Under the pieces are notes generated by a model. That model was not told the origin of the DNA. It made no database searches and saw only the letters and a list, made by a program, of their open reading frames with translations. Source: Ascidiaceihabitans sp. (GTDB taxonomy: Bacteria; Pseudomonadota; Alphaproteobacteria; Rhodobacterales; Rhodobacteraceae). From it: DNA of 64,000 bases. The stretch spans positions 1-64,000 of the forward strand of contig JAQXDI010000016.1 in NCBI GenBank assembly GCA_029251465.1. The letters are read 5' to 3'. The translations under genes were made by a program, and so were the position numbers. This document shows, one piece after another, positions 1 through 64,000 of the stretch. Each line of letters opens with the position of its first letter. Position 1 is the stretch's first letter.

Positions 1-41
1 CGCTGCATCTGCGCCTCAGTCAGCCAATACAAATTGCTCAT
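1..41 (-). CDS. IS5 family transposase, N-terminal fragment (runs off window)
   Basis: Only 13 full codons are present, reading MSNLYWLTEAQMQ from an ATG at 41. This N-terminus (MSN-x-x-WLT-x-x-Q) is characteristic of the small IS5-family transposases of the IS427-type group, which have a DDE catalytic domain further on. A GGGGG stretch lies just upstream of the start on the minus strand and can serve as ribosome-binding site. The rest of the gene is outside the window, so it cannot be said whether it is intact. Confidence 0.65.
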   Translation of the reverse strand, partial: MSNLYWLTEAQMQ

Positions 42-117
42 CATATCCCCCTACAACTAGGGGTCGTGAATCATAACAACACGACAGGCTCAATCAGTTA
101 ATGGGTCCTGACCCTAG
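1..117 (-). mobile_element. Partial insertion sequence, IS5-like (left part outside window)
   Basis: The minus strand carries the first codons of a transposase (1-41), preceded by about 75 bases of non-coding sequence that ends in GGGTCCTGACCC (103-114) followed by CTAG (114-117). The short terminal palindrome next to a CTAG tetranucleotide is what I would expect for the end of an IS5-family element inserted at a TA-containing target. The exact boundary is an inference because the other end lies outside the window. Confidence 0.6.
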
Positions 118-252
118 GCGGCCACTATGCGGCGGCCTGCCGAGACGGTCCTCTTAGGTTTATCTGACTGATCAAATATTTGCCCTTTAGCTCTGAAATA
201 ATGGTTAACGGGCCGAACGTTGCTTGAAAAAATAATGCGTTCAATTTGATTT

Positions 253-313
253 TTGCCGCAATGCAGCGAAAACCGCTTGAACTTTTCTCTCGAAAATGCC
301 CCTTTGCGCGCAA
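253..313. promoter_or_regulatory. Putative ethylmalonyl-CoA pathway operator upstream of malyl-CoA enzyme gene
   Basis: TTGCCGCAATGCAGCGAA (253-270) occurs identically, on the opposite strand, upstream of the ethylmalonyl-CoA mutase gene (15287-15304). It contains the palindrome TTGC-C-GCAA (253-261). A second palindrome, TTGCGCGCAA, lies at 304-313, about 47 bases further on. Related palindromes are found before the crotonyl-CoA carboxylase/reductase gene. The 118-365 stretch otherwise holds no supported gene. Assignment to a regulator of the ScfR type (TTTGCAAA-like sites) is inference. Confidence 0.55.
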
Positions 314-365
314 CATTCTGTCTCACCCAATCACGTCGTCATCATAGCAAAGAAAGCCCACGCTT

Positions 366-1220
366 ATGCCTTTGGCCCGCCCCCTTCGCTCTGTTCTGTA
401 CATTCCTGCCTCTAAGCCGCGTGCGCTGGACAAGGCGCGTGGCTTGCCCGTCGATGCGATCATCTTTGATCTTGAAGACGCTGTTTCGGTGGATGAAAAG
501 GACGCCTCGCGTGATACCCTTGCCACCGCTTTGACCGAAGGTGGCTATGGCGCACGCATGAAGATTATCCGCATCAACGGGTTGGATACGCAGTGGGGCG
601 AGGCGGATGCAAAGGCCGCGGCCGCGATGAACCCTGACGCGATCCTATTGCCCAAAGTGTCTAGCCCAGCTGATCTGGACGCCTTGCAAAAGATCACTGG
701 CGACATCCCGTTGTGGGCGATGATGGAAACGCCTGCTGGCATGTTGAATGCCGCCGCCATCGGCGCGCACCCGATGTTGCAAGGCATGGTCATGGGCACC
801 AATGATCTGGCGAAAGAGCTGCAAACGCGCCATCGCGCTGACCGCCTGCCACTACAAGCCGGTCTTGGTCTGTGTGTGCTGGCCGCCAAAGCCAACGACC
901 AAGTGATCATCGACGGCGTGTATAATGCGTTCAAAGACGACGAGGGTCTGAAAGTCGAATGTGACCAAGGGCGTGACATGGGCTTTGACGGCAAAACCTT
1001 GATCCATCCCGCACAGGTCGATGTCACCAATATCGCGTTTTCCCCGTCCGACGCCGAGGTCGATTTGGCCCGCCGTCAGATCGAAGCCTTTGATGCCGTT
1101 GAGGCGACAGGTCAGGGCGTAGCCGTCGTGGATGGCAAGATCGTCGAAAACCTTCATGTTGCTACTGCCCGCGATACTCTGGCAAAGGTAGAGGCAATCG
1201 CAGCAATCGCCACGGAGTAA
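366..1220 (+). CDS. mcl2: HpcH/HpaI aldolase/citrate lyase family; malyl-CoA thioesterase or malyl-CoA lyase
   Basis: This 284-residue protein belongs to the CitE/HpcH family of TIM-barrel CoA-ester enzymes. Visible family features are the N-terminal RSVLYIPASKPRALDKA segment, the acidic IFDLEDAV motif near residues 33-40 that binds Mg, and METPAGMLNA near residue 120. Rhodobacteria have two paralogues: (3S)-malyl-CoA/beta-methylmalyl-CoA lyase (about 318 residues) and (3S)-malyl-CoA thioesterase (slightly under 290). The shorter length and this N-terminus fit the thioesterase, which hydrolyses malyl-CoA to malate at the end of the ethylmalonyl-CoA pathway. It starts an operon that ends with mesaconyl-CoA hydratase, which supports the pathway. 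Lyase versus thioesterase is not settled by what I can see. Confidence 0.8.
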   Translation: MPLARPLRSVLYIPASKPRALDKARGLPVDAIIFDLEDAVSVDEKDASRDTLATALTEGGYGARMKIIRINGLDTQWGEADAKAAAAMNPDAILLPKVSSPADLDALQKITGDIPLWAMMETPAGMLNAAAIGAHPMLQGMVMGTNDLAKELQTRHRADRLPLQAGLGLCVLAAKANDQVIIDGVYNAFKDDEGLKVECDQGRDMGFDGKTLIHPAQVDVTNIAFSPSDAEVDLARRQIEAFDAVEATGQGVAVVDGKIVENLHVATARDTLAKVEAIAAIATE

Positions 1221-1224
1221 CCCC

Positions 1225-1770
1225 ATGCTACTGATCATCATCGGCCTGATCCTTTGGACCGGCGCACATTATTGGAAACGTCTGGCACCTGCGCATCGCG
1301 CCGGTTTTGGCGATAAAGGCAAACTGGTGGTCACGATCGCAAGTTTCGCGGCCATCGCGCTGATGGTCATCGGCTATCGCAGCGCTGAGTTTATTCCCGT
1401 TTGGAACCCTCCCAGCTTTTTCCAACACATCAACAACCTGATGATGTTGGGCGCGTTTTTCCTGATCGGGATGTCGGCGACGACGGGCCGTTTACGCGGA
1501 AAAATGCGCCATCCGATGTTGTTGGGTGTCAAGGTCTGGGCCGTCGCGCACCTGTTGGTGAATGGCGATGTCGCATCGATCATTCTGTTCGGTGGGATGC
1601 TGGTGTGGGCCGTTGGATCGGTCATTTTGATCAACCGTTCTGTGCCCGTTTGGGATCGCCCGGCACCCGGTGCCGCGTCCAAAGACATCTTGTTGATTGT
1701 GATCACGCTGGTGACATTTGCCATCGCCGCAGGAATCCACATCGCCCTTGGCGTCAACCCGTTTGGGTAA
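1225..1770 (+). CDS. NnrU family integral membrane protein
   Basis: This 181-residue protein has about five hydrophobic segments, starting with one at residues 1-14 and ending near 155-175, and includes conserved histidines in GAHYWKRLAP and in the KVWAVAHLLVNGD segment. That pattern matches NnrU, an inner-membrane family first linked to nitrite/nitric oxide metabolism and related to some carotenoid and haem-associated membrane enzymes. It starts four bases after the stop of the malyl-CoA enzyme gene and is followed closely by the DUF1737 gene, so it is probably cotranscribed. Its presence inside a carbon-assimilation operon gives no direct clue to substrate; no denitrification gene is in view. 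Confidence 0.8.
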   Translation: MLLIIIGLILWTGAHYWKRLAPAHRAGFGDKGKLVVTIASFAAIALMVIGYRSAEFIPVWNPPSFFQHINNLMMLGAFFLIGMSATTGRLRGKMRHPMLLGVKVWAVAHLLVNGDVASIILFGGMLVWAVGSVILINRSVPVWDRPAPGAASKDILLIVITLVTFAIAAGIHIALGVNPFG

Positions 1771-1779
1771 GGTAACCTC

Positions 1780-1983
1780 ATGAAACTTTATCGCTTTTTG
1801 TCCGAAGAAGACACATCCGCCTTTTGCCACAAAGTCATCGAGGCACTCAACAAAGGGTGGGAACTGTACGGCGCGCCCACCCAAACATGGGATCACGCCG
1901 CAGGCATCATGCGCTGTGGGCAGTCGGTCGTAAAAGAGGTCGATGGCACCTACACCGCCGACACCAAACTGGGACAACACTAG
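1780..1983 (+). CDS. DUF1737 domain-containing small protein
   Basis: A 67-residue soluble protein beginning MKLYRFLSEEDTSAFCHKV, with the W-E-L-x-G core (residues about 27-31) and TYTADTKLGQH at the end. This matches DUF1737, a family of short proteins of unknown function predicted to bind or modify something small through a compact alpha/beta fold. The start has AAGGTAACCTC just upstream. Its TAG stop is directly followed by the ATG of mesaconyl-CoA hydratase with no spacer, which implies translational coupling inside the operon. Confidence 0.8.
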   Translation: MKLYRFLSEEDTSAFCHKVIEALNKGWELYGAPTQTWDHAAGIMRCGQSVVKEVDGTYTADTKLGQH

Positions 1984-3015
1984 ATGAAAAAGACGAATTT
2001 GGGCCGGTTCTTTGAGGACTATTCCATTGGCCAAGTGATTGATCACGCGGTGCCACGGACTGTGAAAATGGGCGAACGGGCGCTGTATCAAGCGCTTTAT
2101 CCGGCGCGCCACGCGCTGTATTCGTCTGACCAGTTTGCCCAAGACTGCGGCCTGCCGTTCAGCCCGCTGGACGATATGATCGCGTTTCACGTTATCTTTG
2201 GCAAAACCGTGCCCGATGTGTCGCTGAATGCAGTGGCGAATTTGGGCTATGCACAGGGGCGCTGGCTGATGCCGGTTTGGCCGGGGGACACGCTGCGCTC
2301 GCGCTCCGAAGTGATCGGGCTAAAGCAGAATTCGAACGGGAAAACGGGCGTGCTGTATGTGCGTACGACGGGTCTGAACCAGCACGACGAAACCGTCATG
2401 GAATACGTGCGCTGGGTGATGGTGCGCAAACGCGACGCTGATGCGCCGGCCCCTGAAACGGTTGTGCCGGACTTGCCAAAGGCGCTGGGCGTGGATAAAC
2501 TTGCGATCCCGAAGGGGCTCGATTTCAGCAACTACAACTTTGCGCTGGCGGGCGAACCGCATCGCTGGCGTGACTACGAAATTGGCGAACAGATCGATCA
2601 CGTCGACGGTGTCACCATCGAAGAAGCTGAACACATGATGGCCACGCGCCTGTGGCAAAACACCGCCAAGGTGCATTTTGATACCTCAGCGCGCCCCGAT
2701 GGGTCACGCTTGATCTATGGTGGCCACGTGATTTCGATGGCGCGTGCCTTGTCGTTCAACGGATTGGCGAATGCGCAGATGGTTGTGGGATTGAACGGCG
2801 GCGCGCACGCGAACCCGTGTTTGGCCGGTGACACCGTGCGGGCATGGTCCGAAGTGTTGGACAAGGCCGAAACAGCAGCCCCCGGCGTTGGTGCGTTGCG
2901 GATGCGATTGGTGGCGACCAAAGGTGGCGCGCCATTCCAGCTGCGCGGCGAGGATGGAAAATACCTGCCAGAGGTGTTGCTGGACTTGGATTATTGGGTG
3001 CTGATCCCGACGTGA
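1984..3015 (+). CDS. mch: Mesaconyl-CoA hydratase (beta-methylmalyl-CoA dehydratase), MaoC family
   Basis: The 343-residue product has two MaoC-like hot-dog domains: FEDYSIGQVIDHAVPRTV near the N-terminus and WRDYEIGEQIDHVDGVTIEEA near residues 189-209. Length and the double-domain plan match mesaconyl-C1-CoA hydratase of Rhodobacter sphaeroides, which hydrates mesaconyl-CoA to beta-methylmalyl-CoA in the ethylmalonyl-CoA pathway. The product is the substrate of malyl-CoA/beta-methylmalyl-CoA lyase, and a gene of that family opens this operon. The ATG abuts the preceding stop codon. No typical terminator follows within the 28 bases before the next gene. Confidence 0.9.
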   Translation: MKKTNLGRFFEDYSIGQVIDHAVPRTVKMGERALYQALYPARHALYSSDQFAQDCGLPFSPLDDMIAFHVIFGKTVPDVSLNAVANLGYAQGRWLMPVWPGDTLRSRSEVIGLKQNSNGKTGVLYVRTTGLNQHDETVMEYVRWVMVRKRDADAPAPETVVPDLPKALGVDKLAIPKGLDFSNYNFALAGEPHRWRDYEIGEQIDHVDGVTIEEAEHMMATRLWQNTAKVHFDTSARPDGSRLIYGGHVISMARALSFNGLANAQMVVGLNGGAHANPCLAGDTVRAWSEVLDKAETAAPGVGALRMRLVATKGGAPFQLRGEDGKYLPEVLLDLDYWVLIPT

Positions 3016-3043
3016 CAGGTGCCAGCGAAAAGTAGCAAAGATT

Positions 3044-4183
3044 ATGCGCAAATTATTTGAACGGATGAACAGCAATCTGGCGGCGCGCGCGTTTCGTGCA
3101 GCCCAAGAGGATGTTGAGGCCGCGCAATCCAAGATGCGCGTTTCGTTGATTTTGGCCAATGTGTTTTCCGCGTTGGTCTTGTGCACTCCGTTGTTGGTTG
3201 CGGCTGCGTCGGCTGGACTACTTTGGGTCAGTCACGGCACGGTTTTGGGCTGGATTCTGGCGGCAATGCTGATGGGTTTGGCTTGGGTTTTGGTCCCGCG
3301 TCGACCACGCAATACTGAACCGACCTATGGTCGCGATGACCTGCCAGAGCTGTTTGAACTGCTGGATCAAGTTTGTGGGAACCTTGACGCACCACAGATC
3401 GATGGTGTGCATTTTATGACAGACATGAACGCCTATCTCTTTGAATACAGGCCGCTCTTTGGGAAAATGCGTAACATTCTGGGGATCGGACTGGCCTATT
3501 GGTACACGCTTGATCCAGCGGAACGGCTGGCGCTGATCGCACATGAAGTTGGCCACATGGTGAACCGTGATCCGGGGCGCAGTTTGGTGATTGGTTAAGC
3601 CATGCAAACCATCGCGGCCTGGGCATTTTGGCTGCAACCAAACAACGAAGAACACTCGATGGTACCGTCGTCTTTTGGTGCGGTTCTGGTCAACACGTTG
3701 CTTGAAATACTAGGCCTGTTTTTCGAGCTTTTGTGGACGTTGCTGCATTGGAGCATGATGTATCATTCGCAAATCGCAGAATACGTAGCCGATGCAAAGT
3801 CGGCCAGCGTGGCCGGTAAAACGGCCGCACATAAATTGTTGTTCACGGCCATACTGAGTGACGAGGCGGAACGTGCAACACGTGGATTGCGGGTTCATAA
3901 CCGGCCCAAAGACGGTTGGATTTTTGATCACATCGCAACTGAAATGCGCAATACGTCAGACGAGCGCAAAGCGTTGCGGATGTCCGAGGCCGAAACGCAA
4001 AAGTCCTCTGTTGATGATAGTCATCCACCAACCGTTTACCGCATCGCTTTTGTCGATCAATTGCCGGATGCGCCTGCACGCGTTACCTTTTCGCAGCAAC
4101 AGGCCGAGGCTATTGATGCGTCTTTTGTTCCTTACAAAGATGCATTGGGTGCGCAAATTTTACGTCGCATAGAAGTGTATTGA
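3044..4183 (+). pseudogene. M48 family metallopeptidase interrupted by in-frame TAA
   Basis: A single reading frame of 380 codons encodes an M48-type membrane-associated zinc peptidase, but codon 185 is TAA (3596-3598). Before it lie two hydrophobic segments (residues about 33-85) and the zinc site HEVGH (167-171). After it, in the same frame, comes AMQTIAAWAFW, a hydrophobic stretch (about 207-235) and E246-x3-D250 (EYVAD), the expected third zinc ligand. In relatives the residue at this point is usually Gln (a G-Q-A context), so CAA to TAA is the simplest lesion. As written, neither half carries a full active site. An ATG two codons after the stop (3602) could restart translation of the second half. 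A sequencing error is possible. Confidence 0.8.
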
Positions 4184-4194
4184 GGGGTGCCCAA

Positions 4195-4914
4195 ATGATC
4201 CGCGCATTGGTTTTTGTATTCGCTTTTTTGGCAGGCAGCGCGCAGGCGCAAAATTCAGATGAATTCATCCGCGCAAACCTGTTGTCGGTCCTGTATCATG
4301 AACTGGGTCATGCGATCATTGATCTGGTCCAGTTGCCGGTCTTTGGCCAAGAAGAAGACGCCGCGGACGTCGCTTCGATCCTGTTGATCAACGAGCTGTT
4401 CGATGAGGCGACCGCGACCGAAATCGCCTACGATTCAGCGTTTGGGTTCTTGGGCGAGGCGCGCACCATCGAACAAGTCGGGCAAGACCCCGCGTGGTGG
4501 GATCTGCATAGCCCGGATTTGCAGCGCTACTACAATCTTGTCTGCTTGTTTGCAGGGGCCAACATCGATGAACGCTCTGATATTGCCGACGAATTGGGCC
4601 TGCCAAAGGACCGCTTGGACACCTGCGAAGAAGAATTCACGCTTGCCGACGACAGTTGGGGACCAGTGTTTGATGACCTCGCAGTTGATGCCCCCGGCAC
4701 GTCCATGATCTACGACGGGGCGACAGACACGCTTGCGGAAAAGCTGGTTGCAGAAGAAGTCGCAGCCCTGAACCGCGATTTTAGTTTGCCCCAAAACCTA
4801 GCCATCAGCGTCGCCTCCTGCGGTGAACCGAACGCGTTTTACGATCCGGAAACGGTCGAGATCATCATGTGTGCGGAAATGGTCAACTGGCTACGCGAAC
4901 TGCCCGTCGATTAA
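4195..4914 (+). CDS. DUF4344 domain-containing putative metallopeptidase, secreted
   Basis: I chose the ATG at 4195 because GAGGGGTG lies seven bases before it and a clean signal peptide follows (MIRALVFVFAFLAGSAQA, cleavage near residue 18); a TTG at 4180 would overlap the preceding stop. The 239-residue product has HELGH at 35-39, the zinc-protease motif, followed by an acidic segment (EEDAADVAS) that may supply the third ligand. This arrangement matches DUF4344, a family of exported putative zinc peptidases. The gene directly follows the broken M48 peptidase gene. Substrate unknown. Confidence 0.8.
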   Translation: MIRALVFVFAFLAGSAQAQNSDEFIRANLLSVLYHELGHAIIDLVQLPVFGQEEDAADVASILLINELFDEATATEIAYDSAFGFLGEARTIEQVGQDPAWWDLHSPDLQRYYNLVCLFAGANIDERSDIADELGLPKDRLDTCEEEFTLADDSWGPVFDDLAVDAPGTSMIYDGATDTLAEKLVAEEVAALNRDFSLPQNLAISVASCGEPNAFYDPETVEIIMCAEMVNWLRELPVD

Positions 4915-4979
4915 ACCCACCTCTAAACCCACGTCAATTTGAAGTGCGGCCTGCGACGTTAGCGGCTAGGCTAACACCT

Positions 4980-5657
4980 ATGAAACCTATTGCCTTTGCC
5001 GCCATGCTGCTGTCGCCCGCCCCCGCGGTTGCCTGCGAATTGGCGTTGGTGTTGGCGGTGGATGTGTCGGGTTCGGTGGATAGCAATGAATATGCGATCC
5101 AGATGGGCGGGCTGGCCACAGCGCTGCGTGACGGTATCGTTGTTGATGCGCTGATCGACCAGTCAGCACAAATCACATTGGTGCAATGGACCGGGTCATC
5201 GCGGCAAAAACAAACAATTCCGTGGACCAGCATGCGCACCTACGCTGATGTCATCAGTCTGGCAGATACGATTGACCAAGATCCACGCATTTGGCGCAAT
5301 TTCTCGACAGCCATAGGCGAAGCAGTGTCGATGTCGCTGGCGTTGTTCGACCAAGTGCCGCAGTGCGCGCGCAAAGTCATTGATGTGTCGGGTGACGGGG
5401 TCTCGAACGAAGGCGCTGAGCCGATCACGCAATTGGCAGCAATCCGCGCAGCAGGTGTGATCGTAAATGCACTTGCCATCGAAACCGACAAGACGGACCT
5501 GACGGCCTATTTTTACGAAAACCTGATCTCGGGCGAGGGGGCATTTGTGGTCACCGCACAAGGTTTTGACGACTATCCCGGCCAAATCAGACGCAAACTG
5601 CAACGCGAAACGACAAAGCAGGTGACAGGTTTGGCAAGGCGGGTAAATTCGCCATGA
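4980..5657 (+). CDS. DUF1194 domain-containing protein (von Willebrand A-like)
   Basis: From the ATG at 4980 the product is 225 residues with a signal peptide (MKPIAFAAMLLSPAPAVA) and a VWA-like core. The MIDAS motif D-V-S-G-S-V appears at residues about 29-34 after LALVLAV, and further core strands include ARKVIDVSGDGVSNEGA. These features identify DUF1194, a periplasmic family of unknown role common in Rhodobacteraceae. A longer reading frame upstream (from 4869) overlaps the previous gene and lacks a signal peptide, so it is less likely. The stop codon almost touches the first TGTGATCACA palindrome upstream of sdhC. Confidence 0.8.
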   Translation: MKPIAFAAMLLSPAPAVACELALVLAVDVSGSVDSNEYAIQMGGLATALRDGIVVDALIDQSAQITLVQWTGSSRQKQTIPWTSMRTYADVISLADTIDQDPRIWRNFSTAIGEAVSMSLALFDQVPQCARKVIDVSGDGVSNEGAEPITQLAAIRAAGVIVNALAIETDKTDLTAYFYENLISGEGAFVVTAQGFDDYPGQIRRKLQRETTKQVTGLARRVNSP

Positions 5658-5658
5658 A

Positions 5659-5689
5659 TGTGATCACACGACTTGAGGCTGTGATCACA
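5659..5689. promoter_or_regulatory. Tandem TGTGATCACA palindromes upstream of sdhC
   Basis: Two perfect 10-base palindromes TGTGATCACA lie at 5659-5668 and 5680-5689, with centres exactly 21 bases apart, two turns of the helix. They sit about 120-150 bases before the sdhC start, in the only long gap (5658-5805) ahead of the sdh operon. The pattern suggests a dimeric regulator bound twice on one face of the DNA. It resembles a CRP site without the central six bases. The regulator is not known to me. Confidence 0.6.
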
Positions 5690-5805
5690 AATTGCCAAAA
5701 CCGTATCAATCCTATAGAAATTCACAGCAATATTAACCCTGTGCTACGTGACACTGCCGTAAAAATCGCTAGTAAAGGGACAAGTTTTGAAAAGGGACCA
5801 GTAGC

Positions 5806-6189
5806 ATGGCTGATGTAAACCGGGGCAATCGCCCGCTTTCACCGCACCTGTCAATCTATCGACCACAACTGACGTCGATGACTTCGATCCTGACGCGGAT
5901 CACAGGCAACGCACTTTTGATATCGTCACTTTTGGTGATTTGGTGGTTCTTGGCGGCTGCAACGTCGGAAACATATTTCGCGTATGCAGACGGGCTGTTG
6001 ACCAGCTGGTTTGGCGACATCGTGATGACCTTGTCCGTCCTGGGGCTGTGGTATCACACGCTCGCCGGTGTGCGGCATCTGATTTGGGACAACGGCATTG
6101 GCCTCGATATCCCAACAGCAGAAAAGATGGGCTGGGCAGTGATCGCCGGTTCCGTCATTCTGACCATTCTCACAATCATCATTGTTTAA
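5806..6189 (+). CDS. sdhC: Succinate dehydrogenase cytochrome b556 subunit
   Basis: The 127-residue membrane anchor has the family signature SPHLSIYRP (residues 12-20) and the haem-ligand region H84-TLAGVRHL in the second of three membrane segments (about 30-52, 70-90, 108-126). It anchors SDH in the inner membrane and, with SdhD, holds haem b and the ubiquinone site. AAGGGACC precedes the ATG. It is the first gene of sdhCDA-x-y-sdhB and follows a 148-base gap with regulatory palindromes. Confidence 0.95.
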   Translation: MADVNRGNRPLSPHLSIYRPQLTSMTSILTRITGNALLISSLLVIWWFLAAATSETYFAYADGLLTSWFGDIVMTLSVLGLWYHTLAGVRHLIWDNGIGLDIPTAEKMGWAVIAGSVILTILTIIIV

Positions 6190-6201
6190 GGGACGCAAAG
6201 C

Positions 6202-6573
6202 ATGGCATTTTTGACCGACCGAAAACGCGCCGTTGGCATGGGGTCTGCAAAGACCGGCACCGAACATTTCTGGGCAATGAAGGTCAGCGCCGTCGCGCTG
6301 CTGCTGTTGATCCCGATGTTCGTCTTCACCTTTGGGCCGATGCTTGGCAAGCCCTACGCCGAAGTGATTGCCTATTTTGCGCGTCCCTTTCCTGCAATCA
6401 TCGCAGCCCTGACCATTGGGGTCACCATGATGCACTTTAAAATGGGTGTCCAAACCCTGATCGAGGACTACGTTCATGGAACGGCCCAAAAGGTCAGCAT
6501 CGTTTTGATGATCTGTCTCTCTTATGCGGCGGCTGCGACTGGCATTTTTGCTATCGCCCGTCTCGCGCTTTAA
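6202..6573 (+). CDS. sdhD: Succinate dehydrogenase hydrophobic membrane anchor subunit
   Basis: A 123-residue protein with three hydrophobic segments (about 30-52, 58-80, 95-118) and the conserved [15 protein letters not shown] opening plus [18 protein letters not shown] in the loop after helix two. These are typical of alphaproteobacterial SdhD. It starts 12 bases after sdhC with AAGGGACGC in front, and is followed by sdhA. With SdhC it forms the membrane domain that passes electrons from SdhB to ubiquinone. Confidence 0.95.
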
Positions 6574-6595
6574 TCGATACAAAGGAGACCTGAAA

Positions 6596-8404
6596 ATGGC
6601 TGCTTATGAATACGAAACACATGAATATGACGTGGTTGTTGTCGGGGCAGGGGGCGCAGGTTTGCGCGCCACGCTCGGCATGGCGGAGCAGGGCTTGCGC
6701 ACCGCGTGCATTACCAAGGTTTTCCCGACCCGCTCCCACACCGTTGCGGCGCAGGGCGGAATCGCTGCCTCGCTCTCCAACATGGGGCCGGACCATTGGC
6801 AGTGGCATCTTTACGACACTGTAAAGGGTTCCGATTGGCTCGGTGATACAGACGCGATGGAGTACCTCGCGCGCGAAGCCCCCAAGGCGGTTTACGAGTT
6901 GGAACACTACGGCGTGCCGTTTTCGCGCACCGAAGAGGGCAAGATTTACCAGCGTCCGTTTGGTGGCCACACCACTGAATTTGGCGAAGGCCCCGCCGTG
7001 CAACGCACCTGTGCTGCTGCTGATCGCACCGGCCACGCCATTCTGCACACGCTTTACGGTCAGTCGCTGAAGAACAACGCGGAATTCTACATCGAATACT
7101 TCGCGATCGATTTGATCATGTCCGATGACGGTGTTTGCCAAGGCGTGCTGTGCTGGAAACTGGACGACGGCACCATGCACATGTTCTCTGCCAAAATGGT
7201 TGTGCTGGCTACGGGGGGCTATGGCCGCGCTTATTTCTCGGCCACGTCTGCGCACACGTGCACAGGCGACGGCGGCGGCATGACGGCACGTGCTGGTTTG
7301 CCATTACAAGACATGGAATTTGTACAATTCCACCCGACAGGGATCTACGGCGCTGGTTGTTTGATCACCGAAGGTGCACGCGGCGAAGGTGGCTATCTGA
7401 CCAACTCCGAAGGCGAGCGTTTCATGGAACGCTATGCGCCCCAGTACAAAGACCTCGCACCACGCGATTACGTGTCGCGCTGTATGACGATGGAAATCCG
7501 TGAAGGGCGCGGTGTGGGCGCAAGCGGCGATCACATCCACCTGAACCTGAACCACCTGCCCAAAGAAACGCTGGACCTGCGTCTGCCGGGTATTTCGGAA
7601 TCCGCGCGCGTCTTTGCCGGCGTCGATCTGACCAAAGAACCGATCCCGGTTTTGCCAACTGTTCACTACAACATGGGCGGTATTCCGACGAACTATTGGG
7701 GTGAGGTTTTGAACCCAACCGCTGATACGCCTGATGCAGTGTCACCGGGCCTGATGGCTGTGGGCGAAGCGGGCTGTGCCTCGGTGCACGGCGCGAACCG
7801 TCTGGGGTCAAATTCACTGATCGATTTGGTCGTATTTGGCCGCGCCGCTGCGATCCGCGCAGGCGAAATCGTGGACCCGTCGACACCTGTGCCAACGCCG
7901 AACCAAAAATCGGTGGACGCCGCGTTTGAACGTTTCGACAACACACGCCACGCCAAAGGTCACACGCCAACGGCGGCGCTGCGTATGGAAATGCAACAGA
8001 CGATGCAAAAAGACGCAGCCGTGTTCCGTGCCAATGATACTTTGGCCGAAGGCAAAGCAAAAATGGACGAAGTCGCGGCGAAATGGTCGGACATCGGTGT
8101 CACCGACCGCTCACTGGTTTGGAACTCTGATTTGATGGAAACGTTAGAACTGGCCAACCTGATCCCCAACGCGGTCGCCACGATTACCGGGGCCGAGGCG
8201 CGCAAAGAAAGCCGTGGTGCCCACGCGCACGAGGATTTCCCGGAGCGCGATGACGAGAACTGGCGCAAGCACTCTCTGACGTGGTTCAACGGCAAAAACG
8301 AGGCGCGCCTATCTTATCGCGGCGTGCATCTACAGCCTTTGACCAGCCACAATGACGGCGGTATCGACCCCAAGAAGATCGCTCCAAAAGTGCGTAACTT
8401 CTGA
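6596..8404 (+). CDS. sdhA: Succinate dehydrogenase flavoprotein subunit
   Basis: A 602-residue flavoprotein. The start at 6596 is set by AAGGAGACC six bases upstream and by the standard N-terminus; a longer frame would overlap sdhD. The FAD dinucleotide motif GAGGAG is at 17-22, the covalent FAD histidine is H48 in [10 protein letters not shown], and substrate-site sequence [19 protein letters not shown] follows in the middle of the protein. It oxidises succinate to fumarate, linking the TCA cycle and the ethylmalonyl-CoA pathway (which releases succinate) to respiration. The TGA stop overlaps the ATG of the next gene (TGATG). Confidence 0.97.
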
Positions 8405-8736
8405 TGTTAAAACCGGCGCTTTTAACGGTAAGTCTCATGGCCCTTGTGGGCTGTGAAAGTGCAACACAAGCGGTTGATGATGTCGCACGACGCAGTGCGA
8501 AGGCGGCCGTGGCTGAGACATTGACCACGCAATTCCCAAGCGTGCCCAACAAGGTTGTGACGCCGTTTTCCGATTGCATCATCGATAATTCCAACACCAG
8601 CGAGATTGCTAAATTCGCCAAGGCAGCCGTGGTCGGTGTCGATGAAACCACCGTCACTTTGGTGCGCACGATCTTGTCGCGGCCTGAAACGACGCAGTGC
8701 GTGACCAAGGCTGGCGTCGCGGCGCTCGCAGGCTAG
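8404..8736 (+). CDS. Small putative lipoprotein in sdh operon
   Basis: A 110-residue product with a lipoprotein signal: [17 protein letters not shown], with lipobox L-V-G-C and the modified Cys at residue 17. The mature part is alanine- and threonine-rich, has two further cysteines (C58 and C99) that could form a disulphide, and shows no domain I recognise. Its ATG shares bases with the sdhA stop, so it is translated with sdhA. Small genes between sdhA and sdhB are seen in Rhodobacteraceae, but their role is not known to me. Confidence 0.75.
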   Translation: MLKPALLTVSLMALVGCESATQAVDDVARRSAKAAVAETLTTQFPSVPNKVVTPFSDCIIDNSNTSEIAKFAKAAVVGVDETTVTLVRTILSRPETTQCVTKAGVAALAG

Positions 8737-8740
8737 ACCC

Positions 8741-9562
8741 GTGCGGCTGATCCTTCATATGGGTGTCCAGAAAACGGGCACCACATCGCTGCAGCACTTT
8801 TTGCGGCGCAACAAAGATGCGTTGGCGTCTCGCATGTTGGTGATGGTTCCAAACGCCAAGTCCGTCTGCCGTTTGGTGGGGCGTGCTGCGTGGGATTATT
8901 CGCAAGGGATCGTCGACAAGGCTGAACTGATCACAGCTATCGAAACGGCGCGTGACACGATGCAAGCGTCTGATCACGATCTGTGTTTGCTGAGCCACGA
9001 AAACCTGTGTGGCGCGATGCCGGGGACGGGCGATCTGCTAGATCTGTACCCGCACCTCCCCGAGATTATGGGCCTGTTGGACACGCATCTTGCGCCGCTT
9101 ATCCCGGAGTATGTTTTCTATACCCGCGACATTCAGCGCTGGAAATCTTCGGTGCACAACCAAGTCGTGAAATCCAACAACTACACCCACGCGTTAGAAC
9201 GTTTTCGCGCTGACACGAACGCCCTAACCGATTGGGATGATCTGAAATTGCGCCTGAACGCGGCGGTGGGTGCAGATCGCATCACGTGGATCGCACTAGA
9301 AGACGAAACTGACCGCGCCCGCCCTGGCCAACAATTGTTGAAAATTGCTGGCCTCACTGACGCTGATATTGCGGCCCTTGATCCAATTCCGGGTGATCGC
9401 AACGAAAGCTTAACGCCCGGCGCGCTCGAATTCATGCGCCTTGCCAACACGCTTCAATTGCCGCGCAATCTGCGCCGCGAATTGGCGAAATCTGTTGTGC
9501 AAAACCAACCCGTATTTGATTCTTTGACCGATGTGCTCGTTCAGAGCAGAAAGGAACACTGA
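8741..9562 (+). CDS. Sulfotransferase-like P-loop protein in sdh operon
   Basis: This 273-residue protein starts at GTG 8741, four bases after the lipoprotein gene. [11 protein letters not shown] (8-18) matches the 5'-phosphosulfate-binding loop of PAPS-dependent sulfotransferases (K11, T14, T15, S16). The segment [13 protein letters not shown] (around residues 128-140) resembles their 3'-phosphate-binding motif (R then S). No signal peptide is seen, so it should be cytoplasmic. Nothing points to the acceptor. Its position between sdhA and sdhB, with sdhB starting two bases after its stop, means it is cotranscribed with a core respiratory enzyme, which is unexpected. A family name of sulfotransferase is well supported; activity is not. 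Confidence 0.7.
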
Positions 9563-9563
9563 C

Positions 9564-10343
9564 ATGGTTCAACTGACCTTGCCGAAAAACTCCCGCATGA
9601 CGCGGGGCAAAACATGGCCAAAACCCGAGGGCGCAACGAACTTGCGCAAATTCAGCATTTATCGCTGGAACCCGGATGACGGCAAGAACCCTCAGCTTGA
9701 TAGTTATTGGGTTGATATGGACACCTGCGGTCCGATGATTTTGGACGCGCTGATCAAGATCAAAAACGAGATTGATCCGACACTGACCTTCCGTCGTTCG
9801 TGCCGCGAAGGCATTTGTGGGTCTTGTGCGATGAACATCGATGGCATCAACACGTTAGCCTGCATCTACGGCATGGACGAAGTCAAAGGTGACGTGAAAA
9901 TCTATCCGCTGCCACACATGCCAGTGGTTAAGGATTTGATCCCGGACCTGACGCATTTTTACGCCCAACACGCGTCGATCATGCCGTGGTTGGAAACCAA
10001 AACCAACCGTCCTGCCAAAGAATGGAAGCAGTCCATCGAAGACCGCGCCAAATTGGACGGCCTGTACGAATGCGTCATGTGTGCGTGCTGCTCAACGTCC
10101 TGCCCCAGCTACTGGTGGAACGGCGATCGCTACCTTGGACCAGCCGCATTGCTGCATGCCTACCGCTGGATCATCGATAGCCGCGACGAGGCAACAGGCG
10201 AACGCCTCGACGATCTCGAAGACCCGTTCAAACTGTATCGCTGTCACACGATTATGAACTGCGCCAAGACCTGCCCCAAAGGCCTGAACCCAGCCGAGGC
10301 GATCGCCAACATCAAAAAGACGATGGTTGAACGCCGCGTCTAA
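9564..10343 (+). CDS. sdhB: Succinate dehydrogenase iron-sulfur subunit
   Basis: The 259-residue protein contains the three clusters of SdhB: 2Fe-2S (C80, C85, C88, C100), 4Fe-4S (C170, C173, C176 with C237) and 3Fe-4S (C180, C227, C233) in the order usual for the family. The ATG at 9564 is preceded by AAAGGAACAC and lies two bases after the stop of the sulfotransferase-like gene. It passes electrons from the SdhA flavin to quinone in the membrane domain. A strong terminator follows at 10366-10392, closing the operon. Confidence 0.97.
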
Positions 10344-10365
10344 GCTGGTCAGCAATCCAATACAT

Positions 10366-10392
10366 AACGGCGGCCCATGGGTCGCCGTTTTT
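10366..10392 (+). terminator. Rho-independent terminator of the sdh operon
   Basis: AACGGCG (10366-10372) pairs with CGCCGTT (10383-10389); the loop itself contains CCCATGGG, which can extend the stem. A run of T follows (10388-10392). It lies 22 bases after the sdhB stop. Confidence 0.85.
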
Positions 10393-10458
10393 GTGTGTTG
10401 AACCTAAATTCCGGTTGCGCCAATGTCCTTGGACGCAGGTGCCAACAGGACGAAACCC

Positions 10459-10677
10459 ATGCCCTTAATTCTTGTCGCAGTTATTGCGTTTTTTGTCGTG
10501 GCGTTTTTAGCCCGCCGCGCACGACCCAATCGCGAATGCCGCTGGCGGGCTGACGCATCCGGTAACCGTGGAACTTTGCGCAAGTGCAATTGTGCCGCCT
10601 GCGGAGCCGAGGCGTTTACGTCGTCAACGGGTGTTCCAAAAGACTGCAAATCGCTGCATCGTCCGCCCAGCTTGTAA
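10459..10677 (+). CDS. Small protein with N-terminal membrane segment and two paired cysteines
   Basis: From the ATG at 10459 (ACAGGACG upstream) the product is 72 residues: one hydrophobic segment (MPLILVAVIAFFVVAFLA), a basic patch (RRARP), then a C-terminal part with C-N-C-A-A-C-G that resembles a small metal-binding knuckle. An in-frame ATG at 10423 would add 12 residues that look unlike a membrane-protein start. I do not recognise a named family. It lies just upstream of the DUF1989 gene on the same strand. Confidence 0.55.
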   Translation: MPLILVAVIAFFVVAFLARRARPNRECRWRADASGNRGTLRKCNCAACGAEAFTSSTGVPKDCKSLHRPPSL

Positions 10678-10686
10678 GGATACAAC

Positions 10687-11532
10687 ATGACCCAACCCTC
10701 AGATGCAGCTGCGCGCCGCGCCATAAAGCCAATCATTTGCTACCATGTCGATACGCTGCCGGCCCCGGATATGGATCTGTATACGAGGGCGCGGGACACT
10801 TTGACCAAGGTCGACGAGGTCATTGCACCTGCCCGCGAGGCGGCAACGTTTCATGTTCCCAAAGGTCATTTTTTCCGCATCACTTCGGTGGAAGGTTCGC
10901 AAGTTGGCGACCTCAATCTGTTCAATGCGAATGACCTGAACGAGCGGTTCTATTCCGGCAAAACGCGTGCGTTGCACGGCACACACATCACGACGGGTCA
11001 ACGCATGTGGTCTAGTTTTCCAGGGCTGCGGCCTATGGCGACGATCACCCATGACACGCTTGGTTGGTACGGAATGGATGAATTTGGCGGTTCGGTGCAC
11101 GACGTGATTGGCACGCGCTGCGATCCCTATACGCATAATTTGCTGGCCGGTGGGCAGTACCACCATTGCTGCCATTCGAACCTGTCGCGTGCGATGGCGG
11201 ACCATCTGGATGTGACACCGCAAGAGGCGGAAGCTCATGTTCACGACGTGTTCAACGTGTTTATGTGCACAGGGTTTACCCGCGATACCGGACAATATTT
11301 TATGAAGGCATCACCGGTACGCCCCGGTGATTACCTTGAATTTTTCGCAGAGATTGATTTGCTTGGATGCCTCAGTGCCTGCCCAGGCGGGGACTGTTCA
11401 TCTGAACATTCATCGGACGAGGCCGCGTGTTACCCGCTGCTGGTTGAAGTGTTCAAGCCGGCGGCGGGCAGTTTGGATGGCTGGGTTTCACCCCAGCCCA
11501 ACGAATATGATCGCAGCCACGGGCGCGGCTAG
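10687..11532 (+). CDS. DUF1989 / urea carboxylase-associated family protein
   Basis: The 281-residue protein carries the DUF1989 fold: [23 protein letters not shown] (about residues 55-77), the CDPYTHNLL block and the cysteine-rich [12 protein letters not shown] segment near residue 235. DUF1989 proteins are linked to urea and guanidine degradation, where the paired urea carboxylase-associated proteins form part of carboxyguanidine deiminase. Those proteins normally come as a pair next to the carboxylase; here there is one gene alone, so the substrate is uncertain. AAGGATACAAC precedes the start. Its last bases overlap by four with the convergent deoD gene. Confidence 0.8.
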
Positions 11533-12233
11533 TTAAACGCGGCTTGCAACGCGATTTCGACCATGTCGCCAAAGCTGCGTTCGCGGTCTGTCGAGGGCAA
11601 GGCTTCACCCGTTTGCAAGTGGTCCGACACAGTCAAAACCGCCAATGCGCGACGCCCGTAACGGGCAGCAAGCGTGTAAAGTTCGGCGGCCTCCATTTCG
11701 ACGCCAAGAATGCCGTGGCGCGTCATTTGTTCGTTCAGATCAGGGCGTTCGTCATAGAACACATCCGACGAATAAATGCCGCCAACATGAGTGTCTGTGC
11801 CTTTGGCCTGTGCGGCGTTCACTGCGGCTGCGAGCAGCCCGTAATCGGCACAGGGCGCGTAGTTGAATTCCTTAAAGATACCAGAGGACGGCGAATTTAT
11901 TGTGCTGGCTGTCATCGCGATGATCACGTCACGGACTTTGACCTGAGGCTGCATGCCGCCACAGCTGCCAATGCGGATCAGCGTTTTTGCATCGTAGTCC
12001 TTGATCAGCTCGTTCACATAGATCGACAATGACGGCATGCCCATGCCTGACCCTTGGATGGTCACGCGATTGCCATTCCACGTGCCGGTGAACCCCAGCA
12101 TGCCTCTGACTTCATTGACCAGTTTGACGTCTGTCAAAAACGTCTCTGCGGCCCATTTGGCGCGATAAGGGTCGCCAGGCAGCAGGACTGTTTCAGCGAT
12201 TTCGCCTGGTTTTGCACCGATGTGAACTGTCAT
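11529..12233 (-). CDS. deoD: Purine-nucleoside phosphorylase DeoD-type
   Basis: The 234-residue protein, starting [22 protein letters not shown], matches bacterial hexameric purine nucleoside phosphorylase. Conserved elements include the phosphate-binding R-I-G-S-C-G segment near 87-92, the [13 protein letters not shown] block that binds ribose and base, and the S-D-H catalytic Asp region ([10 protein letters not shown]). It splits purine nucleosides to base and ribose-1-phosphate in the cytoplasm. I chose the start at 12233, with AAAGGATCC upstream; a longer frame lacks support. It runs divergently from a small lipoprotein gene, and the shared gap holds a double palindrome. The BMP-type importer at 24501-29464 could supply substrate. 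Confidence 0.92.
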
Positions 12234-12320
12234 GAAGGATCCTTTCAGGTTTTTGGCAACCTGCCCCGAGGGGATGAATAGGGCAAGAGACAAGTGGGGA
12301 AAACCATACTTGAAGAATGT

Positions 12321-12367
12321 GGCGAACATTGTTCATGTATTTGTGAACGGCGTTCATAATGTTCGCC
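12321..12367. promoter_or_regulatory. Double GAAC-N3-GTTC operator in deoD / lipoprotein divergent promoter
   Basis: GAAC-ATT-GTTC (12324-12334) and GAAC-GGC-GTTC (12345-12355) have centres exactly 21 bases apart. A further GTTCGCC at 12361-12367, with GGCGAAC at 12321-12327, makes a perfect 10-base inverted repeat (GGCGAACATT / AATGTTCGCC) that encloses both. The array lies 88 bases from the deoD start and 20 from the lipoprotein start, so it may overlap the promoter of the latter. The half-site spacing is not that of the LexA box (direct GTTC-N7-GTTC). Confidence 0.6.
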
Positions 12368-12387
12368 GCAACACAAAGGTGTTTGTT

Positions 12388-12741
12388 ATGAAAACTATTC
12401 TTGTCGCCGCTCTTTTGGGATCAATTGGTCTAACGGCCTGTGATGTTTCACATCCAGTCGCAGTGGTTGGCCCGGCCAACACAGTTTATCGTGGCACGGC
12501 AACGGCCACATTTTTAGAAGGCGGCTGGTTTCAGGTCAGCAATGGCGGAACCAATTGTTCCGGTCGATACACGCCAGCGTCCGAGACGCGCAAAGTGACC
12601 TTTCCTGTCAAATGCTCAAACGGGCTGGCAGGGGTAGGCACCGCGCAATATGAAACGCCGCGTTCAGGTGGTGGTGAAATTGTCATGCAAGATGGTAGCC
12701 GCTGGCAATTCATCTTTGGACGGGGTGCACTATCCGTCTAG
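12388..12741 (+). CDS. Small lipoprotein, unknown function
   Basis: The 117-residue product has a lipoprotein signal (MKTILVAALLGSIGLTAC, lipidated Cys at residue 18) and a beta-rich mature part of about 100 residues with two more cysteines (C51 and C71). The glycine- and threonine-rich pattern suggests a small beta-barrel or sandwich. No named family is recognised. It is transcribed divergently from deoD and ends before a hairpin shared with the convergent H-NS-like gene. The long in-frame extension upstream runs through the operator region and is unlikely to be coding. Confidence 0.65.
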   Translation: MKTILVAALLGSIGLTACDVSHPVAVVGPANTVYRGTATATFLEGGWFQVSNGGTNCSGRYTPASETRKVTFPVKCSNGLAGVGTAQYETPRSGGGEIVMQDGSRWQFIFGRGALSV

Positions 12742-12752
12742 CAGCGTCGGAA

Positions 12753-12787
12753 TGGAAATGGCCCGTCGAATACGCAGGCCATTTCCA
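12753..12787. terminator. Hairpin between convergent genes, possible bidirectional terminator
   Basis: TGGAAATGGCC (12753-12763) pairs perfectly with GGCCATTTCCA (12777-12787) across a 13-base loop. It lies 12 bases after the lipoprotein stop and 15 bases from the end of the convergent H-NS-like gene. The following T run is weak in both directions, so termination strength is uncertain. Confidence 0.5.
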
Positions 12788-12801
12788 AAATCTCTTTGAA
12801 G

Positions 12802-13140
12802 CTAGATTGCCAAATCGTCCGGAGACGTTCCGGCCTCAACGGCATTTTTGAACCAGAATGGCTGACGCCCTTTCCCAGTCCATGTTTGTGCCGGGTCTTC
12901 TGGATTTGCAAAGCGGGCTACAGCCGGTTTGCTCTTTTTCTTTTTGGGTTTGGCTGCCACGCTTGGCGCTTTGTCTTTGGCCAAATCTTTCAGTGAAAAC
13001 CCGAATTCAGCAACAGCTTTTTCTGCGGCTTTCATGGCTTCACGACGATCACGGGCTTTGGCTGTAAGCAGCGCTTTTTTAACATCTGCAGCCAGCTTTT
13101 CTAACTCTTTACGTGTCAGGGATTTAAGATCAAATTTCAT
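12802..13140 (-). CDS. H-NS family nucleoid-associated protein (HvrA/Spb-like)
   Basis: The 112-residue protein begins MKFDLKSLTRKELEKLAADV, a helical oligomerisation region, has a basic linker (KPKKKKSKP, residues about 70-78), and ends with the DNA-binding core TWTGKGRQPFWFKNAVE, the motif of H-NS C-terminal domains. Rhodobacter relatives (HvrA, Spb) act as nucleoid proteins and regulators of photosynthesis and nitrogen genes. The start at 13140 has GAGGAC upstream. A 23-base palindrome overlaps the region just before that ribosome-binding site. An N-terminal extension in the same frame reads through the palindrome and is not supported. Confidence 0.9.
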   Translation of the reverse strand: MKFDLKSLTRKELEKLAADVKKALLTAKARDRREAMKAAEKAVAEFGFSLKDLAKDKAPSVAAKPKKKKSKPAVARFANPEDPAQTWTGKGRQPFWFKNAVEAGTSPDDLAI

Positions 13141-13150
13141 AGGATTGTCC

Positions 13151-13173
13151 TCGCAATTCGATTCGAATTGCGA
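13151..13173 (-). promoter_or_regulatory. Perfect 11-bp-arm palindrome at the ribosome-binding site of the H-NS-like gene
   Basis: TCGCAATTCGA and TCGAATTGCGA are exact inverted copies separated by one base. On the minus strand the element ends where the GAGGAC ribosome-binding site begins, ten bases from the start codon. It could be a DNA operator or, in RNA, a hairpin that touches the Shine-Dalgarno sequence. Which of these applies cannot be told from sequence. Confidence 0.6.
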
Positions 13174-13243
13174 AGGCCATATACGACAATAACCAAAAGG
13201 ATCAAGAAAAACCCTTGATCTATTTTGTATCAATAACTCTGGG

Positions 13244-15211
13244 TTATGCTGCTTCTACTTCTGATGGGTCTGCGAGCGTCACAATATCCATCATAATAGT
13301 ATTCAATTCGAAATCCTTCGGTGTATACACGCGCGCAACACCCATTGCTTTCAGGCGTTCTGCATCTTCGTCGGGAATGATTCCTCCGACAATGACCGGA
13401 ATTTCACTAAGGTTAGCAGTCCGCATCCGTTGCATCAATTCTTCGACCAGCGGAATATGGCTGCCGGACAGAATTGAAAGACCCACAACATGCGCGCCGT
13501 CTTCAATTGCGGCGGTGACCAATTCTTCTGGCGTTAGGCGAATACCTTCGTACGAGATATCCATGCCGCAATCGCGTGCGCGCACAGCAATTTGTTCCGC
13601 CCCGTTCGAGTGGCCATCGAGCCCCGGCTTGCCAACCAAAAATTTAAGGCGGCGGCCCAATTTATCGCTGACCGCATCGACGCTATCGCGCAGATCATCC
13701 AGGCCCTCGGTTTGGTTGGAACGGCCAGCGGCAACTCCGGTTGGTCCGCGATATTCTCCATGCACAGCGCGCATTTGGGCGGCCCATTCGCCGGTGGTCA
13801 CGCCCGCTTTGGCCGCAGCAATTGACGGTTCCATCACATTGCGCCCCTCAGCGGCGGCACTGCGCAAATCCGCCAGAGCGGCGTCGACAGCGACCTGATC
13901 ACGATCCGCGCGCCAGACGTTCAGGCGATCGATTTGCCCTTGTTCTTCGGCAGGGTCGACAACCATGATGCCACCATCGGCGGTCATCAGCGGCGAAGGT
14001 TCTGTGCTGGTGTATTTGTTGACGCCAACCACCACCGTTTCACCGGATTCAATTCTGTTCAGGCGCGCAGCGTTCGATCCGACCAATTGCGATTTCATAT
14101 AGTCGATAGCGTCGATTGCCCCACCCATTCCGTCAAGGTTCGCCAATTCAGCGCGCGCGCCGTTCTTTAATTCTTCTACCTTTGCATCGACCGCAGGGTT
14201 GCCATCGAACAGGTCGTCAAATTCCAAAAGATCCGTTTCAAACGCCATGATTTGTTGCATGCGCATGGACCATTGCTGATCCCATGGGCGGGGCAGGCCG
14301 AGGGCTTCGTTCCAGGCGGGCAATTGCACGGCCCGCGCGCGTGCTTTTTTAGAAAGCGTCACGGCCAGCATTTCGATGAGAATACGATAAACGTTGTTTT
14401 CAGGCTGCTGCTCGGTCAACCCAAGGGAATTGACCTGAACGCCATAGCGGAAACGGCGGTATCTCGCCTCGGTTACGCCATAGCGGGTTTCGCAAATTTC
14501 ATCCCAAAGATCGACAAAAGCGCGCATTTTGCACATCTCGGTGACGAACCGAATTCCGGCGTTTACGAAAAACGAAATACGCCCGACCAATGCGGGGAAA
14601 TCCTCAACCGCAACACGCGGGCGCAATTCATCCAAGACGGCAGTAGCTGTCGCCAATGCAAAGGCCAATTCCTGTTCCGGTGTCGCCCCTGCTTCTTGCA
14701 AGTGATAGGAACACACGTTCATCGGGTTCCATTTTGGCACGTTTGTGTAGCAATACTCGGCCACGTCCGCGATCATTTTTAGCGATGGTTTTGGCGGGCA
14801 AATATACGTGCCGCGCGATAAGTATTCTTTGATCAGGTCGTTTTGAACCGTGCCTTGCAGAGTGGCCACATCCGCACCCTGTTCTTCGGCTACAGCGATG
14901 TACAGCGCCAGCAACCAAGGGGCGGTTGCGTTGATCGTCATCGACGTGTTCATTTGCTCAAGCGGAATGTCCGCAAACAAGGCGCGCATGTCGCCAAGGT
15001 GGGACACTGGCACGCCGACTTTGCCGACTTCGCCGCGCGACAAAACGTGATCGCTGTCATAGCCGGTTTGTGTGGGCAGATCGAAAGCGACGGACAGGCC
15101 GGTTTGGCCTTTGGCAAGGTTCGAGCGATACAACAGGTTCGAAGCCTTGGCGGTTGAGTGCCCCGCGTACGTGCGGATCAGCCAGGGACGGTCTTTTTGT
15201 GTTTGTGTCAT
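13244..15211 (-). CDS. ecm: Ethylmalonyl-CoA mutase, coenzyme B12-dependent
   Basis: The 655-residue protein has the N-terminal TIM barrel of acyl-CoA mutases (RTYAGHSTAKASN, SVAFDLPTQTGYDSDH) and a C-terminal B12 domain with D532-x-H534-x-x-G537 (DGHSNG), where the histidine coordinates cobalt. It converts (2R)-ethylmalonyl-CoA to (2S)-methylsuccinyl-CoA, the step after crotonyl-CoA carboxylase/reductase. Methylmalonyl-CoA mutase is the main alternative, but the early RPWLIRTYAGHS start, the single-chain form of this size and nearby ccr favour ecm. I chose MTQTQKDRPW at 15211 over an upstream in-frame start at 15238. The promoter shares sequence with other pathway genes. Confidence 0.92.
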   Translation of the reverse strand: MTQTQKDRPWLIRTYAGHSTAKASNLLYRSNLAKGQTGLSVAFDLPTQTGYDSDHVLSRGEVGKVGVPVSHLGDMRALFADIPLEQMNTSMTINATAPWLLALYIAVAEEQGADVATLQGTVQNDLIKEYLSRGTYICPPKPSLKMIADVAEYCYTNVPKWNPMNVCSYHLQEAGATPEQELAFALATATAVLDELRPRVAVEDFPALVGRISFFVNAGIRFVTEMCKMRAFVDLWDEICETRYGVTEARYRRFRYGVQVNSLGLTEQQPENNVYRILIEMLAVTLSKKARARAVQLPAWNEALGLPRPWDQQWSMRMQQIMAFETDLLEFDDLFDGNPAVDAKVEELKNGARAELANLDGMGGAIDAIDYMKSQLVGSNAARLNRIESGETVVVGVNKYTSTEPSPLMTADGGIMVVDPAEEQGQIDRLNVWRADRDQVAVDAALADLRSAAAEGRNVMEPSIAAAKAGVTTGEWAAQMRAVHGEYRGPTGVAAGRSNQTEGLDDLRDSVDAVSDKLGRRLKFLVGKPGLDGHSNGAEQIAVRARDCGMDISYEGIRLTPEELVTAAIEDGAHVVGLSILSGSHIPLVEELMQRMRTANLSEIPVIVGGIIPDEDAERLKAMGVARVYTPKDFELNTIMMDIVTLADPSEVEAA

Positions 15212-15234
15212 CGAAAACCTCGTGAATCGCTTCG

Positions 15235-15304
15235 GCAATAATATTGCGTTGATTGACTGATACTTGGAATTTTATGCTAGTGTCAATTCGCTGCATTGCG
15301 GCAA
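15235..15304. promoter_or_regulatory. Putative ethylmalonyl-CoA pathway operator upstream of ecm
   Basis: TTCGCTGCATTGCGGCAA (15287-15304) is the exact reverse complement of the 18-mer upstream of the malyl-CoA enzyme gene (253-270). Within it ATTGC-G-GCAAT (15295-15305) is a palindrome. A second palindrome, GCAATA-A-TATTGC (15235-15247), lies closer to the ecm start. A similar pair of elements, in the same strand order, precedes the crotonyl-CoA carboxylase/reductase gene. Confidence 0.55.
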
Positions 15305-15311
15305 TTCAATC

Positions 15312-15674
15312 TTATCTTCGTATCGCAGCCGCAGCAATCATGGCCCAGCCCAACAGTCCCTGGGAATGTGCTGACAGGGTTCCGTCGCTGCGAAAAGTAA
15401 GGAACTGCAGGATATTTGAGGGGTTTGGTGCTGATCGAACGACCCACTGCAAGGGCAGGCCATCGATGATTGCAATGTAATATAGATAGTAGATTTGTGG
15501 GCTAAGCCAAACAAACATCCAGAAACCGCCGAGTGCGATCAACACCCGTAACGCCCAATGCGCCTTTAGATAAAACATCGCCCAGACGCTCCCGCCAGAC
15601 AGGCACAGCGACAGCAGGGCGAGTCCGATTTGACCAAATAGGCTAAGAGTAAAGAAAGAGTCGCCGCCATACAT
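15312..15674 (-). CDS. Small integral membrane protein, unknown
   Basis: A 120-residue protein with three likely membrane helices (about residues 10-32, 42-66 and 105-118) and aromatic loops (SPQIYYLYY). No family is recognised with confidence. A GAGGGC stretch directly precedes the ATG. It is transcribed divergently from the acyltransferase gene at 15767 and in the same direction as ecm, whose promoter elements lie just beyond its stop. Confidence 0.6.
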   Translation of the reverse strand: MYGGDSFFTLSLFGQIGLALLSLCLSGGSVWAMFYLKAHWALRVLIALGGFWMFVWLSPQIYYLYYIAIIDGLPLQWVVRSAPNPSNILQFLTFRSDGTLSAHSQGLLGWAMIAAAAIRR

Positions 15675-15766
15675 GCCCTCAGAATGCGCAGGCCATGCGG
15701 AAAAGAACAGCGTCCCACGCGTAACTTTCTGTTTACCCCCAACACCAGCCCTGTAAGGGTGCGGCG

Positions 15767-17119
15767 ATGATGCAGACTGTTGAACTCCCTATTTGGTTAT
15801 TCGTGCTGATCCTGCTCTTTGCAGCGGTCACAGCCCTGAGCCACTTTCTTTTGCCATCTGTGCGCTGGTTTTTTCGCCGCCGTTTGGAGCGCGCGGTTAA
15901 GAAATTGAACGAACGCCTTGAACGCCCGATCGAGCCATTCAAGCTGGCGCGTCGTTACGACATGATCCAGCGCCTGAGCTATGATCCCGAAGTGACCCGC
16001 GCGATTGTTGACTACGCGAGTGAACATGATGTGCCCGAAAACGTCGGCTTTCAAAAAGCGCAGTCTTACGCCCGCGAAATCGTGCCCAGCTTTAGTGCGT
16101 TCGCATATTTCGGATTCGGCATTCGGGTCGCGCGCTGGTTGGCCAATGCGCTTTATAATGTGCGGACCGGGCCGAAAAACGACGCGCGTCTGGCCGATTT
16201 GCCCAAGGACGCGACCGTTATTTTCATTATGAACCACCGATCCAACATGGATTATCTGTTGGTCACGTATCTGGCTGCACGCGCGTCGGCCCTGTCGTAT
16301 GCGGTTGGCGAATGGGCGCGGGTGTGGCCGCTGTCCAAACTGATCAAATCGCTCGGCGCGTATTTCATTCGGCGCAAATCGCGCGGTGCGTTGTACCGCA
16401 AGGTTCTGGCGCGTTACGTTCAAATGGCCCGCGACGGCGGCGTGACCCAAGCGGTGTTCCCCGAAGGCGGCCTAAGCCTAAATGGCAAACTGATGCCGCC
16501 AAAGATGGGCCTGTTGTCTTACATTCTTGAGGAATACGACCCCGAAGCCCGCGAAGTGATCTTTGTTCCCGTTGCAATTAACTACGACCGTGTGTTGGAA
16601 GACCGCGTGCTGATTGCTGCGGATCAGCGGGGCGATCGCCGCTTTGGCGGCAAAGTGTCCGTTGTGTTCAAATTCATCGCCCGCAAGATTTGGTTGCGTT
16701 TGCGTGGCAAGTTCTTGCGTTTTGGAACGGCGGCCGTTGTGTTCGGTGAACCTGTGTCCTTGCGCACCTATGAAGAACCGCCGAGCGCCCAAGAACTGGC
16801 CCAAGATCTGATGGCCCGCATTCAAGACGTCATGCCGGTGTTGTTCGTACCTCTCTTGTCGCGCGCAGTGTTGCAGGCCGAATCTGCTTTGGATGATGCA
16901 GCGCTTGCACAGGCCGTGAACAAACAGATCGCCGCCTGCCAAGGCGAGCTGCCATTGACCGCACCAGAGGACTTTGCGGCGACAGTGCGGTTGGCCCGCG
17001 AACACATGGAACAGCGCAAGCTGATTACGCACACGGATGCAGGCTGGGAAAAGACCCCGGATCAGATTCCCGTCTTGCAGTACTATTCAAATTCGATTGC
17101 GCATTTTTTCGCGCAATAG
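15767..17119 (+). CDS. PlsC-domain acyltransferase (glycerol-3-phosphate / lysophosphatidate type)
   Basis: The 450-residue protein has one N-terminal membrane segment (residues about 8-27) and a PlsC/PlsB acyltransferase domain. The catalytic box is NHRSNMDYL (H-x4-D), followed by the substrate box FPEGGLSLNGK and the VPVAINYDRV strand. The extended C-terminal half and the size fit a glycerol-3-phosphate or 1-acyl-glycerol-3-phosphate acyltransferase of phospholipid synthesis at the inner membrane. It lies upstream of ccr on the same strand, separated by a 153-base gap that holds the ccr promoter. Exact acceptor not determined. Confidence 0.8.
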   Translation: MMQTVELPIWLFVLILLFAAVTALSHFLLPSVRWFFRRRLERAVKKLNERLERPIEPFKLARRYDMIQRLSYDPEVTRAIVDYASEHDVPENVGFQKAQSYAREIVPSFSAFAYFGFGIRVARWLANALYNVRTGPKNDARLADLPKDATVIFIMNHRSNMDYLLVTYLAARASALSYAVGEWARVWPLSKLIKSLGAYFIRRKSRGALYRKVLARYVQMARDGGVTQAVFPEGGLSLNGKLMPPKMGLLSYILEEYDPEAREVIFVPVAINYDRVLEDRVLIAADQRGDRRFGGKVSVVFKFIARKIWLRLRGKFLRFGTAAVVFGEPVSLRTYEEPPSAQELAQDLMARIQDVMPVLFVPLLSRAVLQAESALDDAALAQAVNKQIAACQGELPLTAPEDFAATVRLAREHMEQRKLITHTDAGWEKTPDQIPVLQYYSNSIAHFFAQ

Positions 17120-17184
17120 ATGCAGTCGCAGCAAAATTTCCGCACTAGCAAAGTCATAAAGTTACAAAAAACATACCCAAGAGG

Positions 17185-17247
17185 TTGCAATATTACCTTG
17201 TGACCCATATCCCACTGTGAAAGCAGCGCGATTCTGCGTTGCGGCAC
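17185..17247. promoter_or_regulatory. Putative ethylmalonyl-CoA pathway operator upstream of ccr
   Basis: CTGCGTTGCGGCA (17234-17246) differs by one base from CTGCATTGCGGCA in the 18-mer before ecm (15291-15303). TTGCAATATTA (17185-17195) contains the TTGCAA palindrome and shares GCAATATTA with the reverse complement of the ecm element at 15235-15247. The two parts are about 50 bases apart, close to the spacing at ecm (54) and at the malyl-CoA gene (47). Confidence 0.55.
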
Positions 17248-17272
17248 GTTTGTAACTTTTCAGGAGGCTGGC

Positions 17273-18553
17273 ATGGCTTTGGACAATGGCATCGCGCAAT
17301 ACGACGCAGCCGAAAAAGATCTGTACGAGGTCGGTGAAATGCCGCCGATGGGCTATGTGCCAAAGCAAATGTACGCGTGGACAATCCGCAAAGAACGCCA
17401 CGGCGAACCGGACACAGCGATGCTGCAAGAGGTCGTCGATGTGCCTACGCTCGACAGCCACGAAGTCTTGGTTTTGGTCATGGCCGCTGGTGTTAACTAC
17501 AACGGCGTGTGGGCCGCATTGGGTCAACCGATCAGCCCGTTTGACGGTCACAAACAGCCATTCCACATCGCAGGCTCTGATGCGTCGGGCATCGTTTGGG
17601 CGGTTGGTGATAAAGTAAAACGCTGGAAAGTCGGCGACGAAGTTGTGATCCACTGCAACCAAGACGACGGCGACGATGAACACTGCAACGGCGGCGATCC
17701 GATGTTTTCGACCAGCCAGCGCATCTGGGGTTACGAAACGCCTGACGGGTCTTTTGCACAATTCACCAACGTGCAAGCCCAACAACTGATGCCACGCCCC
17801 AAACACCTGACGTGGGAAGAGGCGGCGTGCTACACGCTGACGCTGGCCACTGCCTACCGCATGCTGTTTGGTCACGAACCACACGATCTGAAACCTGGCC
17901 AGAACGTACTGGTTTGGGGCGCGTCCGGTGGTCTGGGGTCGTATGCGATCCAGTTGATCAACACAGCTGGTGCCAACGCCATCGGCGTGATTTCCGACGA
18001 AAGCAAACGTGACTTTGTCATGGGGCTGGGCGCAAAAGGCGTTCTGAACCGCAAAGATTTCAACTGCTGGGGCCAATTGCCGACAGTAAACACACCGGAA
18101 TATGCCGCTTGGTTCAAAGAGGCCCGCAAATTTGGCGCGGCGATCTGGGCGATTACCGGCAAAGGCAACAACGTCGACATGGTGTTCGAACACCCGGGCG
18201 AGGCGACGTTCCCTGTGTCCACCTTGGTTTGCAAAAAAGGCGGCATGGTCGTGATTTGCGCGGGTACATCAGGTTTCAATCTGACATTTGACGTGCGCTA
18301 CATGTGGATGCACCAAAAGCGCCTGCAAGGCAGCCACTTTGCCCACCTCGCACAGGCGTCTGCGGCCAACAACCTGATGGTTGAGCGTCGCTTGGATCCG
18401 TGCATGTCAGAAGTGTTCGAATGGAGCGCGTTGCCAGATGCGCACATGAAGATGCTGCGCAACGAACATGAACCAGGCAACATGTCAGTCTTGGTTCAGG
18501 CACCAAAAACCGGTTTGCGCACGGTCGAGGACGTCGTCGAAGCGGGCAAATAG
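17273..18553 (+). CDS. ccrA: Crotonyl-CoA carboxylase/reductase
   Basis: The 426-residue protein is a medium-chain dehydrogenase/reductase of the Ccr type. It shows the N-terminal YEVGEMPPMGYVPKQMYAW segment, VNYNGVW (N77 region that helps bind CO2), the NADPH loop GASGGLGS (216-223) and C-terminal SHFAHLAQA with the active-site His. It reductively carboxylates crotonyl-CoA to (2S)-ethylmalonyl-CoA, the key reaction of the ethylmalonyl-CoA pathway. CAGGAGGCTGGC precedes the ATG, a strong ribosome-binding site. A perfect terminator follows, so it is a single-gene unit. Confidence 0.96.
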   Translation: MALDNGIAQYDAAEKDLYEVGEMPPMGYVPKQMYAWTIRKERHGEPDTAMLQEVVDVPTLDSHEVLVLVMAAGVNYNGVWAALGQPISPFDGHKQPFHIAGSDASGIVWAVGDKVKRWKVGDEVVIHCNQDDGDDEHCNGGDPMFSTSQRIWGYETPDGSFAQFTNVQAQQLMPRPKHLTWEEAACYTLTLATAYRMLFGHEPHDLKPGQNVLVWGASGGLGSYAIQLINTAGANAIGVISDESKRDFVMGLGAKGVLNRKDFNCWGQLPTVNTPEYAAWFKEARKFGAAIWAITGKGNNVDMVFEHPGEATFPVSTLVCKKGGMVVICAGTSGFNLTFDVRYMWMHQKRLQGSHFAHLAQASAANNLMVERRLDPCMSEVFEWSALPDAHMKMLRNEHEPGNMSVLVQAPKTGLRTVEDVVEAGK

Positions 18554-18580
18554 CCTCTCGCTTAGGTCACCATGCCATAG

Positions 18581-18617
18581 AAACGCCCGCGAATCAGGTC
18601 TCCTGTCGCGGGCGTTT
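18581..18617 (+). terminator. Terminator downstream of ccr
   Basis: AAACGCCCGCG (18581-18591) and CGCGGGCGTTT (18607-18617) form a perfect 11-base stem with a 15-base loop, 28 bases after the ccr stop. The stem is GC-rich and ends in T residues. Confidence 0.85.
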
Positions 18618-18770
18618 GTCGTATTAACCACCCAAATATGCCTTTTCAATGAGTTGCAAATCTGCACCTCCCTATATCGGGGGAGTTGAAATGAGGGAAT
18701 ATCTTTACCTTTTCGGCTCATGCTAGAGTTGTGTTAAGCTTTCGTTAACTAACAAAGGGTGTATCGTGAT

Positions 18771-18977
18771 ATGAGAAGTGACTGGATTTTGGACGTTCTA
18801 ACGGACCTCAAAACATTTGCCCGTTCTAACGAGTTGATGGCCTTGGCCGAACAGCTTGAGGACACGGCAATTGTGGCGATGGCCGAAATTGCGACCCTCA
18901 ACGAAAGGCAAGCCGCAAGTGCCCTTGCAACCGAATACGCGTCTGGAACGCATATTGGAGGAACTAGAACAAGCTGA
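18771..18977 (+). CDS. Small protein upstream of and overlapping luxR
   Basis: A 68-residue, mostly helical acidic product (MRSDWILDVLTDLKTFARS start). I prefer the ATG at 18771; a GTG at 18759 is also possible. No domain is recognised. Its 3' end overlaps the probable start of the LuxR-type gene in another frame, which suggests that the two are translationally coupled. It might assist or modulate the quorum-sensing regulator, but that is only an inference from position. Confidence 0.5.
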   Translation: MRSDWILDVLTDLKTFARSNELMALAEQLEDTAIVAMAEIATLNERQAASALATEYASGTHIGGTRTS

Positions 18978-19644
18978 GGGGCTCCCGTCGCTCCAAGCGG
19001 CGATTGAAAAATTGCGTGACCTGATGGGCGTGAACCATATGGTCTACCATTGGGTCGACAGTGCCGGTGATCAATACGGTTGCGGCACATACACCGACGC
19101 GTGGCGTGATCGGTATCTGGACCAAAACTATCTGCGCATCGATCCTGTGATCTCTGGATGCTATCAACGATTTCACCCCGTCGATTGGAAGCGTCTAGAT
19201 TGGTCCAGCAAAGCTGCGCGTCTGTTTCAGGCAGAAGCCATCGAATACGGCGTTGGCAATCAAGGGTTCTCGGTTCCGATCCGTGGGCCGAACGGGCAGT
19301 TCGCATTGTTTAGCGTCAATCACTCGGTAGATGATGAGCACTGGGCGGAATTCACCGAATTACATCGTCGCGACATGATCTTGATCGCACATGCGTTCAA
19401 CCAGAAAGCGTTGGACCTGGAACCGGATCTTGCGCCCGAAGCGTCGCAAGCGCTGTCGCCGCGTGAAATTGATGCGATGACGCTGTTGGGTATGGGCTAT
19501 AGCCGCGCGCAGATTGCGCAGACGCTGGCGATCTCCGAGCACACGGTACGGGTTTACATCGAAAGTGCGCGTTTCAAATTGGGGGCGATGAATACCACCC
19601 ATGCTGTTGCGCGCACCATCTCGCGTGGTATGATTGTCGTTTAA
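18955..19644 (+). CDS. LuxR-family quorum-sensing transcriptional regulator
   Basis: The protein has an N-terminal autoinducer-binding domain (YHWVDSAGDQYGCGTY, NYLRIDPVISGCYQRF, HPVDWK) and a C-terminal LuxR helix-turn-helix (LSPREIDAMTLLGMGY, ISEHTVRVYIESARFKLGA). Together with the adjacent LuxI homologue it should bind an acyl-homoserine lactone and regulate target genes. The start is uncertain: homology begins about LERILEELEQ, where only CTG 18943 or TTG 18955 is available. An ATG at 18856 gives a basic, unlikely N-terminus that lies inside the previous gene. I give TTG 18955 as a working choice (229 residues). Confidence 0.85.
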   Translation: MEELEQAEGLPSLQAAIEKLRDLMGVNHMVYHWVDSAGDQYGCGTYTDAWRDRYLDQNYLRIDPVISGCYQRFHPVDWKRLDWSSKAARLFQAEAIEYGVGNQGFSVPIRGPNGQFALFSVNHSVDDEHWAEFTELHRRDMILIAHAFNQKALDLEPDLAPEASQALSPREIDAMTLLGMGYSRAQIAQTLAISEHTVRVYIESARFKLGAMNTTHAVARTISRGMIVV

Positions 19645-19664
19645 TATCAATTTATTAATGTCAG

Positions 19665-19760
19665 CCGTTGCGCATTTCCACAACAGTGCGCACGGAGCCA
19701 ACACGCTCCCTTAAGTCAGCGAACAGTACTCCTGGTTAACGGTTCATTCGGACCGCTGAC
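19665..19760. promoter_or_regulatory. Inverted repeats in the luxR-luxI gap
   Basis: In the 129-base gap between luxR and luxI there are two inverted-repeat pairs: CCGTTGCGCA (19665-19674) with TGCGCACGG (19687-19695), which has one unpaired base, and GTCAGCG (19715-19721) with CGCTGAC (19754-19760). The inner hairpin GGAGC/GCTCC (19694-19709) lies between them. The first pair may terminate luxR; the second may be a regulator site. No clear classical lux box is seen. Confidence 0.35.
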
Positions 19761-19773
19761 ATGGAGATCAGAT

Positions 19774-20412
19774 ATGTTGCGCTACCTTTACGCTAACGAA
19801 TTGCCGAAGTACCCAAAACTCGCTGACACAATGTTCTGTGACCGCGCAGACCAGTTCAAAACCCGCCTCGGCTGGGATGTGACTGTCGATGCAGCGGGCC
19901 ACGAGCGTGACGAATATGACGATCTGAACCCGCTTTACGTGATCTGGGAAAACGCAGATGGAACCCACGGGGGCTCTATGCGGTTCTTGCCGACAACGGG
20001 TTCTGTAATGGTCAACGACCACTTTTCCGAACTGTTGGGCGGCGGGCCAGTATCCAGCCCGGTCATCTGGGAATGCACACGGTTTTGCTTGTCTCGTAGT
20101 GCCGATGCCAAAGTCGCAGCGGCCTTGATGCTGGGGGGCGGTGAAATCATGCAAGGTTTTGACATTGAACACTTTGTTGGCGTTTTTGATGCCCGTATGG
20201 TTCGCATTTACCGCATGATCGGTTCGTCCCCCGAAGTATTGGGTAGCTCTGGAACTGGTCGCGATAGCATCAGTGTCGGCCTGTGGCATTTCGACAAAGC
20301 ACACCAGTTGCAAGTCGCGCGCCGTGCAGGGTTATCGCCCGCCATTTCACGCCTTTGGTTCGAGCGCGCATTTGGCACCGAACACCGCACCCAATTGGCC
20401 AAAGTAGGCTAG
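19774..20412 (+). CDS. luxI: Acyl-homoserine-lactone synthase, LuxI family
   Basis: The 212-residue protein keeps all the conserved LuxI residues at their expected positions: R24, F28 and W34 near the N-terminus, an acidic pair at D46/D49, R70 in GGSMRF, and E100 with R103 in the WECTRF segment. The enzyme makes N-acyl-homoserine lactone from S-adenosylmethionine and acyl-ACP. TGGAGATCAGAT lies before the ATG. Its location directly downstream of a LuxR-type gene indicates a cognate pair. The acyl chain cannot be predicted from sequence alone. Confidence 0.95.
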   Translation: MLRYLYANELPKYPKLADTMFCDRADQFKTRLGWDVTVDAAGHERDEYDDLNPLYVIWENADGTHGGSMRFLPTTGSVMVNDHFSELLGGGPVSSPVIWECTRFCLSRSADAKVAAALMLGGGEIMQGFDIEHFVGVFDARMVRIYRMIGSSPEVLGSSGTGRDSISVGLWHFDKAHQLQVARRAGLSPAISRLWFERAFGTEHRTQLAKVG

Positions 20413-20444
20413 TACAGCGCGCGCCTGGCCTATAGTGTCGGGTC

Positions 20445-21986
20445 ATGAATATCCCCACATTGACCCTTTCGGACGACCAAGCCAGCGCCTTTGACAGCGT
20501 CACAGAAATGCTGCGTTCGGCGGGGGTCAATTTGGACGATCATCTGCTGTTGCCGCCGGTCAGCTCCGCGCATTCTGTGATGGCGGTGACCGGCAAGGCG
20601 GGGTCGGGCAAAACGCTCTTGTTGGCAGAATTGTACAAGGCGCTTGAGACCGCAGGCGTCGATATTGTTTCGGGCGACTACGAATCCAAAAAGCGCGTGA
20701 ACAAACGGACCTTGGCAATCCTTGCGCCAACCAACAAAGCGGCGTCGGTTTTACGGCTGCGCGGTGTTCCCGCCACCACGATCCACCGCATTTTGTACAC
20801 GCCGATGTATGACCCTGAATACGAACGCATTGCGGAATGGCTTGAGGGGCGGGGCGAGCGCCCCGAGATCGAAGGCATCACAGACATCTCGCTGGACCGC
20901 GCCGCGACATTCTATGCTGGCAACAAATCTATTCCGGGTGCGCTGGCGGCGGCGGGGTTGCGTGGCTCTGATTTCATCACCGGCTGGAAGCGGCGCGAAG
21001 AGCCGCTGGACATCGGGTTTGTCGACGAAAGTTCGATGCTGGACGACAAGCAATTCGAGGATTTAAAAGAGATTTTTCCGACGTTGCTGCTGTTTGGTGA
21101 TCCGGCCCAGTTGGCACCGGTCAAACAATCAGGTGCTATGGTTTTTGAAAAACTGCCTGCGCCGCGCGTGCTGAACCTTGAACGTGTGCACCGTCAGACG
21201 GCAGACAATCCAATTCTGGATCTGGCGCATGCGCTTGCTGATCCGAGCCTCGAATTTAGCGATTTCGAAAAGATGGTTGAGGACTTTTCGAAAAAGGACG
21301 AGCGCGTCGTTTGGGGCCAGCGCGTCGAAGTCGATCTGATGGCCCGCAGTCCGGTTCTGGTGTGGCGCAACGCCACCCGCATTCGCCTGATCAATGCATT
21401 TCGCGCAGTGCACGGCGCGCCCGAAGATGCGTTGCTTGAGGGCGAACCGCTGATTTGTGACGGTATTGAGTTGCCGATGAAACACCGCAAAAAACGGCTC
21501 GATCTAGAAGCGCGCGGTTTGATCAAAGGCGCGCAAGTGATTTTCCTTGGCCAGGGGCGCAAACCCGGATTCTCGCGGCTGCACGTGATGGGGGCCCAAG
21601 ACCCGCAGATCAGTGCTGCGTCCATCGTGAAAATCGAAAAACCTGATGAAGAAGAACCGTTTATCCCCTTTGCCGCCCGCATGGGGGCCACATTTCTACA
21701 CGGCGCTGCGGTGACCATTCACAAGGCGCAAGGCAGTCAGTGGGACACTGTTCAGGTGTTTGCACCCGATCTGTTTGTCGCCGCGCGCATGGGCCGGATG
21801 GAGGCGGGGCAACCGCTGTGGAAACGCCTAGCTTACGTCGCGATCACCCGCGCACAAGAGCGCCTGATTTGGGTCGTGCGCAACCGCCTGTCCAAGCCCA
21901 CGGAAGGGCTGCGCGTCGATGATTTGCGCAGCATTGCGCCGGCACCTTTGACATTGGCAGAACCTGATCCGGAGGAATTCATATGA
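20445..21986 (+). CDS. RecD-like ATP-dependent helicase (superfamily 1)
   Basis: The 513-residue protein has the motor motifs of SF1 helicases: Walker A GKAGSGKT (about residue 50-57), motif Ia LAPTNKAASVLR, Walker B FVDESSML, motif III LLLFGDPAQLAPV, motif V TIHKAQGSQWD and motif VI YVAITRAQERL. This set matches RecD/TraA/Dda-like helicases. No RecB or RecC is nearby, so a stand-alone RecD-like or Pif1-like role in repair is likely. The TGA overlaps the ATG of the next gene by four bases. Confidence 0.88.
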   Translation: MNIPTLTLSDDQASAFDSVTEMLRSAGVNLDDHLLLPPVSSAHSVMAVTGKAGSGKTLLLAELYKALETAGVDIVSGDYESKKRVNKRTLAILAPTNKAASVLRLRGVPATTIHRILYTPMYDPEYERIAEWLEGRGERPEIEGITDISLDRAATFYAGNKSIPGALAAAGLRGSDFITGWKRREEPLDIGFVDESSMLDDKQFEDLKEIFPTLLLFGDPAQLAPVKQSGAMVFEKLPAPRVLNLERVHRQTADNPILDLAHALADPSLEFSDFEKMVEDFSKKDERVVWGQRVEVDLMARSPVLVWRNATRIRLINAFRAVHGAPEDALLEGEPLICDGIELPMKHRKKRLDLEARGLIKGAQVIFLGQGRKPGFSRLHVMGAQDPQISAASIVKIEKPDEEEPFIPFAARMGATFLHGAAVTIHKAQGSQWDTVQVFAPDLFVAARMGRMEAGQPLWKRLAYVAITRAQERLIWVVRNRLSKPTEGLRVDDLRSIAPAPLTLAEPDPEEFI

Positions 21987-22696
21987 AATCGATCATCATC
22001 ACAGGTGCAAGTTCGGGTATCGGGCGCGCCACAGCCGAGACGTTCTTGGACAAAGGCTGGCGTGTTGGGCTGATTGCGCGCCGCGCCGAACTGCTCGAAG
22101 ACATCGCGTCTCAGTACGACACAGCAATTGCCCTGCCGACGGACGTGACCGACGCCGCCGCGATGAAGGCCGCATTTGACGCCTTCGTTGCGGAAACCGG
22201 GCATTTGGACGTGTTGTTCAACAATGCCGGCATGTTTGGTCCGATGACGACAATCGACGAAATTCCGCTGGATGCATGGGCGCAGGTTTTGAACGTCAAT
22301 GTGGGCGGCATGTTTATCGCAGCGCAACTGGCGTTTGCACAGATGCGCCACCAAGATCCACAAGGCGGGCGCATCATCAACAACGGGTCACTGTCTGCCC
22401 ATGTGCCACGCCCGAATTCGGTGTGCTACACGACGACAAAACACGCGGTTTCTGGCCTGACTAAGACACTGTCGTTGGATGGGCGCGCATTCGATATTGC
22501 GTGTTGTCAGCTGGATATTGGCAATGCCGAAACCGATATGGTTGCCTCACTCAAGGCGAGCCAGCCAAACACGGAAACGATGGATGTGCGCCACGCCGCA
22601 GATGCGGTGATGCACATTGCCGACTTACCGCTTGGCGCAAATGTGCAAAACATGACCGTGATGGCCACCAAGATGCCGTTCGTCGGTCGCGGTTGA
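21983..22696 (+). CDS. SDR family NAD(P)-dependent oxidoreductase
   Basis: A classical short-chain dehydrogenase of 237 residues: cofactor loop TGASSGIG (7-14), NNAG (about 80-83), catalytic Ser in INNGSLSAH and Y-x3-K in CYTTTKHAV. GGAGG precedes the ATG, which overlaps the stop of the helicase gene (ATGA), so both are likely translated together. The substrate is not evident. It faces the TIGR02186 gene, with only ten bases between the stops. Confidence 0.88.
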   Translation: MKSIIITGASSGIGRATAETFLDKGWRVGLIARRAELLEDIASQYDTAIALPTDVTDAAAMKAAFDAFVAETGHLDVLFNNAGMFGPMTTIDEIPLDAWAQVLNVNVGGMFIAAQLAFAQMRHQDPQGGRIINNGSLSAHVPRPNSVCYTTTKHAVSGLTKTLSLDGRAFDIACCQLDIGNAETDMVASLKASQPNTETMDVRHAADAVMHIADLPLGANVQNMTVMATKMPFVGRG

Positions 22697-22706
22697 CCTA
22701 ATTGGT

Positions 22707-23477
22707 TTAGGCCCGGAACAAGCGGAAGACGGCGGACGCGCCCCAACCGGCTGCGATTGCGATGGCCAAGGACATCAGGCCGTACAGGAACGCGTTTTCC
22801 CGTGACAGCGTGTACAGCCAACGCTCCAACCCGACTTTGCGCACATCAATTGCGGTCTCGTAGCTCGATACAACTTTGCCGCCGCGCGTTAGGAAGATAC
22901 GGGTGGCATAGGACCCCTCGGTCAGGGCTGCGGGCATGCGCACCGAAGTCTGAAACAGGGTTTGATCGTCGACGGTGACACTGTCTTCGAGCAGCTGGTA
23001 CAAATCGGATGCACCACGGATGCGAATGACGGCTTCAGTAAAGCTGGCAGCGTCAAGCACGTTCATCGGAGCCCCGACCGAGCGAATGGCGCGGGGGACG
23101 GATATTTTGTAGCGCAAGTCTTCGACGTCATTCAGGGCGTCGCGCAGCAGGCCGCTAGTGGCCACGGCGTAAAAGCTGGGGGCGGCATCAACGTCGACGG
23201 AATCGGTGTTGACCCAAATGCCCAATTTCTTTTCTTTGCGCCGAACGGTAACGGTTTCCGATGGGCCAGCGATCGTGATGATCACCGCAAGCGGTTCACC
23301 ATCAGGGATCGGTTTTTCACGTTTCACCGCACCAAAGATCAGAATTTCAGAACCGTTGAACGACGTAGTGATCGCAACTTCGTTTTTGCTGAGGCCCAAT
23401 ACGACCTCTTCTGCAGTCACGGGCATCGCGATGAACAAGGCGGCAACCAGCCACCGCAGCGTTTTGGAAAGCGTCAT
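22707..23477 (-). CDS. TIGR02186 family protein, periplasmic with C-terminal membrane anchor
   Basis: From ATG 23477 the 256-residue product has a signal peptide (MTLSKTLRWLVAALFIAMPVTA), a beta-rich periplasmic domain beginning EEVVLGLSKNEVAI, and a C-terminal hydrophobic helix (about residues 225-248) followed by RLFRA. This is the plan of the TIGR02186 family, usually encoded next to a TauE/SafE-type permease as it is here. The function is unknown but a role in sulfur-compound export is often inferred. The ATG lies right behind the stop codon of the transporter gene (TGATATG). Confidence 0.82.
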   Translation of the reverse strand: MTLSKTLRWLVAALFIAMPVTAEEVVLGLSKNEVAITTSFNGSEILIFGAVKREKPIPDGEPLAVIITIAGPSETVTVRRKEKKLGIWVNTDSVDVDAAPSFYAVATSGLLRDALNDVEDLRYKISVPRAIRSVGAPMNVLDAASFTEAVIRIRGASDLYQLLEDSVTVDDQTLFQTSVRMPAALTEGSYATRIFLTRGGKVVSSYETAIDVRKVGLERWLYTLSRENAFLYGLMSLAIAIAAGWGASAVFRLFRA

Positions 23478-23478
23478 A

Positions 23479-24390
23479 TCAATGGCCCCCCACGCCGATG
23501 GAATACAATTCGGTAGGTTGCAGCAGCAGATCAAGCGCCAGTTTAAAGCAAACTGCAAGCACCATAACCGCAAGCCAGATGCGCAGTTGTTCGGCCTTCA
23601 TCTTGACCCCGATGCGCGTGCCGATCTGGGCACCGATCACGCCGCCAACCAGCAGCAAAACGGCCAGAACGATATCAACGGTAAAGTTGGTCGTCGCGTG
23701 CAGCATCGTGGTGAATGCAGTCACAAAAATGATCTGGAACAGAGACGTACCAACAACCACTTTGGTTGGCATGCCCAGCAGATAAATCATCGCAGGCACC
23801 ATGATGAATCCGCCGCCAACACCCATGATCGCCGCCAGAATACCGACGCAAAGGCCAACGATCAGCGGTGGAATGACGGAAATATACAGACCTGACACCC
23901 GGAACCGCATTTTGAACGGCAGACCGTGGATCCAGTTGTGTTTCTTGCGCGTTGCAGGTTTGCCTTTGGCCGTCTTGCGGATCGCATTCAGGCTTTCGAA
24001 GAACATCAGCCCGCCGATAACACCAAGGAACAGCACGTAGCAAAGTTTAACCAGCAGATCGACCTGACCCTGCGCCTTGAGATAGTTGAACACCACAACG
24101 CCCAGTGCCGCGCCAACCAGGCCGCCAATCAGCAGCACGGTCCCCATTTTAAGGTCCACGGTCTTTCGCTTGAAATGCGCAAGAACGCCGGAAAACGACG
24201 ATGCCACAATTTGGTTGGCTTCGGTTGCAACGGCCACGGCGGGCGGGATGCCGATAAAGAACAACAGGGGCGTCATCAAGAAACCGCCACCGACACCAAA
24301 CATGCCTGACAAAATTCCAACGATGCCGCCCAACCCGAGCAGGAGGAACGCGTTAACCGATACTTCGGCGATGGGAAGGTAAATTTGCAT
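23479..24390 (-). CDS. Sulfite exporter TauE/SafE family membrane transporter
   Basis: The 303-residue protein has about eight hydrophobic segments and the duplicated TauE/SafE signature GMFGVGGGFLMTPLL (about 30-44) and MGVGGGFIMVPAM (about 190-202). Members export sulfite, sulfoacetate or related organosulfur compounds. The start at 24390 is the likely one; an upstream in-frame GTG-type extension of six residues is weaker. It is followed by the TIGR02186 gene in the same operon, a known pairing. Confidence 0.88.
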   Translation of the reverse strand: MQIYLPIAEVSVNAFLLLGLGGIVGILSGMFGVGGGFLMTPLLFFIGIPPAVAVATEANQIVASSFSGVLAHFKRKTVDLKMGTVLLIGGLVGAALGVVVFNYLKAQGQVDLLVKLCYVLFLGVIGGLMFFESLNAIRKTAKGKPATRKKHNWIHGLPFKMRFRVSGLYISVIPPLIVGLCVGILAAIMGVGGGFIMVPAMIYLLGMPTKVVVGTSLFQIIFVTAFTTMLHATTNFTVDIVLAVLLLVGGVIGAQIGTRIGVKMKAEQLRIWLAVMVLAVCFKLALDLLLQPTELYSIGVGGH

Positions 24391-24500
24391 GAGAACCCCT
24401 AACCCCAAGGCAGGGCGTAAATCAAGATGTCTCGCCGCGATGCCGCAAAATGGTGTGATAGGTCACGGGAATCTGGACTTATCGGCGGGCTAAACTTCCA

Positions 24501-25469
24501 TTAACGCTCTTTGACATAGGGCTCGCCACCCGCGCGTGGTGGAATGGCTTTGCCGCCCAACCCTGCAAGAATCACAACCGTCATGATGTAGGGCAGTGCG
24601 CTGAGCAATTGGCTTTGGACCCTGATGCCGATCAACCGTTCGATAATGTCGGGGCGCAGTTCGAGCGCTTGGAACAGGCCGAACAGCAGGCAGGCATACA
24701 TCGCATGCCACGGGCGCCATTTGGCAAAGATCAACGCGGCAAGCGCGATAAAACCGCGACCCGCAGACATATCTTTGATAAAACCGGCCTGTAGGGCAGT
24801 CGACAGATACGCCCCCGCAATCCCGCACAAAACACCGCAGATGATGACGGCCGCATACCGCAATCCGACGACCGAAATCCCAGCAGTGTCGACAGCTGCG
24901 GGATTTTCCCCAACGGCGCGCAGGCGCAGGCCAAACCGTGTGCGATACAACACCCACCACGACAACGGCACGATGGCAAAGGCGATGTAGACGACCAGCG
25001 CGTGGCCCGAGATCAGTTCGGAATAGGCCGGCCCGATGACGGGCACCTCCGAAATACTGTCCGCAAACGGCAGGGTTAGCGGGTTAAATCGTGCTGCACC
25101 GGTCAGCGACGGTGTGCGTCCGCCCTGCTGGAACCAGCTTTGCGCGATCAGCACTGTCATGCCAGCCGCCAAAAAGTTGATGGCGACGCCCGAAATCAAT
25201 TGGTTGCCGCGGAATGTGATCGACGCCAACCCGTGGATCAAGCTGAGCGCGACAGAAGCCCCGATGCCTGCCAACAGCCCGACCCAGACAGACCCGGACG
25301 TGGCCGCGACGGCAGCAGAAAGGAACGCAGCCGCCAGCATTTTGCCCTCAAGCCCGATGTCGAAAATACCTGCGCGTTCGGAAAACAGACCAGCCAAACA
25401 GGCCAACAGCAGCGGGATCGCAAGGCGGACAGTGGTGTCGAGCACCTGAAGAAGCGTCATGTAATCCAT
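24501..25469 (-). CDS. ABC transporter permease, BMP-type (nucleoside-like) importer, second permease
   Basis: The 322-residue protein has eight to nine hydrophobic segments and the family motif LFSERAGIFDIGLEGKMLAAAF near the N-terminus. It belongs to the permeases that pair with BMP-type binding proteins, such as NupQ or YufQ. Its partner is the permease at 25469-26563, whose stop shares a base with this start (CATCA on the plus strand). Last gene of the operon that starts at 29464. Confidence 0.92.
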   Translation of the reverse strand: MDYMTLLQVLDTTVRLAIPLLLACLAGLFSERAGIFDIGLEGKMLAAAFLSAAVAATSGSVWVGLLAGIGASVALSLIHGLASITFRGNQLISGVAINFLAAGMTVLIAQSWFQQGGRTPSLTGAARFNPLTLPFADSISEVPVIGPAYSELISGHALVVYIAFAIVPLSWWVLYRTRFGLRLRAVGENPAAVDTAGISVVGLRYAAVIICGVLCGIAGAYLSTALQAGFIKDMSAGRGFIALAALIFAKWRPWHAMYACLLFGLFQALELRPDIIERLIGIRVQSQLLSALPYIMTVVILAGLGGKAIPPRAGGEPYVKER

Positions 25470-26563
25470 CAGACGCCTCCCTTGCGGAAGGCCAGGAATA
25501 CGCGTTCCAGCGGCATGCGAACCATGTGGTCAAGCGCGCCTGTGAACAGGATAACGAGGGCTTGGATCACTACGATCAATTCGCGCGGAATCGAGGTCCA
25601 GAAATCCAGTTCGGCCCCGCCTTGGTACAGAAATCCGAACAGGATCGCCGCCAAGAACACGCCAAACGGATGGTTGCGCCCCATCAGGGCGACGGCAATT
25701 CCGATGAATCCGGCCCCCTCGACAGAGTTAAGCACCAATCGCTCGGCCTCGCCCATCACCACGTTGATGCCCATCATTCCAGCCAGTGCGCCAGAGATGA
25801 TCATCGACACCATGATGATTTTTGTGGGGTTGATACCGGCGTAACGGGCGGCAGATCCCGAATGCCCAAAGGCGCGAATTTCATAGCCCAAACGGGTTTT
25901 CCACATCAACACCCAGACGGCGACGCAAGACGCAATGGCGATCAGAAACGTGACGTTTACCGAGTCGTCTTTGGACGCCTTTATGCCCATGCCGTTCAGC
26001 ACGCTGTTGAGCGTTGGCAGGTCCAGATGCGCTGCAAATCTCGCTGAAGACGGGTCAGCGGCCCCCGCAGGTTTCAGAAACTCATTGAGCAAATAGATCA
26101 AAACTGCCGCAGCAATGTAGTTGAACATGATTGTCGTGATCACGATGTGGCTGCCGCGTTTGGCTTGCAAATATGCAGGGATTGCGGCCCAGAATGCGCC
26201 GAACGCTGCGGCCATTGCAGTGGCTGCGACCAAGGCAATCGACCAATGCGGCCAAGGGACGTAGAGGCAAACAAGTGCGACCCCCAAACCACCCAAGACA
26301 GCCTGTCCTTCGCCGCCAATGTTGAACATGCGTGCGTGGAATGCCACCGATACGGCCAGCCCCGTGAACATGAAATTCGTGGCATAATACAGGGTGTAAC
26401 CCCAGCCGCGCACAGAGCCGACGGCCCCTTCAAACATCAGTTTGGCGGCGGCAATCGGGTCTTCTCCGATCGCGAGAATGATCAAAGCTGACAAAAAAGC
26501 GGCCAACAACAAAGAAATCAGCGGCACGAGGATCACCTCGGCCCATTTTGGCATCACGTCCAT
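25469..26563 (-). CDS. ABC transporter permease, BMP-type (nucleoside-like) importer, first permease
   Basis: The 364-residue permease has an N-terminal extension of one helix, eight or so further hydrophobic segments, and motifs of the NupP/YufP type (FNIGGEGQAVLGG about 85-97; GYEIRAFGHSGSAARYAGI about 240-258). It forms the transmembrane heterodimer with the downstream permease. It starts one base after the ATPase gene ends. Likely substrates are purine nucleosides, judged from the families. Confidence 0.92.
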   Translation of the reverse strand: MDVMPKWAEVILVPLISLLLAAFLSALIILAIGEDPIAAAKLMFEGAVGSVRGWGYTLYYATNFMFTGLAVSVAFHARMFNIGGEGQAVLGGLGVALVCLYVPWPHWSIALVAATAMAAAFGAFWAAIPAYLQAKRGSHIVITTIMFNYIAAAVLIYLLNEFLKPAGAADPSSARFAAHLDLPTLNSVLNGMGIKASKDDSVNVTFLIAIASCVAVWVLMWKTRLGYEIRAFGHSGSAARYAGINPTKIIMVSMIISGALAGMMGINVVMGEAERLVLNSVEGAGFIGIAVALMGRNHPFGVFLAAILFGFLYQGGAELDFWTSIPRELIVVIQALVILFTGALDHMVRMPLERVFLAFRKGGV

Positions 26564-26564
26564 T

Positions 26565-28091
26565 TTACGACCCCACCCCGGCCATCAGCAGGCCCAATTC
26601 TTTTTCGTCTGTATCGTTCGGCATGCGTTCGCCCATGATGTGACCGTCAAACATGACCGCGACCCGATCTGACAGCGCTAGAATTTCCTCTAGCTCGACG
26701 CTGACCAGCAAAATCGCCTTGCCTTGATCACGCAACGCCACGATTTTTTGGTGGATGAATTCGATGGCCCCGATGTCAACGCCGCGCGTCGGTTGACCGA
26801 TCAGCAGCAGGTCGGGGTTGCGTTCGATTTCACGCGCGAGCACAATTTTTTGCTGGTTGCCGCCCGAGAAATTCTTGGCCGACAAGCGCGGATCGGGCGG
26901 GCGCACATCAAAACGCTCCATTTTTTCTTCGGTGTCTTGGCGGATCGCAGCATTGTCCATCAAGATGCCAGCGCGGTAGGCGTCGTCGTGATGATAGCCA
27001 AAGGCCGTGTTTTCCCACGCCATAAAATCCATAATCAGGCCTTCGCGTTGCCGATCCTCGGGGACGTGGGCAATACCACGGGCACGACGCGATTGTCCGT
27101 CGGAATTTTTGCCTGTTAGATCAATTGGTTCGCCGTTCAGCAGCACGGTGCCTTTGCCGTCTGCGTAGCCGCCGAGCACCTCAAGCAGTTCGGACTGCCC
27201 GTTGCCCGCAACACCGGCGATGCCCACGACTTCGCCGGCGCGCACTTGTAGGTCGATCCCTTTGAGGCGCTCGACACCTTGTTCGTCAACAACGCGCAGG
27301 TTCTGGATATCCAACACAACTTTGCCCGGCTTGGCGGGCGCTTTATCAACGCGCAGCAACACTTTGCGCCCGACCATCAGCTCGGCTAGTTCTTCTGGGC
27401 TGGTGTCAGCAGTTTTCACAGTCGCGGTCATTTCGCCGCGCCGCATCACGCTGACGGTATCGGTGATGTCCATAATCTCGCGCAGTTTGTGCGTGATCAA
27501 AATGATGGTTTTGCCTTCTTCGCGCAGACGGCCCAGAATGCGGAACAATTGATCAGCTTCGGGCGGGGTCAGCACGCCGGTGGGTTCATCCAGGATCAAA
27601 ATATCGGCCTGACGATACAGCGCCTTGAGGATCTCAACCCGTTGCTGCATGCCCACGCCGATCTCTTCGATCAAGGCCTCGGGGTCGATGTTTAGCTCGT
27701 ATTCTGCGGCCAGTTCGATCAACGATTTGCGCGCCTTGGCCAGTGAAGTCGTCAGTGACCAGCCACCTTCGGCCCCCAGAATGATATTCTCGAGAACGGT
27801 AAAGTTTTCGACCAGTTTAAAGTGCTGGAACACCATGCCGATGCCCGCGGAAATCGCGGCTTGGCTGTCGGGGATTTCGGCCTTGGTCCCGCTTATGAAA
27901 ATCTCGCCTTTGTCAGCTTTGTAAAACCCGTACAGGATCGACATCAGGGTGGATTTCCCAGCGCCGTTCTCGCCGATAATGCCGTGGATTGTGCCAGGCA
28001 TAACGCGGATTGAAATGTCTTTGTTGGCTTGAACCGGACCAAAGGCCTTTGAAATGCCTTTCAGTTCGATGGCAGGAGACGTGGTATTCAA
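26565..28091 (-). CDS. ABC transporter ATP-binding protein, double domain, BMP-type importer
   Basis: A 508-residue protein with two nucleotide-binding domains. The first has Walker A GENGAGKST, and LILDEPTGVLTPPE; the second has a degenerate GVAGNGQSE loop, the signature LSAKNFSGGNQQKI and Q in place of the usual D in LLIGQPTRGVD. This is the MglA/RbsA/NupO type. The start is a TTG at 28091 that overlaps the TGA of the NTF2-like gene (TTGA) with GGGAG seven bases upstream; the reading frame further upstream belongs to that gene in another frame. Confidence 0.9.
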   Translation of the reverse strand: MNTTSPAIELKGISKAFGPVQANKDISIRVMPGTIHGIIGENGAGKSTLMSILYGFYKADKGEIFISGTKAEIPDSQAAISAGIGMVFQHFKLVENFTVLENIILGAEGGWSLTTSLAKARKSLIELAAEYELNIDPEALIEEIGVGMQQRVEILKALYRQADILILDEPTGVLTPPEADQLFRILGRLREEGKTIILITHKLREIMDITDTVSVMRRGEMTATVKTADTSPEELAELMVGRKVLLRVDKAPAKPGKVVLDIQNLRVVDEQGVERLKGIDLQVRAGEVVGIAGVAGNGQSELLEVLGGYADGKGTVLLNGEPIDLTGKNSDGQSRRARGIAHVPEDRQREGLIMDFMAWENTAFGYHHDDAYRAGILMDNAAIRQDTEEKMERFDVRPPDPRLSAKNFSGGNQQKIVLAREIERNPDLLLIGQPTRGVDIGAIEFIHQKIVALRDQGKAILLVSVELEEILALSDRVAVMFDGHIMGERMPNDTDEKELGLLMAGVGS

Positions 28092-28441
28092 GTGGGTTCT
28101 CCCATCCCAGCAAATCCGATCAGGCGGGTGATTTTCCCGTCTTTGATATCTGCAAAATACTGACCGAACTGCGACATGTGTTTGTTGATTACAAATTCGA
28201 CCGTTGCTCGTGCGTGGCCGTGTTTTTCTGAAATTGAAACGACGCGCGCCGTTGCGCCGGGGGCCATATCGCCGAACATCTGGATGTAGGCCAGGTAGTC
28301 GTCGCGGCCATGAATAGGCGCGGGTGCATTCGGGTCTGCGCAATAAAATGTGTCACCGATGGCGGCGTCCGTTTTGGTGGCGCGTGCCTCAGGCGATGGG
28401 TCGCCCCAAGCCGAGAAGAGTGTGTGAAGACAATCTGTCAT
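28088..28441 (-). CDS. NTF2-like (SnoaL-type) small protein within the importer operon
   Basis: The 117-residue protein has the NTF2/SnoaL pattern: an N-terminal helix (MTDCLHTLFSAWGD), H-G-R-D-D-Y-L-A-Y-I-Q helix, and alternating strands ending GKITRLIGFAGMGE. Such proteins are small cone-shaped enzymes or binding proteins. It sits between the substrate-binding protein gene and the ATPase gene, coupled to the latter by a TTGA overlap. It could act on the imported compound in the cytoplasm; this is inference from context. Confidence 0.75.
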   Translation of the reverse strand: MTDCLHTLFSAWGDPSPEARATKTDAAIGDTFYCADPNAPAPIHGRDDYLAYIQMFGDMAPGATARVVSISEKHGHARATVEFVINKHMSQFGQYFADIKDGKITRLIGFAGMGEPT

Positions 28442-28459
28442 GGCTTGGGGCCTTTTTAT

Positions 28460-29464
28460 TTAGAAGTCGAGAACTGGGCAGCTGTCGTTGGCGTAATACG
28501 CAACAACTTCCAAATCGCCTGCGATGATTTTTTCGCGGGCTGCGTCAACGGCGGCTTTCATGTCCGCGGACACGAGGGCGGCGTTGTGTTCATCCAACGC
28601 ATAACCAACGCCTTCTTCGGCCAGACCAAGCGTGGTGAAACCACCCGTTTCCATCGCCGCACCGGCGGTCATTGAATCGTACACCGCAACGTCAACGCGT
28701 TTCAGCATGGATGTCAAAACCTTGCCTGAGTGCAGGTGGTTTTGGTTGCTGTCCACACCAATCGACAAGATGCCTTCGTCTGCTGCTGTTTGCAGAACGC
28801 CAACGCCTGTGCCGCCAGCTGCTGCATACACAACGTCAGCGCCTTGGCTGATTTGTGCTTTTGTCAGCTCGGAGCCTTTTACCGGGTCATTCCACGCGGT
28901 TGGTGTTGTGCCGGTCATGTTGGCGATCACTTTTGCGTCCGGGTTCACAGCCTTAACGCCTTGCGCAAAACCGCAGCCAAAGTGACGGATCAACGGGATG
29001 TCCATGCCGCCGATAAAGCCGACTGTGCCGGTTTTTGACGCCATCGCGGCCATCATGCCAACCAGATACGAGCCTTGGTGCTCTTGGAAGCCGATCAACT
29101 GAACGTTGGCCGGTACTTCGGGCATCCAGCCATCAATGTTGATGAACTTCGTGTCTGGATAATCAGGGGCCACGACGCTGACCGGATCAGCAAAGGCAAA
29201 TCCGGTTGTGATGACAGGGTTGGCACCAGCTTCGGCGAAACGACGCAACGCTTGCTCGCGCTGTGCTTCGGATTGCAGTTCGATTTCCAGGAACGAACCG
29301 CCGGTTTCTTCGGCCCAACGTTGCGCGCCGTTAAAGGCAGCTTCGTTAAAGGATTTGTCGAACTTGCCACCCAGATCAAAGATCAGTGCAGGGTCTGCGA
29401 ATGCGGCACCAGCCGACAATGCGATCCCGGCGGCAGCGCCAAGGAATTTGGTCATGAGGGTCAT
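28460..29464 (-). CDS. BMP family ABC transporter substrate-binding protein
   Basis: The 334-residue protein has a signal peptide (MTLMTKFLGAAAGIALSAGA, cleavage near 23) and the BMP-family core: ALIFDLGGKFDKSFNEAAFNGA, GFAFADPV, and GIDS-like GVDSNQNHLHSGKVLTS. The family includes purine-nucleoside binding proteins (PnrA/Med). GGGAGAGAAATCTT precedes the ATG, a strong ribosome-binding site. It is the first gene of the five-gene operon 29464-24501. The upstream gap of 180 bases must hold the promoter; no clear box was seen. Confidence 0.93.
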   Translation of the reverse strand: MTLMTKFLGAAAGIALSAGAAFADPALIFDLGGKFDKSFNEAAFNGAQRWAEETGGSFLEIELQSEAQREQALRRFAEAGANPVITTGFAFADPVSVVAPDYPDTKFINIDGWMPEVPANVQLIGFQEHQGSYLVGMMAAMASKTGTVGFIGGMDIPLIRHFGCGFAQGVKAVNPDAKVIANMTGTTPTAWNDPVKGSELTKAQISQGADVVYAAAGGTGVGVLQTAADEGILSIGVDSNQNHLHSGKVLTSMLKRVDVAVYDSMTAGAAMETGGFTTLGLAEEGVGYALDEHNAALVSADMKAAVDAAREKIIAGDLEVVAYYANDSCPVLDF

Positions 29465-29644
29465 AAGATTTCTCTCCCAGTTGTCTATTTTTTAGGCCGT
29501 GAAAATGCTCCACGCGGCCCATTTGGCCATCTTAAGCCAGCAGATAGCTTTAGATCAGATACAAATAAGGCCGCAGCAGGCGCGCAGGGTCAACTGCTTT
29601 TTGGGGCTGGACAGCCGAACCTTAAGGTTTTGGACATAATGACG

Positions 29645-30049
29645 TTAAGTGAGGCAGCATCGCATGACGATTGCATCGACGCTGGGTGCATCTTTGCGTC
29701 GATAATAGGCTTTTCGGCGGCCGACCTCTGCGAATCCGCAAGATTTATAAAGCGAAACAGCAGCTACGTTGTCTTGCGCGACCTCTAAAAACGCCATGGA
29801 TGCATCGATTCCCTGCATCCAAGCGTGCATCAGTGCGCGTCCGATCCCGTTGCCTTGGGCCTTGGGGGACACCGCGATTGTCAGCAATTCTGCTTCGCCG
29901 CCAATGTTTTGTACCAAAGCGAATCCACGCGAGTGGGTGAATGCTTCGGTTGTCGGGTGTTCCATGAGCGATGCAAATTCATCCGCAGCCCACGGGCGCG
30001 ATTGCTTAAAAGCGGCCGCGTGAATCTCGGCCATTTCGGCAGGTGTCAT
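29645..30049 (-). CDS. rimI: Ribosomal-protein-alanine N-acetyltransferase, GNAT family
   Basis: The 134-residue GNAT protein has the acetyl-CoA loop Q-G-N-G-I-G-R-A (about 73-80), the FLEVAQDNVAAVSLYKSCGF block typical of RimI, and the N-terminal M-A-E-I-H-A-A-A-F region. RimI acetylates the N-terminal alanine of ribosomal protein S18. It overlaps tsaB by four bases, a gene order common in bacteria. The sequence ends MRCCLT. Confidence 0.88.
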   Translation of the reverse strand: MTPAEMAEIHAAAFKQSRPWAADEFASLMEHPTTEAFTHSRGFALVQNIGGEAELLTIAVSPKAQGNGIGRALMHAWMQGIDASMAFLEVAQDNVAAVSLYKSCGFAEVGRRKAYYRRKDAPSVDAIVMRCCLT

Positions 30050-30621
30050 GGCAAGATCGTCGGCGGCGCATCACGCGCCGGTGCCGCATCAGGTGCGCGT
30101 AAATAATACGGCGCGGGGGCAGGGGCCGGATCGGGCCAGCGGCTGTGGGCCAATTGCGCGACACTCGCTGCAAGATCGGCAGGGCTGGGTTCATCCGGGA
30201 TTTGATCCAGCAGGTCGCGCCCTTGCATTGCGGCCACACTACCACGGCGCACGTACATCTGGTCGCGCGGGGCAGGCACGCATTGATACGGCGCGTCGGG
30301 ATTGTACCCCTCGCGTTGATCAAACCCGTCGATGCCGTAGGCCGGTATTCCAAGCCCCAAGGCCAAACCGCGCGCTGCTGACACGCCGATGCGAATGCCG
30401 GTGAAATTGCCCGGCCCAACGCCAACGCCAATTGCCGAAAGATCGCTATAGGTTACGCCGTTGCGAACCATCACCTCATCGATCAAACCCATAAGACGTT
30501 CGGCTTGGCCTTTGCTCATGTCCTCGGCAACCCGTTCGATGATCACACCATCTCGCATCAAAGCCACGGCGCAGTGGGCGGCGGATGTATCAAGCCCAAG
30601 GATGTAAATTGGCGCTCTCAT
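30046..30621 (-). CDS. tsaB: tRNA threonylcarbamoyladenosine biosynthesis protein TsaB
   Basis: The 191-residue protein begins YILGLDTSAAHCAVALM, the ATPase-fold strand of TsaB, followed by M-S-K-G-Q-A-E-R-L-M and GVGPGNFTGIRIG, its most conserved block. TsaB supports TsaD in forming the t6A base at position 37 of ANN-decoding tRNAs. It overlaps rimI at its 3' end and lies one base from the GFA gene upstream. Confidence 0.93.
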   Translation of the reverse strand: MRAPIYILGLDTSAAHCAVALMRDGVIIERVAEDMSKGQAERLMGLIDEVMVRNGVTYSDLSAIGVGVGPGNFTGIRIGVSAARGLALGLGIPAYGIDGFDQREGYNPDAPYQCVPAPRDQMYVRRGSVAAMQGRDLLDQIPDEPSPADLAASVAQLAHSRWPDPAPAPAPYYLRAPDAAPARDAPPTILP

Positions 30622-30622
30622 G

Positions 30623-31057
30623 CTAATCGGAATGGCTTGCGTTCAAGGCATCGCGCCCGCTGTTTTCGGCACGGGGCAGATCATCATTTATGTGCATCCA
30701 CGAGATTGCCGCGCTGGCATGGCTGTGCTGCGTTGGGGCAAAATTATCGGCCTGATCCAATACGCCAATTGGAACATAAACGTGGTCCGCAAGGTAGTTG
30801 TATGTCGCAGCCATCGCAGTTCCGCAGCTTGCACAGAACCAACGATCAACACCGTCGCTGACTGGATCGGCGTGGTGCGGGGCAGGTGAAATATCCAGAT
30901 CGCCTACGGCAAATGCGCTGAACGCGGCAACAGGAGCACCGGTTAAGCGACGACAAGACATGCAATGGCAATACGTGGTGACAATCGGTAGGGATGTCGC
31001 CGAAATCGATGTCTTTCCACAATAACACCGCCCGGTGACGGGCGGTGCAATATGCAT
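30623..31057 (-). CDS. GFA (CENP-V/GFA) family zinc-binding protein
   Basis: The 144-residue protein carries the cysteine pattern of the GFA fold: C-Y-C-G (11-14), C-H-C-M-S-C (around 30-35) and C-A-S-C-G (around 76-80), which bind two zinc ions. The name-giving member was proposed to help glutathione bind formaldehyde; most have unknown activity. I chose the ATG at 31057, since the longer frame begins with a TTG inside the neighbouring gene. It starts 23 bases after the NifU-like gene ends. Confidence 0.85.
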   Translation of the reverse strand: MHIAPPVTGRCYCGKTSISATSLPIVTTYCHCMSCRRLTGAPVAAFSAFAVGDLDISPAPHHADPVSDGVDRWFCASCGTAMAATYNYLADHVYVPIGVLDQADNFAPTQHSHASAAISWMHINDDLPRAENSGRDALNASHSD

Positions 31058-31079
31058 ACCGAGACTGGTAAATGCCGGT

Positions 31080-31643
31080 TTAGACGGCAACAGGGCGCAC
31101 CTCTGTCACCTCTGGAATGTAGTGGCGCAGCAGGTTTTCGATACCCATTTTCAACGTCAAAGTGGACGATGGGCAGCCCGCGCAGGCCCCTTGCATGTGC
31201 AGGTAAACAACGCCGCGATCAAAGCCGTGGAATGTGATGTCGCCGCCGTCTTGAGCCACAGCCGGGCGCACGCGGCTGTCGAGCAATTCTTTGATCTGGC
31301 CGACAATTGCGCCGTCTTCGCCAGTGTGTTCGGCATGGCCAGACGTCGGTTTGTGATCTGCCGCCATAACCGGTTGGCCGGATTGGAAATGTTCCATGAT
31401 CGCGCCGAGGATCGCCGGTTTGACGTGGTCCCATTCGATCGCATCCGCCTTGGTGACGGTCACAAAGTCGATGCCAAAGAACACGCCAGCTACGCCATCA
31501 ACGCCAAAAATGCGCTGCGCCAAAGGCGATGCGTCACTGGTTTCGGCGCTCGGGAAATCTGCTGTGCCCACCTCTAGAACCTCTTGGCCGGGCAAGAATT
31601 TCAAGGTGGCCGGATTTGGTGTCGATTCAGTTTGGATAAACAT
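31080..31643 (-). CDS. NifU-like Fe-S cluster scaffold protein
   Basis: The 187-residue protein has the N-terminal Nfu domain (MFIQTESTPNPATLKFLPG) and the C-terminal NifU domain with C-A-G-C-P-S-S (about 157-163), whose two cysteines hold a transferable 4Fe-4S cluster. GGAGG lies eight bases before the ATG at 31643. Such proteins deliver clusters to client enzymes such as aconitase and the SDH type of protein. It heads the leftward group NifU-GFA-tsaB-rimI. Confidence 0.92.
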   Translation of the reverse strand: MFIQTESTPNPATLKFLPGQEVLEVGTADFPSAETSDASPLAQRIFGVDGVAGVFFGIDFVTVTKADAIEWDHVKPAILGAIMEHFQSGQPVMAADHKPTSGHAEHTGEDGAIVGQIKELLDSRVRPAVAQDGGDITFHGFDRGVVYLHMQGACAGCPSSTLTLKMGIENLLRHYIPEVTEVRPVAV

Positions 31644-31748
31644 GGGCAAAGCCTCCTGAGCTGTCAGGTACAGATATGCGCCTGCGGTTGGCCCAAGTCA
31701 AGGTATTGGAACGATTCTAAGTTGGGTGATTGAATTTTAGAACAAGGG

Positions 31749-32265
31749 TCAGCCTGGCTTGTGCATTTCATAGTAAACACAAGGTTCGTCGTAGTGCGTT
31801 TGGATGCCAACATAGTGCATCCCAAGACGCTGCATGACCTTTTGCGAGGCTAGATTGTCGGGGTTCGTCACAGCGCACAGATAGTCGACGCCAATGGTGT
31901 TGAACCCGAAATCCATCGCGGCCTGACCGGCCTCGGTTGCGTAACCTTTTGCCGTGATGGGCTGTCTTCAGGCGCCAGCCGATTTCCAGTGGCGCGTCGT
32001 CTTTATGGGCCAGATTTTGCAAGCAGGCAGAACCGATAATGGTGTCGGTATCTTTCAAAAATATCGTCCACCAGCTGTATCCGGATTTCTCCCAACGGGC
32101 CCGCACGCGCTCGATGCTTGTATCAACGTCCGCGCGGGTTTGTATGTCGCCCAAATACCGCATGACGTCCGGATCCGAGTTCATCGCAAGCAAATCATCC
32201 GCGTGTTCAGGCGCGAAAGGCGTCAGAAAAAGGCGGTCATTTGTGATCGAATGCGGGTCGGGCAT
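31749..32265 (-). pseudogene. GNAT family N-acetyltransferase with +1 frameshift
   Basis: The N-terminal half, from ATG 32265 (MPDPHSITNDRLFLTPFAPE), reads as a RimJ/RimL-like acetyltransferase to GWRLKTAHHGK. The next bases are AAAA (31947-31950 on the plus strand TTTT). Removing one A restores GKGYATEAGQAAMDFGF, then NPDNLASQKVMQRLGM and a stop at 31749-31751, a complete family C-terminus. As given, the frame continues into a basic nonsense tail. The lesion removes the acetyl-CoA site. A homopolymer read error is a real alternative. Confidence 0.85.
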
Positions 32266-32295
32266 GGCCTGTAATCTCGGTTCTGTTGGGGGTCT

Positions 32296-32751
32296 TTAGG
32301 TGATCGCCTCTAGCTTTTCTTTGTTCAGATCGCCGGGCACAATTGTGATGGGGATCGGCAAGCTGCCGGCACTTTTGGTCAGTTGTGTGACCAGTGGTCC
32401 GGGGCCTTTGTTGGTGGTGCCAGCGCCCAAAACCAGCACGCCGATTTCGCTGTCGTCGGCAATCTGCTGGATGATTTCATCGACTGCTTGGCCTTCGCGA
32501 ATGACCAGTTCCGGATCGACGTGCTGCTTGTCGCGCATCCACTTTGCGAACACTTCGAAATGGGCGTGGATACGTTCGCGCGCTTCTTCACGCATGACGT
32601 TGCCGACGCCGATCCAGTGGTTGAATTCATCTGGCGGGATAACTGCCAAAACTTCGACGCCGCCGCCCGTGTGGGCCGCCCGCAGCGCGGCAAAGCGCAT
32701 TGCATTCAGGCATTCATGGCTGTCATCAAGTACGACTAGAAATTTGCGCAT
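32296..32751 (-). CDS. Universal stress protein UspA family
   Basis: A 151-residue alpha/beta protein with the UspA opening KFLVVLDDSHECLNAMRFAA and the ending VLVLGAGTTNKG followed by PITIVPG. The usual ATP-binding G-2x-G-9x-G-S/T motif is only partly kept (GAGTT and then KSAGSLP), so nucleotide binding is uncertain. GGGAGAAC precedes the ATG. It stands alone, with no clear operon partner. Confidence 0.85.
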   Translation of the reverse strand: MRKFLVVLDDSHECLNAMRFAALRAAHTGGGVEVLAVIPPDEFNHWIGVGNVMREEARERIHAHFEVFAKWMRDKQHVDPELVIREGQAVDEIIQQIADDSEIGVLVLGAGTTNKGPGPLVTQLTKSAGSLPIPITIVPGDLNKEKLEAIT

Positions 32752-32872
32752 CTTGTTCTCCCTTAGGGCTGATCAAATTGAGATCCGACCACAATTGTGA
32801 CGCAGAGTACCCGGACTGGCAACGCAATTGCGCACGGCTTTAGACGATTTCTATAAGACCAGTTGGGTGGCC

Positions 32873-33736
32873 TTAGATCTCGGACAAGGCCCAGTCCCAG
32901 TACATTTCACGCACGCGACGGGTGACAGGACCGATTTGGTATTGCGTGTCATCAAAGGCTTTGATCGGCGTTACCTTCATCATGTTGCCAGATAAAAACA
33001 CCTCGTCGGCCTCGTGAAAGTCTTGAAAACTCAGCACAGTTTCATGCACCTTCATGCCGTCGGCGCGCATGTGTTTCATGTGCCGGGCGCGGGTGATGCC
33101 TGCCAAAAATGTGCCGTTGGGGATGGGTGTGAACACTTCGCCGTCCTTGACCATGAACACGTTCGCCGTGGCCGTTTCGGCAACATTGCCCATGGCGTCG
33201 GCCACCAGTGCGTTGCTGAAACCTTTGTCGCGGGCCTCGGCCAACATGCGCGCATTGTTGGGATAAAGGCAGCCAGCCTTGGCGTTGACCACGGCATCTT
33301 CCATCACGGGGCGACGGAAACGGGTGCGCGTCAACGTGGCGGCGGCGTTTTGATCTGCCATCGGAATTGCCTCGAGCGAAATGGCGAAACCTGTCGCGCC
33401 GGCTTTGGGTACGATCCCCATAGGATCCCCCTCAAGCGCCCAATACATCGGACGAATATAGACAGGCGTGTCGGAATTATACGATTTTAAACCCTCTTGA
33501 ACCGCCTCAACAATGTCATCGGTCGTCATCGTGGGCGTGATCATCAGCGCCTCGGCAGATCGGTTGATCCGCTCGCAATGGGCCCGCAGGTCGGGGGCAA
33601 CCCCGTCAAAATAACGCGCGCCATCAAACACTGTTGTGCCCAACCATGATCCGTGGTCCGCAGCCTTCATGATCGGCACATCCGCATCATGCCATGCGTC
33701 TTGGTAAAAGGTCTTGATCTGAGTTCCGGTCGCCAT
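32873..33736 (-). CDS. ilvE: Branched-chain amino acid aminotransferase (class IV)
   Basis: The 287-residue protein is a fold-IV PLP enzyme: R-A-H-C-E-R-I-N-R-S near residue 50, VYIRPMYWALEGD, the PLP lysine in DAVVNAKAGCLYPNN (about K157), and ETATANVFMV. This best fits a branched-chain aminotransferase, though other class IV members (D-amino acid or 4-amino-4-deoxychorismate types) have similar cores. I chose ATG 33736 (AAAGGACATCAA upstream). A palindromic element lies 25 bases before the start. Confidence 0.8.
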   Translation of the reverse strand: MATGTQIKTFYQDAWHDADVPIMKAADHGSWLGTTVFDGARYFDGVAPDLRAHCERINRSAEALMITPTMTTDDIVEAVQEGLKSYNSDTPVYIRPMYWALEGDPMGIVPKAGATGFAISLEAIPMADQNAAATLTRTRFRRPVMEDAVVNAKAGCLYPNNARMLAEARDKGFSNALVADAMGNVAETATANVFMVKDGEVFTPIPNGTFLAGITRARHMKHMRADGMKVHETVLSFQDFHEADEVFLSGNMMKVTPIKAFDDTQYQIGPVTRRVREMYWDWALSEI

Positions 33737-33760
33737 TTGATGTCCTTTCGAATTGGCAAA

Positions 33761-33794
33761 ACCTAACACAGTTAGGTCATATATCCAGACCTAA
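33761..33794. promoter_or_regulatory. CCTAA-type palindromes upstream of the aminotransferase gene
   Basis: ACCTAAC (33761-33767) and GTTAGGT (33771-33777) are perfect inverted copies with three bases between. TTAGGTC (33772-33778) is also inverted with GACCTAA (33788-33794). So three CCTAA half-sites alternate in orientation within 34 bases, 25-58 bases before the start at 33736. This looks like an operator overlapping the promoter; the regulator is unknown. Confidence 0.55.
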
Positions 33795-33909
33795 AATGAT
33801 AACATCCATCGCCGTAAAGCAGGCAGGTTTACCGTTCACGAGGATTTGGGGTGGATGCTGTTGGCGGGCATGCTAAGTTCGGCATCATTATAGGTGACAG
33901 AGAGTGCCC

Positions 33910-34647
33910 ATGATTTTTACAAGTACGGTGCCAAAATTAGCTATGGCGTTGGTGGCGGCACTGTTTGTTGCTGCCTGTGATGAAATCCCGTCCCCCACTA
34001 CGCCGATCGATAGCGCGCCGATTACCCCCGGCAAGCCGTCGTCAACCTTCCAAAACAAAGCCCAGGCTGAACGGGCGTTCGCACAAGTTACAGAACGTGT
34101 GGAACCGGTTGCGGAACGTGAATGCCGTGCACGCACCGACGGCAGCAATTGCGATTATCGCATCGTTGTTGACCCTGATCCGTCGCAACCGGCCAATGCG
34201 TTTCAAACCTTTGACAAGGATGGCCGCCCGATCATTGCCTTTACCATTGCGTTGATCAACGAGGCCCGCAACGCGGATGAAATTGCATTTGTGATGGGGC
34301 ACGAGGCCGCGCATCACATCGCGGGGCACATCGCTCGCCAGCAACGAAACTCTGCGGCGACGGCATTGGTTTTGGGTGGTATCGCCGCACTTGGGGGTGC
34401 CAGTCAGGCCTCTGTCGACACGGCAGTTCAGTGGGGCGCACAAGTTGGCGCGCGGGTTTACTCGAAGGATTTCGAACTAGAAGCGGATGCGTTGGGGACA
34501 ATCATCTCGGCGCGCGCCGGGTATTCACCGCTGAATGGTGCAAAGTTTTTTTCCCGTATCCCCGACCCGGGTGACCGTTTTCTTGGGACCCACCCACCCA
34601 ATGCAGATCGCCAACGTATCGTGCGTGAAACCGTAGCCAAGCTTTGA
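33910..34647 (+). CDS. M48 family metalloprotease, lipoprotein
   Basis: The 245-residue product has a lipoprotein signal (ALVAALFVAAC, lipid Cys at 23) and a peptidase domain with H131-E-A-A-H135 and the third ligand E189-x3-D193 (ELEAD). GAGAG precedes the ATG at 33910. It resembles the BepA/LoiP-type periplasmic M48 proteases in outer-membrane quality control. This copy is intact, unlike the M48 gene at 3044-4183, which is of the membrane-spanning kind. Confidence 0.88.
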   Translation: MIFTSTVPKLAMALVAALFVAACDEIPSPTTPIDSAPITPGKPSSTFQNKAQAERAFAQVTERVEPVAERECRARTDGSNCDYRIVVDPDPSQPANAFQTFDKDGRPIIAFTIALINEARNADEIAFVMGHEAAHHIAGHIARQQRNSAATALVLGGIAALGGASQASVDTAVQWGAQVGARVYSKDFELEADALGTIISARAGYSPLNGAKFFSRIPDPGDRFLGTHPPNADRQRIVRETVAKL

Positions 34648-34674
34648 TCCCGGCTGAACCTGGAGCAAGATCTG

Positions 34675-34950
34675 TTATGCAAGGGCAGGTGTCGGGCGCG
34701 TGAGGCGCAGCACAATGCCTAAGCTCGACATCGCAACCCAAAACAGTTGGATCATCGCTGAGGCCAAATTGAAACTGACCGTAAGCCCGACCAGAACAGA
34801 GGCGGCGGCGAGCAAATTCAGAATAAAATAACTAAGGCTATGGCCGTCCATAAAGCGCAACGTTAGCAAAGAATAGTTGATGACGTAGAGGGCAAAGCCC
34901 GCCACGCCAATCATTTCAAATACGTCTGGGTTCACGATGATAAAATTCAT
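34675..34950 (-). CDS. Small membrane protein, CBU_0592-like
   Basis: The 91-residue protein has three hydrophobic segments (about 10-28, 38-58, 63-82) and the conserved FALYVINYSLLTLRFMDGHSLSYFILN stretch across the first loop (given here in part as GFALYVINYSLLTL). That matches a group of short membrane proteins named after CBU_0592 of Coxiella; their role is unknown. The start at 34950 follows a GGACGAGAC ribosome-binding site. Confidence 0.65.
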   Translation of the reverse strand: MNFIIVNPDVFEMIGVAGFALYVINYSLLTLRFMDGHSLSYFILNLLAAASVLVGLTVSFNLASAMIQLFWVAMSSLGIVLRLTRPTPALA

Positions 34951-35055
34951 CAGTCTCGTCCTTAAAAACAATCGCAAAAAGATACCTTTCAATGAGGATA
35001 GTGTTAGCATGGCGGATTTGAATGCGCAGGTCTGGGAAACCTTACCTGGAAGCAA

Positions 35056-35397
35056 TTGGGTCAAATTCTGACAGACCGCGGGTCCAAATATGCGGTTTCG
35101 GGCTGCCCGGTTGGATCACGCTCGGATATTGATGCGGCTTTGAAAACGCTTTTGCGCGAAAAATCATATTCCAAAGCGACGCATAATACCTGGGCGGCCT
35201 CGATGTCCGACGGCGGCCCGATCAAAGGCGACGACGGCGAAAGGGGCGCCGGCATGGTCATCGTGCGGATGTTGGAACGCGAAGGGCTTGTCGATCACAT
35301 GATCGTCGTGACCCGCTGGTACGGTGGCAAACACCTTGGCGGTGATCGGTTCCGCCATGTCCAAACTTGCGTGCGGGCGTATTTGGACGCGCTTTAG
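35056..35397 (+). CDS. YigZ/IMPACT family small protein
   Basis: The product (113 residues) has the UPF0029/IMPACT core: RGSKYAVSGCPV, SKATHNTWAA, KGDDGERGAGMVIVRMLE and VVTRWYGGKHLGGDRFRH. The ribosome-related IMPACT fold is well known, its bacterial function is not. It lacks the C-terminal domain of full-length YigZ, as in other roseobacters. The only plausible start near the homology is TTG 35056, with TGGAAG upstream. Its stop overlaps the end of the convergent hemolysin III gene. Confidence 0.8.
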   Translation: MGQILTDRGSKYAVSGCPVGSRSDIDAALKTLLREKSYSKATHNTWAASMSDGGPIKGDDGERGAGMVIVRMLEREGLVDHMIVVTRWYGGKHLGGDRFRHVQTCVRAYLDAL

Positions 35398-36026
35398 GCC
35401 GCGATGCAGATCACAATAGCGATGTAAAACGCGACGGAGGCCGAGGTCGCAAACACATGCCAAACTGGGTAGCGGTACGGCATTGTTTTGCGTGAATAGA
35501 TCACAGCGCCAACAGAATACAGCACGCCTCCGACAGCGACAAAACCGACGCCGTTGTGCGGCAAGTGCACCCACATTGGCCAAATCAGCAGAACCGCGGC
35601 CCAACTGAGAACCGCATACATCGCGATCGATGATGTGCCGTCTGCCTGCCAAAAGAACAACTTTTGGACTGTTCCGATCAGCGCAATCACCCAAACGCCC
35701 GCCAGGACGACGTAGGCAAAGTTGGTGTTGATGATCAAAACCAAAGGCGTGTACGTGCTGGCGATGCGCAGGAAAATCAGGCCGTGATCACACCGGCGCA
35801 AGGTGGCGCGCAGCGGCGAAATCGGGGTCATGTGATAGACGGCCGAGGTGACAAGGGCTGCCACCATGATGACGATAAAAACGCCAACGGCCCATGCCAT
35901 TGTGGGGCTCTGCCACATCGGCGGGTAACGCCACAGCCAGACTGCACCAAAAAGAGCCAAAGAGACTGATATTGCATGAACAACACCATCAGCGGCGGTT
36001 TCAGCGTTAGACGTTGGATAGCGCAT
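35394..36026 (-). CDS. trhA: Hemolysin III family membrane protein (TrhA/PAQR-like)
   Basis: The 210-residue protein has seven hydrophobic segments and the PAQR-type motifs: A-D-G-V-V-H-A near residue 12-18, SAVYHMTP (about 61-68), R-R-C-D-H-G-L-I-F and PYRYPVWHVFATSAS near the end. The conserved His and Asp residues likely bind a metal. Bacterial members affect membrane fluidity homeostasis. It overlaps the convergent YigZ-like gene by four bases. Confidence 0.88.
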   Translation of the reverse strand: MRYPTSNAETAADGVVHAISVSLALFGAVWLWRYPPMWQSPTMAWAVGVFIVIMVAALVTSAVYHMTPISPLRATLRRCDHGLIFLRIASTYTPLVLIINTNFAYVVLAGVWVIALIGTVQKLFFWQADGTSSIAMYAVLSWAAVLLIWPMWVHLPHNGVGFVAVGGVLYSVGAVIYSRKTMPYRYPVWHVFATSASVAFYIAIVICIAA

Positions 36027-36115
36027 GTGGTGGCCCTTTGCAGTCAGCTTGGGGCACCTTTAGGGGGTTTAACGCGTTTCACCAACGGGCTTCCGCAGTG
36101 GTTACGTTTGGTCAC

Positions 36116-36466
36116 TTAGCGCGGCTTGTTGCCGTCAATCCAGCGGGACATGAGTGTTTTGTCGCGAAAACACTCATGCGGCACTTCGCTGCGTTTAACG
36201 CGGGCAATGCGTTCGGCAAACGCGACCTGCTTGGAGGACGGATAATTGGCGAACTGGCCAGTGGGCGGTTTGGGTTTATGGGTGTCGATCCACGCGGACA
36301 GGGCCGTGCGGTTGCGAAACAAGGCCGCGGGCGGGGCAAGCCTCACCTTACCTGCGATAGATGTGGCAAACGCGATTTGCTTATCCGTCGCCGCAACGGG
36401 CGGTTCACTCGGCAGCGCCCCTTGTTCAGGGGCAAACATACCTGGAAATTGTGCTTGGTAATGCAT
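36116..36466 (-). CDS. Small protein made of two tandem copies of a ~40-residue domain; probable SOS gene
   Basis: The 116-residue protein contains two related units: TDKQIAFATSIAGKVRLAPP followed by ALFRNRTALSAWIDTHKPK (residues about 27-67), and SKQVAFAERIARVKRSEVPH followed by ECFRDKTLMSRWIDGNKPR (about 78-116). Shared positions include K-Q-x-A-F-A-x-x-I-A, F-R-x-[RK]-T and W-I-D-x-[HN]-K-P. Such units also occur at the ends of some topoisomerase- and primase-related proteins, so nucleic-acid association is possible. A GTTC-N7-GTTC site of the alphaproteobacterial LexA type lies 38 bases upstream of the ATG, and AAAGGAAC serves as ribosome-binding site. No named function. Confidence 0.65.
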   Translation of the reverse strand: MHYQAQFPGMFAPEQGALPSEPPVAATDKQIAFATSIAGKVRLAPPAALFRNRTALSAWIDTHKPKPPTGQFANYPSSKQVAFAERIARVKRSEVPHECFRDKTLMSRWIDGNKPR

Positions 36467-36503
36467 TGCAATGTTCCTTTGTTCCTATCGTGAGAACAAA
36501 TTG

Positions 36504-36518
36504 GAACAAAAAAAGAAC
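36504..36518 (-). promoter_or_regulatory. Putative LexA (SOS) box, GTTC-N7-GTTC
   Basis: GAAC at 36504-36507 and 36515-36518 with exactly seven A between them; on the minus strand this is GTTC-T7-GTTC, the direct-repeat SOS box known for Alphaproteobacteria. It lies 38-52 bases before the start of the duplicated-domain gene, a usual position for a repressor site. Other GAAC/GTTC copies nearby (36494, 36481, 36473) do not have the seven-base spacing. Confidence 0.6.
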
Positions 36519-36531
36519 ATTTGCAAGAGGT

Positions 36532-36554
36532 GGTGCGGGACACCCGCACCTTAC
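36532..36554. repeat. Intergenic hairpin repeat, copy A (GGTGCGGG-ACA-CCCGCACC-TTAC)
   Basis: GGTGCGGG (36532-36539) and CCCGCACC (36543-36550) pair perfectly around the loop ACA, followed by TTAC. Two more copies with the same arm length, same loop and same TTAC tail occur at 40888 and 59294. It lies between the duplicated-domain gene and the 3' end of the GIY-YIG gene. Confidence 0.75.
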
Positions 36555-36594
36555 GGGCTAAAGCTTGGAGTGTGAGCCGTCGCAGAAAGTGAAA

Positions 36595-37467
36595 TTATCG
36601 CGACGCGCTGTCCATTCGTGCTCTGAAATTTTTGGTCTCCCGCAGATGGCGGAAAATTTCGGAAGTGGCATCATAGTTATGAAATCTAGCAAAGAAGCTG
36701 CGTGTGCCTCGTTCTTGCATACGCAAAAGGGCCTCGTACCAATATGCAATCAGTGCGCGACGAAATCCGGTGTTTGCAAACAGTCCAAGGCATTCTTCGA
36801 ATGTTGCCTGCAAGGTGATTTTTCTAGCGTTCCCCCAATTGGACGGGTGGGGCACAGGCTCGGTCCATCCCCCTAAATCTCGGAGCCAGTTTTTGAATTC
36901 GCGATCTTGGGCAATCATTTGATCAACGATAATTGAATGATGGACGATATCTGGCTCACCAGGAATAGGCATACAGAAAGCGACTTCGTGGCGATCAATA
37001 TTTAGTGTGAAATACCGCCCGCCGTTTGTTGAGGGAAACAGTGAAAACGTCCAGCTTTCCTGTAGGTCGCGGAAGTTCTCTAGTCCGCTATTTTGAAATA
37101 GAGCCATCAAATAGGCGACAAAGTTGGTGTCTAAATTCAGCCGGTTAACTGGCACGGGTAGTAGCAGGTCGGCGTCTGGTATATCAGCAAACGCGGCTCG
37201 TGCTTCGGCGGGAGAAATCGCAAAGAGTTCTTGTGCTCCCGCAATTGTCGTCACTCGTTTTGCCTGTAACCTGCGGTGCAGCGCAGTCTCAATGGATCTG
37301 ACATCTTTTACTTGACGGATATCTAACTGCTGCCAAGGGCCTAACGGGCCGTAATTGATGCTGTGGTTTAATTCGTTGACGCGCTGGAACGGCGATGTTG
37401 ATGTCAGCCCAATTTTGATGAAATCACAGGTGTCTGAACGCAGAGCGTAAACCCAGCCTTTGCTCAA
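36595..37467 (-). CDS. GIY-YIG family protein (T5orf172/MUG113-like N-terminus) with unknown C-terminal region
   Basis: The 290-residue protein starts with a GIY-YIG-type domain: W-V-Y-A-L-R-S (5-11), F-I-K-I-G-L-T (about 16-22), R in [19 protein letters not shown] and Q-E-L-F at about 80-83, matching the T5orf172/MUG113 subgroup. The remaining 190 residues have no family I recognise. The start codon is TTG 37467, overlapping the rimO stop (TTGA), with TAAGGTG upstream. The DNA is noticeably more AT-rich than its neighbours, which suggests recent gain. Nuclease activity is a family-level inference only. Confidence 0.7.
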
Positions 37468-38834
37468 AGCACCTTACCCCACAAATCATACTCTCCAGCC
37501 TCGTCCACCTCGACCTGAACGATATCACCAACCGACAACCCTTCAAAACCCTCATCGATAAACAGGTTTCCGTCGATCTCTGGCGCGTCGGCCTTGGTCC
37601 GGCACGTCGCGGCGTCCTCGTCAATTTCGTCGATGATCACGTCGATGCGCGTGCCGACTTTGGCGGCCAGTTTCGCTTCGGAGATCGCCTGTGCTTTCTC
37701 CATGAACCGGTCCCAGCGTTCTTGTTTGACCTCGGCCGGAACATGATCTGGCAATGCGTTTGACCGCGCCCCAGCAACGTTTTCGTATTGAAAACAGCCG
37801 ATGCGATCCAATTGCGCTTCGTCCATCCAATCCAGCAGGGTTTGGAATTCGGCCTCTGTTTCGCCCGGATAGCCCACGATGAAGGTCGAGCGCAGGGTAA
37901 TGTCGGGGCAGTCGGCGCGCCATGCGGCGATCTCGTCCAGTGTCTTGGATGCCGCCGCCGGACGCGCCATGCGTTTCAAAACATCGGGGTGTGCATGTTG
38001 GAACGGGATATCCAAATAGGGCAACACAAGGCCCTCGGCCATCAGTGGAATCAATTGACGCACGTGGGGGTAAGGGTAGACGTAGTGCAGGCGCACCCAC
38101 GCGCCCAAAGACCCAAGATCACGCGCCAGATCGGTGATGTGAGCGCGGTGACCTCGATCCGTCGCGTGTTTGATGTCGACGCCGTAGGCTGATGTATCTT
38201 GCGAGATCACCAGCAGTTCTTTGACGCCCGCATCCACCAGTTTCTCCGCCTCGCGCATGACCGCGTGCGCAGGGCGTGACGCCAAACGGCCCCGCATGTC
38301 AGGGATGATGCAGAACTTGCACTTGTGATTGCAGCCTTCGGAGATTTTCAAATAGCTGAAATGGCGCGGAGTTAACGACACGCCAGACGCGGGCAGCAAA
38401 TCGACAAACGGATCGGGCGAGGGCGGCACGGCGGCGTGCACGGCGTCCAACACCTGCTCGTATTGGTGCGGGCCAGTGACGGCCAAGATGCGCGGGTGGT
38501 GTTCGCGAATGTAGTCCGGCTCGGCCCCCAAACAGCCCGTCACGATGACCTTGCCGTTTTCGTTCAGCGCCTCGCCGATCGCGTCCAGACTTTCGGCCTT
38601 GGCACTGTCGAGAAATCCGCAGGTGTTCACAATCACCGCATCCGCACCGGCATAATCGGGCGAGACGCCGTAGCCTTCGGCGCGCAGGCGCGTCAGGATA
38701 CGTTCACTGTCGACCAACGCCTTGGGACAGCCCAAAGACACCATGCCAATGGTTGGCTGGCCCGTGCGGACAGGTTCGCGCACTTGCAATTTCGGGGCGA
38801 GGTCGGGGCGTAGGTTCGGCGGGTTTGTGCTCAT
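37464..38834 (-). CDS. rimO: Ribosomal protein S12 methylthiotransferase RimO
   Basis: The 456-residue protein has the three MTTase domains: UPF0004 ([34 protein letters not shown] with the three cluster cysteines), radical SAM ([12 protein letters not shown]-x3-C-x2-C) and a C-terminal TRAM domain ([18 protein letters not shown]). It adds a methylthio group to Asp of ribosomal protein S12. It is intact. Its stop overlaps the TTG start of the GIY-YIG gene, an unusual downstream partner. Confidence 0.95.
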
Positions 38835-38938
38835 GCTGTCGCTATACTGTAACCATCGGCCTTGCGAAAGGGTTTGGGATTGAGATGCAGCACGTCTGCG
38901 CTTACCAAAGTTGTAACCATAATAAAGGAGCAGTTGGC

Positions 38939-40882
38939 ATGAAATGGATCGGGCGCATATTCGGGTTTTTGCTGCTGCTTATTGTGGTCATAATTGTGTC
39001 GCTGTTCTTTTTGCCAGCAGACCGGATCGCGCGGATCGCCGCCGAACAGATCAAAGCGCAGACCGGGCGCGACGTGACGATCACGGGCGATGTGGCGATG
39101 ACGATCTGGCCGGTTTTGGGCGTGTCTGCTGGCGGGATCGAAGTCGGGAACGCAGATTGGTCACGCCAAGGTGCCATGTTCACCGCCCAAAACGCAGCCA
39201 TCGGGATCGATGCGGCAGCGCTGCTTACGGGTGAAATCAAAATCACAAACATCGAAGCTGCCAGCCCGACAATTCGACTGGAAAGCCGCAAGGACGGGCG
39301 CGCGAGCTGGGTGTTCACGGATGCAAGCGGCGATGCAGTGATTGCAACCGAAAAAACGCCGGAGCGCGAGGCGCAAGCGTTTAGCATTCAACACTTGTCG
39401 GTCACGGATGCCACCCTGATCTATGACGCCGAAGGCAGTGATCTGGTGTCGTATTCAGACGTGGATCTGGCACTGGATTGGCCCGAACGTTTGGGCGCAG
39501 CGGACATCGCGGCCACTTTGCGCCCTGCTGGACAAGACGTAGCAGTCAGCGCACGGATCGACAGTTTTGCGGGTTTCATCGCGGGGCAAGTGCAACCGTT
39601 CGCGGCTACGATCAGCACCAATGGCGGCACAGCAGGGCTAAGCGGGCGCGGCAGCACAGCGGGTGATGTTGCGGGAAAACTCGATTTGAACCTGACCAGT
39701 ACCGACGCGTTTGTGCGCAGCTTGGGCCTAAGCGGTGCTGACCTGCCGCGTGGATTGGGCCGCACGATCAAAATGAAAACGGATTTGACGCTGACGTCTG
39801 ATCGCCGCTTGTCACTGCGTGAAATGGCCGCCGATTTAGGCGGGAACCAGATCAGTGGTGCCGCCGACATCAGCCTGAATGGCGTGCCACAGGTTAACGC
39901 GCAACTTGTTGCTGGTGCGCTTGATCTTACCGGCGCAACCGAGGGTGAAGGCGGTTCGGCGTCAGGCTCTGGCAGTCAACCTGCAGGCTCGGGCTGGAGC
40001 AAGACGCGCATCGATGCATCGGGGTTGGCGAGTTTCAACGGCGAGATTGGCCTGCGCGCGACGTCAGTTGATTTGGGCACTTTCAAGCTGGGCCAGACCC
40101 GCACACTGATCCGAAACGATCGCTCGCGCGCGGTGTTCGAACTGCGAGAAGTACAGGCCTATGACGGCACGCTGAGCGGCGAATTCGTGATGAACAACCG
40201 CAGCGGCCTGTCCGTGGGGGGCAAGATCTTTGCGAGTTCAATCGCCATGCAAAAACTGTTGAAAGACGCCGCATCGGTGGAACGGTTCACGGGGCAAGGC
40301 GACTTTGAAATGTCGTTCCTCGCATCTGGTTCATCTGTTGATACGATCATGAAATCACTGTCAGGCAAAGGCGCTGTGAAGATGGGGCAGGGCACGATCG
40401 AGGGAATTGATTTGGACAGCTTGCTGCGCAGCGGGCAGGGGTCGGGGGGCACGACAGTGTTCAATTCTTTGGGCGCGACTTGGACGATGGATGGCGGCAA
40501 TTTGCGCAATAGCGATTTGTTGTTTGCCCTGACGAATTACGAGGCGCGCGGCAAAGGGCGTGTCGGGTTGGGGGCGCAAGACATTGACTATTTGATCACA
40601 CCCGCGGCGTTGCGCGCGAACAAGGGCAAGGGGCTTGCCATCCCTGTGGCGATCAAAGGTCCCTGGTCGAACCCGCGCATTTTGCCAGACTTTGAAGCAG
40701 CGATTGATCTGAATTTTTCCGAGAAAAAGGAAGAGGCGGAACAAAAGGCCAAAGACGCGTTGCGCAGTAAAGTGGAAGAGTCGTTGGGCGTGAAAACCGA
40801 AGACGGCCAATCGGTTGAGGACGCGGCAAAAGACAAGATCGAGGACAAGCTAAAGAAACAATTGTTCAAGCTGTTCGACTGA
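38939..40882 (+). CDS. AsmA family protein
   Basis: The 647-residue protein begins with one membrane segment ([20 protein letters not shown]) and continues with the AsmA N-terminal pattern: [46 protein letters not shown]. The C-terminal AsmA repeat region contains [21 protein letters not shown]. These proteins span the periplasm as bridges for lipid movement or outer-membrane assembly. AAAGGAG precedes ATG 38939; a longer in-frame reading from 38753 overlaps rimO. A hairpin repeat follows the stop. Confidence 0.85.
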
Positions 40883-40887
40883 GACGA

Positions 40888-40910
40888 GGTGCGCGACACG
40901 CGCACCTTAC
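40888..40910. repeat. Intergenic hairpin repeat, copy B (GGTGCGCG-ACA-CGCGCACC-TTAC)
   Basis: GGTGCGCG (40888-40895) and CGCGCACC (40899-40906) with loop ACA and TTAC tail. Compared with copy A one base differs in each arm and the change is compensatory (GGG/CCC to GCG/CGC), so pairing is kept. It lies five bases after the AsmA stop, in the convergent gap to the phosphomannomutase gene; it might also act as terminator. Confidence 0.75.
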
Positions 40911-40924
40911 CAATTTTGTCGTGC

Positions 40925-42421
40925 CTAGATGGTTTGGTCGTATTCGCCGACGCTAGGTTCGGTGCGAATGACCGCATCAATGTCTGCAAAAATCGCGCGC
41001 ATTTCTGCCTCTGATTCGGGGCTTTCGCAGACAACCACTAAGTTCGGGGTGTTCGAGCTGGCGCGCACGAGGCCCCATGCACCGTTGTCCAGAATCAAGC
41101 GCGCGCCATTGACGGTCACGACTTCTTTGATTGTGCGGCCAGCCAGCTGTTCGCCGGCCTCGTGTTTGGCGACCAGTTTTGTAACCAAGCGTTCCAGCGT
41201 GTCGTATTTTTCAAGGTCCGAACAGTAGGGTGACATGGTTGGCGTTGCCCACGTCTGCGGCAATGCTTTGCGCAGATCGGACATGGTCATGTCAGGGTTG
41301 CGGTCCATCAGCTTGCAGATTTCCACAGCGACCCGCATGCCGCAGTCATAGCCGCGCCCGATGGGTTCTGCGAGAAAGTAGTGCCCGGATTTTTCAAAAC
41401 CCGCGAGTGCGCCGATTTCCTTGACGCGCCGTTTCATGTGGCTGTGTCCGGTTTTCCAATAATCCGCCTTGATGCCGTGTTTTTTCAGATCTGGGTCAGA
41501 GGCGAACAGGCCAGTGGATTTCACGTCAGCCACAAAGGTGGAGCCGGGATAAATTTTGGCCAGATCGCGGGCCATGATCACGCCGACTTTGTCTGCGAAA
41601 ATCTCTTCGCCCTCATCGTCAACAACGCCGCAGCGATCGCCGTCACCATCAAATCCCAGTGCGAAATCAGCGCCTGAGGCTTTGACGCTGTCGGACATGT
41701 CATGCAGCATTTCCATCGCTTCGGGGTTCGGATTGTAGTTGGGAAAATTGTAGTCCAACTGGTTGTGGCTATCGACAACTTCGACGCCTAAGCGGCGGAA
41801 TAATTCGGGCGCAAAGGCCGACGCAGTGCCGTTACCTGTCGCGCAAACGACCTTCAGCTTGCGAGTCATTTTGAAGTCACCAACGAGGTCATCAAGATAC
41901 GCCTCGCGTACGCCGTGGATGAATTCGTATTTACCGCCATCACGGGGCTGCCCGCGTCCCTCTAGGACGATGTCGCGCAGTTCGTTCATTTCGTCCGGGC
42001 CATGGGTCAGCGGGCGTTCAAAGCCCATTTTGACGCCTGTCCAACCGTTCGGATTGTGGCTGGCCGTGACCATCGCGACCGCGGGCGCATCAAGGTGGAA
42101 CTGGCTGAAATAGGCTATCGGTGACAGGGCCGGGCCAATGTCTTTGACGTGGATGCCAGCCTGCATCAGGCCCAACATCAGCGCGTTTTTGATGCTGAGC
42201 GAATATTCGCGGTAATCATTGCCGACCGCGATGACGGGTTCAATTCCGCGCAGGTGCATCTGCGTACCAAGGCCCAAACCCAATGCCGTGATCCCGGGCA
42301 AATTGATCGCGTCAGGATACTGCCAACGTGCGTCATATTCACGAAAACCCGTAGGCGTGATCATTGCATCGCGTAAAAATTCCCAAATGTTTTGGGAAAC
42401 GGAAGGGGCCGGTTTGTTCAC
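40925..42421 (-). CDS. Phosphomannomutase/phosphoglucomutase
   Basis: The 498-residue protein is an alpha-D-phosphohexomutase. It has the catalytic serine loop TASHNPNGWTG, the metal loop DGDGDR and the sugar-binding G-H-S-H-M region; an extra N-terminal tract with GFREYDARWQYPDAIN is typical of the AlgC/ManB-like group in roseobacters. It interconverts mannose- or glucose-6-phosphate and the 1-phosphate, giving precursors for surface polysaccharide. It is the last gene of the kpsT-kpsE-kdsA group. Confidence 0.9.
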   Translation of the reverse strand: MNKPAPSVSQNIWEFLRDAMITPTGFREYDARWQYPDAINLPGITALGLGLGTQMHLRGIEPVIAVGNDYREYSLSIKNALMLGLMQAGIHVKDIGPALSPIAYFSQFHLDAPAVAMVTASHNPNGWTGVKMGFERPLTHGPDEMNELRDIVLEGRGQPRDGGKYEFIHGVREAYLDDLVGDFKMTRKLKVVCATGNGTASAFAPELFRRLGVEVVDSHNQLDYNFPNYNPNPEAMEMLHDMSDSVKASGADFALGFDGDGDRCGVVDDEGEEIFADKVGVIMARDLAKIYPGSTFVADVKSTGLFASDPDLKKHGIKADYWKTGHSHMKRRVKEIGALAGFEKSGHYFLAEPIGRGYDCGMRVAVEICKLMDRNPDMTMSDLRKALPQTWATPTMSPYCSDLEKYDTLERLVTKLVAKHEAGEQLAGRTIKEVVTVNGARLILDNGAWGLVRASSNTPNLVVVCESPESEAEMRAIFADIDAVIRTEPSVGEYDQTI

Positions 42422-42433
42422 GTTAAAACTCGC

Positions 42434-43267
42434 TTACAGTGTCAGTGGATTTGATTTGGCAACGGCGTCCAGTTGCATCAGCGTTTGGACAAGGGCAGGC
42501 ATCTGATCAAGGTAGATCATGTTGGGCCCGTCGCAGGGCGCATTGTCGGGATCTTGGTGCGTTTCCATGAACACGGCAGCGGTGCCAACTGCAACAGCGG
42601 CACGCGCCATCACGGGGGCAAATTCGCGCTGCCCGCCAGATGATCCGCCCTGGCCGCCCGGCTGCTGCACCGAGTGTGTTGCGTCCATCACGACCGGATA
42701 GCCAGTTTGCGCCATTTGCGGCAGTGAACGCATGTCAGCCACGAGTGTGTTGTAGCCAAACGTCGTGCCGCGTTCAGTGAGCAGGATGTTGGTGTTGCCC
42801 GTGCTCTCGATCTTGGTGATGATGTTGGGCATTTCCCAAGGTGCCAGAAACTGCCCTTTTTTCACGTTGATTACAGCGCCGGTGTTGCCAGCGGCCAGCA
42901 GCATATCTGTCTGGCGGCACAAAAACGCAGGGATCTGGATGATGTCGACGGCGTCTGCTGCGGCACCACATTGCGCTTCGGAATGGACGTCCGTTAACAC
43001 AGGCACACCCATGGATTTGCTGATGGATTGCAAAGCCTTCAGACCTTCGTCGATGCCCAATCCGCGGATGCCGGACAGCGATGTGCGGTTGGCTTTGTCA
43101 TAGCTCGCCTTAAACACATATTGCGCACCAGCTGCGTCACAGGCTTCTTTCATCACACCGGCCACCATTTGGGCGTGGTCAATGCTTTCCAATTGGCAGG
43201 GGCCAGCGATGATGGTTAACGGAAGATCGTTGCCGATGGCAAAATCGGCGACAGAGACGTGTTTCAT
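42434..43267 (-). CDS. kdsA: 3-deoxy-8-phosphooctulonate synthase
   Basis: The 277-residue protein fits KdsA: I-A-G-P-C-Q-L-E-S near residue 20-28, KASYDKANRTS, QIPAFLCRQTD and the ATHSVQQPGG block. It condenses phosphoenolpyruvate and arabinose-5-phosphate to Kdo-8-phosphate, the precursor of Kdo in lipopolysaccharide and group 2-type capsules. The start is one base from the end of kpsE, so it is probably translated from the same message. The linkage to capsule export genes fits Kdo use in a capsule anchor. Confidence 0.95.
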   Translation of the reverse strand: MKHVSVADFAIGNDLPLTIIAGPCQLESIDHAQMVAGVMKEACDAAGAQYVFKASYDKANRTSLSGIRGLGIDEGLKALQSISKSMGVPVLTDVHSEAQCGAAADAVDIIQIPAFLCRQTDMLLAAGNTGAVINVKKGQFLAPWEMPNIITKIESTGNTNILLTERGTTFGYNTLVADMRSLPQMAQTGYPVVMDATHSVQQPGGQGGSSGGQREFAPVMARAAVAVGTAAVFMETHQDPDNAPCDGPNMIYLDQMPALVQTLMQLDAVAKSNPLTL

Positions 43268-43268
43268 A

Positions 43269-44999
43269 CTAAGAAGTTACCTGTTCACGAAGGATAGACG
43301 CAGTCAGCGAGATCATCAGGTAGATACCTGCGAAAATCAGGAACGCAAGTATCGTGTTCTCGAATGAGCGGGGATATGACGGTTCCTCGGATGCGACAGG
43401 CTCAACCGCGACGTTCAAATAGCGCACTTGGCGGTTGGCCTCTGTGCGGGCTTGTTCCATCGACCCGTTGGCCAATTGCAGGTTGGCATCAGCATTTGCA
43501 AGGTCAGCCTGCGCCAATTGTTGCGCGACAGCTTGCTGTGCCAAAGACAACCCGTCCGCCCCGGGCAAATTCAAACGATTGTTCAGCGTCAACAGCGTCG
43601 CTTTCAAGCGACGGGTATCACCGCGCGCACCGTCAACTTTGGCTTGGTTCGGACGCGAGTTGTCCAGCAATGCTGCCAGCTCCAGCTCTTTTTCGATCAA
43701 CAACGTTTCGTAGTTGGTGATCTGCGCACGATACGCGGCAATCACCGCCTCAGGATCAGCGCCGTTTTCGTTCTTGAGACGGATCAGCTTTTCCTGTGCT
43801 TCAAGGCGGTCTTGTTTGGCTTTGTCAAAGGCGATGATTGCATCGCGCATCCCGTCATCGCGCTGACCTTGCGAAATATTGTTGATGCGTTCCGAGGCGT
43901 AGCTGATCAGGTTGCGCGCATAGTCTGTGGCAACGTTCGGGTCAGCGGCAACAACCTCCATGCGGATCATGCCTTCGGTCGGATCATAGCCGATTTTGAC
44001 GTTCTTTTTGTATAATTTAAAGGCTTCTTCGTTTGTAGGATCAGGGGTCAAGCGTTGGATCGGATCGATCCATTCTTGGGTAAAGTGATCCTTGAAACCG
44101 GCATCGTTGTTCAACCGGATCATCGCGTCCTTGGATTGCAAATAGCCCTGTACGGCAATCGCATCAGGCCCGGTTGAAAACTGCGGTGGCAATATCCCAC
44201 CAAAAGGCGACGTCCCGCCTGAGCCTTCATTCGAGATGATTAAAAAGTCGCTTTCGGTGGCGTACATCGGCGTGGCGATCGCGTAGAAATAGTAACCGGC
44301 CAAAAGGGTCGGCATCATCACAAAGAACGCCAAACGGACCAGCAAAAGACCCATTTTCTTGCGGCGACGACGTGAAATATCACGTTGAATTTCAGTAATT
44401 TCGCGGGCGCGCCGTTCAGCGGGGCTGATTTCGGTGGATGGCAGGGTTTCGCGACCCGCAGGTATGGTTTGGGGCAGTTTCACACGGCCTGCACCAGCTT
44501 GTGTGGGTGTCAGCTGGCCAAGCATTTCGGGCGGTGCACCTTCGCGGTGTTCGCCACCTGCGGGCGGAACGACCAGTTCCAGCATATTCGAGCGTTGGAA
44601 CGGATCGATACCCGCCTCACGCAACAAACGTACCGCATCAAAATCGGACGTCGGGGCAAGGTTGTGTTTTTGGGCCACACGGCGCGCCATGCGCAACTGG
44701 CGCCCTGTCAGACCTTCGCGGCGGATTGCGTCAATGTCGGTCTCGCCGGCAACTTGGGCCGCACTTGACACTTCGCCGGTACGGGCCTGCGGCTGCGGGG
44801 CGGCCTGCTGCGGACGTGCTGTTTGTTGGCGCAATTGATCAGCAACGCGGCCTGGACCTTGCGGTGCAGGCGGCGGCGTTTGCGCGGGTGGCTCGCTCGC
44901 TTGTGGAACGGCGCGGCGCACGGTCTCTTCCGTTGCGGCACTCGCGGTTGGAGTGCTGCGCTTGATACGGAACTTCCTAGCTTTGGGTTTCGTAGTCAT
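43269..44999 (-). CDS. kpsE: Capsule polysaccharide export inner-membrane protein, KpsE-like
   Basis: The 576-residue protein has a long proline/alanine/glutamine-rich N-terminal part (residues 1-200), a first membrane helix (about 222-245), a periplasmic coiled-coil region (about 380-540) and a C-terminal membrane helix (about 550-570). That is the topology of KpsE/Wza-partner PCP proteins, with an unusually long cytoplasmic N-terminus compared with E. coli KpsE (about 380 residues). The ATG at 44999 lies inside the 3' end of kpsT, overlapping by 23 bases. Confidence 0.85.
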   Translation of the reverse strand: MTTKPKARKFRIKRSTPTASAATEETVRRAVPQASEPPAQTPPPAPQGPGRVADQLRQQTARPQQAAPQPQARTGEVSSAAQVAGETDIDAIRREGLTGRQLRMARRVAQKHNLAPTSDFDAVRLLREAGIDPFQRSNMLELVVPPAGGEHREGAPPEMLGQLTPTQAGAGRVKLPQTIPAGRETLPSTEISPAERRAREITEIQRDISRRRRKKMGLLLVRLAFFVMMPTLLAGYYFYAIATPMYATESDFLIISNEGSGGTSPFGGILPPQFSTGPDAIAVQGYLQSKDAMIRLNNDAGFKDHFTQEWIDPIQRLTPDPTNEEAFKLYKKNVKIGYDPTEGMIRMEVVAADPNVATDYARNLISYASERINNISQGQRDDGMRDAIIAFDKAKQDRLEAQEKLIRLKNENGADPEAVIAAYRAQITNYETLLIEKELELAALLDNSRPNQAKVDGARGDTRRLKATLLTLNNRLNLPGADGLSLAQQAVAQQLAQADLANADANLQLANGSMEQARTEANRQVRYLNVAVEPVASEEPSYPRSFENTILAFLIFAGIYLMISLTASILREQVTS

Positions 45000-45636
45000 A
45001 AAGTCGCTTAGCCTCTTCCAAGGTGTCAAACATGTGCAATTGCCCATCCAGCAGCACGGCGGCGGTTCGGGCGAATTTTTCGAGCGTGCCGGCCTGATGG
45101 GACACAATAATAATCGTCGTGGTGCGCAGGCGTTCCTGCAGGATTTCACCGGCTTTTCGGTTGAATTCCACGTCTGTGGTCGCAGGCATCCCCTCGTCGA
45201 TGAGGTAAATGTCGAAATCCAGCGCCAGCATCAACGCGAATGAAAACCGCGACCGCATACCGGCGGAATAGGTGCCCAGCGGTTGGTCAAAATATTCGCC
45301 CAAATTGCACAGCCAGCGGCAAAAGCTTTCGACGTAGTCCGGATCAAGCCCGTAAAGGCGCGCGATGTAGCGCGCGTTTTCAATGGCCGAGACCTTGCTA
45401 ACAACACCGCCCATAAACCCCAACGGAAAGGAAATGTTGCAGCCGCGCCGAATTTCGCCTTCGTCCGGTTTTTCCAAACCGGCGATCATATTGATAAGCG
45501 TCGTCTTTCCGGTGCCGTTCGGGGCTAAAATGCCCATCGAATTGCCCAATTCCACGCGAAACGACACACGATCAAGGATGACCTTGCGCTGCGTTCCCGT
45601 CCAATAGGACTTCGAGACATTTTCAAACTCAAGCAT
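44977..45636 (-). CDS. kpsT: Capsule polysaccharide ABC exporter ATP-binding protein
   Basis: The 219-residue ATPase has Walker A A-P-N-G-T-G-K-T-T (about 37-45), the shortened signature YSAGMRSR and Walker B IYLIDEGMPATTD, all as in KpsT proteins. GGAGCAG lies before the ATG at 45636; the TTG three bases earlier is less likely. KpsT powers export of polysaccharide with the permease KpsM, but no kpsM is present upstream, where only a 227-base gap and an unrelated permease are found. Confidence 0.92.
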   Translation of the reverse strand: MLEFENVSKSYWTGTQRKVILDRVSFRVELGNSMGILAPNGTGKTTLINMIAGLEKPDEGEIRRGCNISFPLGFMGGVVSKVSAIENARYIARLYGLDPDYVESFCRWLCNLGEYFDQPLGTYSAGMRSRFSFALMLALDFDIYLIDEGMPATTDVEFNRKAGEILQERLRTTTIIIVSHQAGTLEKFARTAAVLLDGQLHMFDTLEEAKRLYDYETQS

Positions 45637-45808
45637 CAACTGCTCCGGTGACTGCTGCTCCGGTTGCCATCTGTAGACTACAGGTGGTTCTTCCGGTCCC
45701 TCCTTACCAGAGGTGTGTTTACGGTTTATGCACCGAATTTGGCCACATTATGTCCAATTGTGAAACAAATGTATATTGGCGCAATGTATTGTTGATAGGA
45801 CGAACGCT

Positions 45809-45834
45809 AAAACCAGCGCCGCAGCACTGGTTTT
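45809..45834 (-). terminator. Probable terminator downstream of the permease gene
   Basis: AAAACCAG (45809-45816) and CTGGTTTT (45827-45834) pair around a 10-base loop. On the minus strand the stem ends in TTTTA. It lies 30 bases after the stop of the leftward permease gene (45864-45892 region) and may work in both directions. The rest of the 45637-45863 gap shows nothing else I can name. Confidence 0.6.
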
Positions 45835-45863
45835 GCTAGTTCAGTTTTTGACGGGCGTCGCGG

Positions 45864-46892
45864 TTAGGCGACAGCCTGCCACGCGACGCCTGCGATCATC
45901 GCACCGACAATTGCAAACGTGAGGTAGGCAAAAAACACCCGTGGTTTGACCAAGGCCCAGACCGCAATCGCCGCTGGAATACAGCTGACACCGCCCGCAA
46001 TCACAAAGGACATCGCAGCGCCTTGCGACATGCCTTGGGTCAGCAGCGCATCGACCAGCGGGACAGCTGCGTAACCGTTCAGATAGGCCGGTGCCCCCAC
46101 CAAAGCGCCCATAAAAATAGGGCCCAGACCTGTGCCACCTAGCACGCCAGCGATCATTTCTGCGGGCACGTAGTTTAGCATCAACGCCTCGATCACGTAG
46201 GCCAAGGTCAACCACTTCAACAGGAACAGCCCGTTTTCGGCTGCGGTGTCTTTGAATACTGCGACACGCTCGCTCGAGCTCCAGAATCTCCACTGCGGGG
46301 TGCCGGAAAACGGTTTTTGCACGCCGCAACCGCCGCCAACCGCTGGGCGTTCACGCAACGGATCGGCAAAGATCACAGAGCGCGCCAGCAACAGCGTGCT
46401 AAAGCCGCCAAACATGCCCAAGGACACAGCGGCGATGGTTTTTGCCAATGCAAAATCCCAGCCCAACGTGCCGGATGTGATCAGAAACATCGCGGGATCC
46501 ATCAGCGGTGACGCCAGCCAGAACGCCATGACAGCTGCCAAAGGCGCGCCCAAAGCGAGCAGCGCGGCGATGAACGGAATCACCTCGCACGAACAAAACG
46601 GGGATATCCCGCCAAGCAATGCAGCCATGATGATCATGCGCACAGGGTTGCCCTCGAACGCTTTGGCCAGCAGGTTTTCAGCGCCCGAGGCCTTGAGGTA
46701 CGCAATGGCGAGAACCGCAAACAAAATGAACGGGGCGGTGCCGGCAATCGCTTGGCCTGTGAACATCACCGTTGGCACGAATTGCGGTGTGTCCAGGATT
46801 GCGACGGCGGCCAACAGCAGAACCGAAACACCCCAGGCACCGCCCATTCGGGCAGTGATCGAGGGGCCTTGGGAATGGGTAACATCAGTCAT
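45864..46892 (-). CDS. Permease of the PF03773 (DUF318) type
   Basis: The 342-residue protein has about eight hydrophobic segments and the hallmark GGISPFCSCEVIPFIAALLALGAP (in part: SPFCSCEVIPFI), repeated more weakly as GALVGAPAYLNGYAAVPLVDALL. The family transports unknown substrates and often accompanies ArsR-type metal-sensing regulators. I prefer ATG 46892, which overlaps the regulator's stop; a GTG at 46907 is possible. A histidine-poor, cysteine-containing loop (GGGCGVQKP) may bind metal. Confidence 0.82.
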   Translation of the reverse strand: MTDVTHSQGPSITARMGGAWGVSVLLLAAVAILDTPQFVPTVMFTGQAIAGTAPFILFAVLAIAYLKASGAENLLAKAFEGNPVRMIIMAALLGGISPFCSCEVIPFIAALLALGAPLAAVMAFWLASPLMDPAMFLITSGTLGWDFALAKTIAAVSLGMFGGFSTLLLARSVIFADPLRERPAVGGGCGVQKPFSGTPQWRFWSSSERVAVFKDTAAENGLFLLKWLTLAYVIEALMLNYVPAEMIAGVLGGTGLGPIFMGALVGAPAYLNGYAAVPLVDALLTQGMSQGAAMSFVIAGGVSCIPAAIAVWALVKPRVFFAYLTFAIVGAMIAGVAWQAVA

Positions 46893-47229
46893 GATTGTGA
46901 TACTCACAGGGGGCCGTGCTGTCAGCGCAGCAGGCCGTTAGCAGAAATTCGGACAGTGCGCGGACTTGGTCGTAAGCGACGGCCGCGCAGATGATGGAGC
47001 GCCCTTGGCGGGCCTGTTCGACTAGCCCTGCGGCGGCCAGAACCTTGACGTGATGGGTCAAGGTGCTGCCCGTCACGCCGGATCGCACACCCAGTTCGCC
47101 AATGCTTAGGCCGTCGGGGCCAGTACGCACCAAAGCGCGCAGAACGCCAAGGCGTTGTTCAGACCCGAGGGCGGCAAAACTGGTTGCGGCAAGGGTCAGG
47201 TCGAGATCGTCTGTTGATTCTATTTTCAT
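46885..47229 (-). CDS. ArsR family winged-helix repressor
   Basis: The 114-residue protein has the ArsR winged helix: ALGSEQRLGVLRALVR, IGELGVRSGVTGSTLTHHVKVLAAAGLV (recognition helix in the S-T-L-T-H-H-V region) and the GRSIICAAV wing. The C-terminal C-C-A-D-S-T-A-P-C-E-Y-H-N-H-D is rich in Cys and His and could be a metal or sulfur-sensing site. It is followed by the permease with an eight-base overlap, so it probably represses that operon. The start codon is fused to a 16-base palindrome. Confidence 0.88.
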   Translation of the reverse strand: MKIESTDDLDLTLAATSFAALGSEQRLGVLRALVRTGPDGLSIGELGVRSGVTGSTLTHHVKVLAAAGLVEQARQGRSIICAAVAYDQVRALSEFLLTACCADSTAPCEYHNHD

Positions 47230-47243
47230 ATTTCTAGAAATAT
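47228..47243. promoter_or_regulatory. Palindrome ATATTTCTAGAAATAT at the arsR start
   Basis: A perfect 16-base palindrome whose end overlaps the ATG of the ArsR-type gene; TATAGAAATG follows as a degenerate third half-site. ArsR-type repressors commonly bind AT-rich inverted repeats at their own promoter. Because no Shine-Dalgarno sequence fits between palindrome and ATG, the message may be leaderless. Confidence 0.6.
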
Positions 47244-47333
47244 AGAAATGAATGCGTAAAGCAATAGCTATTTCGAAGATTGTCGAAATGATTGACGCTT
47301 TGCTGATTGCTTTGCGTCTTATAGACAGGGCAA

Positions 47334-47918
47334 ATGATTAATCTGCCTGACCAAATCCGCGCGTGCCGATTGTGTGCTGAGCGCTTTGCCCAGACGCACA
47401 CCGCCCACGAACCGCGCCCCGTTGCGTGGTTCAAACCCGGCGCACGCATCCTGATTGCGGGCCAGGCCCCCGGCGCGCGGGTCCACGAATCAGGCAAGCC
47501 GTTCACGGACCCGTCGGGGGATCGGCTGCGCGACTGGATGGGCGTGGACGAGGCCACGTTTTACGACCGGGATCAAATTGCGATTGTCCCGATGGCGTTC
47601 TGCTTTCCGGGGTACGATGCCAAGGGGTCTGACCTGCCACCGCCCAAGATTTGCGGACAAACGTGGCACGATCGGGTGATGGAAATGCTGGGTGTTATGC
47701 CGCTCACGATCCTTGTTGGGGGCCATGCGCATAAATACCACCTGAAAGTCAAAACCGGCGTGACCGAGACCGTTGAAAACTGGGAAATGCGCGCGCCCGA
47801 CGTCTTTGCCTTGCCCCATCCCAGCTGGCGCAATACAGGCTGGATCAAGAAAAACCCGTGGTTTGAAACCGACACGCTGCCCGCCCTGCGCCGCCGTGTC
47901 AAAGAGGTGCTGAAATGA
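47334..47918 (+). CDS. Uracil-DNA glycosylase family protein
   Basis: The 194-residue protein has the UDG-superfamily motifs G-Q-A-P-G-A-R (about 43-49) with S-G-K-P-F-T-D-P-S-G, and the late HPSWRN. The N-terminal C-R-L-C-A motif resembles the start of Fe-S containing family 4/5 enzymes but the full four-cysteine set is not seen. It probably removes uracil or a related lesion from DNA; exact class not settled. Its stop overlaps the ATG of the SseB-like gene by four bases. Confidence 0.82.
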   Translation: MINLPDQIRACRLCAERFAQTHTAHEPRPVAWFKPGARILIAGQAPGARVHESGKPFTDPSGDRLRDWMGVDEATFYDRDQIAIVPMAFCFPGYDAKGSDLPPPKICGQTWHDRVMEMLGVMPLTILVGGHAHKYHLKVKTGVTETVENWEMRAPDVFALPHPSWRNTGWIKKNPWFETDTLPALRRRVKEVLK

Positions 47919-48703
47919 GTGCAATGACCCCCCTGGATTTGGCCCACGCCGCGATGGAAGCTGCCCCAAACGACGATGGCGCACGGCTGGCATTTTACGA
48001 ACGGCTCGCGGATGCGGAGCTGTTTTTGTTGCTGGAATCCGAAGCGGAGGGCGAGGATGTCACCCCCCAAACCTTTGACGCAGGGGTTCAAGAGATCGTC
48101 TTGGTCTTTGATCGCGCCGAACGCTTGACCGCCTTTACGGGCGAAGCAGCGCCGTATGTTGCCGTGTCCGGCCGCGTGATTGCGCAAATGCTAAACGGCC
48201 AAAGCCTTGGCATGGGGTTGAACCTAGAGGTTGCACCATCCTCGTTCCTGCTGCCCGCAGAAGGCGTCGAATGGCTGGCCAAAACGCTGGGTCACGCACC
48301 GGACGAGGTCGAGGCCCACATCGACGAGGTCGCAGCCCCCGCCGGTTTGCCGGAAAACCTGATTGCCGCGATTGATACCAAACTTGCAACGGCCACGGGC
48401 CTCGCGCTCAGCGCCTATCTGGTTGCCGTGACGTACCAAGGCGGCACCAAAGGCCACATGCTGGCGTTTGTCGGTGCGCAACCGGGGGCCGAAGACGCAT
48501 TGGCCGGGGCCGCAGGCGAAGCGCTCACATTCTCGGGGATTGAGGCGGGCGCAATGGATGTCGGGTTCTTTGATGGCAATGATCCGATCACGCCGCGCCT
48601 GTCACGGGTTGGTTTGCGGTTCGATCTGCCACAACCTGCGGACGTCACGCTAGAGCGCGCTGCCCCCGGTTCGGACCCCGCAAAGCCGCCAAAACTAAAG
48701 TAG
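47915..48703 (+). CDS. SseB family protein
   Basis: The 262-residue product begins with the SseB N-terminal domain (residues about 1-120: MEAAPNDDGARLAFYERLAD, AELFLLLE, QEIVLVFDRAERLTAFTG) and has a second, less conserved half. The family name comes from E. coli SseB, linked to serine sensitivity; its activity is unknown. Cotranscription with the glycosylase is indicated by an ATGA overlap. No signal peptide or membrane segment is evident. Confidence 0.8.
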   Translation: MSAMTPLDLAHAAMEAAPNDDGARLAFYERLADAELFLLLESEAEGEDVTPQTFDAGVQEIVLVFDRAERLTAFTGEAAPYVAVSGRVIAQMLNGQSLGMGLNLEVAPSSFLLPAEGVEWLAKTLGHAPDEVEAHIDEVAAPAGLPENLIAAIDTKLATATGLALSAYLVAVTYQGGTKGHMLAFVGAQPGAEDALAGAAGEALTFSGIEAGAMDVGFFDGNDPITPRLSRVGLRFDLPQPADVTLERAAPGSDPAKPPKLK

Positions 48704-48797
48704 CGTCGATCACAAAGAAGCCGGTGATGTCACATCCACGCGAGTGGGGGTGCTTTGGATGAATTATTTGGGCTAGGCTGCGTCAAATAGTTTTGGA

Positions 48798-49286
48798 ATG
48801 CGCGCAATGACATCAGCCACAAACCCGCGCCCGAAAATCACCCGCAGGGGTGTTTTGGTGGGTTCTACGACACTTGCGCTGGGCGGCGCTGCGATATTCG
48901 GGGCCAATTGGTTCAACATCACGGCGCAGGCTGGCCAAAAAGGCGCACTTAGTGCCCCCGAAGCGCACGAGGCCGCGAATGCCGGATCAATCACGCTGAT
49001 CGATATCCGTCGCCCCGATGAATGGGCGCGCACAGGTGTTGGTGTCGGGGCCGTGCCAATCAACATGTTGGACCGTGATTTCATTGACCAACTTACGGCA
49101 CACGTCGACGGGGACACTACGGTTCCGGTAGCCTTGATTTGTGCACGCGGCGTGCGATCGCGCAAGATGGGTGCACGGCTGACGCAGGCCGGTTTCACCA
49201 ATATTATTGATGTGCCGGAAGGCATGCTTGGCTCTGGTGCGGGGCCCGGTTGGGTCAAGCGCGGCTTGCCGGTTACAAAGGGTTAA
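48798..49286 (+). CDS. Rhodanese-like domain protein, exported (Tat-type signal)
   Basis: The 162-residue protein has a twin-arginine signal (R-R-G-V-L-V-G, then a hydrophobic run to about residue 40) and a single rhodanese domain: S-I-T-L-I-D-I-R-R-P-D-E-W and the active-site loop C-A-R-G-V-R (about 115-120). It may transfer sulfur or bind thiols in the periplasm. An ATG at 48807 is an alternative start. It lies just before the broken esterase gene on the same strand. Confidence 0.83.
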   Translation: MRAMTSATNPRPKITRRGVLVGSTTLALGGAAIFGANWFNITAQAGQKGALSAPEAHEAANAGSITLIDIRRPDEWARTGVGVGAVPINMLDRDFIDQLTAHVDGDTTVPVALICARGVRSRKMGARLTQAGFTNIIDVPEGMLGSGAGPGWVKRGLPVTKG

Positions 49287-49287
49287 G

Positions 49288-50074
49288 ATGCTAAAATACG
49301 TATTGCCATGGGCGCTTTTGGCGGCCTCAACAGTCACGGCACATGCCGGGTGCGCGGCTGATCCAGACGCCTGCAAGATCGAAGGCGGCACCTACAATAT
49401 CACCCTGCCAGACGGCGAAATCCAGGGATCAATCGTATTCCTGCACGGCTTTGGCGGCAGTGGCATGGGCACGCTGAACAACAAGGTTTGGGTGCCTGTC
49501 GCGCTAGAACGGGGCTACGCAGTGATTGCGCCGGACGGGATGCCGCAACGCGATGAGGTCGCTTTTCTAACAGACGTGTGTGACGATGCTGCTGCGCGCT
49601 TTGATCTGGACGCAGACAAGATGATGCTGGGTGGCTTTTCGATTGGCGGCTCGATGACCTCGTATCTTGCCTGCGCCGCCCCTGATACCTTTCACGCCTA
49701 CGTGCCAGTTGCTGGCAGTTTCTGGCGTCCGCACCCGACCACCTGCGAGGGGCCAGTGCGCCTGCTGCACACCCACGGTTGGACAGACACGACTGTCCCG
49801 CTAGAGGGGGCGCGTCGTGCGCGGCGCGGACCTGAACGACCCGAGCGCGCTTGTCCAAGGCGATGTGTTCAATGCGATGAACATCTGGCGCGGCGTGAAC
49901 GACTGTTTGCAAGTGCGCGCGGACAAATTCGTGACCAAAGGCGACTTTATGCGTCGTTCTTGGGTGCGCTGCGCTGAGGACACAGCGCTGGAATTCGCCA
50001 TCTTTCCGGGCGGGCATCGCGTTCCCGAAGGTTGGGCAGAAATGGCATTTGATTGGGTCGAAACGCTGGACTGA
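49288..50074 (+). pseudogene. PHB depolymerase-type esterase with +1 frameshift
   Basis: From ATG 49288 (signal peptide MLKYVLPWALLAASTVTAHA) the protein reads as a secreted polyhydroxybutyrate-depolymerase-like hydrolase with oxyanion region FLHGFGGSG, nucleophile G-F-S-I-G and D in H-G-W-T-D-T-T-V-P. At GGGGG (49806-49810) the frame is lost; deleting one G restores GRVVRGADLNDPSALV, the family cysteines and the catalytic His in F-P-G-G-H-R, with a stop at 50072-50074. Total length is 3n+1, as expected for one extra base. A sequencing error in the homopolymer is possible. Confidence 0.85.
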
Positions 50075-51946
50075 CTATTCCGCCGGCACGCGTTCTTTGT
50101 CAGCCGCTGTGCGCAACACGGCGCGGGCACGTTTCGCGCGGGTTAGAATGGCCGGTTCGCGCAGTGAATTGGGGCTGTGCATGCGCAGACCCGCAGGCGC
50201 GCGCCCCAGATGCACAGCGCTGAGGGCGGACAGCGGCACCGACATTACAAGGCTGAACACGATCGGCAGCAGCCACAGTGAAATCAAACCAGCGGCCAAG
50301 CCCGCAACCAGCATCAGCCCAATCACCGTTTCCATCCAGTGAAAGCGGATCAACGTGCGCAGCGGATAGGCATCCGCAGTGCGGGCTTGGGCCGTCCATT
50401 TCGCAGAACCACCCATCATCGCACGCCCCACTGCGCGGGTTTGCTGCACCATCAGGATCGGGGCGTATAGGATCGACAGGGCGACCTCAGTCACAAAGGC
50501 GCTGAGGAACGCAAGTCGCCCGCCAAACACCCGCGCCGCCTTGCCGTTGGCCGCAATTATGCCGGCACCTGCGATCTTGGGTGTCAGCAACATGGCGTAC
50601 ATGATGACCAGGAAAACGGTGGAATCGATATGGCTCATCTCGGGGGGCCAATTGGGGAACAGCGGATTGGTTTCGTTGAAGTAACGGATCACGTTGGTGT
50701 CCGCATCACGACCCAGCAACGCCCAGAATACCAGTAACACAAACCACGCAGGCGACATCAGATAGGCGACGGCCCCTTGGAACATGTGAAAGCGGGAAAT
50801 CGGATGCAAACCGCGCGTGCCAAGCAGGCGCAAATGTTGCAGATTGCCACGGCACCAGCGGCGGTCACGCAGGACGTAGTCAATCAGCGTGCCTGGGGTT
50901 TCCTCGAACGATCCGGTGACGCGTGGCAGAAACCGCACACGCCAACCGGCACGGCGCAACAAGGATGCCTCGACAAAATCATGGCTGAGGATCAGTTGGT
51001 CGTCACCGCGCAACCCTTTGACGTGCGGTAGGCCTGCTGTGGCAGCAAAAGCGCGCGTTCGGATGATCGCGTTGTGACCCCAATAGTTGCCCTCGTGCTG
51101 GGACCAGCGCGCCAGCCCTTCGGCCAACAGCCACCCGTAGGCAGTGTTCGAAAACTGCTGGATGCGGGCGAACACGGTTTCGGCACCGACCAGCTGGGGA
51201 AAGCTTTGGATCAGGCCCGCGTCATCGTCTGCGGCCAGTTCATTTGCAAGGCGATCAATGGCGCGCCCCGTCATCAGGCTGTCGGCGTCCAGCACCAGCA
51301 TCGCGTCGTAATCGGCACCCCATCCGGTGATCCAGTCAACCAGATTGCCGACCTTTTTGTCAGTGTTTTCAGACCGGCGGCGATAGTAAATATCAATGCC
51401 TTTGGGGGCCGTCGCGCGCAGGGCCTCGAACGCGTTCCATTCCTGCACAGCGGTCGCGTCATCCGAGCTGTCGGACAGCACAAACAGCGTATAATTATGC
51501 ACGCTGTCACGGTTGACCAGATCGTCCATCATGGCGGTGGCGTTGCCAAAAACGTCCCAAGGGACCTCGTTGTAGATTGGGATCAGCAGGGCCACATTCA
51601 GTGGATCATGCGCGCTGGGGTCCACGTGCTGGGGGCGCATGCGACCGGCAAGGCCAACGCCGACGGTGCTGACGGCCAGCGTCACCCAGATGAACGTCAT
51701 CCCGATCAAACTCAGCAGCACCCATTCAAGGATGGTCATGCCCGCTTGCATCAATACGCCGTGCAGGCCCCACATCAGCAATGCAGTTCCGATCATCGCA
51801 GGCACAAACACGGCCAGACGCCAAAGAATGCTGCCGCCACGAGCGATTTTGCGCTTTTGAACAGACGCGCCAAAATCCTGCGTTGGCATCACCAACGGGG
51901 CAGGCGCGGGCATCAGCGCAATAATATGATCGGCGGTATCAGGCAT
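50075..51946 (-). CDS. opgH: Glucans biosynthesis glucosyltransferase MdoH (OpgH)
   Basis: The 623-residue inner-membrane protein has N-terminal helices (two in about 30-90), a GT2 domain (LIPIYNEVPWDVF, LDADSLMTG, QHEGNYWGHNAI, R-R-W-C-R-G-N-L-Q Q/RxxRW-type motif) and C-terminal helices. OpgH makes the beta-1,2-glucan backbone of osmoregulated periplasmic glucans. The ATG at 51946 overlaps the opgG stop (ATGA); a GTG 15 bases upstream is possible. It ends base to base with the convergent broken esterase gene. Confidence 0.93.
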   Translation of the reverse strand: MPDTADHIIALMPAPAPLVMPTQDFGASVQKRKIARGGSILWRLAVFVPAMIGTALLMWGLHGVLMQAGMTILEWVLLSLIGMTFIWVTLAVSTVGVGLAGRMRPQHVDPSAHDPLNVALLIPIYNEVPWDVFGNATAMMDDLVNRDSVHNYTLFVLSDSSDDATAVQEWNAFEALRATAPKGIDIYYRRRSENTDKKVGNLVDWITGWGADYDAMLVLDADSLMTGRAIDRLANELAADDDAGLIQSFPQLVGAETVFARIQQFSNTAYGWLLAEGLARWSQHEGNYWGHNAIIRTRAFAATAGLPHVKGLRGDDQLILSHDFVEASLLRRAGWRVRFLPRVTGSFEETPGTLIDYVLRDRRWCRGNLQHLRLLGTRGLHPISRFHMFQGAVAYLMSPAWFVLLVFWALLGRDADTNVIRYFNETNPLFPNWPPEMSHIDSTVFLVIMYAMLLTPKIAGAGIIAANGKAARVFGGRLAFLSAFVTEVALSILYAPILMVQQTRAVGRAMMGGSAKWTAQARTADAYPLRTLIRFHWMETVIGLMLVAGLAAGLISLWLLPIVFSLVMSVPLSALSAVHLGRAPAGLRMHSPNSLREPAILTRAKRARAVLRTAADKERVPAE

Positions 51947-53463
51947 CAGGTTGCGGTCCACCGGTACAGCCAGACTTCGGACAAGGGCGCGCCATCAAGG
52001 CGCAATTGCGCGCGGAATTCAGAGATCGTGGCATCCCCGGGATAGAACGTAAAGGCGAGGCGCGGACCACCGGTGTCAGGATTGCGCTGCAACACGCCTT
52101 CGGTGATTTCACCGGCGGTGGTGCGGATGATTTTTGTCAGATCGTTTAGATCCTCGGGTACGCGATCATCAGCGGCAAAATCGATGGTAAAGATGCGACC
52201 CCCCTCGGGGCGTCCGCCCGCGGCGGTGTTCACCACTTCCACTGCGCCCGCAGGGGCCGGGTCGTGGCCCCAATCCAAACGGTAGCTCATGGCGTGGCTT
52301 TCGCCCGCTTTGATCGTGCCGGATGGGCGCCAATAGGCGACGATGTTGTCGTAAATTTCAAGGTCGGCAGGAATTTCCACCAGCGTGACGGACCCACGGC
52401 CCCAGCCGGTGTGCGGCGTGACCCAAACGGTTGGGCGTTCGTGATAGTGCGCCTCAAGATCGTTGAACTGGCTAAAGTTGCGCGAACGCTGGCACAGCCC
52501 GAACCCTTTTGGATCCATATCGGAAAAGGCGCTGATTTGCAGGTTCAACGGGTTGGCCAGCGGGCGCCAGATGATTTCACCGGCACCGTTGTGGATCAGT
52601 AACCCGTCGCTGTCGTGCACGGCGGGGCGGAAGTCGTCAAAGCGTTGACGGTCCATGTCGTCGAACAGGAACATCGAGGTCAACGGCGCAATACCCACGT
52701 GCCCGATGTCGTTGCGCGCGAAAATCTCGGCTTCGATTTCCATCGTAAACGTATCGCCGTGGGTGATGTCGAAACGGTAGGCCCCTGTGCAGCTGGGGCT
52801 GTCGAGCAGCGCGTGGATCACGACATTTGCGGCGTTCGGGGCGGGTTGCTCCATCCAGAAGGACACAAAGTCCGGGAATTCCTCGCCCATCGGATCGCCA
52901 GTTTTCAGGGCAAGGCCGCGGGCTGACAACCCATAGGTTTGACCCGTGCCAATGCCGCGAAAATAGCTGGCACCTTGGAACACGGCGTATTCCTGAAAGA
53001 TGCCTTTGCGTTCCAGTTCAGCGCGCAGGCGCAGGCCGGAGTACCCGAGCGTGTCGTCGATCGGAACATCGGGAAATTTGTCGGTGGTGTCGAACACACC
53101 CATGTCGAATTTCAGGGCGCGCGACTGGCCGTCTTCGACCACGTTGGTTTTGACGCCTTGCGGGAAATACAGACCGGGCGGGAACACGTCGACGCGCTGC
53201 GGGGTATCGGTGCCTTCCCACAAGGCGTTGCGCGCATCGAACCAGATTTTGCGGTATTGGTCGTAACTTAGATTGCGCCATTCCTCGGGGATCAGCGGGC
53301 GCGGGGCATACGCCTCGGCCGCAAGGGCGCGCGCCTGATTGCGGACGGTGTCGGCCCCAAAAGGCGTGGCATCGCCCAGTTGCAAACCGGGCTCTTCGGC
53401 CAAGGCCAGCGAGGGGGTCGCGGCCAGTGCAGCCAATGAGGCGAGGACTTCACGACGCAGCAT
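51946..53463 (-). CDS. opgG: Glucan biosynthesis protein G
   Basis: The 505-residue periplasmic protein has a signal peptide (MLRREVLASLAALAATPSLA) and the MdoG/OpgG domain, including LSYDQYRKIWFDARNALWEG, GYSGLRLRAELE, and the F-S-D-M-D-P-K-G-F-G-L-C-Q-R-S-R block. OpgG is thought to modify or branch the glucan backbone. The start at 53463 has GGAGGGTC before it and shares its A with the opgC stop (TAATG). The upstream in-frame extension falls inside opgC. Confidence 0.93.
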   Translation of the reverse strand: MLRREVLASLAALAATPSLALAEEPGLQLGDATPFGADTVRNQARALAAEAYAPRPLIPEEWRNLSYDQYRKIWFDARNALWEGTDTPQRVDVFPPGLYFPQGVKTNVVEDGQSRALKFDMGVFDTTDKFPDVPIDDTLGYSGLRLRAELERKGIFQEYAVFQGASYFRGIGTGQTYGLSARGLALKTGDPMGEEFPDFVSFWMEQPAPNAANVVIHALLDSPSCTGAYRFDITHGDTFTMEIEAEIFARNDIGHVGIAPLTSMFLFDDMDRQRFDDFRPAVHDSDGLLIHNGAGEIIWRPLANPLNLQISAFSDMDPKGFGLCQRSRNFSQFNDLEAHYHERPTVWVTPHTGWGRGSVTLVEIPADLEIYDNIVAYWRPSGTIKAGESHAMSYRLDWGHDPAPAGAVEVVNTAAGGRPEGGRIFTIDFAADDRVPEDLNDLTKIIRTTAGEITEGVLQRNPDTGGPRLAFTFYPGDATISEFRAQLRLDGAPLSEVWLYRWTAT

Positions 53464-54707
53464 TATTTGACCCTCCAGGGTTGTGATTTGAACCAACCCG
53501 CACCGTAGGTTGTAGCGATCATAATGCAGGCACCCGCCAGATTGACCAGCAACACAGTGACAGTCGCGCGGCCCAAAACGTCCATGGTGAAGCCCATCAA
53601 CCGCGCTGTGAACATCGACACGACGAACACGGCCAACGATTGCTGACCGACCTTGAGGATGATCGCGAGGCAACGTTCCCAGATGCGGGCAAACGTGCCG
53701 GCCCTTTGGGGCAACAGGCGATCACCTTTGTCACCCGCAGCGACCCAACACAGATAGGCAAGTGCCATGAAATGCACGTAGCGCAACAGTCCAAAGCTGG
53801 ATTTGTCAATCAGCAGTTTGTTGGCCACCCGCCAGTCACGCGCCCACTCAAACCCGAATTCACGCACGCCGATGTTGGACAGCGGCACATTGGCAATCAC
53901 CAGAAACAGGGCCAAACCGATCAGCAGTTTGTTCACCGGCGGCTTGGGCAACCAGCCGCGCATAAACGCAAAACCGGTGAAGAAAATCAGCTGCCAGCCA
54001 AACGGGTTAAAAAACCAGTTGCGATCGGTCCAGGGTTCGGCAGGCAGGCCAATGTAAAGCTGTTCCAGTCCAAGCGTGATCAGCAGCTGTTTCTGGGCAA
54101 ACAGCCAAACCGTCAGCACAAACGCCCCGATCAGCCATTTGTTCACATTGGACAGCGCCATAATGATGGGCATCAACAGCAAAACGACCATGTACATCGG
54201 CAGAATGTCGAAATAATTCGGTACATAGCGCAAGGTCATGAACGACAGCAGGATGTCCGGGTTGGTCCATTTTTCGCTTTCCACAAAGATCGGCCACAGA
54301 TTCAACTGCCCCCAATAATTGCGGGTGCCGAACCCTGAATCCGTCAGCGCCACGGTCAGCGCCAGCGTGGCGAAAAACAGCCCGACATGTGCCCAGTAGA
54401 CTTGCCAGACGCGGAACCCGACACGGGCGGTGGCCAATGTCCAACCGGCGCGATCATACCCGCGCCCAAAGGCAATGGCGCTGGCCATGCCCGAACAGAA
54501 CACAAAGATTTCGGTGGCATCCGAAAACCCCCAACGCGCTGGGATCCAGCTGGTCAGAAAGTTGCCCGGTGTGTGCGCCATCAGAATGATGAACATCGCG
54601 ATTCCTCGGAAGAAATCGAGGCGCAGATCACGCACGTTTGCAGGGGCGACCGAAGTCGGGGCTTTGGCAGTTGCAGATGCAACCTGTGAGGGATCAGCGA
54701 ATGTCAT
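53463..54707 (-). CDS. opgC: OpgC domain membrane acyltransferase (glucan succinylation)
   Basis: The 414-residue protein has about ten hydrophobic segments and the OpgC signature DLRLDFFRGIAMFIILMAHTP near residue 27-47, TEIFVFCSGMASAIAFGRGY and W-F-F-N-P-F-G-W-Q-L-I-F. OpgC adds succinyl groups to periplasmic glucans. First gene of opgC-opgG-opgH with overlapping stops and starts throughout, so the three are one unit. Confidence 0.92.
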   Translation of the reverse strand: MTFADPSQVASATAKAPTSVAPANVRDLRLDFFRGIAMFIILMAHTPGNFLTSWIPARWGFSDATEIFVFCSGMASAIAFGRGYDRAGWTLATARVGFRVWQVYWAHVGLFFATLALTVALTDSGFGTRNYWGQLNLWPIFVESEKWTNPDILLSFMTLRYVPNYFDILPMYMVVLLLMPIIMALSNVNKWLIGAFVLTVWLFAQKQLLITLGLEQLYIGLPAEPWTDRNWFFNPFGWQLIFFTGFAFMRGWLPKPPVNKLLIGLALFLVIANVPLSNIGVREFGFEWARDWRVANKLLIDKSSFGLLRYVHFMALAYLCWVAAGDKGDRLLPQRAGTFARIWERCLAIILKVGQQSLAVFVVSMFTARLMGFTMDVLGRATVTVLLVNLAGACIMIATTYGAGWFKSQPWRVK

Positions 54708-54752
54708 GTGTGCGATCTACGTGGATGTACGCTCAGGTCAAGCATTTCGCGC

Positions 54753-56102
54753 TTATTGCGCCGGAATTCGACGGGCTTGTGCAAGGCTTTCAAAGCGCGT
54801 TGCGGTGAAACGATCCTTGTGGCCGGCGCGTTGGGGCATGCGTTCTGACAAGATGACCTCGGTTTGGTCAATCCGTCCGGCGCGCAGGCCTGCATCGATG
54901 GTCATGCGTTCAAAAACGTCGCGTTGCGCGTGGCTGCCACCGATTGTTTGCATGGCAGGACGGGCCGTAGACAGATCGATGAACGCGTCGTTGTAACGTC
55001 CTTCGGAGAAGGCATTCAGACCGCTAAGCGCTGCAAGGCCGGGATCATTCACACGTCCTGCCATTTCGCTGGGTTGGCGGGCATTATGGGCAAATCGGGC
55101 GGTCATTGCCACTTTTGCATCACCGCGTTCGGCACCGGCCAGCGCCAGCATGTAGTGCAAGTCAGCAAAGACCAAGCATCCATCATCCGTGCGGTTTTCA
55201 GAGAAATCAGCCAGTTCAGCCCAGCGATTGCCGACGTCCATGCCTTCGAGCTCAAGGCGCATCAGCAAAGATGTGGCGTTGGCGATGTCACGGTAGTCGT
55301 CGGTTTTGTCTTCGCGGATTTGGCTGTCGTAGAGGGACAAGGCCAGATCCAGTTCGCCGCGATCCATGTGCAGCAACGCTTTGTGCCACCAGACGTGGTA
55401 GCGAAAGTTGTTGCAATGGGTCCACGCGCCGGTGTTCTGCTCGATCAGATTGATGCCGGCATCAGGGTTGGCTGTCATGTCGTAGACGTGCGCGACAGCG
55501 TGCAGGCCCCATGCATCGTCGGGGGCATAGCGCAGGCCTTGCAAACCAGTGCGTTCGGCCGCGGCGTATTCGCCAGTTTCCTCAAGCGTGAAGGCGTGGC
55601 AGCCCAAAATATAACCACGGCAGGCGTGATCGCTGTCATGCGCGCCCAAAAGGCGTTCGGCTGATCTGCGCATGCCCACGCCGTCGCCCAGAATGAACCG
55701 GATCGCTTGGCTGACCTTGGCGCTTAGTGTGTCACGTGGGTTTTCGAGTAGCACACGTTCCATCGCGTCAATGGCCCCCGTGGGACTGCCCGCAAGCCAC
55801 GCATCCAGCGCCTGAAGCCACCCGTTTTCCCGCGAATTCGTTGGGGCGTTTGCTGCTGCTGTTTTGGCCGTTGCTGCTGCATCAACCGCGACGTTCCACA
55901 ATTCTTTGCGCCCCATCATCAAGGAAAACAAACCGTGTGCCGCATGACCCATGGCGAAATTCGGGTTGGCCGCCAGCAATGCGCCGAGATGAACAGGGGT
56001 TTTGGTGCCGTGCGATAGAAATCCGTGCACAACGCCGTTCCAGTCTTGCAGTTGGGCTTGGTCGGTCAGGCTAACAGGGCTGTCACAGATATCGTGCATC
56101 AT
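54753..56102 (-). CDS. Tetratricopeptide repeat protein, TTC38-like
   Basis: A 449-residue all-helical protein with TPR-like repeats. The A-Y/W-x-x-H pattern (DDAWGLHAVAHVYDM, about 200-214; FRYHVWWHKALLHMD, about 236-250) is typical of the TTC38 family found in bacteria and animals. No signal peptide or membrane segment is seen. I take the ATG at 56102 with AGAGG upstream; GTG 56111 would add three residues. Role unknown; it lies 45 bases upstream of opgC on the same strand and could be cotranscribed. Confidence 0.75.
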   Translation of the reverse strand: MMHDICDSPVSLTDQAQLQDWNGVVHGFLSHGTKTPVHLGALLAANPNFAMGHAAHGLFSLMMGRKELWNVAVDAAATAKTAAANAPTNSRENGWLQALDAWLAGSPTGAIDAMERVLLENPRDTLSAKVSQAIRFILGDGVGMRRSAERLLGAHDSDHACRGYILGCHAFTLEETGEYAAAERTGLQGLRYAPDDAWGLHAVAHVYDMTANPDAGINLIEQNTGAWTHCNNFRYHVWWHKALLHMDRGELDLALSLYDSQIREDKTDDYRDIANATSLLMRLELEGMDVGNRWAELADFSENRTDDGCLVFADLHYMLALAGAERGDAKVAMTARFAHNARQPSEMAGRVNDPGLAALSGLNAFSEGRYNDAFIDLSTARPAMQTIGGSHAQRDVFERMTIDAGLRAGRIDQTEVILSERMPQRAGHKDRFTATRFESLAQARRIPAQ

Positions 56103-56286
56103 CGGGGGCACCTCTTGGGAAATGGGTTGTGTTGCTATTGGTTTAGCCGATGTGAGGGTTCAAAACACGATCTACAGGGGCTTCACACGCAACCGTGAAA
56201 AGCCCGCCTCGTTTCGTGAGCGAAAGGCGAAATTTCCGAAACAATTGGAGGAAATCAGCCGGTTACCGCCTATTTTACGGGGAAAA

Positions 56287-57501
56287 TTAACTGTCTTCTG
56301 ACACAGGTGAGGTGCGCAGTGTTTCAAGCACGGCGTCGGTGTCCTGACCAAAACGCGGTGGTGCGCTGCGGTATTGCACGGGCGTGCGCGAAAGCTTGAG
56401 CGGATTCGCCAAAAGCTGGACCGCACCGTCCTGTATACCGTCAGTTGGCACGCTGATCACGGTGCCGCGGGCCTCGGCCTGATCGGACTGCAAGGCTTCT
56501 GGTACGGTTTGGATCGGACCAACGGGCACTTTCACACCTTGCAGTTTTGCAAGGACGTCGGCCTTGGCAAAACCACGCAGGGTGTCGCGAATTTGCGGGA
56601 TCAGAACGTCGCGATGTTCGATGCGCAGCGTGTTGGTCTGAAACCGGGCATCACTGCCCAAATCGCTACGCCCAATCACGTCACAAAAGCGGGCAAACTG
56701 CGGATCATTGCCAACGGCGATCAAAACATGACCATCCGATGTTTCGAACGCGTCATAAGGCACGATGTTGGGGTGCGCATTGCCGCGTCGTTTCGGGGCC
56801 TCGCCCGAGGTCAGGAAATTGGTGCCCTCATTGATCAGCCACGCCATTTGCGCATCCACCAAGGACAGATCGATGTGTTGCCCTTCGCCGGTTTTGTCGC
56901 GGTGGCGCAGCGCTGTCAGAATGCCGATGGTCGCGTACATGCCGCACATCACGTCGGCAATTCCGACGCCAACTTTGGTCGGTGGCCCCTCGGGATCCCC
57001 GGTCAGCGACATGACCCCGCCGTAGCCTTGGGCCATCAGATCATAGCCGGGCTGGTCGCGGTTTGGTCCGAATTGCCCAAAACCCGAGATCGAGCAATAG
57101 ACAACGCCGGGATGTTTTTTCAGCATCGTCGCGTGATCCAGCCCGTATTTCACAAGGCCGTCCGGTTTGTAATTTTCGATGATAATATCGGCACGGGCAG
57201 CCAGTTGCAGAACGATATCTTGACCTTCAGGCGTCGAAATATCCACTGCGATGGACTGTTTGTTGCGGTTGGCGGCCATGAAATAGGCGCTCAGGTCAGA
57301 CGGTGTTCCGTCCTCGTTGCGGGCAAAATTCGGGCCCCATCCGCGCGTGTCATCACCACCGGATTTCGGGTTTTCGACCTTGATAATCGTTGCGCCAAAA
57401 TCACCCAAAAGTTGTGTTGCGGTGGGCCCTGCCAGAATGCGGCTAAGATCCAGAACGAACAGATCACCCAGCGCTGTCGGCGTCTCAGATGCGGCCATCA
57501 T
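56287..57501 (-). CDS. CaiB/BaiF family CoA-transferase (class III)
   Basis: The 404-residue enzyme has the class III CoA-transferase core: LDLSRILAGPTATQLLGDFGA, ENPKSGGDDTRGWGP, E-N-Y-K-P-D-G, and the catalytic Asp in P-G-Y-D-L-M-A-Q-G (about residue 156). It resembles formyl-CoA:oxalate and related transferases, but the substrate cannot be fixed. Its start overlaps the 3' end of the ThDP-enzyme gene by 17 bases, so both are translated from one message. Confidence 0.85.
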   Translation of the reverse strand: MMAASETPTALGDLFVLDLSRILAGPTATQLLGDFGATIIKVENPKSGGDDTRGWGPNFARNEDGTPSDLSAYFMAANRNKQSIAVDISTPEGQDIVLQLAARADIIIENYKPDGLVKYGLDHATMLKKHPGVVYCSISGFGQFGPNRDQPGYDLMAQGYGGVMSLTGDPEGPPTKVGVGIADVMCGMYATIGILTALRHRDKTGEGQHIDLSLVDAQMAWLINEGTNFLTSGEAPKRRGNAHPNIVPYDAFETSDGHVLIAVGNDPQFARFCDVIGRSDLGSDARFQTNTLRIEHRDVLIPQIRDTLRGFAKADVLAKLQGVKVPVGPIQTVPEALQSDQAEARGTVISVPTDGIQDGAVQLLANPLKLSRTPVQYRSAPPRFGQDTDAVLETLRTSPVSEDS

Positions 57502-59101
57502 ACGCCCCTTTTTCGATTACGGCTGCGATCACTGTGAATGTTTCGCTGGCTTGTGCGGCTTCAAGTGCGGTCGCCAATTCGGCACGGCTACGCACGGTAT
57601 GTCCGGCCCCGCCAAAGGCACGCCCGATGGCCGCATAATCGTGTTCTGCGAATTCAACACCGTGTTGCGGCAGTTGGCGTCCACGTTGTTTCAGCTCGAT
57701 CAGCGCCAGTGATGCATCCACAAACACGACAAAAATCGTGCTTAGGTTCAGCTCTTTCGCGGTTGCCAGTTCACCGGCGACCATCAAAAATCCCGCATCG
57801 CCGGAAAAGCTGACGACGGTGTGGTCCGGTTCAATGAATTGCGCGCCCATAGCCAGCGGCAAGGCACAGCCCATTGTGCAAAGGGCGCTCGATTGCATCA
57901 ACGCGCGAGGCTCGTAACACTCCCACATCTGGCTTAGCAAAATGCGGTGTGCGCCGCTGTCAGCAGTGGCCAAAGTATTGCGGGGCAGGGTGGTGCGGCA
58001 CACATCGACGACGGCGCCGGGGCCCCATGTGTCGTCCTTTGGAAACGCTTGGGCAAGGCCGGTCTTTGCGGTTGCGATGTCTCCGTTGGTCCACGTCTCG
58101 CTGGGTGTCGCAGCGCTGTGCAACGCGGCCAAGGTTGCAGGGGTTGAGCCGATAATATTCAGCGTCCCTTGGTGCATGTAGTGATGGTTCGCCTTAGCTG
58201 TGATGTCGATGACATTGACCTTGCGCGGATCCCAAACATTACGCCAACCGGGGCGCATTTCAATCGGATCGTAACCGGCACAGATGATCAGATCGGCGGA
58301 TTGGATCAAAGGCAGCAAATGCGTGTCGGCCAAGGGGGACAGACCCGCGCCACCGAGGGCGAGCGGGTGATCTTCGGGCACGATGCCTTTGGCCTTGTAG
58401 GTGGTGATCAGCGGGATGTTAAAGGCGTCGATCATGGCCGTAATTTTGCGGCAAGCCCCTTCGTTCATCGCATCCACACCGGCAATCATGACGGGTCGTT
58501 TTGCACCACTCAGCCAGCTGGCTGCCTGCGCCATCACGTCACCAGCCGGAACCATGGCCGATGCCGTGGCGCGCGTGGCCGGTGCCGCCGGTGCAACCTG
58601 TTCCAACGCAACAGTGATCGGGACATCGATGTGCACAGGGCCGGGGCGGCCTTCCATGGAGATCGAAACAGCTTTGTCTGCGATGACGTGGGCGGCGCCT
58701 GCGTTCAGCGTAAATGTGGCTTTGGTGATCGGGGCAAAGACGGCGCGTTGGTCAAGGACCTGGTGCGTGTAGGTCTGCGCCTCGTCCTCATCGACTGCCC
58801 CTGCCAAAACGATCAAGGAAACACGATCTTGCATGGCGTTGGCCACAGCATTGACGCCGTTCAAAGCACCCGGACCAACAGTTGCGATCAACAGGCCGGG
58901 CGCGCCTGTGCGGTGCCAAGCGCCTTCGGCCATAAAGGCGGCGGCGTTTTCGTGCTTTGCCAAGATAAATTGGATGCCTGCGGCCTCCAGGGCGTCAACG
59001 AGGGTGAGAACTTCGCCGCCGGGCATTCCAAATGCGACACGGCAGCCAGCGGCGTACAGGCGGCGGGCAAGGGCATCAGCGGCGCGGATAGTTGTGGTCA
59101 T
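57485..59101 (-). CDS. ThDP-dependent enzyme, acetolactate synthase-like
   Basis: A 538-residue ThDP protein with an N-terminal PYR domain (MPGGEVLTLVDALEAAG; catalytic Glu in K-H-E-N-A-A-A-F), a central domain and a C-terminal PP domain. In the latter the metal motif reads G-D-A-G-F-L-M (usual GDG) and, 26 residues on, F-V-D-A-S-L instead of the usual N-N/N-D. Despite the CoA-transferase neighbour, the sequence fits acetolactate synthase-like enzymes better than oxalyl-CoA decarboxylase. I chose ATG 59101; the 3' end overlaps the transferase gene. Confidence 0.82.
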   Translation of the reverse strand: MTTTIRAADALARRLYAAGCRVAFGMPGGEVLTLVDALEAAGIQFILAKHENAAAFMAEGAWHRTGAPGLLIATVGPGALNGVNAVANAMQDRVSLIVLAGAVDEDEAQTYTHQVLDQRAVFAPITKATFTLNAGAAHVIADKAVSISMEGRPGPVHIDVPITVALEQVAPAAPATRATASAMVPAGDVMAQAASWLSGAKRPVMIAGVDAMNEGACRKITAMIDAFNIPLITTYKAKGIVPEDHPLALGGAGLSPLADTHLLPLIQSADLIICAGYDPIEMRPGWRNVWDPRKVNVIDITAKANHHYMHQGTLNIIGSTPATLAALHSAATPSETWTNGDIATAKTGLAQAFPKDDTWGPGAVVDVCRTTLPRNTLATADSGAHRILLSQMWECYEPRALMQSSALCTMGCALPLAMGAQFIEPDHTVVSFSGDAGFLMVAGELATAKELNLSTIFVVFVDASLALIELKQRGRQLPQHGVEFAEHDYAAIGRAFGGAGHTVRSRAELATALEAAQASETFTVIAAVIEKGAYDGRI

Positions 59102-59251
59102 TGGCAAAGCTCCGATCAGATCAGGTCCGGCGTGCCACGGGACAGGGGCAGATTTCAAGTGACACTTGTGTGGGGTATGTTTCAGCGGTCAGTAGTGCGC
59201 GGGCCGCGGTTTGTTCAATACTGTGCGTTTTCCAACCATCTTCAGAAACAG

Positions 59252-59276
59252 AAAAAGGCGCAACAATGTGCGCCTT
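59252..59276 (-). terminator. Terminator downstream of gcrA
   Basis: AAGGCGCA (59255-59262) pairs with TGCGCCTT (59269-59276) around a six-base loop; on the minus strand a run of five T follows (59256-59252). It lies about 50 bases past the gcrA stop, after hairpin repeat copy C. The 59102-59323 gap holds nothing else I can name. Confidence 0.8.
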
Positions 59277-59293
59277 GCTCAATATTTGTGCGG

Positions 59294-59316
59294 GTAAGGT
59301 GCGGGTGTCCCGCACC
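59294..59316. repeat. Intergenic hairpin repeat, copy C (reverse orientation)
   Basis: GTAA followed by GGTGCGGG (59298-59305), loop TGT and CCCGCACC (59309-59316); the reverse complement is GGTGCGGG-ACA-CCCGCACC-TTAC, identical to copy A over 23 bases. In the minus-strand direction it lies eight bases after the gcrA stop, ahead of the terminator. Confidence 0.75.
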
Positions 59317-59323
59317 GCTGGTT

Positions 59324-59890
59324 CTAACGGCGACGATCGCGGCGTGCGCTCATCGGTTGGAACGCAACGCCGACGTGGGCCTCGCAGTACGGCTTGCCTT
59401 GTTGAACGGTCAAACCGCAGAACCAGAAATCTTCGGTTGCCGGATCACCGACAGGCCATTTGCAGGTCCGTTCGGTCAGTTCCATCAAGGTCAGCCGCTT
59501 GGCTTTCTTCTCGATCTCGTTGACCTTGGCCAAAGCTTCGGGGCTGATCTCGTTTGCGGAGGGCTGCGGCGGCAAAGGTTGCCCTGCCGGAATGATCTGT
59601 TTGCGCGCAGGCAAGTTTGGCTTGGGCGCGTTCGGGTCAACCGGTTTGACCGCCGGTTCGGTGCGCATCACTGGCTTAGGCTTGGCCTCTGCCTTTGGGG
59701 CTGCCTTTGGCTTGGCTTCGGCTTTGGCCGCACCTGCACTGCCAGCCCGATTGGACAGACCCAAACGGTGCACTTTGCCGATCACGGCATTGCGGGTCAC
59801 GCCGCCCAATTCTTTTGCGATCTGGCTGGCCGATTGGCCCTCGCCCCACATCTTTTTAAGCACTTCAACGCGGTCGTCAGTCCAGGACAT
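59324..59890 (-). CDS. gcrA: Cell cycle regulator GcrA
   Basis: The 188-residue protein starts with the GcrA DNA-binding region SWTDDRVEVLKKMWGEGQSA, then IAKELGGVTRNAVIGKVHRLGL, has a long Pro/Ala/Lys linker (about 48-110), and ends with the sigma-factor-interacting part containing C-K-W-P-V-G-D-P and F-C-G. In Caulobacter GcrA works with RNA polymerase sigma70 at CcrM-methylated promoters. The gene is followed by the hairpin repeat and a terminator. Confidence 0.95.
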   Translation of the reverse strand: MSWTDDRVEVLKKMWGEGQSASQIAKELGGVTRNAVIGKVHRLGLSNRAGSAGAAKAEAKPKAAPKAEAKPKPVMRTEPAVKPVDPNAPKPNLPARKQIIPAGQPLPPQPSANEISPEALAKVNEIEKKAKRLTLMELTERTCKWPVGDPATEDFWFCGLTVQQGKPYCEAHVGVAFQPMSARRDRRR

Positions 59891-59992
59891 GCGGTTTCCC
59901 TAGCTAAAAAGCGACCCATCATCCGAGCCGCTTTGAGGTGTAATTCAGCGTTTCATTCTAATGGTTCTGACGCCAGTGACAAGCAAGATACG

Positions 59993-60889
59993 TCATCGAG
60001 GTTCACGAGAACTTGCATGGCGGGCCTCGCGCACCGCCAATAGCACCGCTCCACCAACGATAATTGAGGCCCCGATACACGTGATTAGGTCGGGAAAGGC
60101 CTTGTAAAACAACGCATCATAGAGGGCGGCAAAAATCAGCGTGGCATAGCTAAAGGGTGCGACAAAGCTTGCATCTGCGCGCGCCATTCCGTTCACAAAA
60201 CAGGCTTATGCGCAGGCCATCGCGGCCCCGAGGGCCGCCAGCAACGCCCATTGCTCAGGCGATGGTATCTGCCAGAACGGCAGCACCGCCAGCGTTGAAA
60301 TGCCCATGCCGACCAGATTGTTGATGATCAGCAACTGAAACGGGCTCTCGCGATTGGCGAGCTTTTTGATGAAAATCACCTCGAATCCAAACGCCAATGC
60401 GGCCCCAACCGCCAGCAACGCCGCGGGCTGAAAGGTGGCTGGTGTCGGACGCAGCAAAACCATCGCGCCGATGATCGCAATGCCAGCCGCCAGCCACCGG
60501 ATCGGCCCCACCCGTTCCCCCAGCAACGGGATCGCCAGCATCATCGCAAACACCGGGTTCACAAACGTGATTGCTGTGGCATCCGCCAGTGGAATATACG
60601 CAACGGCGGCGAACATCAGGCTGACGCCAACCCACCCTGAACTGGTGCGCGTCAGATGCAGCCCCCAGTGGATTTTGCCAAACGTCGGGCGCAGGACTGC
60701 GGCGGCCAAGCTCAGCGCCATAAACGCAAATATGAACCGCCCCTGGCTGATTTGCAGCGGGTGCAGGGTGTCGCCGAATTGATCGCTACCAAGTGCTTTG
60801 GCGATCAGGGTTGTGAGAGCGATGAACGCGCCCGCCACGGTGATGAACGCAGCCGCGAGGGCCGGATTTTGAGGGCGCGGTTGAAACAT
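59993..60889 (-). pseudogene. DMT (EamA) family transporter interrupted by in-frame TAA
   Basis: One frame of 299 codons encodes an EamA-type transporter with ten helices: the first EamA repeat (residues about 10-145) contains ISQGRFIFAFMALS, the second runs from GAALAFGFEVIFIKKL to the end. TAA at 60206-60208 falls after A-M-A-C-A and is followed in the same frame by A-C-F-V-N-G-M-A-R-A-D-A-S-F-V-A-P-F-S-Y, the conserved final block. Family members commonly have Gln at this point, so CAA to TAA is likely. The truncated product would lack its last two helices. Confidence 0.82.
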
Positions 60890-61171
60890 GGCACAGCTAT
60901 TTGCCCAAGGAGGCAGGGATGCAAGCGGCTTGAACTCGACCTACCAATTTCCCTCTGGTCAAAGCGAATTCCCTGCGCTACGCATGTCTCATGTTCAATC
61001 AACGCATCATATCCTTGATCCGACGACGCCGTATTCTGGCCTAAGTCCCTCGTTTTGAACGCCGCACCTTTGGTGCACCCTAAACTTTCCAAACTGTTGA
61101 CCTGCTCGCGCCTCTGTTGCACACATCGTGCTTCTTATTCTCGCGGCCACATTTCCCAAAGGATGATCCAG

Positions 61172-62347
61172 ATGATCGCTTCCGTTTTGCCCACCTATTC
61201 CCGCGCTCCGATGACGTTTGTCAAAGGCTCAGGCTCTTGGCTGATTGAGGAAGACGGGCGACGTTTTCTGGATCTGGGGGCCGGCATTGCCGTGAACGCA
61301 TTGGGCCACGCGCACCCGGCGTTGGTGCAGGCGATCACGGATCAGGCGCAAACGCTGTGGCACACATCGAACTTGTATCACATTCCACAACAGCAGATGC
61401 TGGCCGACAAACTGGTGGACGCGACCTTTGCTGACACTGTGTTTTTCACCAACTCAGGCACCGAAGCTTGCGAGCTGGCCGTTAAAATGGCGCGCAAATA
61501 CTGGTACGAAAAGGGTCACGCCGAAAAGGTTGATATCATCACGTTTGACGGGTCGTTCCATGGCCGGTCCGCCGCAGGGATTGCGGCCGCAGGGTCTGAA
61601 AAGATGACCAAAGGCTTTGGTCCGTTGCTGGGTGGATTCACGCATCTGACATTTGGCGATCACGAGGCGCTGACAGCGGCAATCACCGATCAAACGGCGG
61701 CGATTTTGGTGGAACCCGTGCAAGGCGAAGGCGGCATTCGCCCGCTGCCTGATCAGTGCCTGAAAGGCTTGCGTGATCTGTGTGACGAACACGACATCCT
61801 GCTGGTGCTGGACGAGGTCCAATGCGGCGTTGGCCGGACGGGCAAGCTGTTTGCCCACGAATGGGCGTGCATCGAACCTGACATCATGATGGTCGCCAAA
61901 GGCATCGGTGGCGGATTCCCCCTAGGCGCGGTTTTGGCCACCGAAGATGCGGCATCCGGCATGACCGCAGGCACGCATGGGTCGACCTATGGCGGCAACC
62001 CGCTGGGCTGCGCGGTCGGCTGCGCGGTGATGGACACGATCAACACGCCTGAATTCTTGGGCGAGGTGAACCGCAAGGCGGGCTTGCTGCGTCAACGGCT
62101 CAAAGGGTTGATCGCCGCGCATCCGGATGTGTTCGAAAGCGTGCGTGGGTCGGGCCTGATGCTGGGTCTGAAATGCAAAGCCAGCAACATCGACATCGTC
62201 AACGCAGGCTACGCCGCCGAGGTGATCACAGTGCCCGCAGCAGACAACGTAATCCGCCTGTTGCCGCCCCTGACCATCACGGACGATGAAATCAACGAGG
62301 CTGTCTTTCGTCTTGATGCCGCAGCAACAGCCATCGCGGTCACATAA
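61172..62347 (+). CDS. argD: Acetylornithine aminotransferase
   Basis: The 391-residue class III aminotransferase has [18 protein letters not shown], the PLP-phosphate site [18 protein letters not shown] and the PLP lysine in [15 protein letters not shown] fits ATG 61172; the ATG nine bases earlier is too close to that site. It converts N-acetylglutamate semialdehyde to N-acetylornithine. Followed 41 bases on by argF, the usual pair. The 60890-61171 gap upstream holds no recognised gene. Confidence 0.95.
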
Positions 62348-62388
62348 TTTTCCGGGGCCAGCAGGCTCACCCTATTCAGAGATACCAC

Positions 62389-63315
62389 ATGAACCACTTT
62401 TTAGACGTCCACAAAACCGACAGCGCTGCGTTGAACAGCATCCTTGATCAGGCGCACGCGATGAAGAAAGCCCGTGCAGGGCGACCACGCGCAGCACTGG
62501 ATGATGATCTGCCGCTGGACGGGCACATGGTTGCGTTGATTTTCGAAAAACCGTCGACCCGCACACGTGTCAGTTTTGACGTCGGTGTGCGCCAGATGGG
62601 CGGGCAATCGATGGTGCTGTCGGGGGCCGACATGCAGTTGGGGCATGGTGAAACCATCGCTGACACGGCCCGGGTTTTGTCGCGCTATGTTGATCTGATC
62701 ATGATCCGAACATTTGATGAATCCGTGCTGCTCGAGATGGCGGAATTTGCCGATGTGCCAGTAATCAACGGGCTGACAGATCGCACGCACCCCTGCCAGA
62801 TCATGGCGGATGTGATGACCTATCAGGAACATCGCGGATCGATCAAAGGTAAAAAAGTCGTCTGGTGCGGGGATGGCAACAATGTCTGTGCATCGCTGTT
62901 GCATGCGGCCGCGCAGTTCCAGTTTGACCTAACATTTACCGGTCCTGCGCAGCTTGATCCCGAGGATGAATTCGTCGGGCTGGCGCGGCGTGCAGGGTCC
63001 ACGATCCAGATCGAACGGGACGCAGAAACCGCCGTGCAAGGGGCTGATCTGGTGGTCGCGGACACGTGGGTGTCGATGCACGACAGCCAGTCGACCAAAG
63101 AACGTCGCCACAATTTACTGCGCCCGTATCAGGTCAACGACGCACTGATGGCACATGCCAAACCAGATGCTTTGTTCATGCATTGCCTGCCCGCGCACCG
63201 CGAAGAGGAAGTGACCAGTTCAGTCATGGACGGCCCTGCGTCAGTCATCTTTGACGAGGCAGAAAACCGTCTGCATGCGCAAAAAGCGATCATGCGTCAT
63301 TGCTTGGGGAAATAG
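62389..63315 (+). CDS. argF: Ornithine carbamoyltransferase
   Basis: The 308-residue enzyme has the carbamoyl-phosphate loop S-T-R-T-R-V-S-F, the H-P-C-Q motif (R-T-H-P-C-Q-I), the ornithine loop S-M-H-D-S-Q-S-T-K and [10 protein letters not shown]. It makes citrulline from ornithine and carbamoyl phosphate in arginine synthesis. The gene order gcrA, argD, argF is found in other Rhodobacteraceae. No terminator is seen before the next gene, which starts two bases on. Confidence 0.96.
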
Positions 63316-63317
63316 GC

Positions 63318-63932
63318 ATGGGGCAGAAAAAGATTGAGTATTTTTATTGAGGACATTCTGCATTTGCCTATCTAGGCGAGCGCAAATTGTCCGAAATTGC
63401 GACTGCCTATGAGTTCAAAATTCACCACCGCCTGATGGATTTTTGGCCGGTGGTGAACGCCGCCAATCCGCATCATTCGGGGGCGCGGTCGGCTGCGCAC
63501 ACCGCCTATTTCTTTGGACGTGAAATTGCGCGATGGGGCGAATGGCGTGATCTGCCAATCATGGCGGGCAGGCCGACTCATCACGACAATCCGCTGCACA
63601 TTGCTGGCGGTTTGATCATCGCCGCGCAAAATGCGGGTACGGATGCGGATGCTTTGTCGTTCGCCATTTTGCAATCGCACTGGGCAGATGACAGCGATGT
63701 TGCAGATCATGCGACCTTGTACCGGATCGCCACAGCGCAGGGTTTTGACGCCGATGTTTTGCTAGAAGCAGCACTTTCGGACGCGGTTCAGGTCGAATAC
63801 GCGGCCAATACAGCAGAGGCGATTGAGCGGGATGTTTTCGGCTCGCCCACGTATTTTGTGCAAGGCGACATGTTTTACGGTCAAGACCGGCTTGAGATGC
63901 TCGAGCGGGCGTTAACGCGGCCGTTTGCCTAA
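63318..63932 (+). pseudogene. DsbA-fold 2-hydroxychromene-2-carboxylate isomerase-like gene with in-frame TGA at codon 11
   Basis: From ATG 63318 the frame reads M-G-Q-K-K-I-E-Y-F-Y, then TGA (63348-63350), then G-H-S-A-F-A-Y-L-G-E-R-K-L and continues without further stops to 63932. The joined sequence is a normal start for the HCCA-isomerase/GST-kappa group; later parts (GSPTYFVQGDMFYGQDRLEMLE) are typical of it. The stop precedes the conserved Ser of H-S-A-F that acts in catalysis, so a product restarted at TTG 63387 would lack it. A nonsense mutation or read error is likeliest; TGA read as selenocysteine is a remote option. Confidence 0.8.
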
Positions 63933-64000
63933 GCCGCAACATGCGCTGAACACGCGTCCTAGCGTGCACGGCTTGCGGGTGCCAAGACGCACTTCGACCT

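Follow-up and report, generated by a model that had tools for sequence, protein, structure and literature searches.

A palindromic element, here called element A, is situated before three transcription units of the ethylmalonyl-CoA pathway in the window, i.e., the whole stretch of 64,000 nucleotides that was analyzed. Judged from its sequence, element A is very probably a PhaR operator and not an ScfR site. PhaR is a transcription factor and repressor that binds polyhydroxybutyrate (PHB) granules and senses PHB. We put the probability at close to nine in ten that element A is the PhaR operator and that the upper ethylmalonyl-CoA pathway is kept down by PhaR for as long as no PHB draws this protein to the granules. 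The binding, the repression and the release by PHB are inferred from what has been published on PhaR of other species.

Element A and its match to PhaR sites

The pathway genes of the window and the element A sites before them are as follows.

366 to 1220, plus strand: mcl, CitE-like family, presumably malyl-CoA/beta-methylmalyl-CoA lyase, the exact enzyme name being taken from pathway context (NCBIfam citE and related models, below curated cut-offs)
1984 to 3015, plus strand: gene resembling mesaconyl-CoA hydratase, after mcl (matches to NCBIfam hydratase models do not reach the cut-off)
13244 to 15211, minus strand: ecm, methylmalonyl-CoA-mutase-like protein, which we take to be ethylmalonyl-CoA mutase from its position beside ccr (TIGR00641 and TIGR00640, above cut-off)
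17273 to 18553, plus strand: ccr, crotonyl-CoA carboxylase/reductase (TIGR01751, 610 bits, cut-off 379)
254 to 268, strand not assigned: element A before the mcl operon, a candidate PhaR operator whose palindromic core is TGCCGCAATGCAGCG (18.1 bits, phasin/phaR matrix)
15289 to 15303, strand not assigned: element A, candidate PhaR operator before ecm, adjoining a TTGACA -35-like hexamer (18.1 bits, same matrix)
17232 to 17246, strand not assigned: element A, candidate PhaR operator upstream of the ccr start codon and downstream of the presumed transcription start (18.5 bits, same matrix)

An earlier sequence-only reading had located TTGCCGCAATGCAGCGAA at 253-270 on the plus strand, an identical copy at 15287-15304 on the minus strand, and CTGCGTTGCGGCA at 17234-17246 upstream of ccr, which agrees with the shared element in 12 of 13 bases. 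By direct check of the window, all these sequences and positions were correct. When up to three mismatches were allowed, the 18-mer matched the window at the two exact places only, and at least two matches were obtained in 3 of 100 shuffles. The whole genome contained two exact copies, none with one mismatch, three with two and four with three. A de novo motif search, to which no motif was supplied, recovered element A from the ccr, ecm and mcl promoters. The common regulator proposed for the three promoters is well supported, and the stronger evidence against chance is the conservation in orthologous promoters described below.

The published PhaR motif is YGCRNYGCR, and the PhaR site of R. 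sphaeroides is CTGCNNNGCAG (PMC12542648). All three window sites fit the motif and are one base away from CTGCNNNGCAG. A matrix built from 71 phaP/phaR promoter sites of relatives ranked the ccr, ecm and mcl sites 1, 2 and 3 of all window positions, with the limit that its sites were picked by a pattern written after the three window sites were known, i.e., it is not fully independent. Rank 4 (16.5 bits) fell at position 3741 inside a gene, and intragenic sites score high too. By a matrix of S. meliloti PhaR, built from 17 published sites efficiently bound by PhaR in gel shifts, the mcl, ecm and ccr sites ranked 1, 3 and 10 of 63,980 window positions. A 75-site version of the phaP/phaR matrix was used for the motif alignments, the second phaP site of G045, and the scores of six non-Rhodobacterales ccr copies and of Ruegeria sp. 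TM1040; this version included two wrongly cut phaP regions (L153 and L161), which the 71-site matrix excludes.

The PhaR gene of this genome was recognized by PF07879 and by TIGR01848 (145 bits, cut-off 109). By the phaP/phaR matrix, element A was also found before phaP (two sites), phaR (one site), phaA-phaB, mcd, mdh, pntA, hbd and ppdK. The sequence-only reading had expected further matches at pathway promoters. Of these, the phaA/B match was found (C75:2494, upstream of the genes for a thiolase and, after it, an acetoacetyl-CoA reductase), but the pccB promoter carried no such site (5.0 bits). A relaxed genome-wide pattern gave 389 places at up to two mismatches against 267 for a reversed control, and 43 places at up to one mismatch, roughly two thirds of them within open reading frames. 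The relaxed pattern is weakly specific and was rejected as proof of a regulon because at two mismatches it is mostly background.

It is improbable that element A is bound by another factor with a PhaR-like site, whose gene was lost along with PHB synthesis. DNA resemblance and co-absence alone are shown, and the four site-less genomes described below are a small number, which leaves some room for such a factor. However, element A also stands before phaP in 23/23 relatives and before phaR in 21 of 30, and the sites bound by S. meliloti PhaR predict element A.

Conservation in Rhodobacterales and co-absence with PhaR

The comparison of orthologous promoters, proposed in the sequence-only reading, bore out the shared element. 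In Rhodobacterales, element A was present at 76 of 79 ccr loci (shuffle mean 1.65) and at 69 of 73 ecm loci (shuffle mean 1.8), and its distance was conserved across loci. At mcl, 24 of the 27 PhaR-bearing relatives had a site in the same place, as against 0 of the 3 that lack PhaR. In the ccr/ecm promoters (30,435 bp) there were 123 sites of at least 15 bits, and in the flanking DNA (1,505,509 bp) there were 23, i.e., a density approximately 265 times higher in the promoters. A match by chance or base composition is favored by the high G+C content of the core and by the many genome matches of the relaxed pattern. Against the observed 76 and 69, however, the promoter shuffles gave only one to two matches, and a chance origin, rejected by the shuffles, the conservation and the density, has a negligible probability.

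Four genomes (G003, G006, G008 and G053) are without PhaR and the PHB synthase PhaC, and element A was missing at every promoter examined in all four (4/4). None had a ccr site, G003, G006 and G008 also had no mcl site, and two of these three had no ecm site where the ecm promoter was readable. G003, G006 and G008 resemble a single lineage, and the four genomes may thus reflect no more than two losses. The ccr site was kept in three genomes in which PhaR was not found (G045, G050 and G156), all of which have PhaC. The G045 contig stops 183 bases past phaP, and the phaP gene of G156 retains two strong sites, so PhaR may be unassembled in these two genomes, which leaves G050 as a possible exception. 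The site was missing despite PhaR at mcl in G031, G040 and G041 (3/27), at ccr in G195 and G197 (2/20, second genome set), and at ecm in L092.

Among eight plasmid-borne ccr copies, the two of Rhodobacterales (P. denitrificans and Ruegeria sp. TM1040) had the site. The other six, from Methylobacterium (two), Methylocystis, Rhizobium (two, one strain) and Bradyrhizobium, had none (best 6.4 bits); the two Methylobacterium copies reached 6.4 and 2.1 bits, with no PhaR-like site. The taxonomic limit outside Rhodobacterales is weak because some plasmid-borne ccr genes may be extra copies.

The shared element had been assigned to ScfR in the sequence-only reading. This assignment was not upheld, as the element fits the published PhaR operator and is missing in genomes without PhaR and PHB synthase. 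An ScfR-type regulator of the PccR or RamB class as the binder of element A is very unlikely, still less probable than another PhaR-like factor. Two ScfR proteins are encoded in this genome, but the main ScfR gene is one gene away from pccB, and both are flanked by TTTGCAAA boxes, of known ScfR type. The pccB promoter is without element A, whereas TTTGCAAA occurs in none of the ccr, ecm and mcl promoters, which hold one TTGCAA, at 17185. The RamB boxes of P. denitrificans, TGACAAACCTTACA and TGACAATACTGACT, are unlike element A, and in the same study ccr expression was unchanged after deletion of the PccR-like or the MccR-like gene (PMC10370305). On these grounds, ScfR was rejected as the binder of element A.

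A separate two-box element

The sequence-only reading had also described second palindromes of related type, TTGCGCGCAA at 304-313, GCAATAATATTGC at 15235-15247 and TTGCAATATTA at 17185-17195. The sequences are correct, but instead of being of related type, the palindromes lie within another element, element B, which consists of two 13-bp boxes with a period of 31 bp.

17153 to 17165, plus strand: element B box 1 of ccr, GTCATAAAGTTAC (de novo motif, 79/79 ccr upstream regions given)
17184 to 17196, plus strand: GTTGCAATATTAC, the second ccr box of element B, 31 bp past box 1 and overlapping the putative -35 TTGCAA (79/79 ccr upstream regions)
17208 to 17213, plus strand: putative ccr -10 hexamer TATCCC, 17 bp past TTGCAA (TATYYC conserved, 77 sequences aligned on box 1)
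15266 to 15278, minus strand: element B box 1 of ecm (de novo motif, 69/74 ecm upstream regions)
15235 to 15247, minus strand: element B box 2 of ecm, i.e., GCAATAATATTGC (de novo motif, 72/74)
279 to 291, plus strand: element B box 1 of mcl, a divergent box that may in part be a -35 region (de novo motif, 24/31 mcl upstream regions)
310 to 322, plus strand: element B box 2 of mcl, its start overlapped by TTGCGCGCAA (de novo motif, 31/31)

A simple sigma-70 promoter scan gave no match in the ccr upstream region. Exact matches of element B in the genome were those of ccr and ecm only, the source of the pattern, and at three mismatches two further places were found (controls 0 and 1). The boxes are only partly alike, and the spacer is 18 bp in ccr and ecm, less clearly in mcl. 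Element B is retained in the PhaR-less genomes. ScfR sites were reported as two boxes with an 18-bp spacer (PMC10370305), and because of this resemblance in layout an ScfR-like regulator is still considered here. On sequence grounds, element B may be bound by an ScfR-like or by another regulator. Our confidence is evenly balanced that the upper pathway of Rhodobacterales has two inputs, i.e., stored polymer through PhaR at element A and a pathway signal through a dedicated regulator at element B, and that loss of PHB synthesis removed the first only.

Proposed regulation and comparison with known systems

Without PHB, PhaR would hold down the upper ethylmalonyl-CoA pathway, i.e., thiolase, acetoacetyl-CoA reductase, ccr, ecm, mcd and mcl. 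When acetyl-CoA is in surplus, PHB would accumulate and PhaR would be titrated onto the granules. Its departure would release the pathway, whose first steps are common to PHB synthesis, and the phasin and the supporting genes mdh, pntA, ppdK and hbd would be released alongside. Repression fits at ccr because the site is just past the presumed transcription start. The ecm and mcl sites are just upstream of a -35-like hexamer, and there the regulatory sign is less certain. The arrangement points to joint control of carbon storage and acetate use in this bacterium and many relatives.

In core, the sites are like the PhaR sites of R. sphaeroides, of the same bacterial order, i.e., CTGC-N3-GCAG with one base changed, and this core recurs in the present genome at the promoters of phasin and phaR. 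The difference is that here ccr, ecm, mcl and mcd, which are central to acetate assimilation, are preceded by the sites as well. The regulator PhaR of S. meliloti (AniA) binds PHB, and its sites are not confined to PHB genes but extend to those of central carbon metabolism (PMC12542648). The motif fits, and ppdK, a gel-shift-proven PhaR target there, is common to both, but the central targets in S. meliloti include gltA, pdh, pyc and zwf, and the word "ethylmalonyl" is absent from the main text of that paper (PMC12542648). The ScfR-family sites, of PccR in R. sphaeroides and RamB in P. denitrificans, share the metabolic area and resemble element B in a layout of two boxes with an 18-bp spacer; element A is unlike TTTGCAAA and the RamB boxes, and the 13-bp boxes and 31-bp period of element B differ from 14 bp and 32 bp in RamB (PMC10370305).

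In the literature searched, which included few subscription papers, no report of a link between PhaR and ethylmalonyl-CoA genes was found, though one may be in print elsewhere, and no regulator of the upper pathway in Rhodobacterales was named. In Methylobacterium extorquens, the same gene, ccr, is reportedly activated by CcrR, a TetR-family protein; the order and the regulator family are other ones. If PhaR acts as proposed, the choice to store or to assimilate acetyl-CoA would be made by a polymer-sensing protein at the shared entry of the two pathways. This idea bears on bioplastic and acetate-based production. For P. denitrificans, two ScfR regulators were excluded for the upper ethylmalonyl-CoA pathway, and a ccr-mCherry reporter strain exists (PMC10370305). 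A ccr promoter of this species contains two candidate PhaR sites, of 15.5 and 13.2 bits.

PhaR motif in the shared promoter element

All sequences named in the sequence-only reading were found at their coordinates in the window. The 18-mer among them showed two exact matches in the whole genome (3.32 Mb, 87 contigs, 91% complete), both inside the window, and its near-matches numbered 0, 3, and 4 at one, two, and three mismatches. Element A, i.e., the palindrome shared by the ccr, ecm, and mcl promoters, is very probably the operator of PhaR. According to published work (PMC12542648), the PhaR motif of S. meliloti reads YGCRNYGCR and that of R. sphaeroides reads CTGCNNNGCAG. The element A core fits the former and has one base changed from the latter. 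One PhaR gene was recognized in the genome (PF07879; TIGR01848 above cut-off), and element A was also present in the promoters of phaR itself and the adjoining phasin-like gene. This gene, without match to Pfam and NCBIfam models, was named by its position beside phaC/phaR and its similarity to relatives' genes at that place.

Relatives' phaP and phaR promoters supplied 71 sites for one matrix; sites with at most two mismatches were found in 23/23 and 21/30 of these promoters, respectively. On this matrix, the highest window scores were those of ccr (18.5 bits) and of ecm and mcl (18.1 each), followed by a coding-region place at 3741 (16.5) and the next best at 12.4. This test is not fully independent, since the pattern used to pick the 71 sites was composed after the window sites were known. 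From window position 20,000 on, 0/215 tiles of 200 bp reached 15 bits. With an independent matrix of 17 published S. meliloti sites showing efficient PhaR binding, mcl, ecm, and ccr ranked 1, 3, and 10 among 63,980 window positions, the ccr site being weak (9.0 bits).

Conservation of element A and PhaR

At least 597 Rhodobacterales ccr loci matched, of which the 80 best were sampled, giving 79 usable upstream regions (L034 was too short). The sequence-only reading had proposed comparing orthologous promoters, and element A was kept in them: within 200 bp and two mismatches, it was found in 76/79 ccr regions (shuffle mean 1.65) and before ecm in 69/73 (shuffle mean 1.8). De novo search, with no motif supplied, recovered it for ccr, ecm, and mcl, ranking behind element B at mcl. 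By the 71-site matrix, at least 12 bits were reached in 76/76 ccr regions outside the PhaR-less lineage, 63/71 ecm regions, and 23/27 mcl regions, and at least 15 bits in 69, 48, and 20. The ccr/ecm promoters (30,435 bp) held 123 sites of at least 15 bits, versus 23 in the flanking DNA (1,505,509 bp).

PhaR was searched in 50 of the 80 ccr-locus genomes and found in 45. The ccr loci without the site (L030, L033, L035) all lie in three of the five PhaR-less genomes. The mcl site was found in 0/3 of these versus 24/27 genomes with PhaR, and their two readable ecm promoters had no element A. In a draw of 296 family genomes, 289 had PhaR; two of the seven PhaR-less genomes had orthologous ccr, i.e., G053, a complete genome with a decayed site (6.1 bits), and G156, where the site was kept (18.5 bits). 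In the second set of orthologous ccr promoters, the site was present in 19/22, missing from G053, G195, and G197. The latter two have PhaR and are exceptions at ccr, as are G031, G040, and G041 at mcl.

Among PhaR-less genomes, PHB synthase (PhaC) is absent from G003, G006, G008, and G053, and those keeping the ccr site (G045, G050, and G156) have it. The G045 contig ends 183 bases past phaP. In G156, a gene other than phaR follows phaP (L276:1538-3014), and the phaP promoter keeps two 23-bit PhaR sites. Therefore, PhaR may be unassembled in both; G050 counts as a possible exception.

In the PhaR-less ccr upstream regions L030, L033, L035, and L211, the left half-site GATTCTGCGCC was kept and the right half decayed. 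G133, G173, and G298 showed no PhaR, PhaC, or orthologous ccr; in its stead they have a relative of crotonyl-CoA reductase with roughly 50% identity, and G202 has one too (L226-L229).

Element B and ScfR boxes

Besides element A, each of the three promoters contains element B, i.e., a pair of 13-bp boxes whose start positions are offset by 31 bp.

Element B boxes in the window
ccr: 17153-17165 and 17184-17196
ecm: 15278-15266 and 15247-15235
mcl: 279-291 and 310-322

De novo motifs assigned both boxes in all 79 ccr regions, and boxes 1 and 2 in 69 and 72 of 74 ecm and 24 and 31 of 31 mcl regions. In this genome, the two-box pattern built from ccr and ecm had exact matches only at these two. 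Element B was kept in PhaR-less genomes and is independent of PhaR. In P. denitrificans, ramB deletion raises ethylmalonyl-CoA pathway transcripts (PMC10370305). The RamB sites of that species have the same 18-bp spacer as element B but differ from it in the sequence and length of the boxes (PMC10370305), so an ScfR-like or another regulator may bind element B.

The sequence-only reading considered an ScfR-class regulator plausible for the shared element. This was not upheld: the three promoters contain no TTTGCAAA boxes (one TTGCAA, at 17185), whereas such boxes flank pccB and the neighboring ScfR gene (L133:4237, 4262, 5595). The genome encodes two ScfR proteins, the stronger one gene away from pccB. 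Matches had also been expected at further promoters; those at phaA-phaB and a candidate mcd were obtained, and the pccB promoter had no element A (5.0 bits, 71-site matrix). From this distribution, control in this genome appears split, with an ScfR protein for the propionyl-CoA step and PhaR for the upper pathway. The boxes around pccB agree with known ScfR control of propionyl-CoA carboxylase.

Predicted mechanism and candidate regulon

In ecm and mcl, element A lies directly upstream of TTGACA or TTGAAC. In the ccr promoter, TTGCAA and TATCCC are separated by 17 bp, which suggests that ccr transcription starts upstream of element A, which would then act as a roadblock. Element B box 2 overlaps the putative -35. 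The ethylmalonyl-CoA pathway and PHB synthesis have their first two steps in common. PhaR represses without PHB and is drawn to granules as PHB accumulates (PMC12542648). If PhaR binds with the predicted sign, the upper ethylmalonyl-CoA pathway would be released once PHB builds up. PhaR operators as a kind and broad PhaR regulons are already known, and our literature search found no report linking PhaR to this pathway. In M. extorquens, phaR mutation alters many transcripts, and the word "ccr" is absent from the main text of that study (PMC6520949).

Genome-wide, 43 places had at most one mismatch to TGCYGCRNYGCRGCA, most inside open reading frames. Besides mcl, ecm, ccr, phaP (two), and phaR, genes with one of these places in front include malate dehydrogenase, transhydrogenase pntA, and 3-hydroxybutyryl-CoA dehydrogenase. 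Another of the 43 precedes a thiolase gene (phaA), next to which lies an acetoacetyl-CoA reductase gene (TIGR01829 above cut-off) on the downstream side. For the candidate mcd, which encodes a 562-aa acyl-CoA dehydrogenase, the site scored 16.3 bits and had two mismatches; the protein's best match is PDB 6es9 (E 1e-256), which we take to be P. denitrificans methylsuccinyl-CoA dehydrogenase. A further one of the 43 places overlaps the start of a pyruvate phosphate dikinase gene; ppdK is a PhaR target proven by gel shift in S. meliloti (PMC12542648).

Other PhaR-like sites were a perfect palindrome of 24.0 bits that lies upstream of ruvC by about 100 bp, with no obvious carbon gene near (L136:2001-2015, C62:16603), a perfect match at a likely island edge, where a phage-type integrase gene lies about 310 bp away (L135:1594-1608, C10:1594), and a 19.0-bit site directly before the start of a LysR-type regulator gene (L113:2001-2015, C56:52084).
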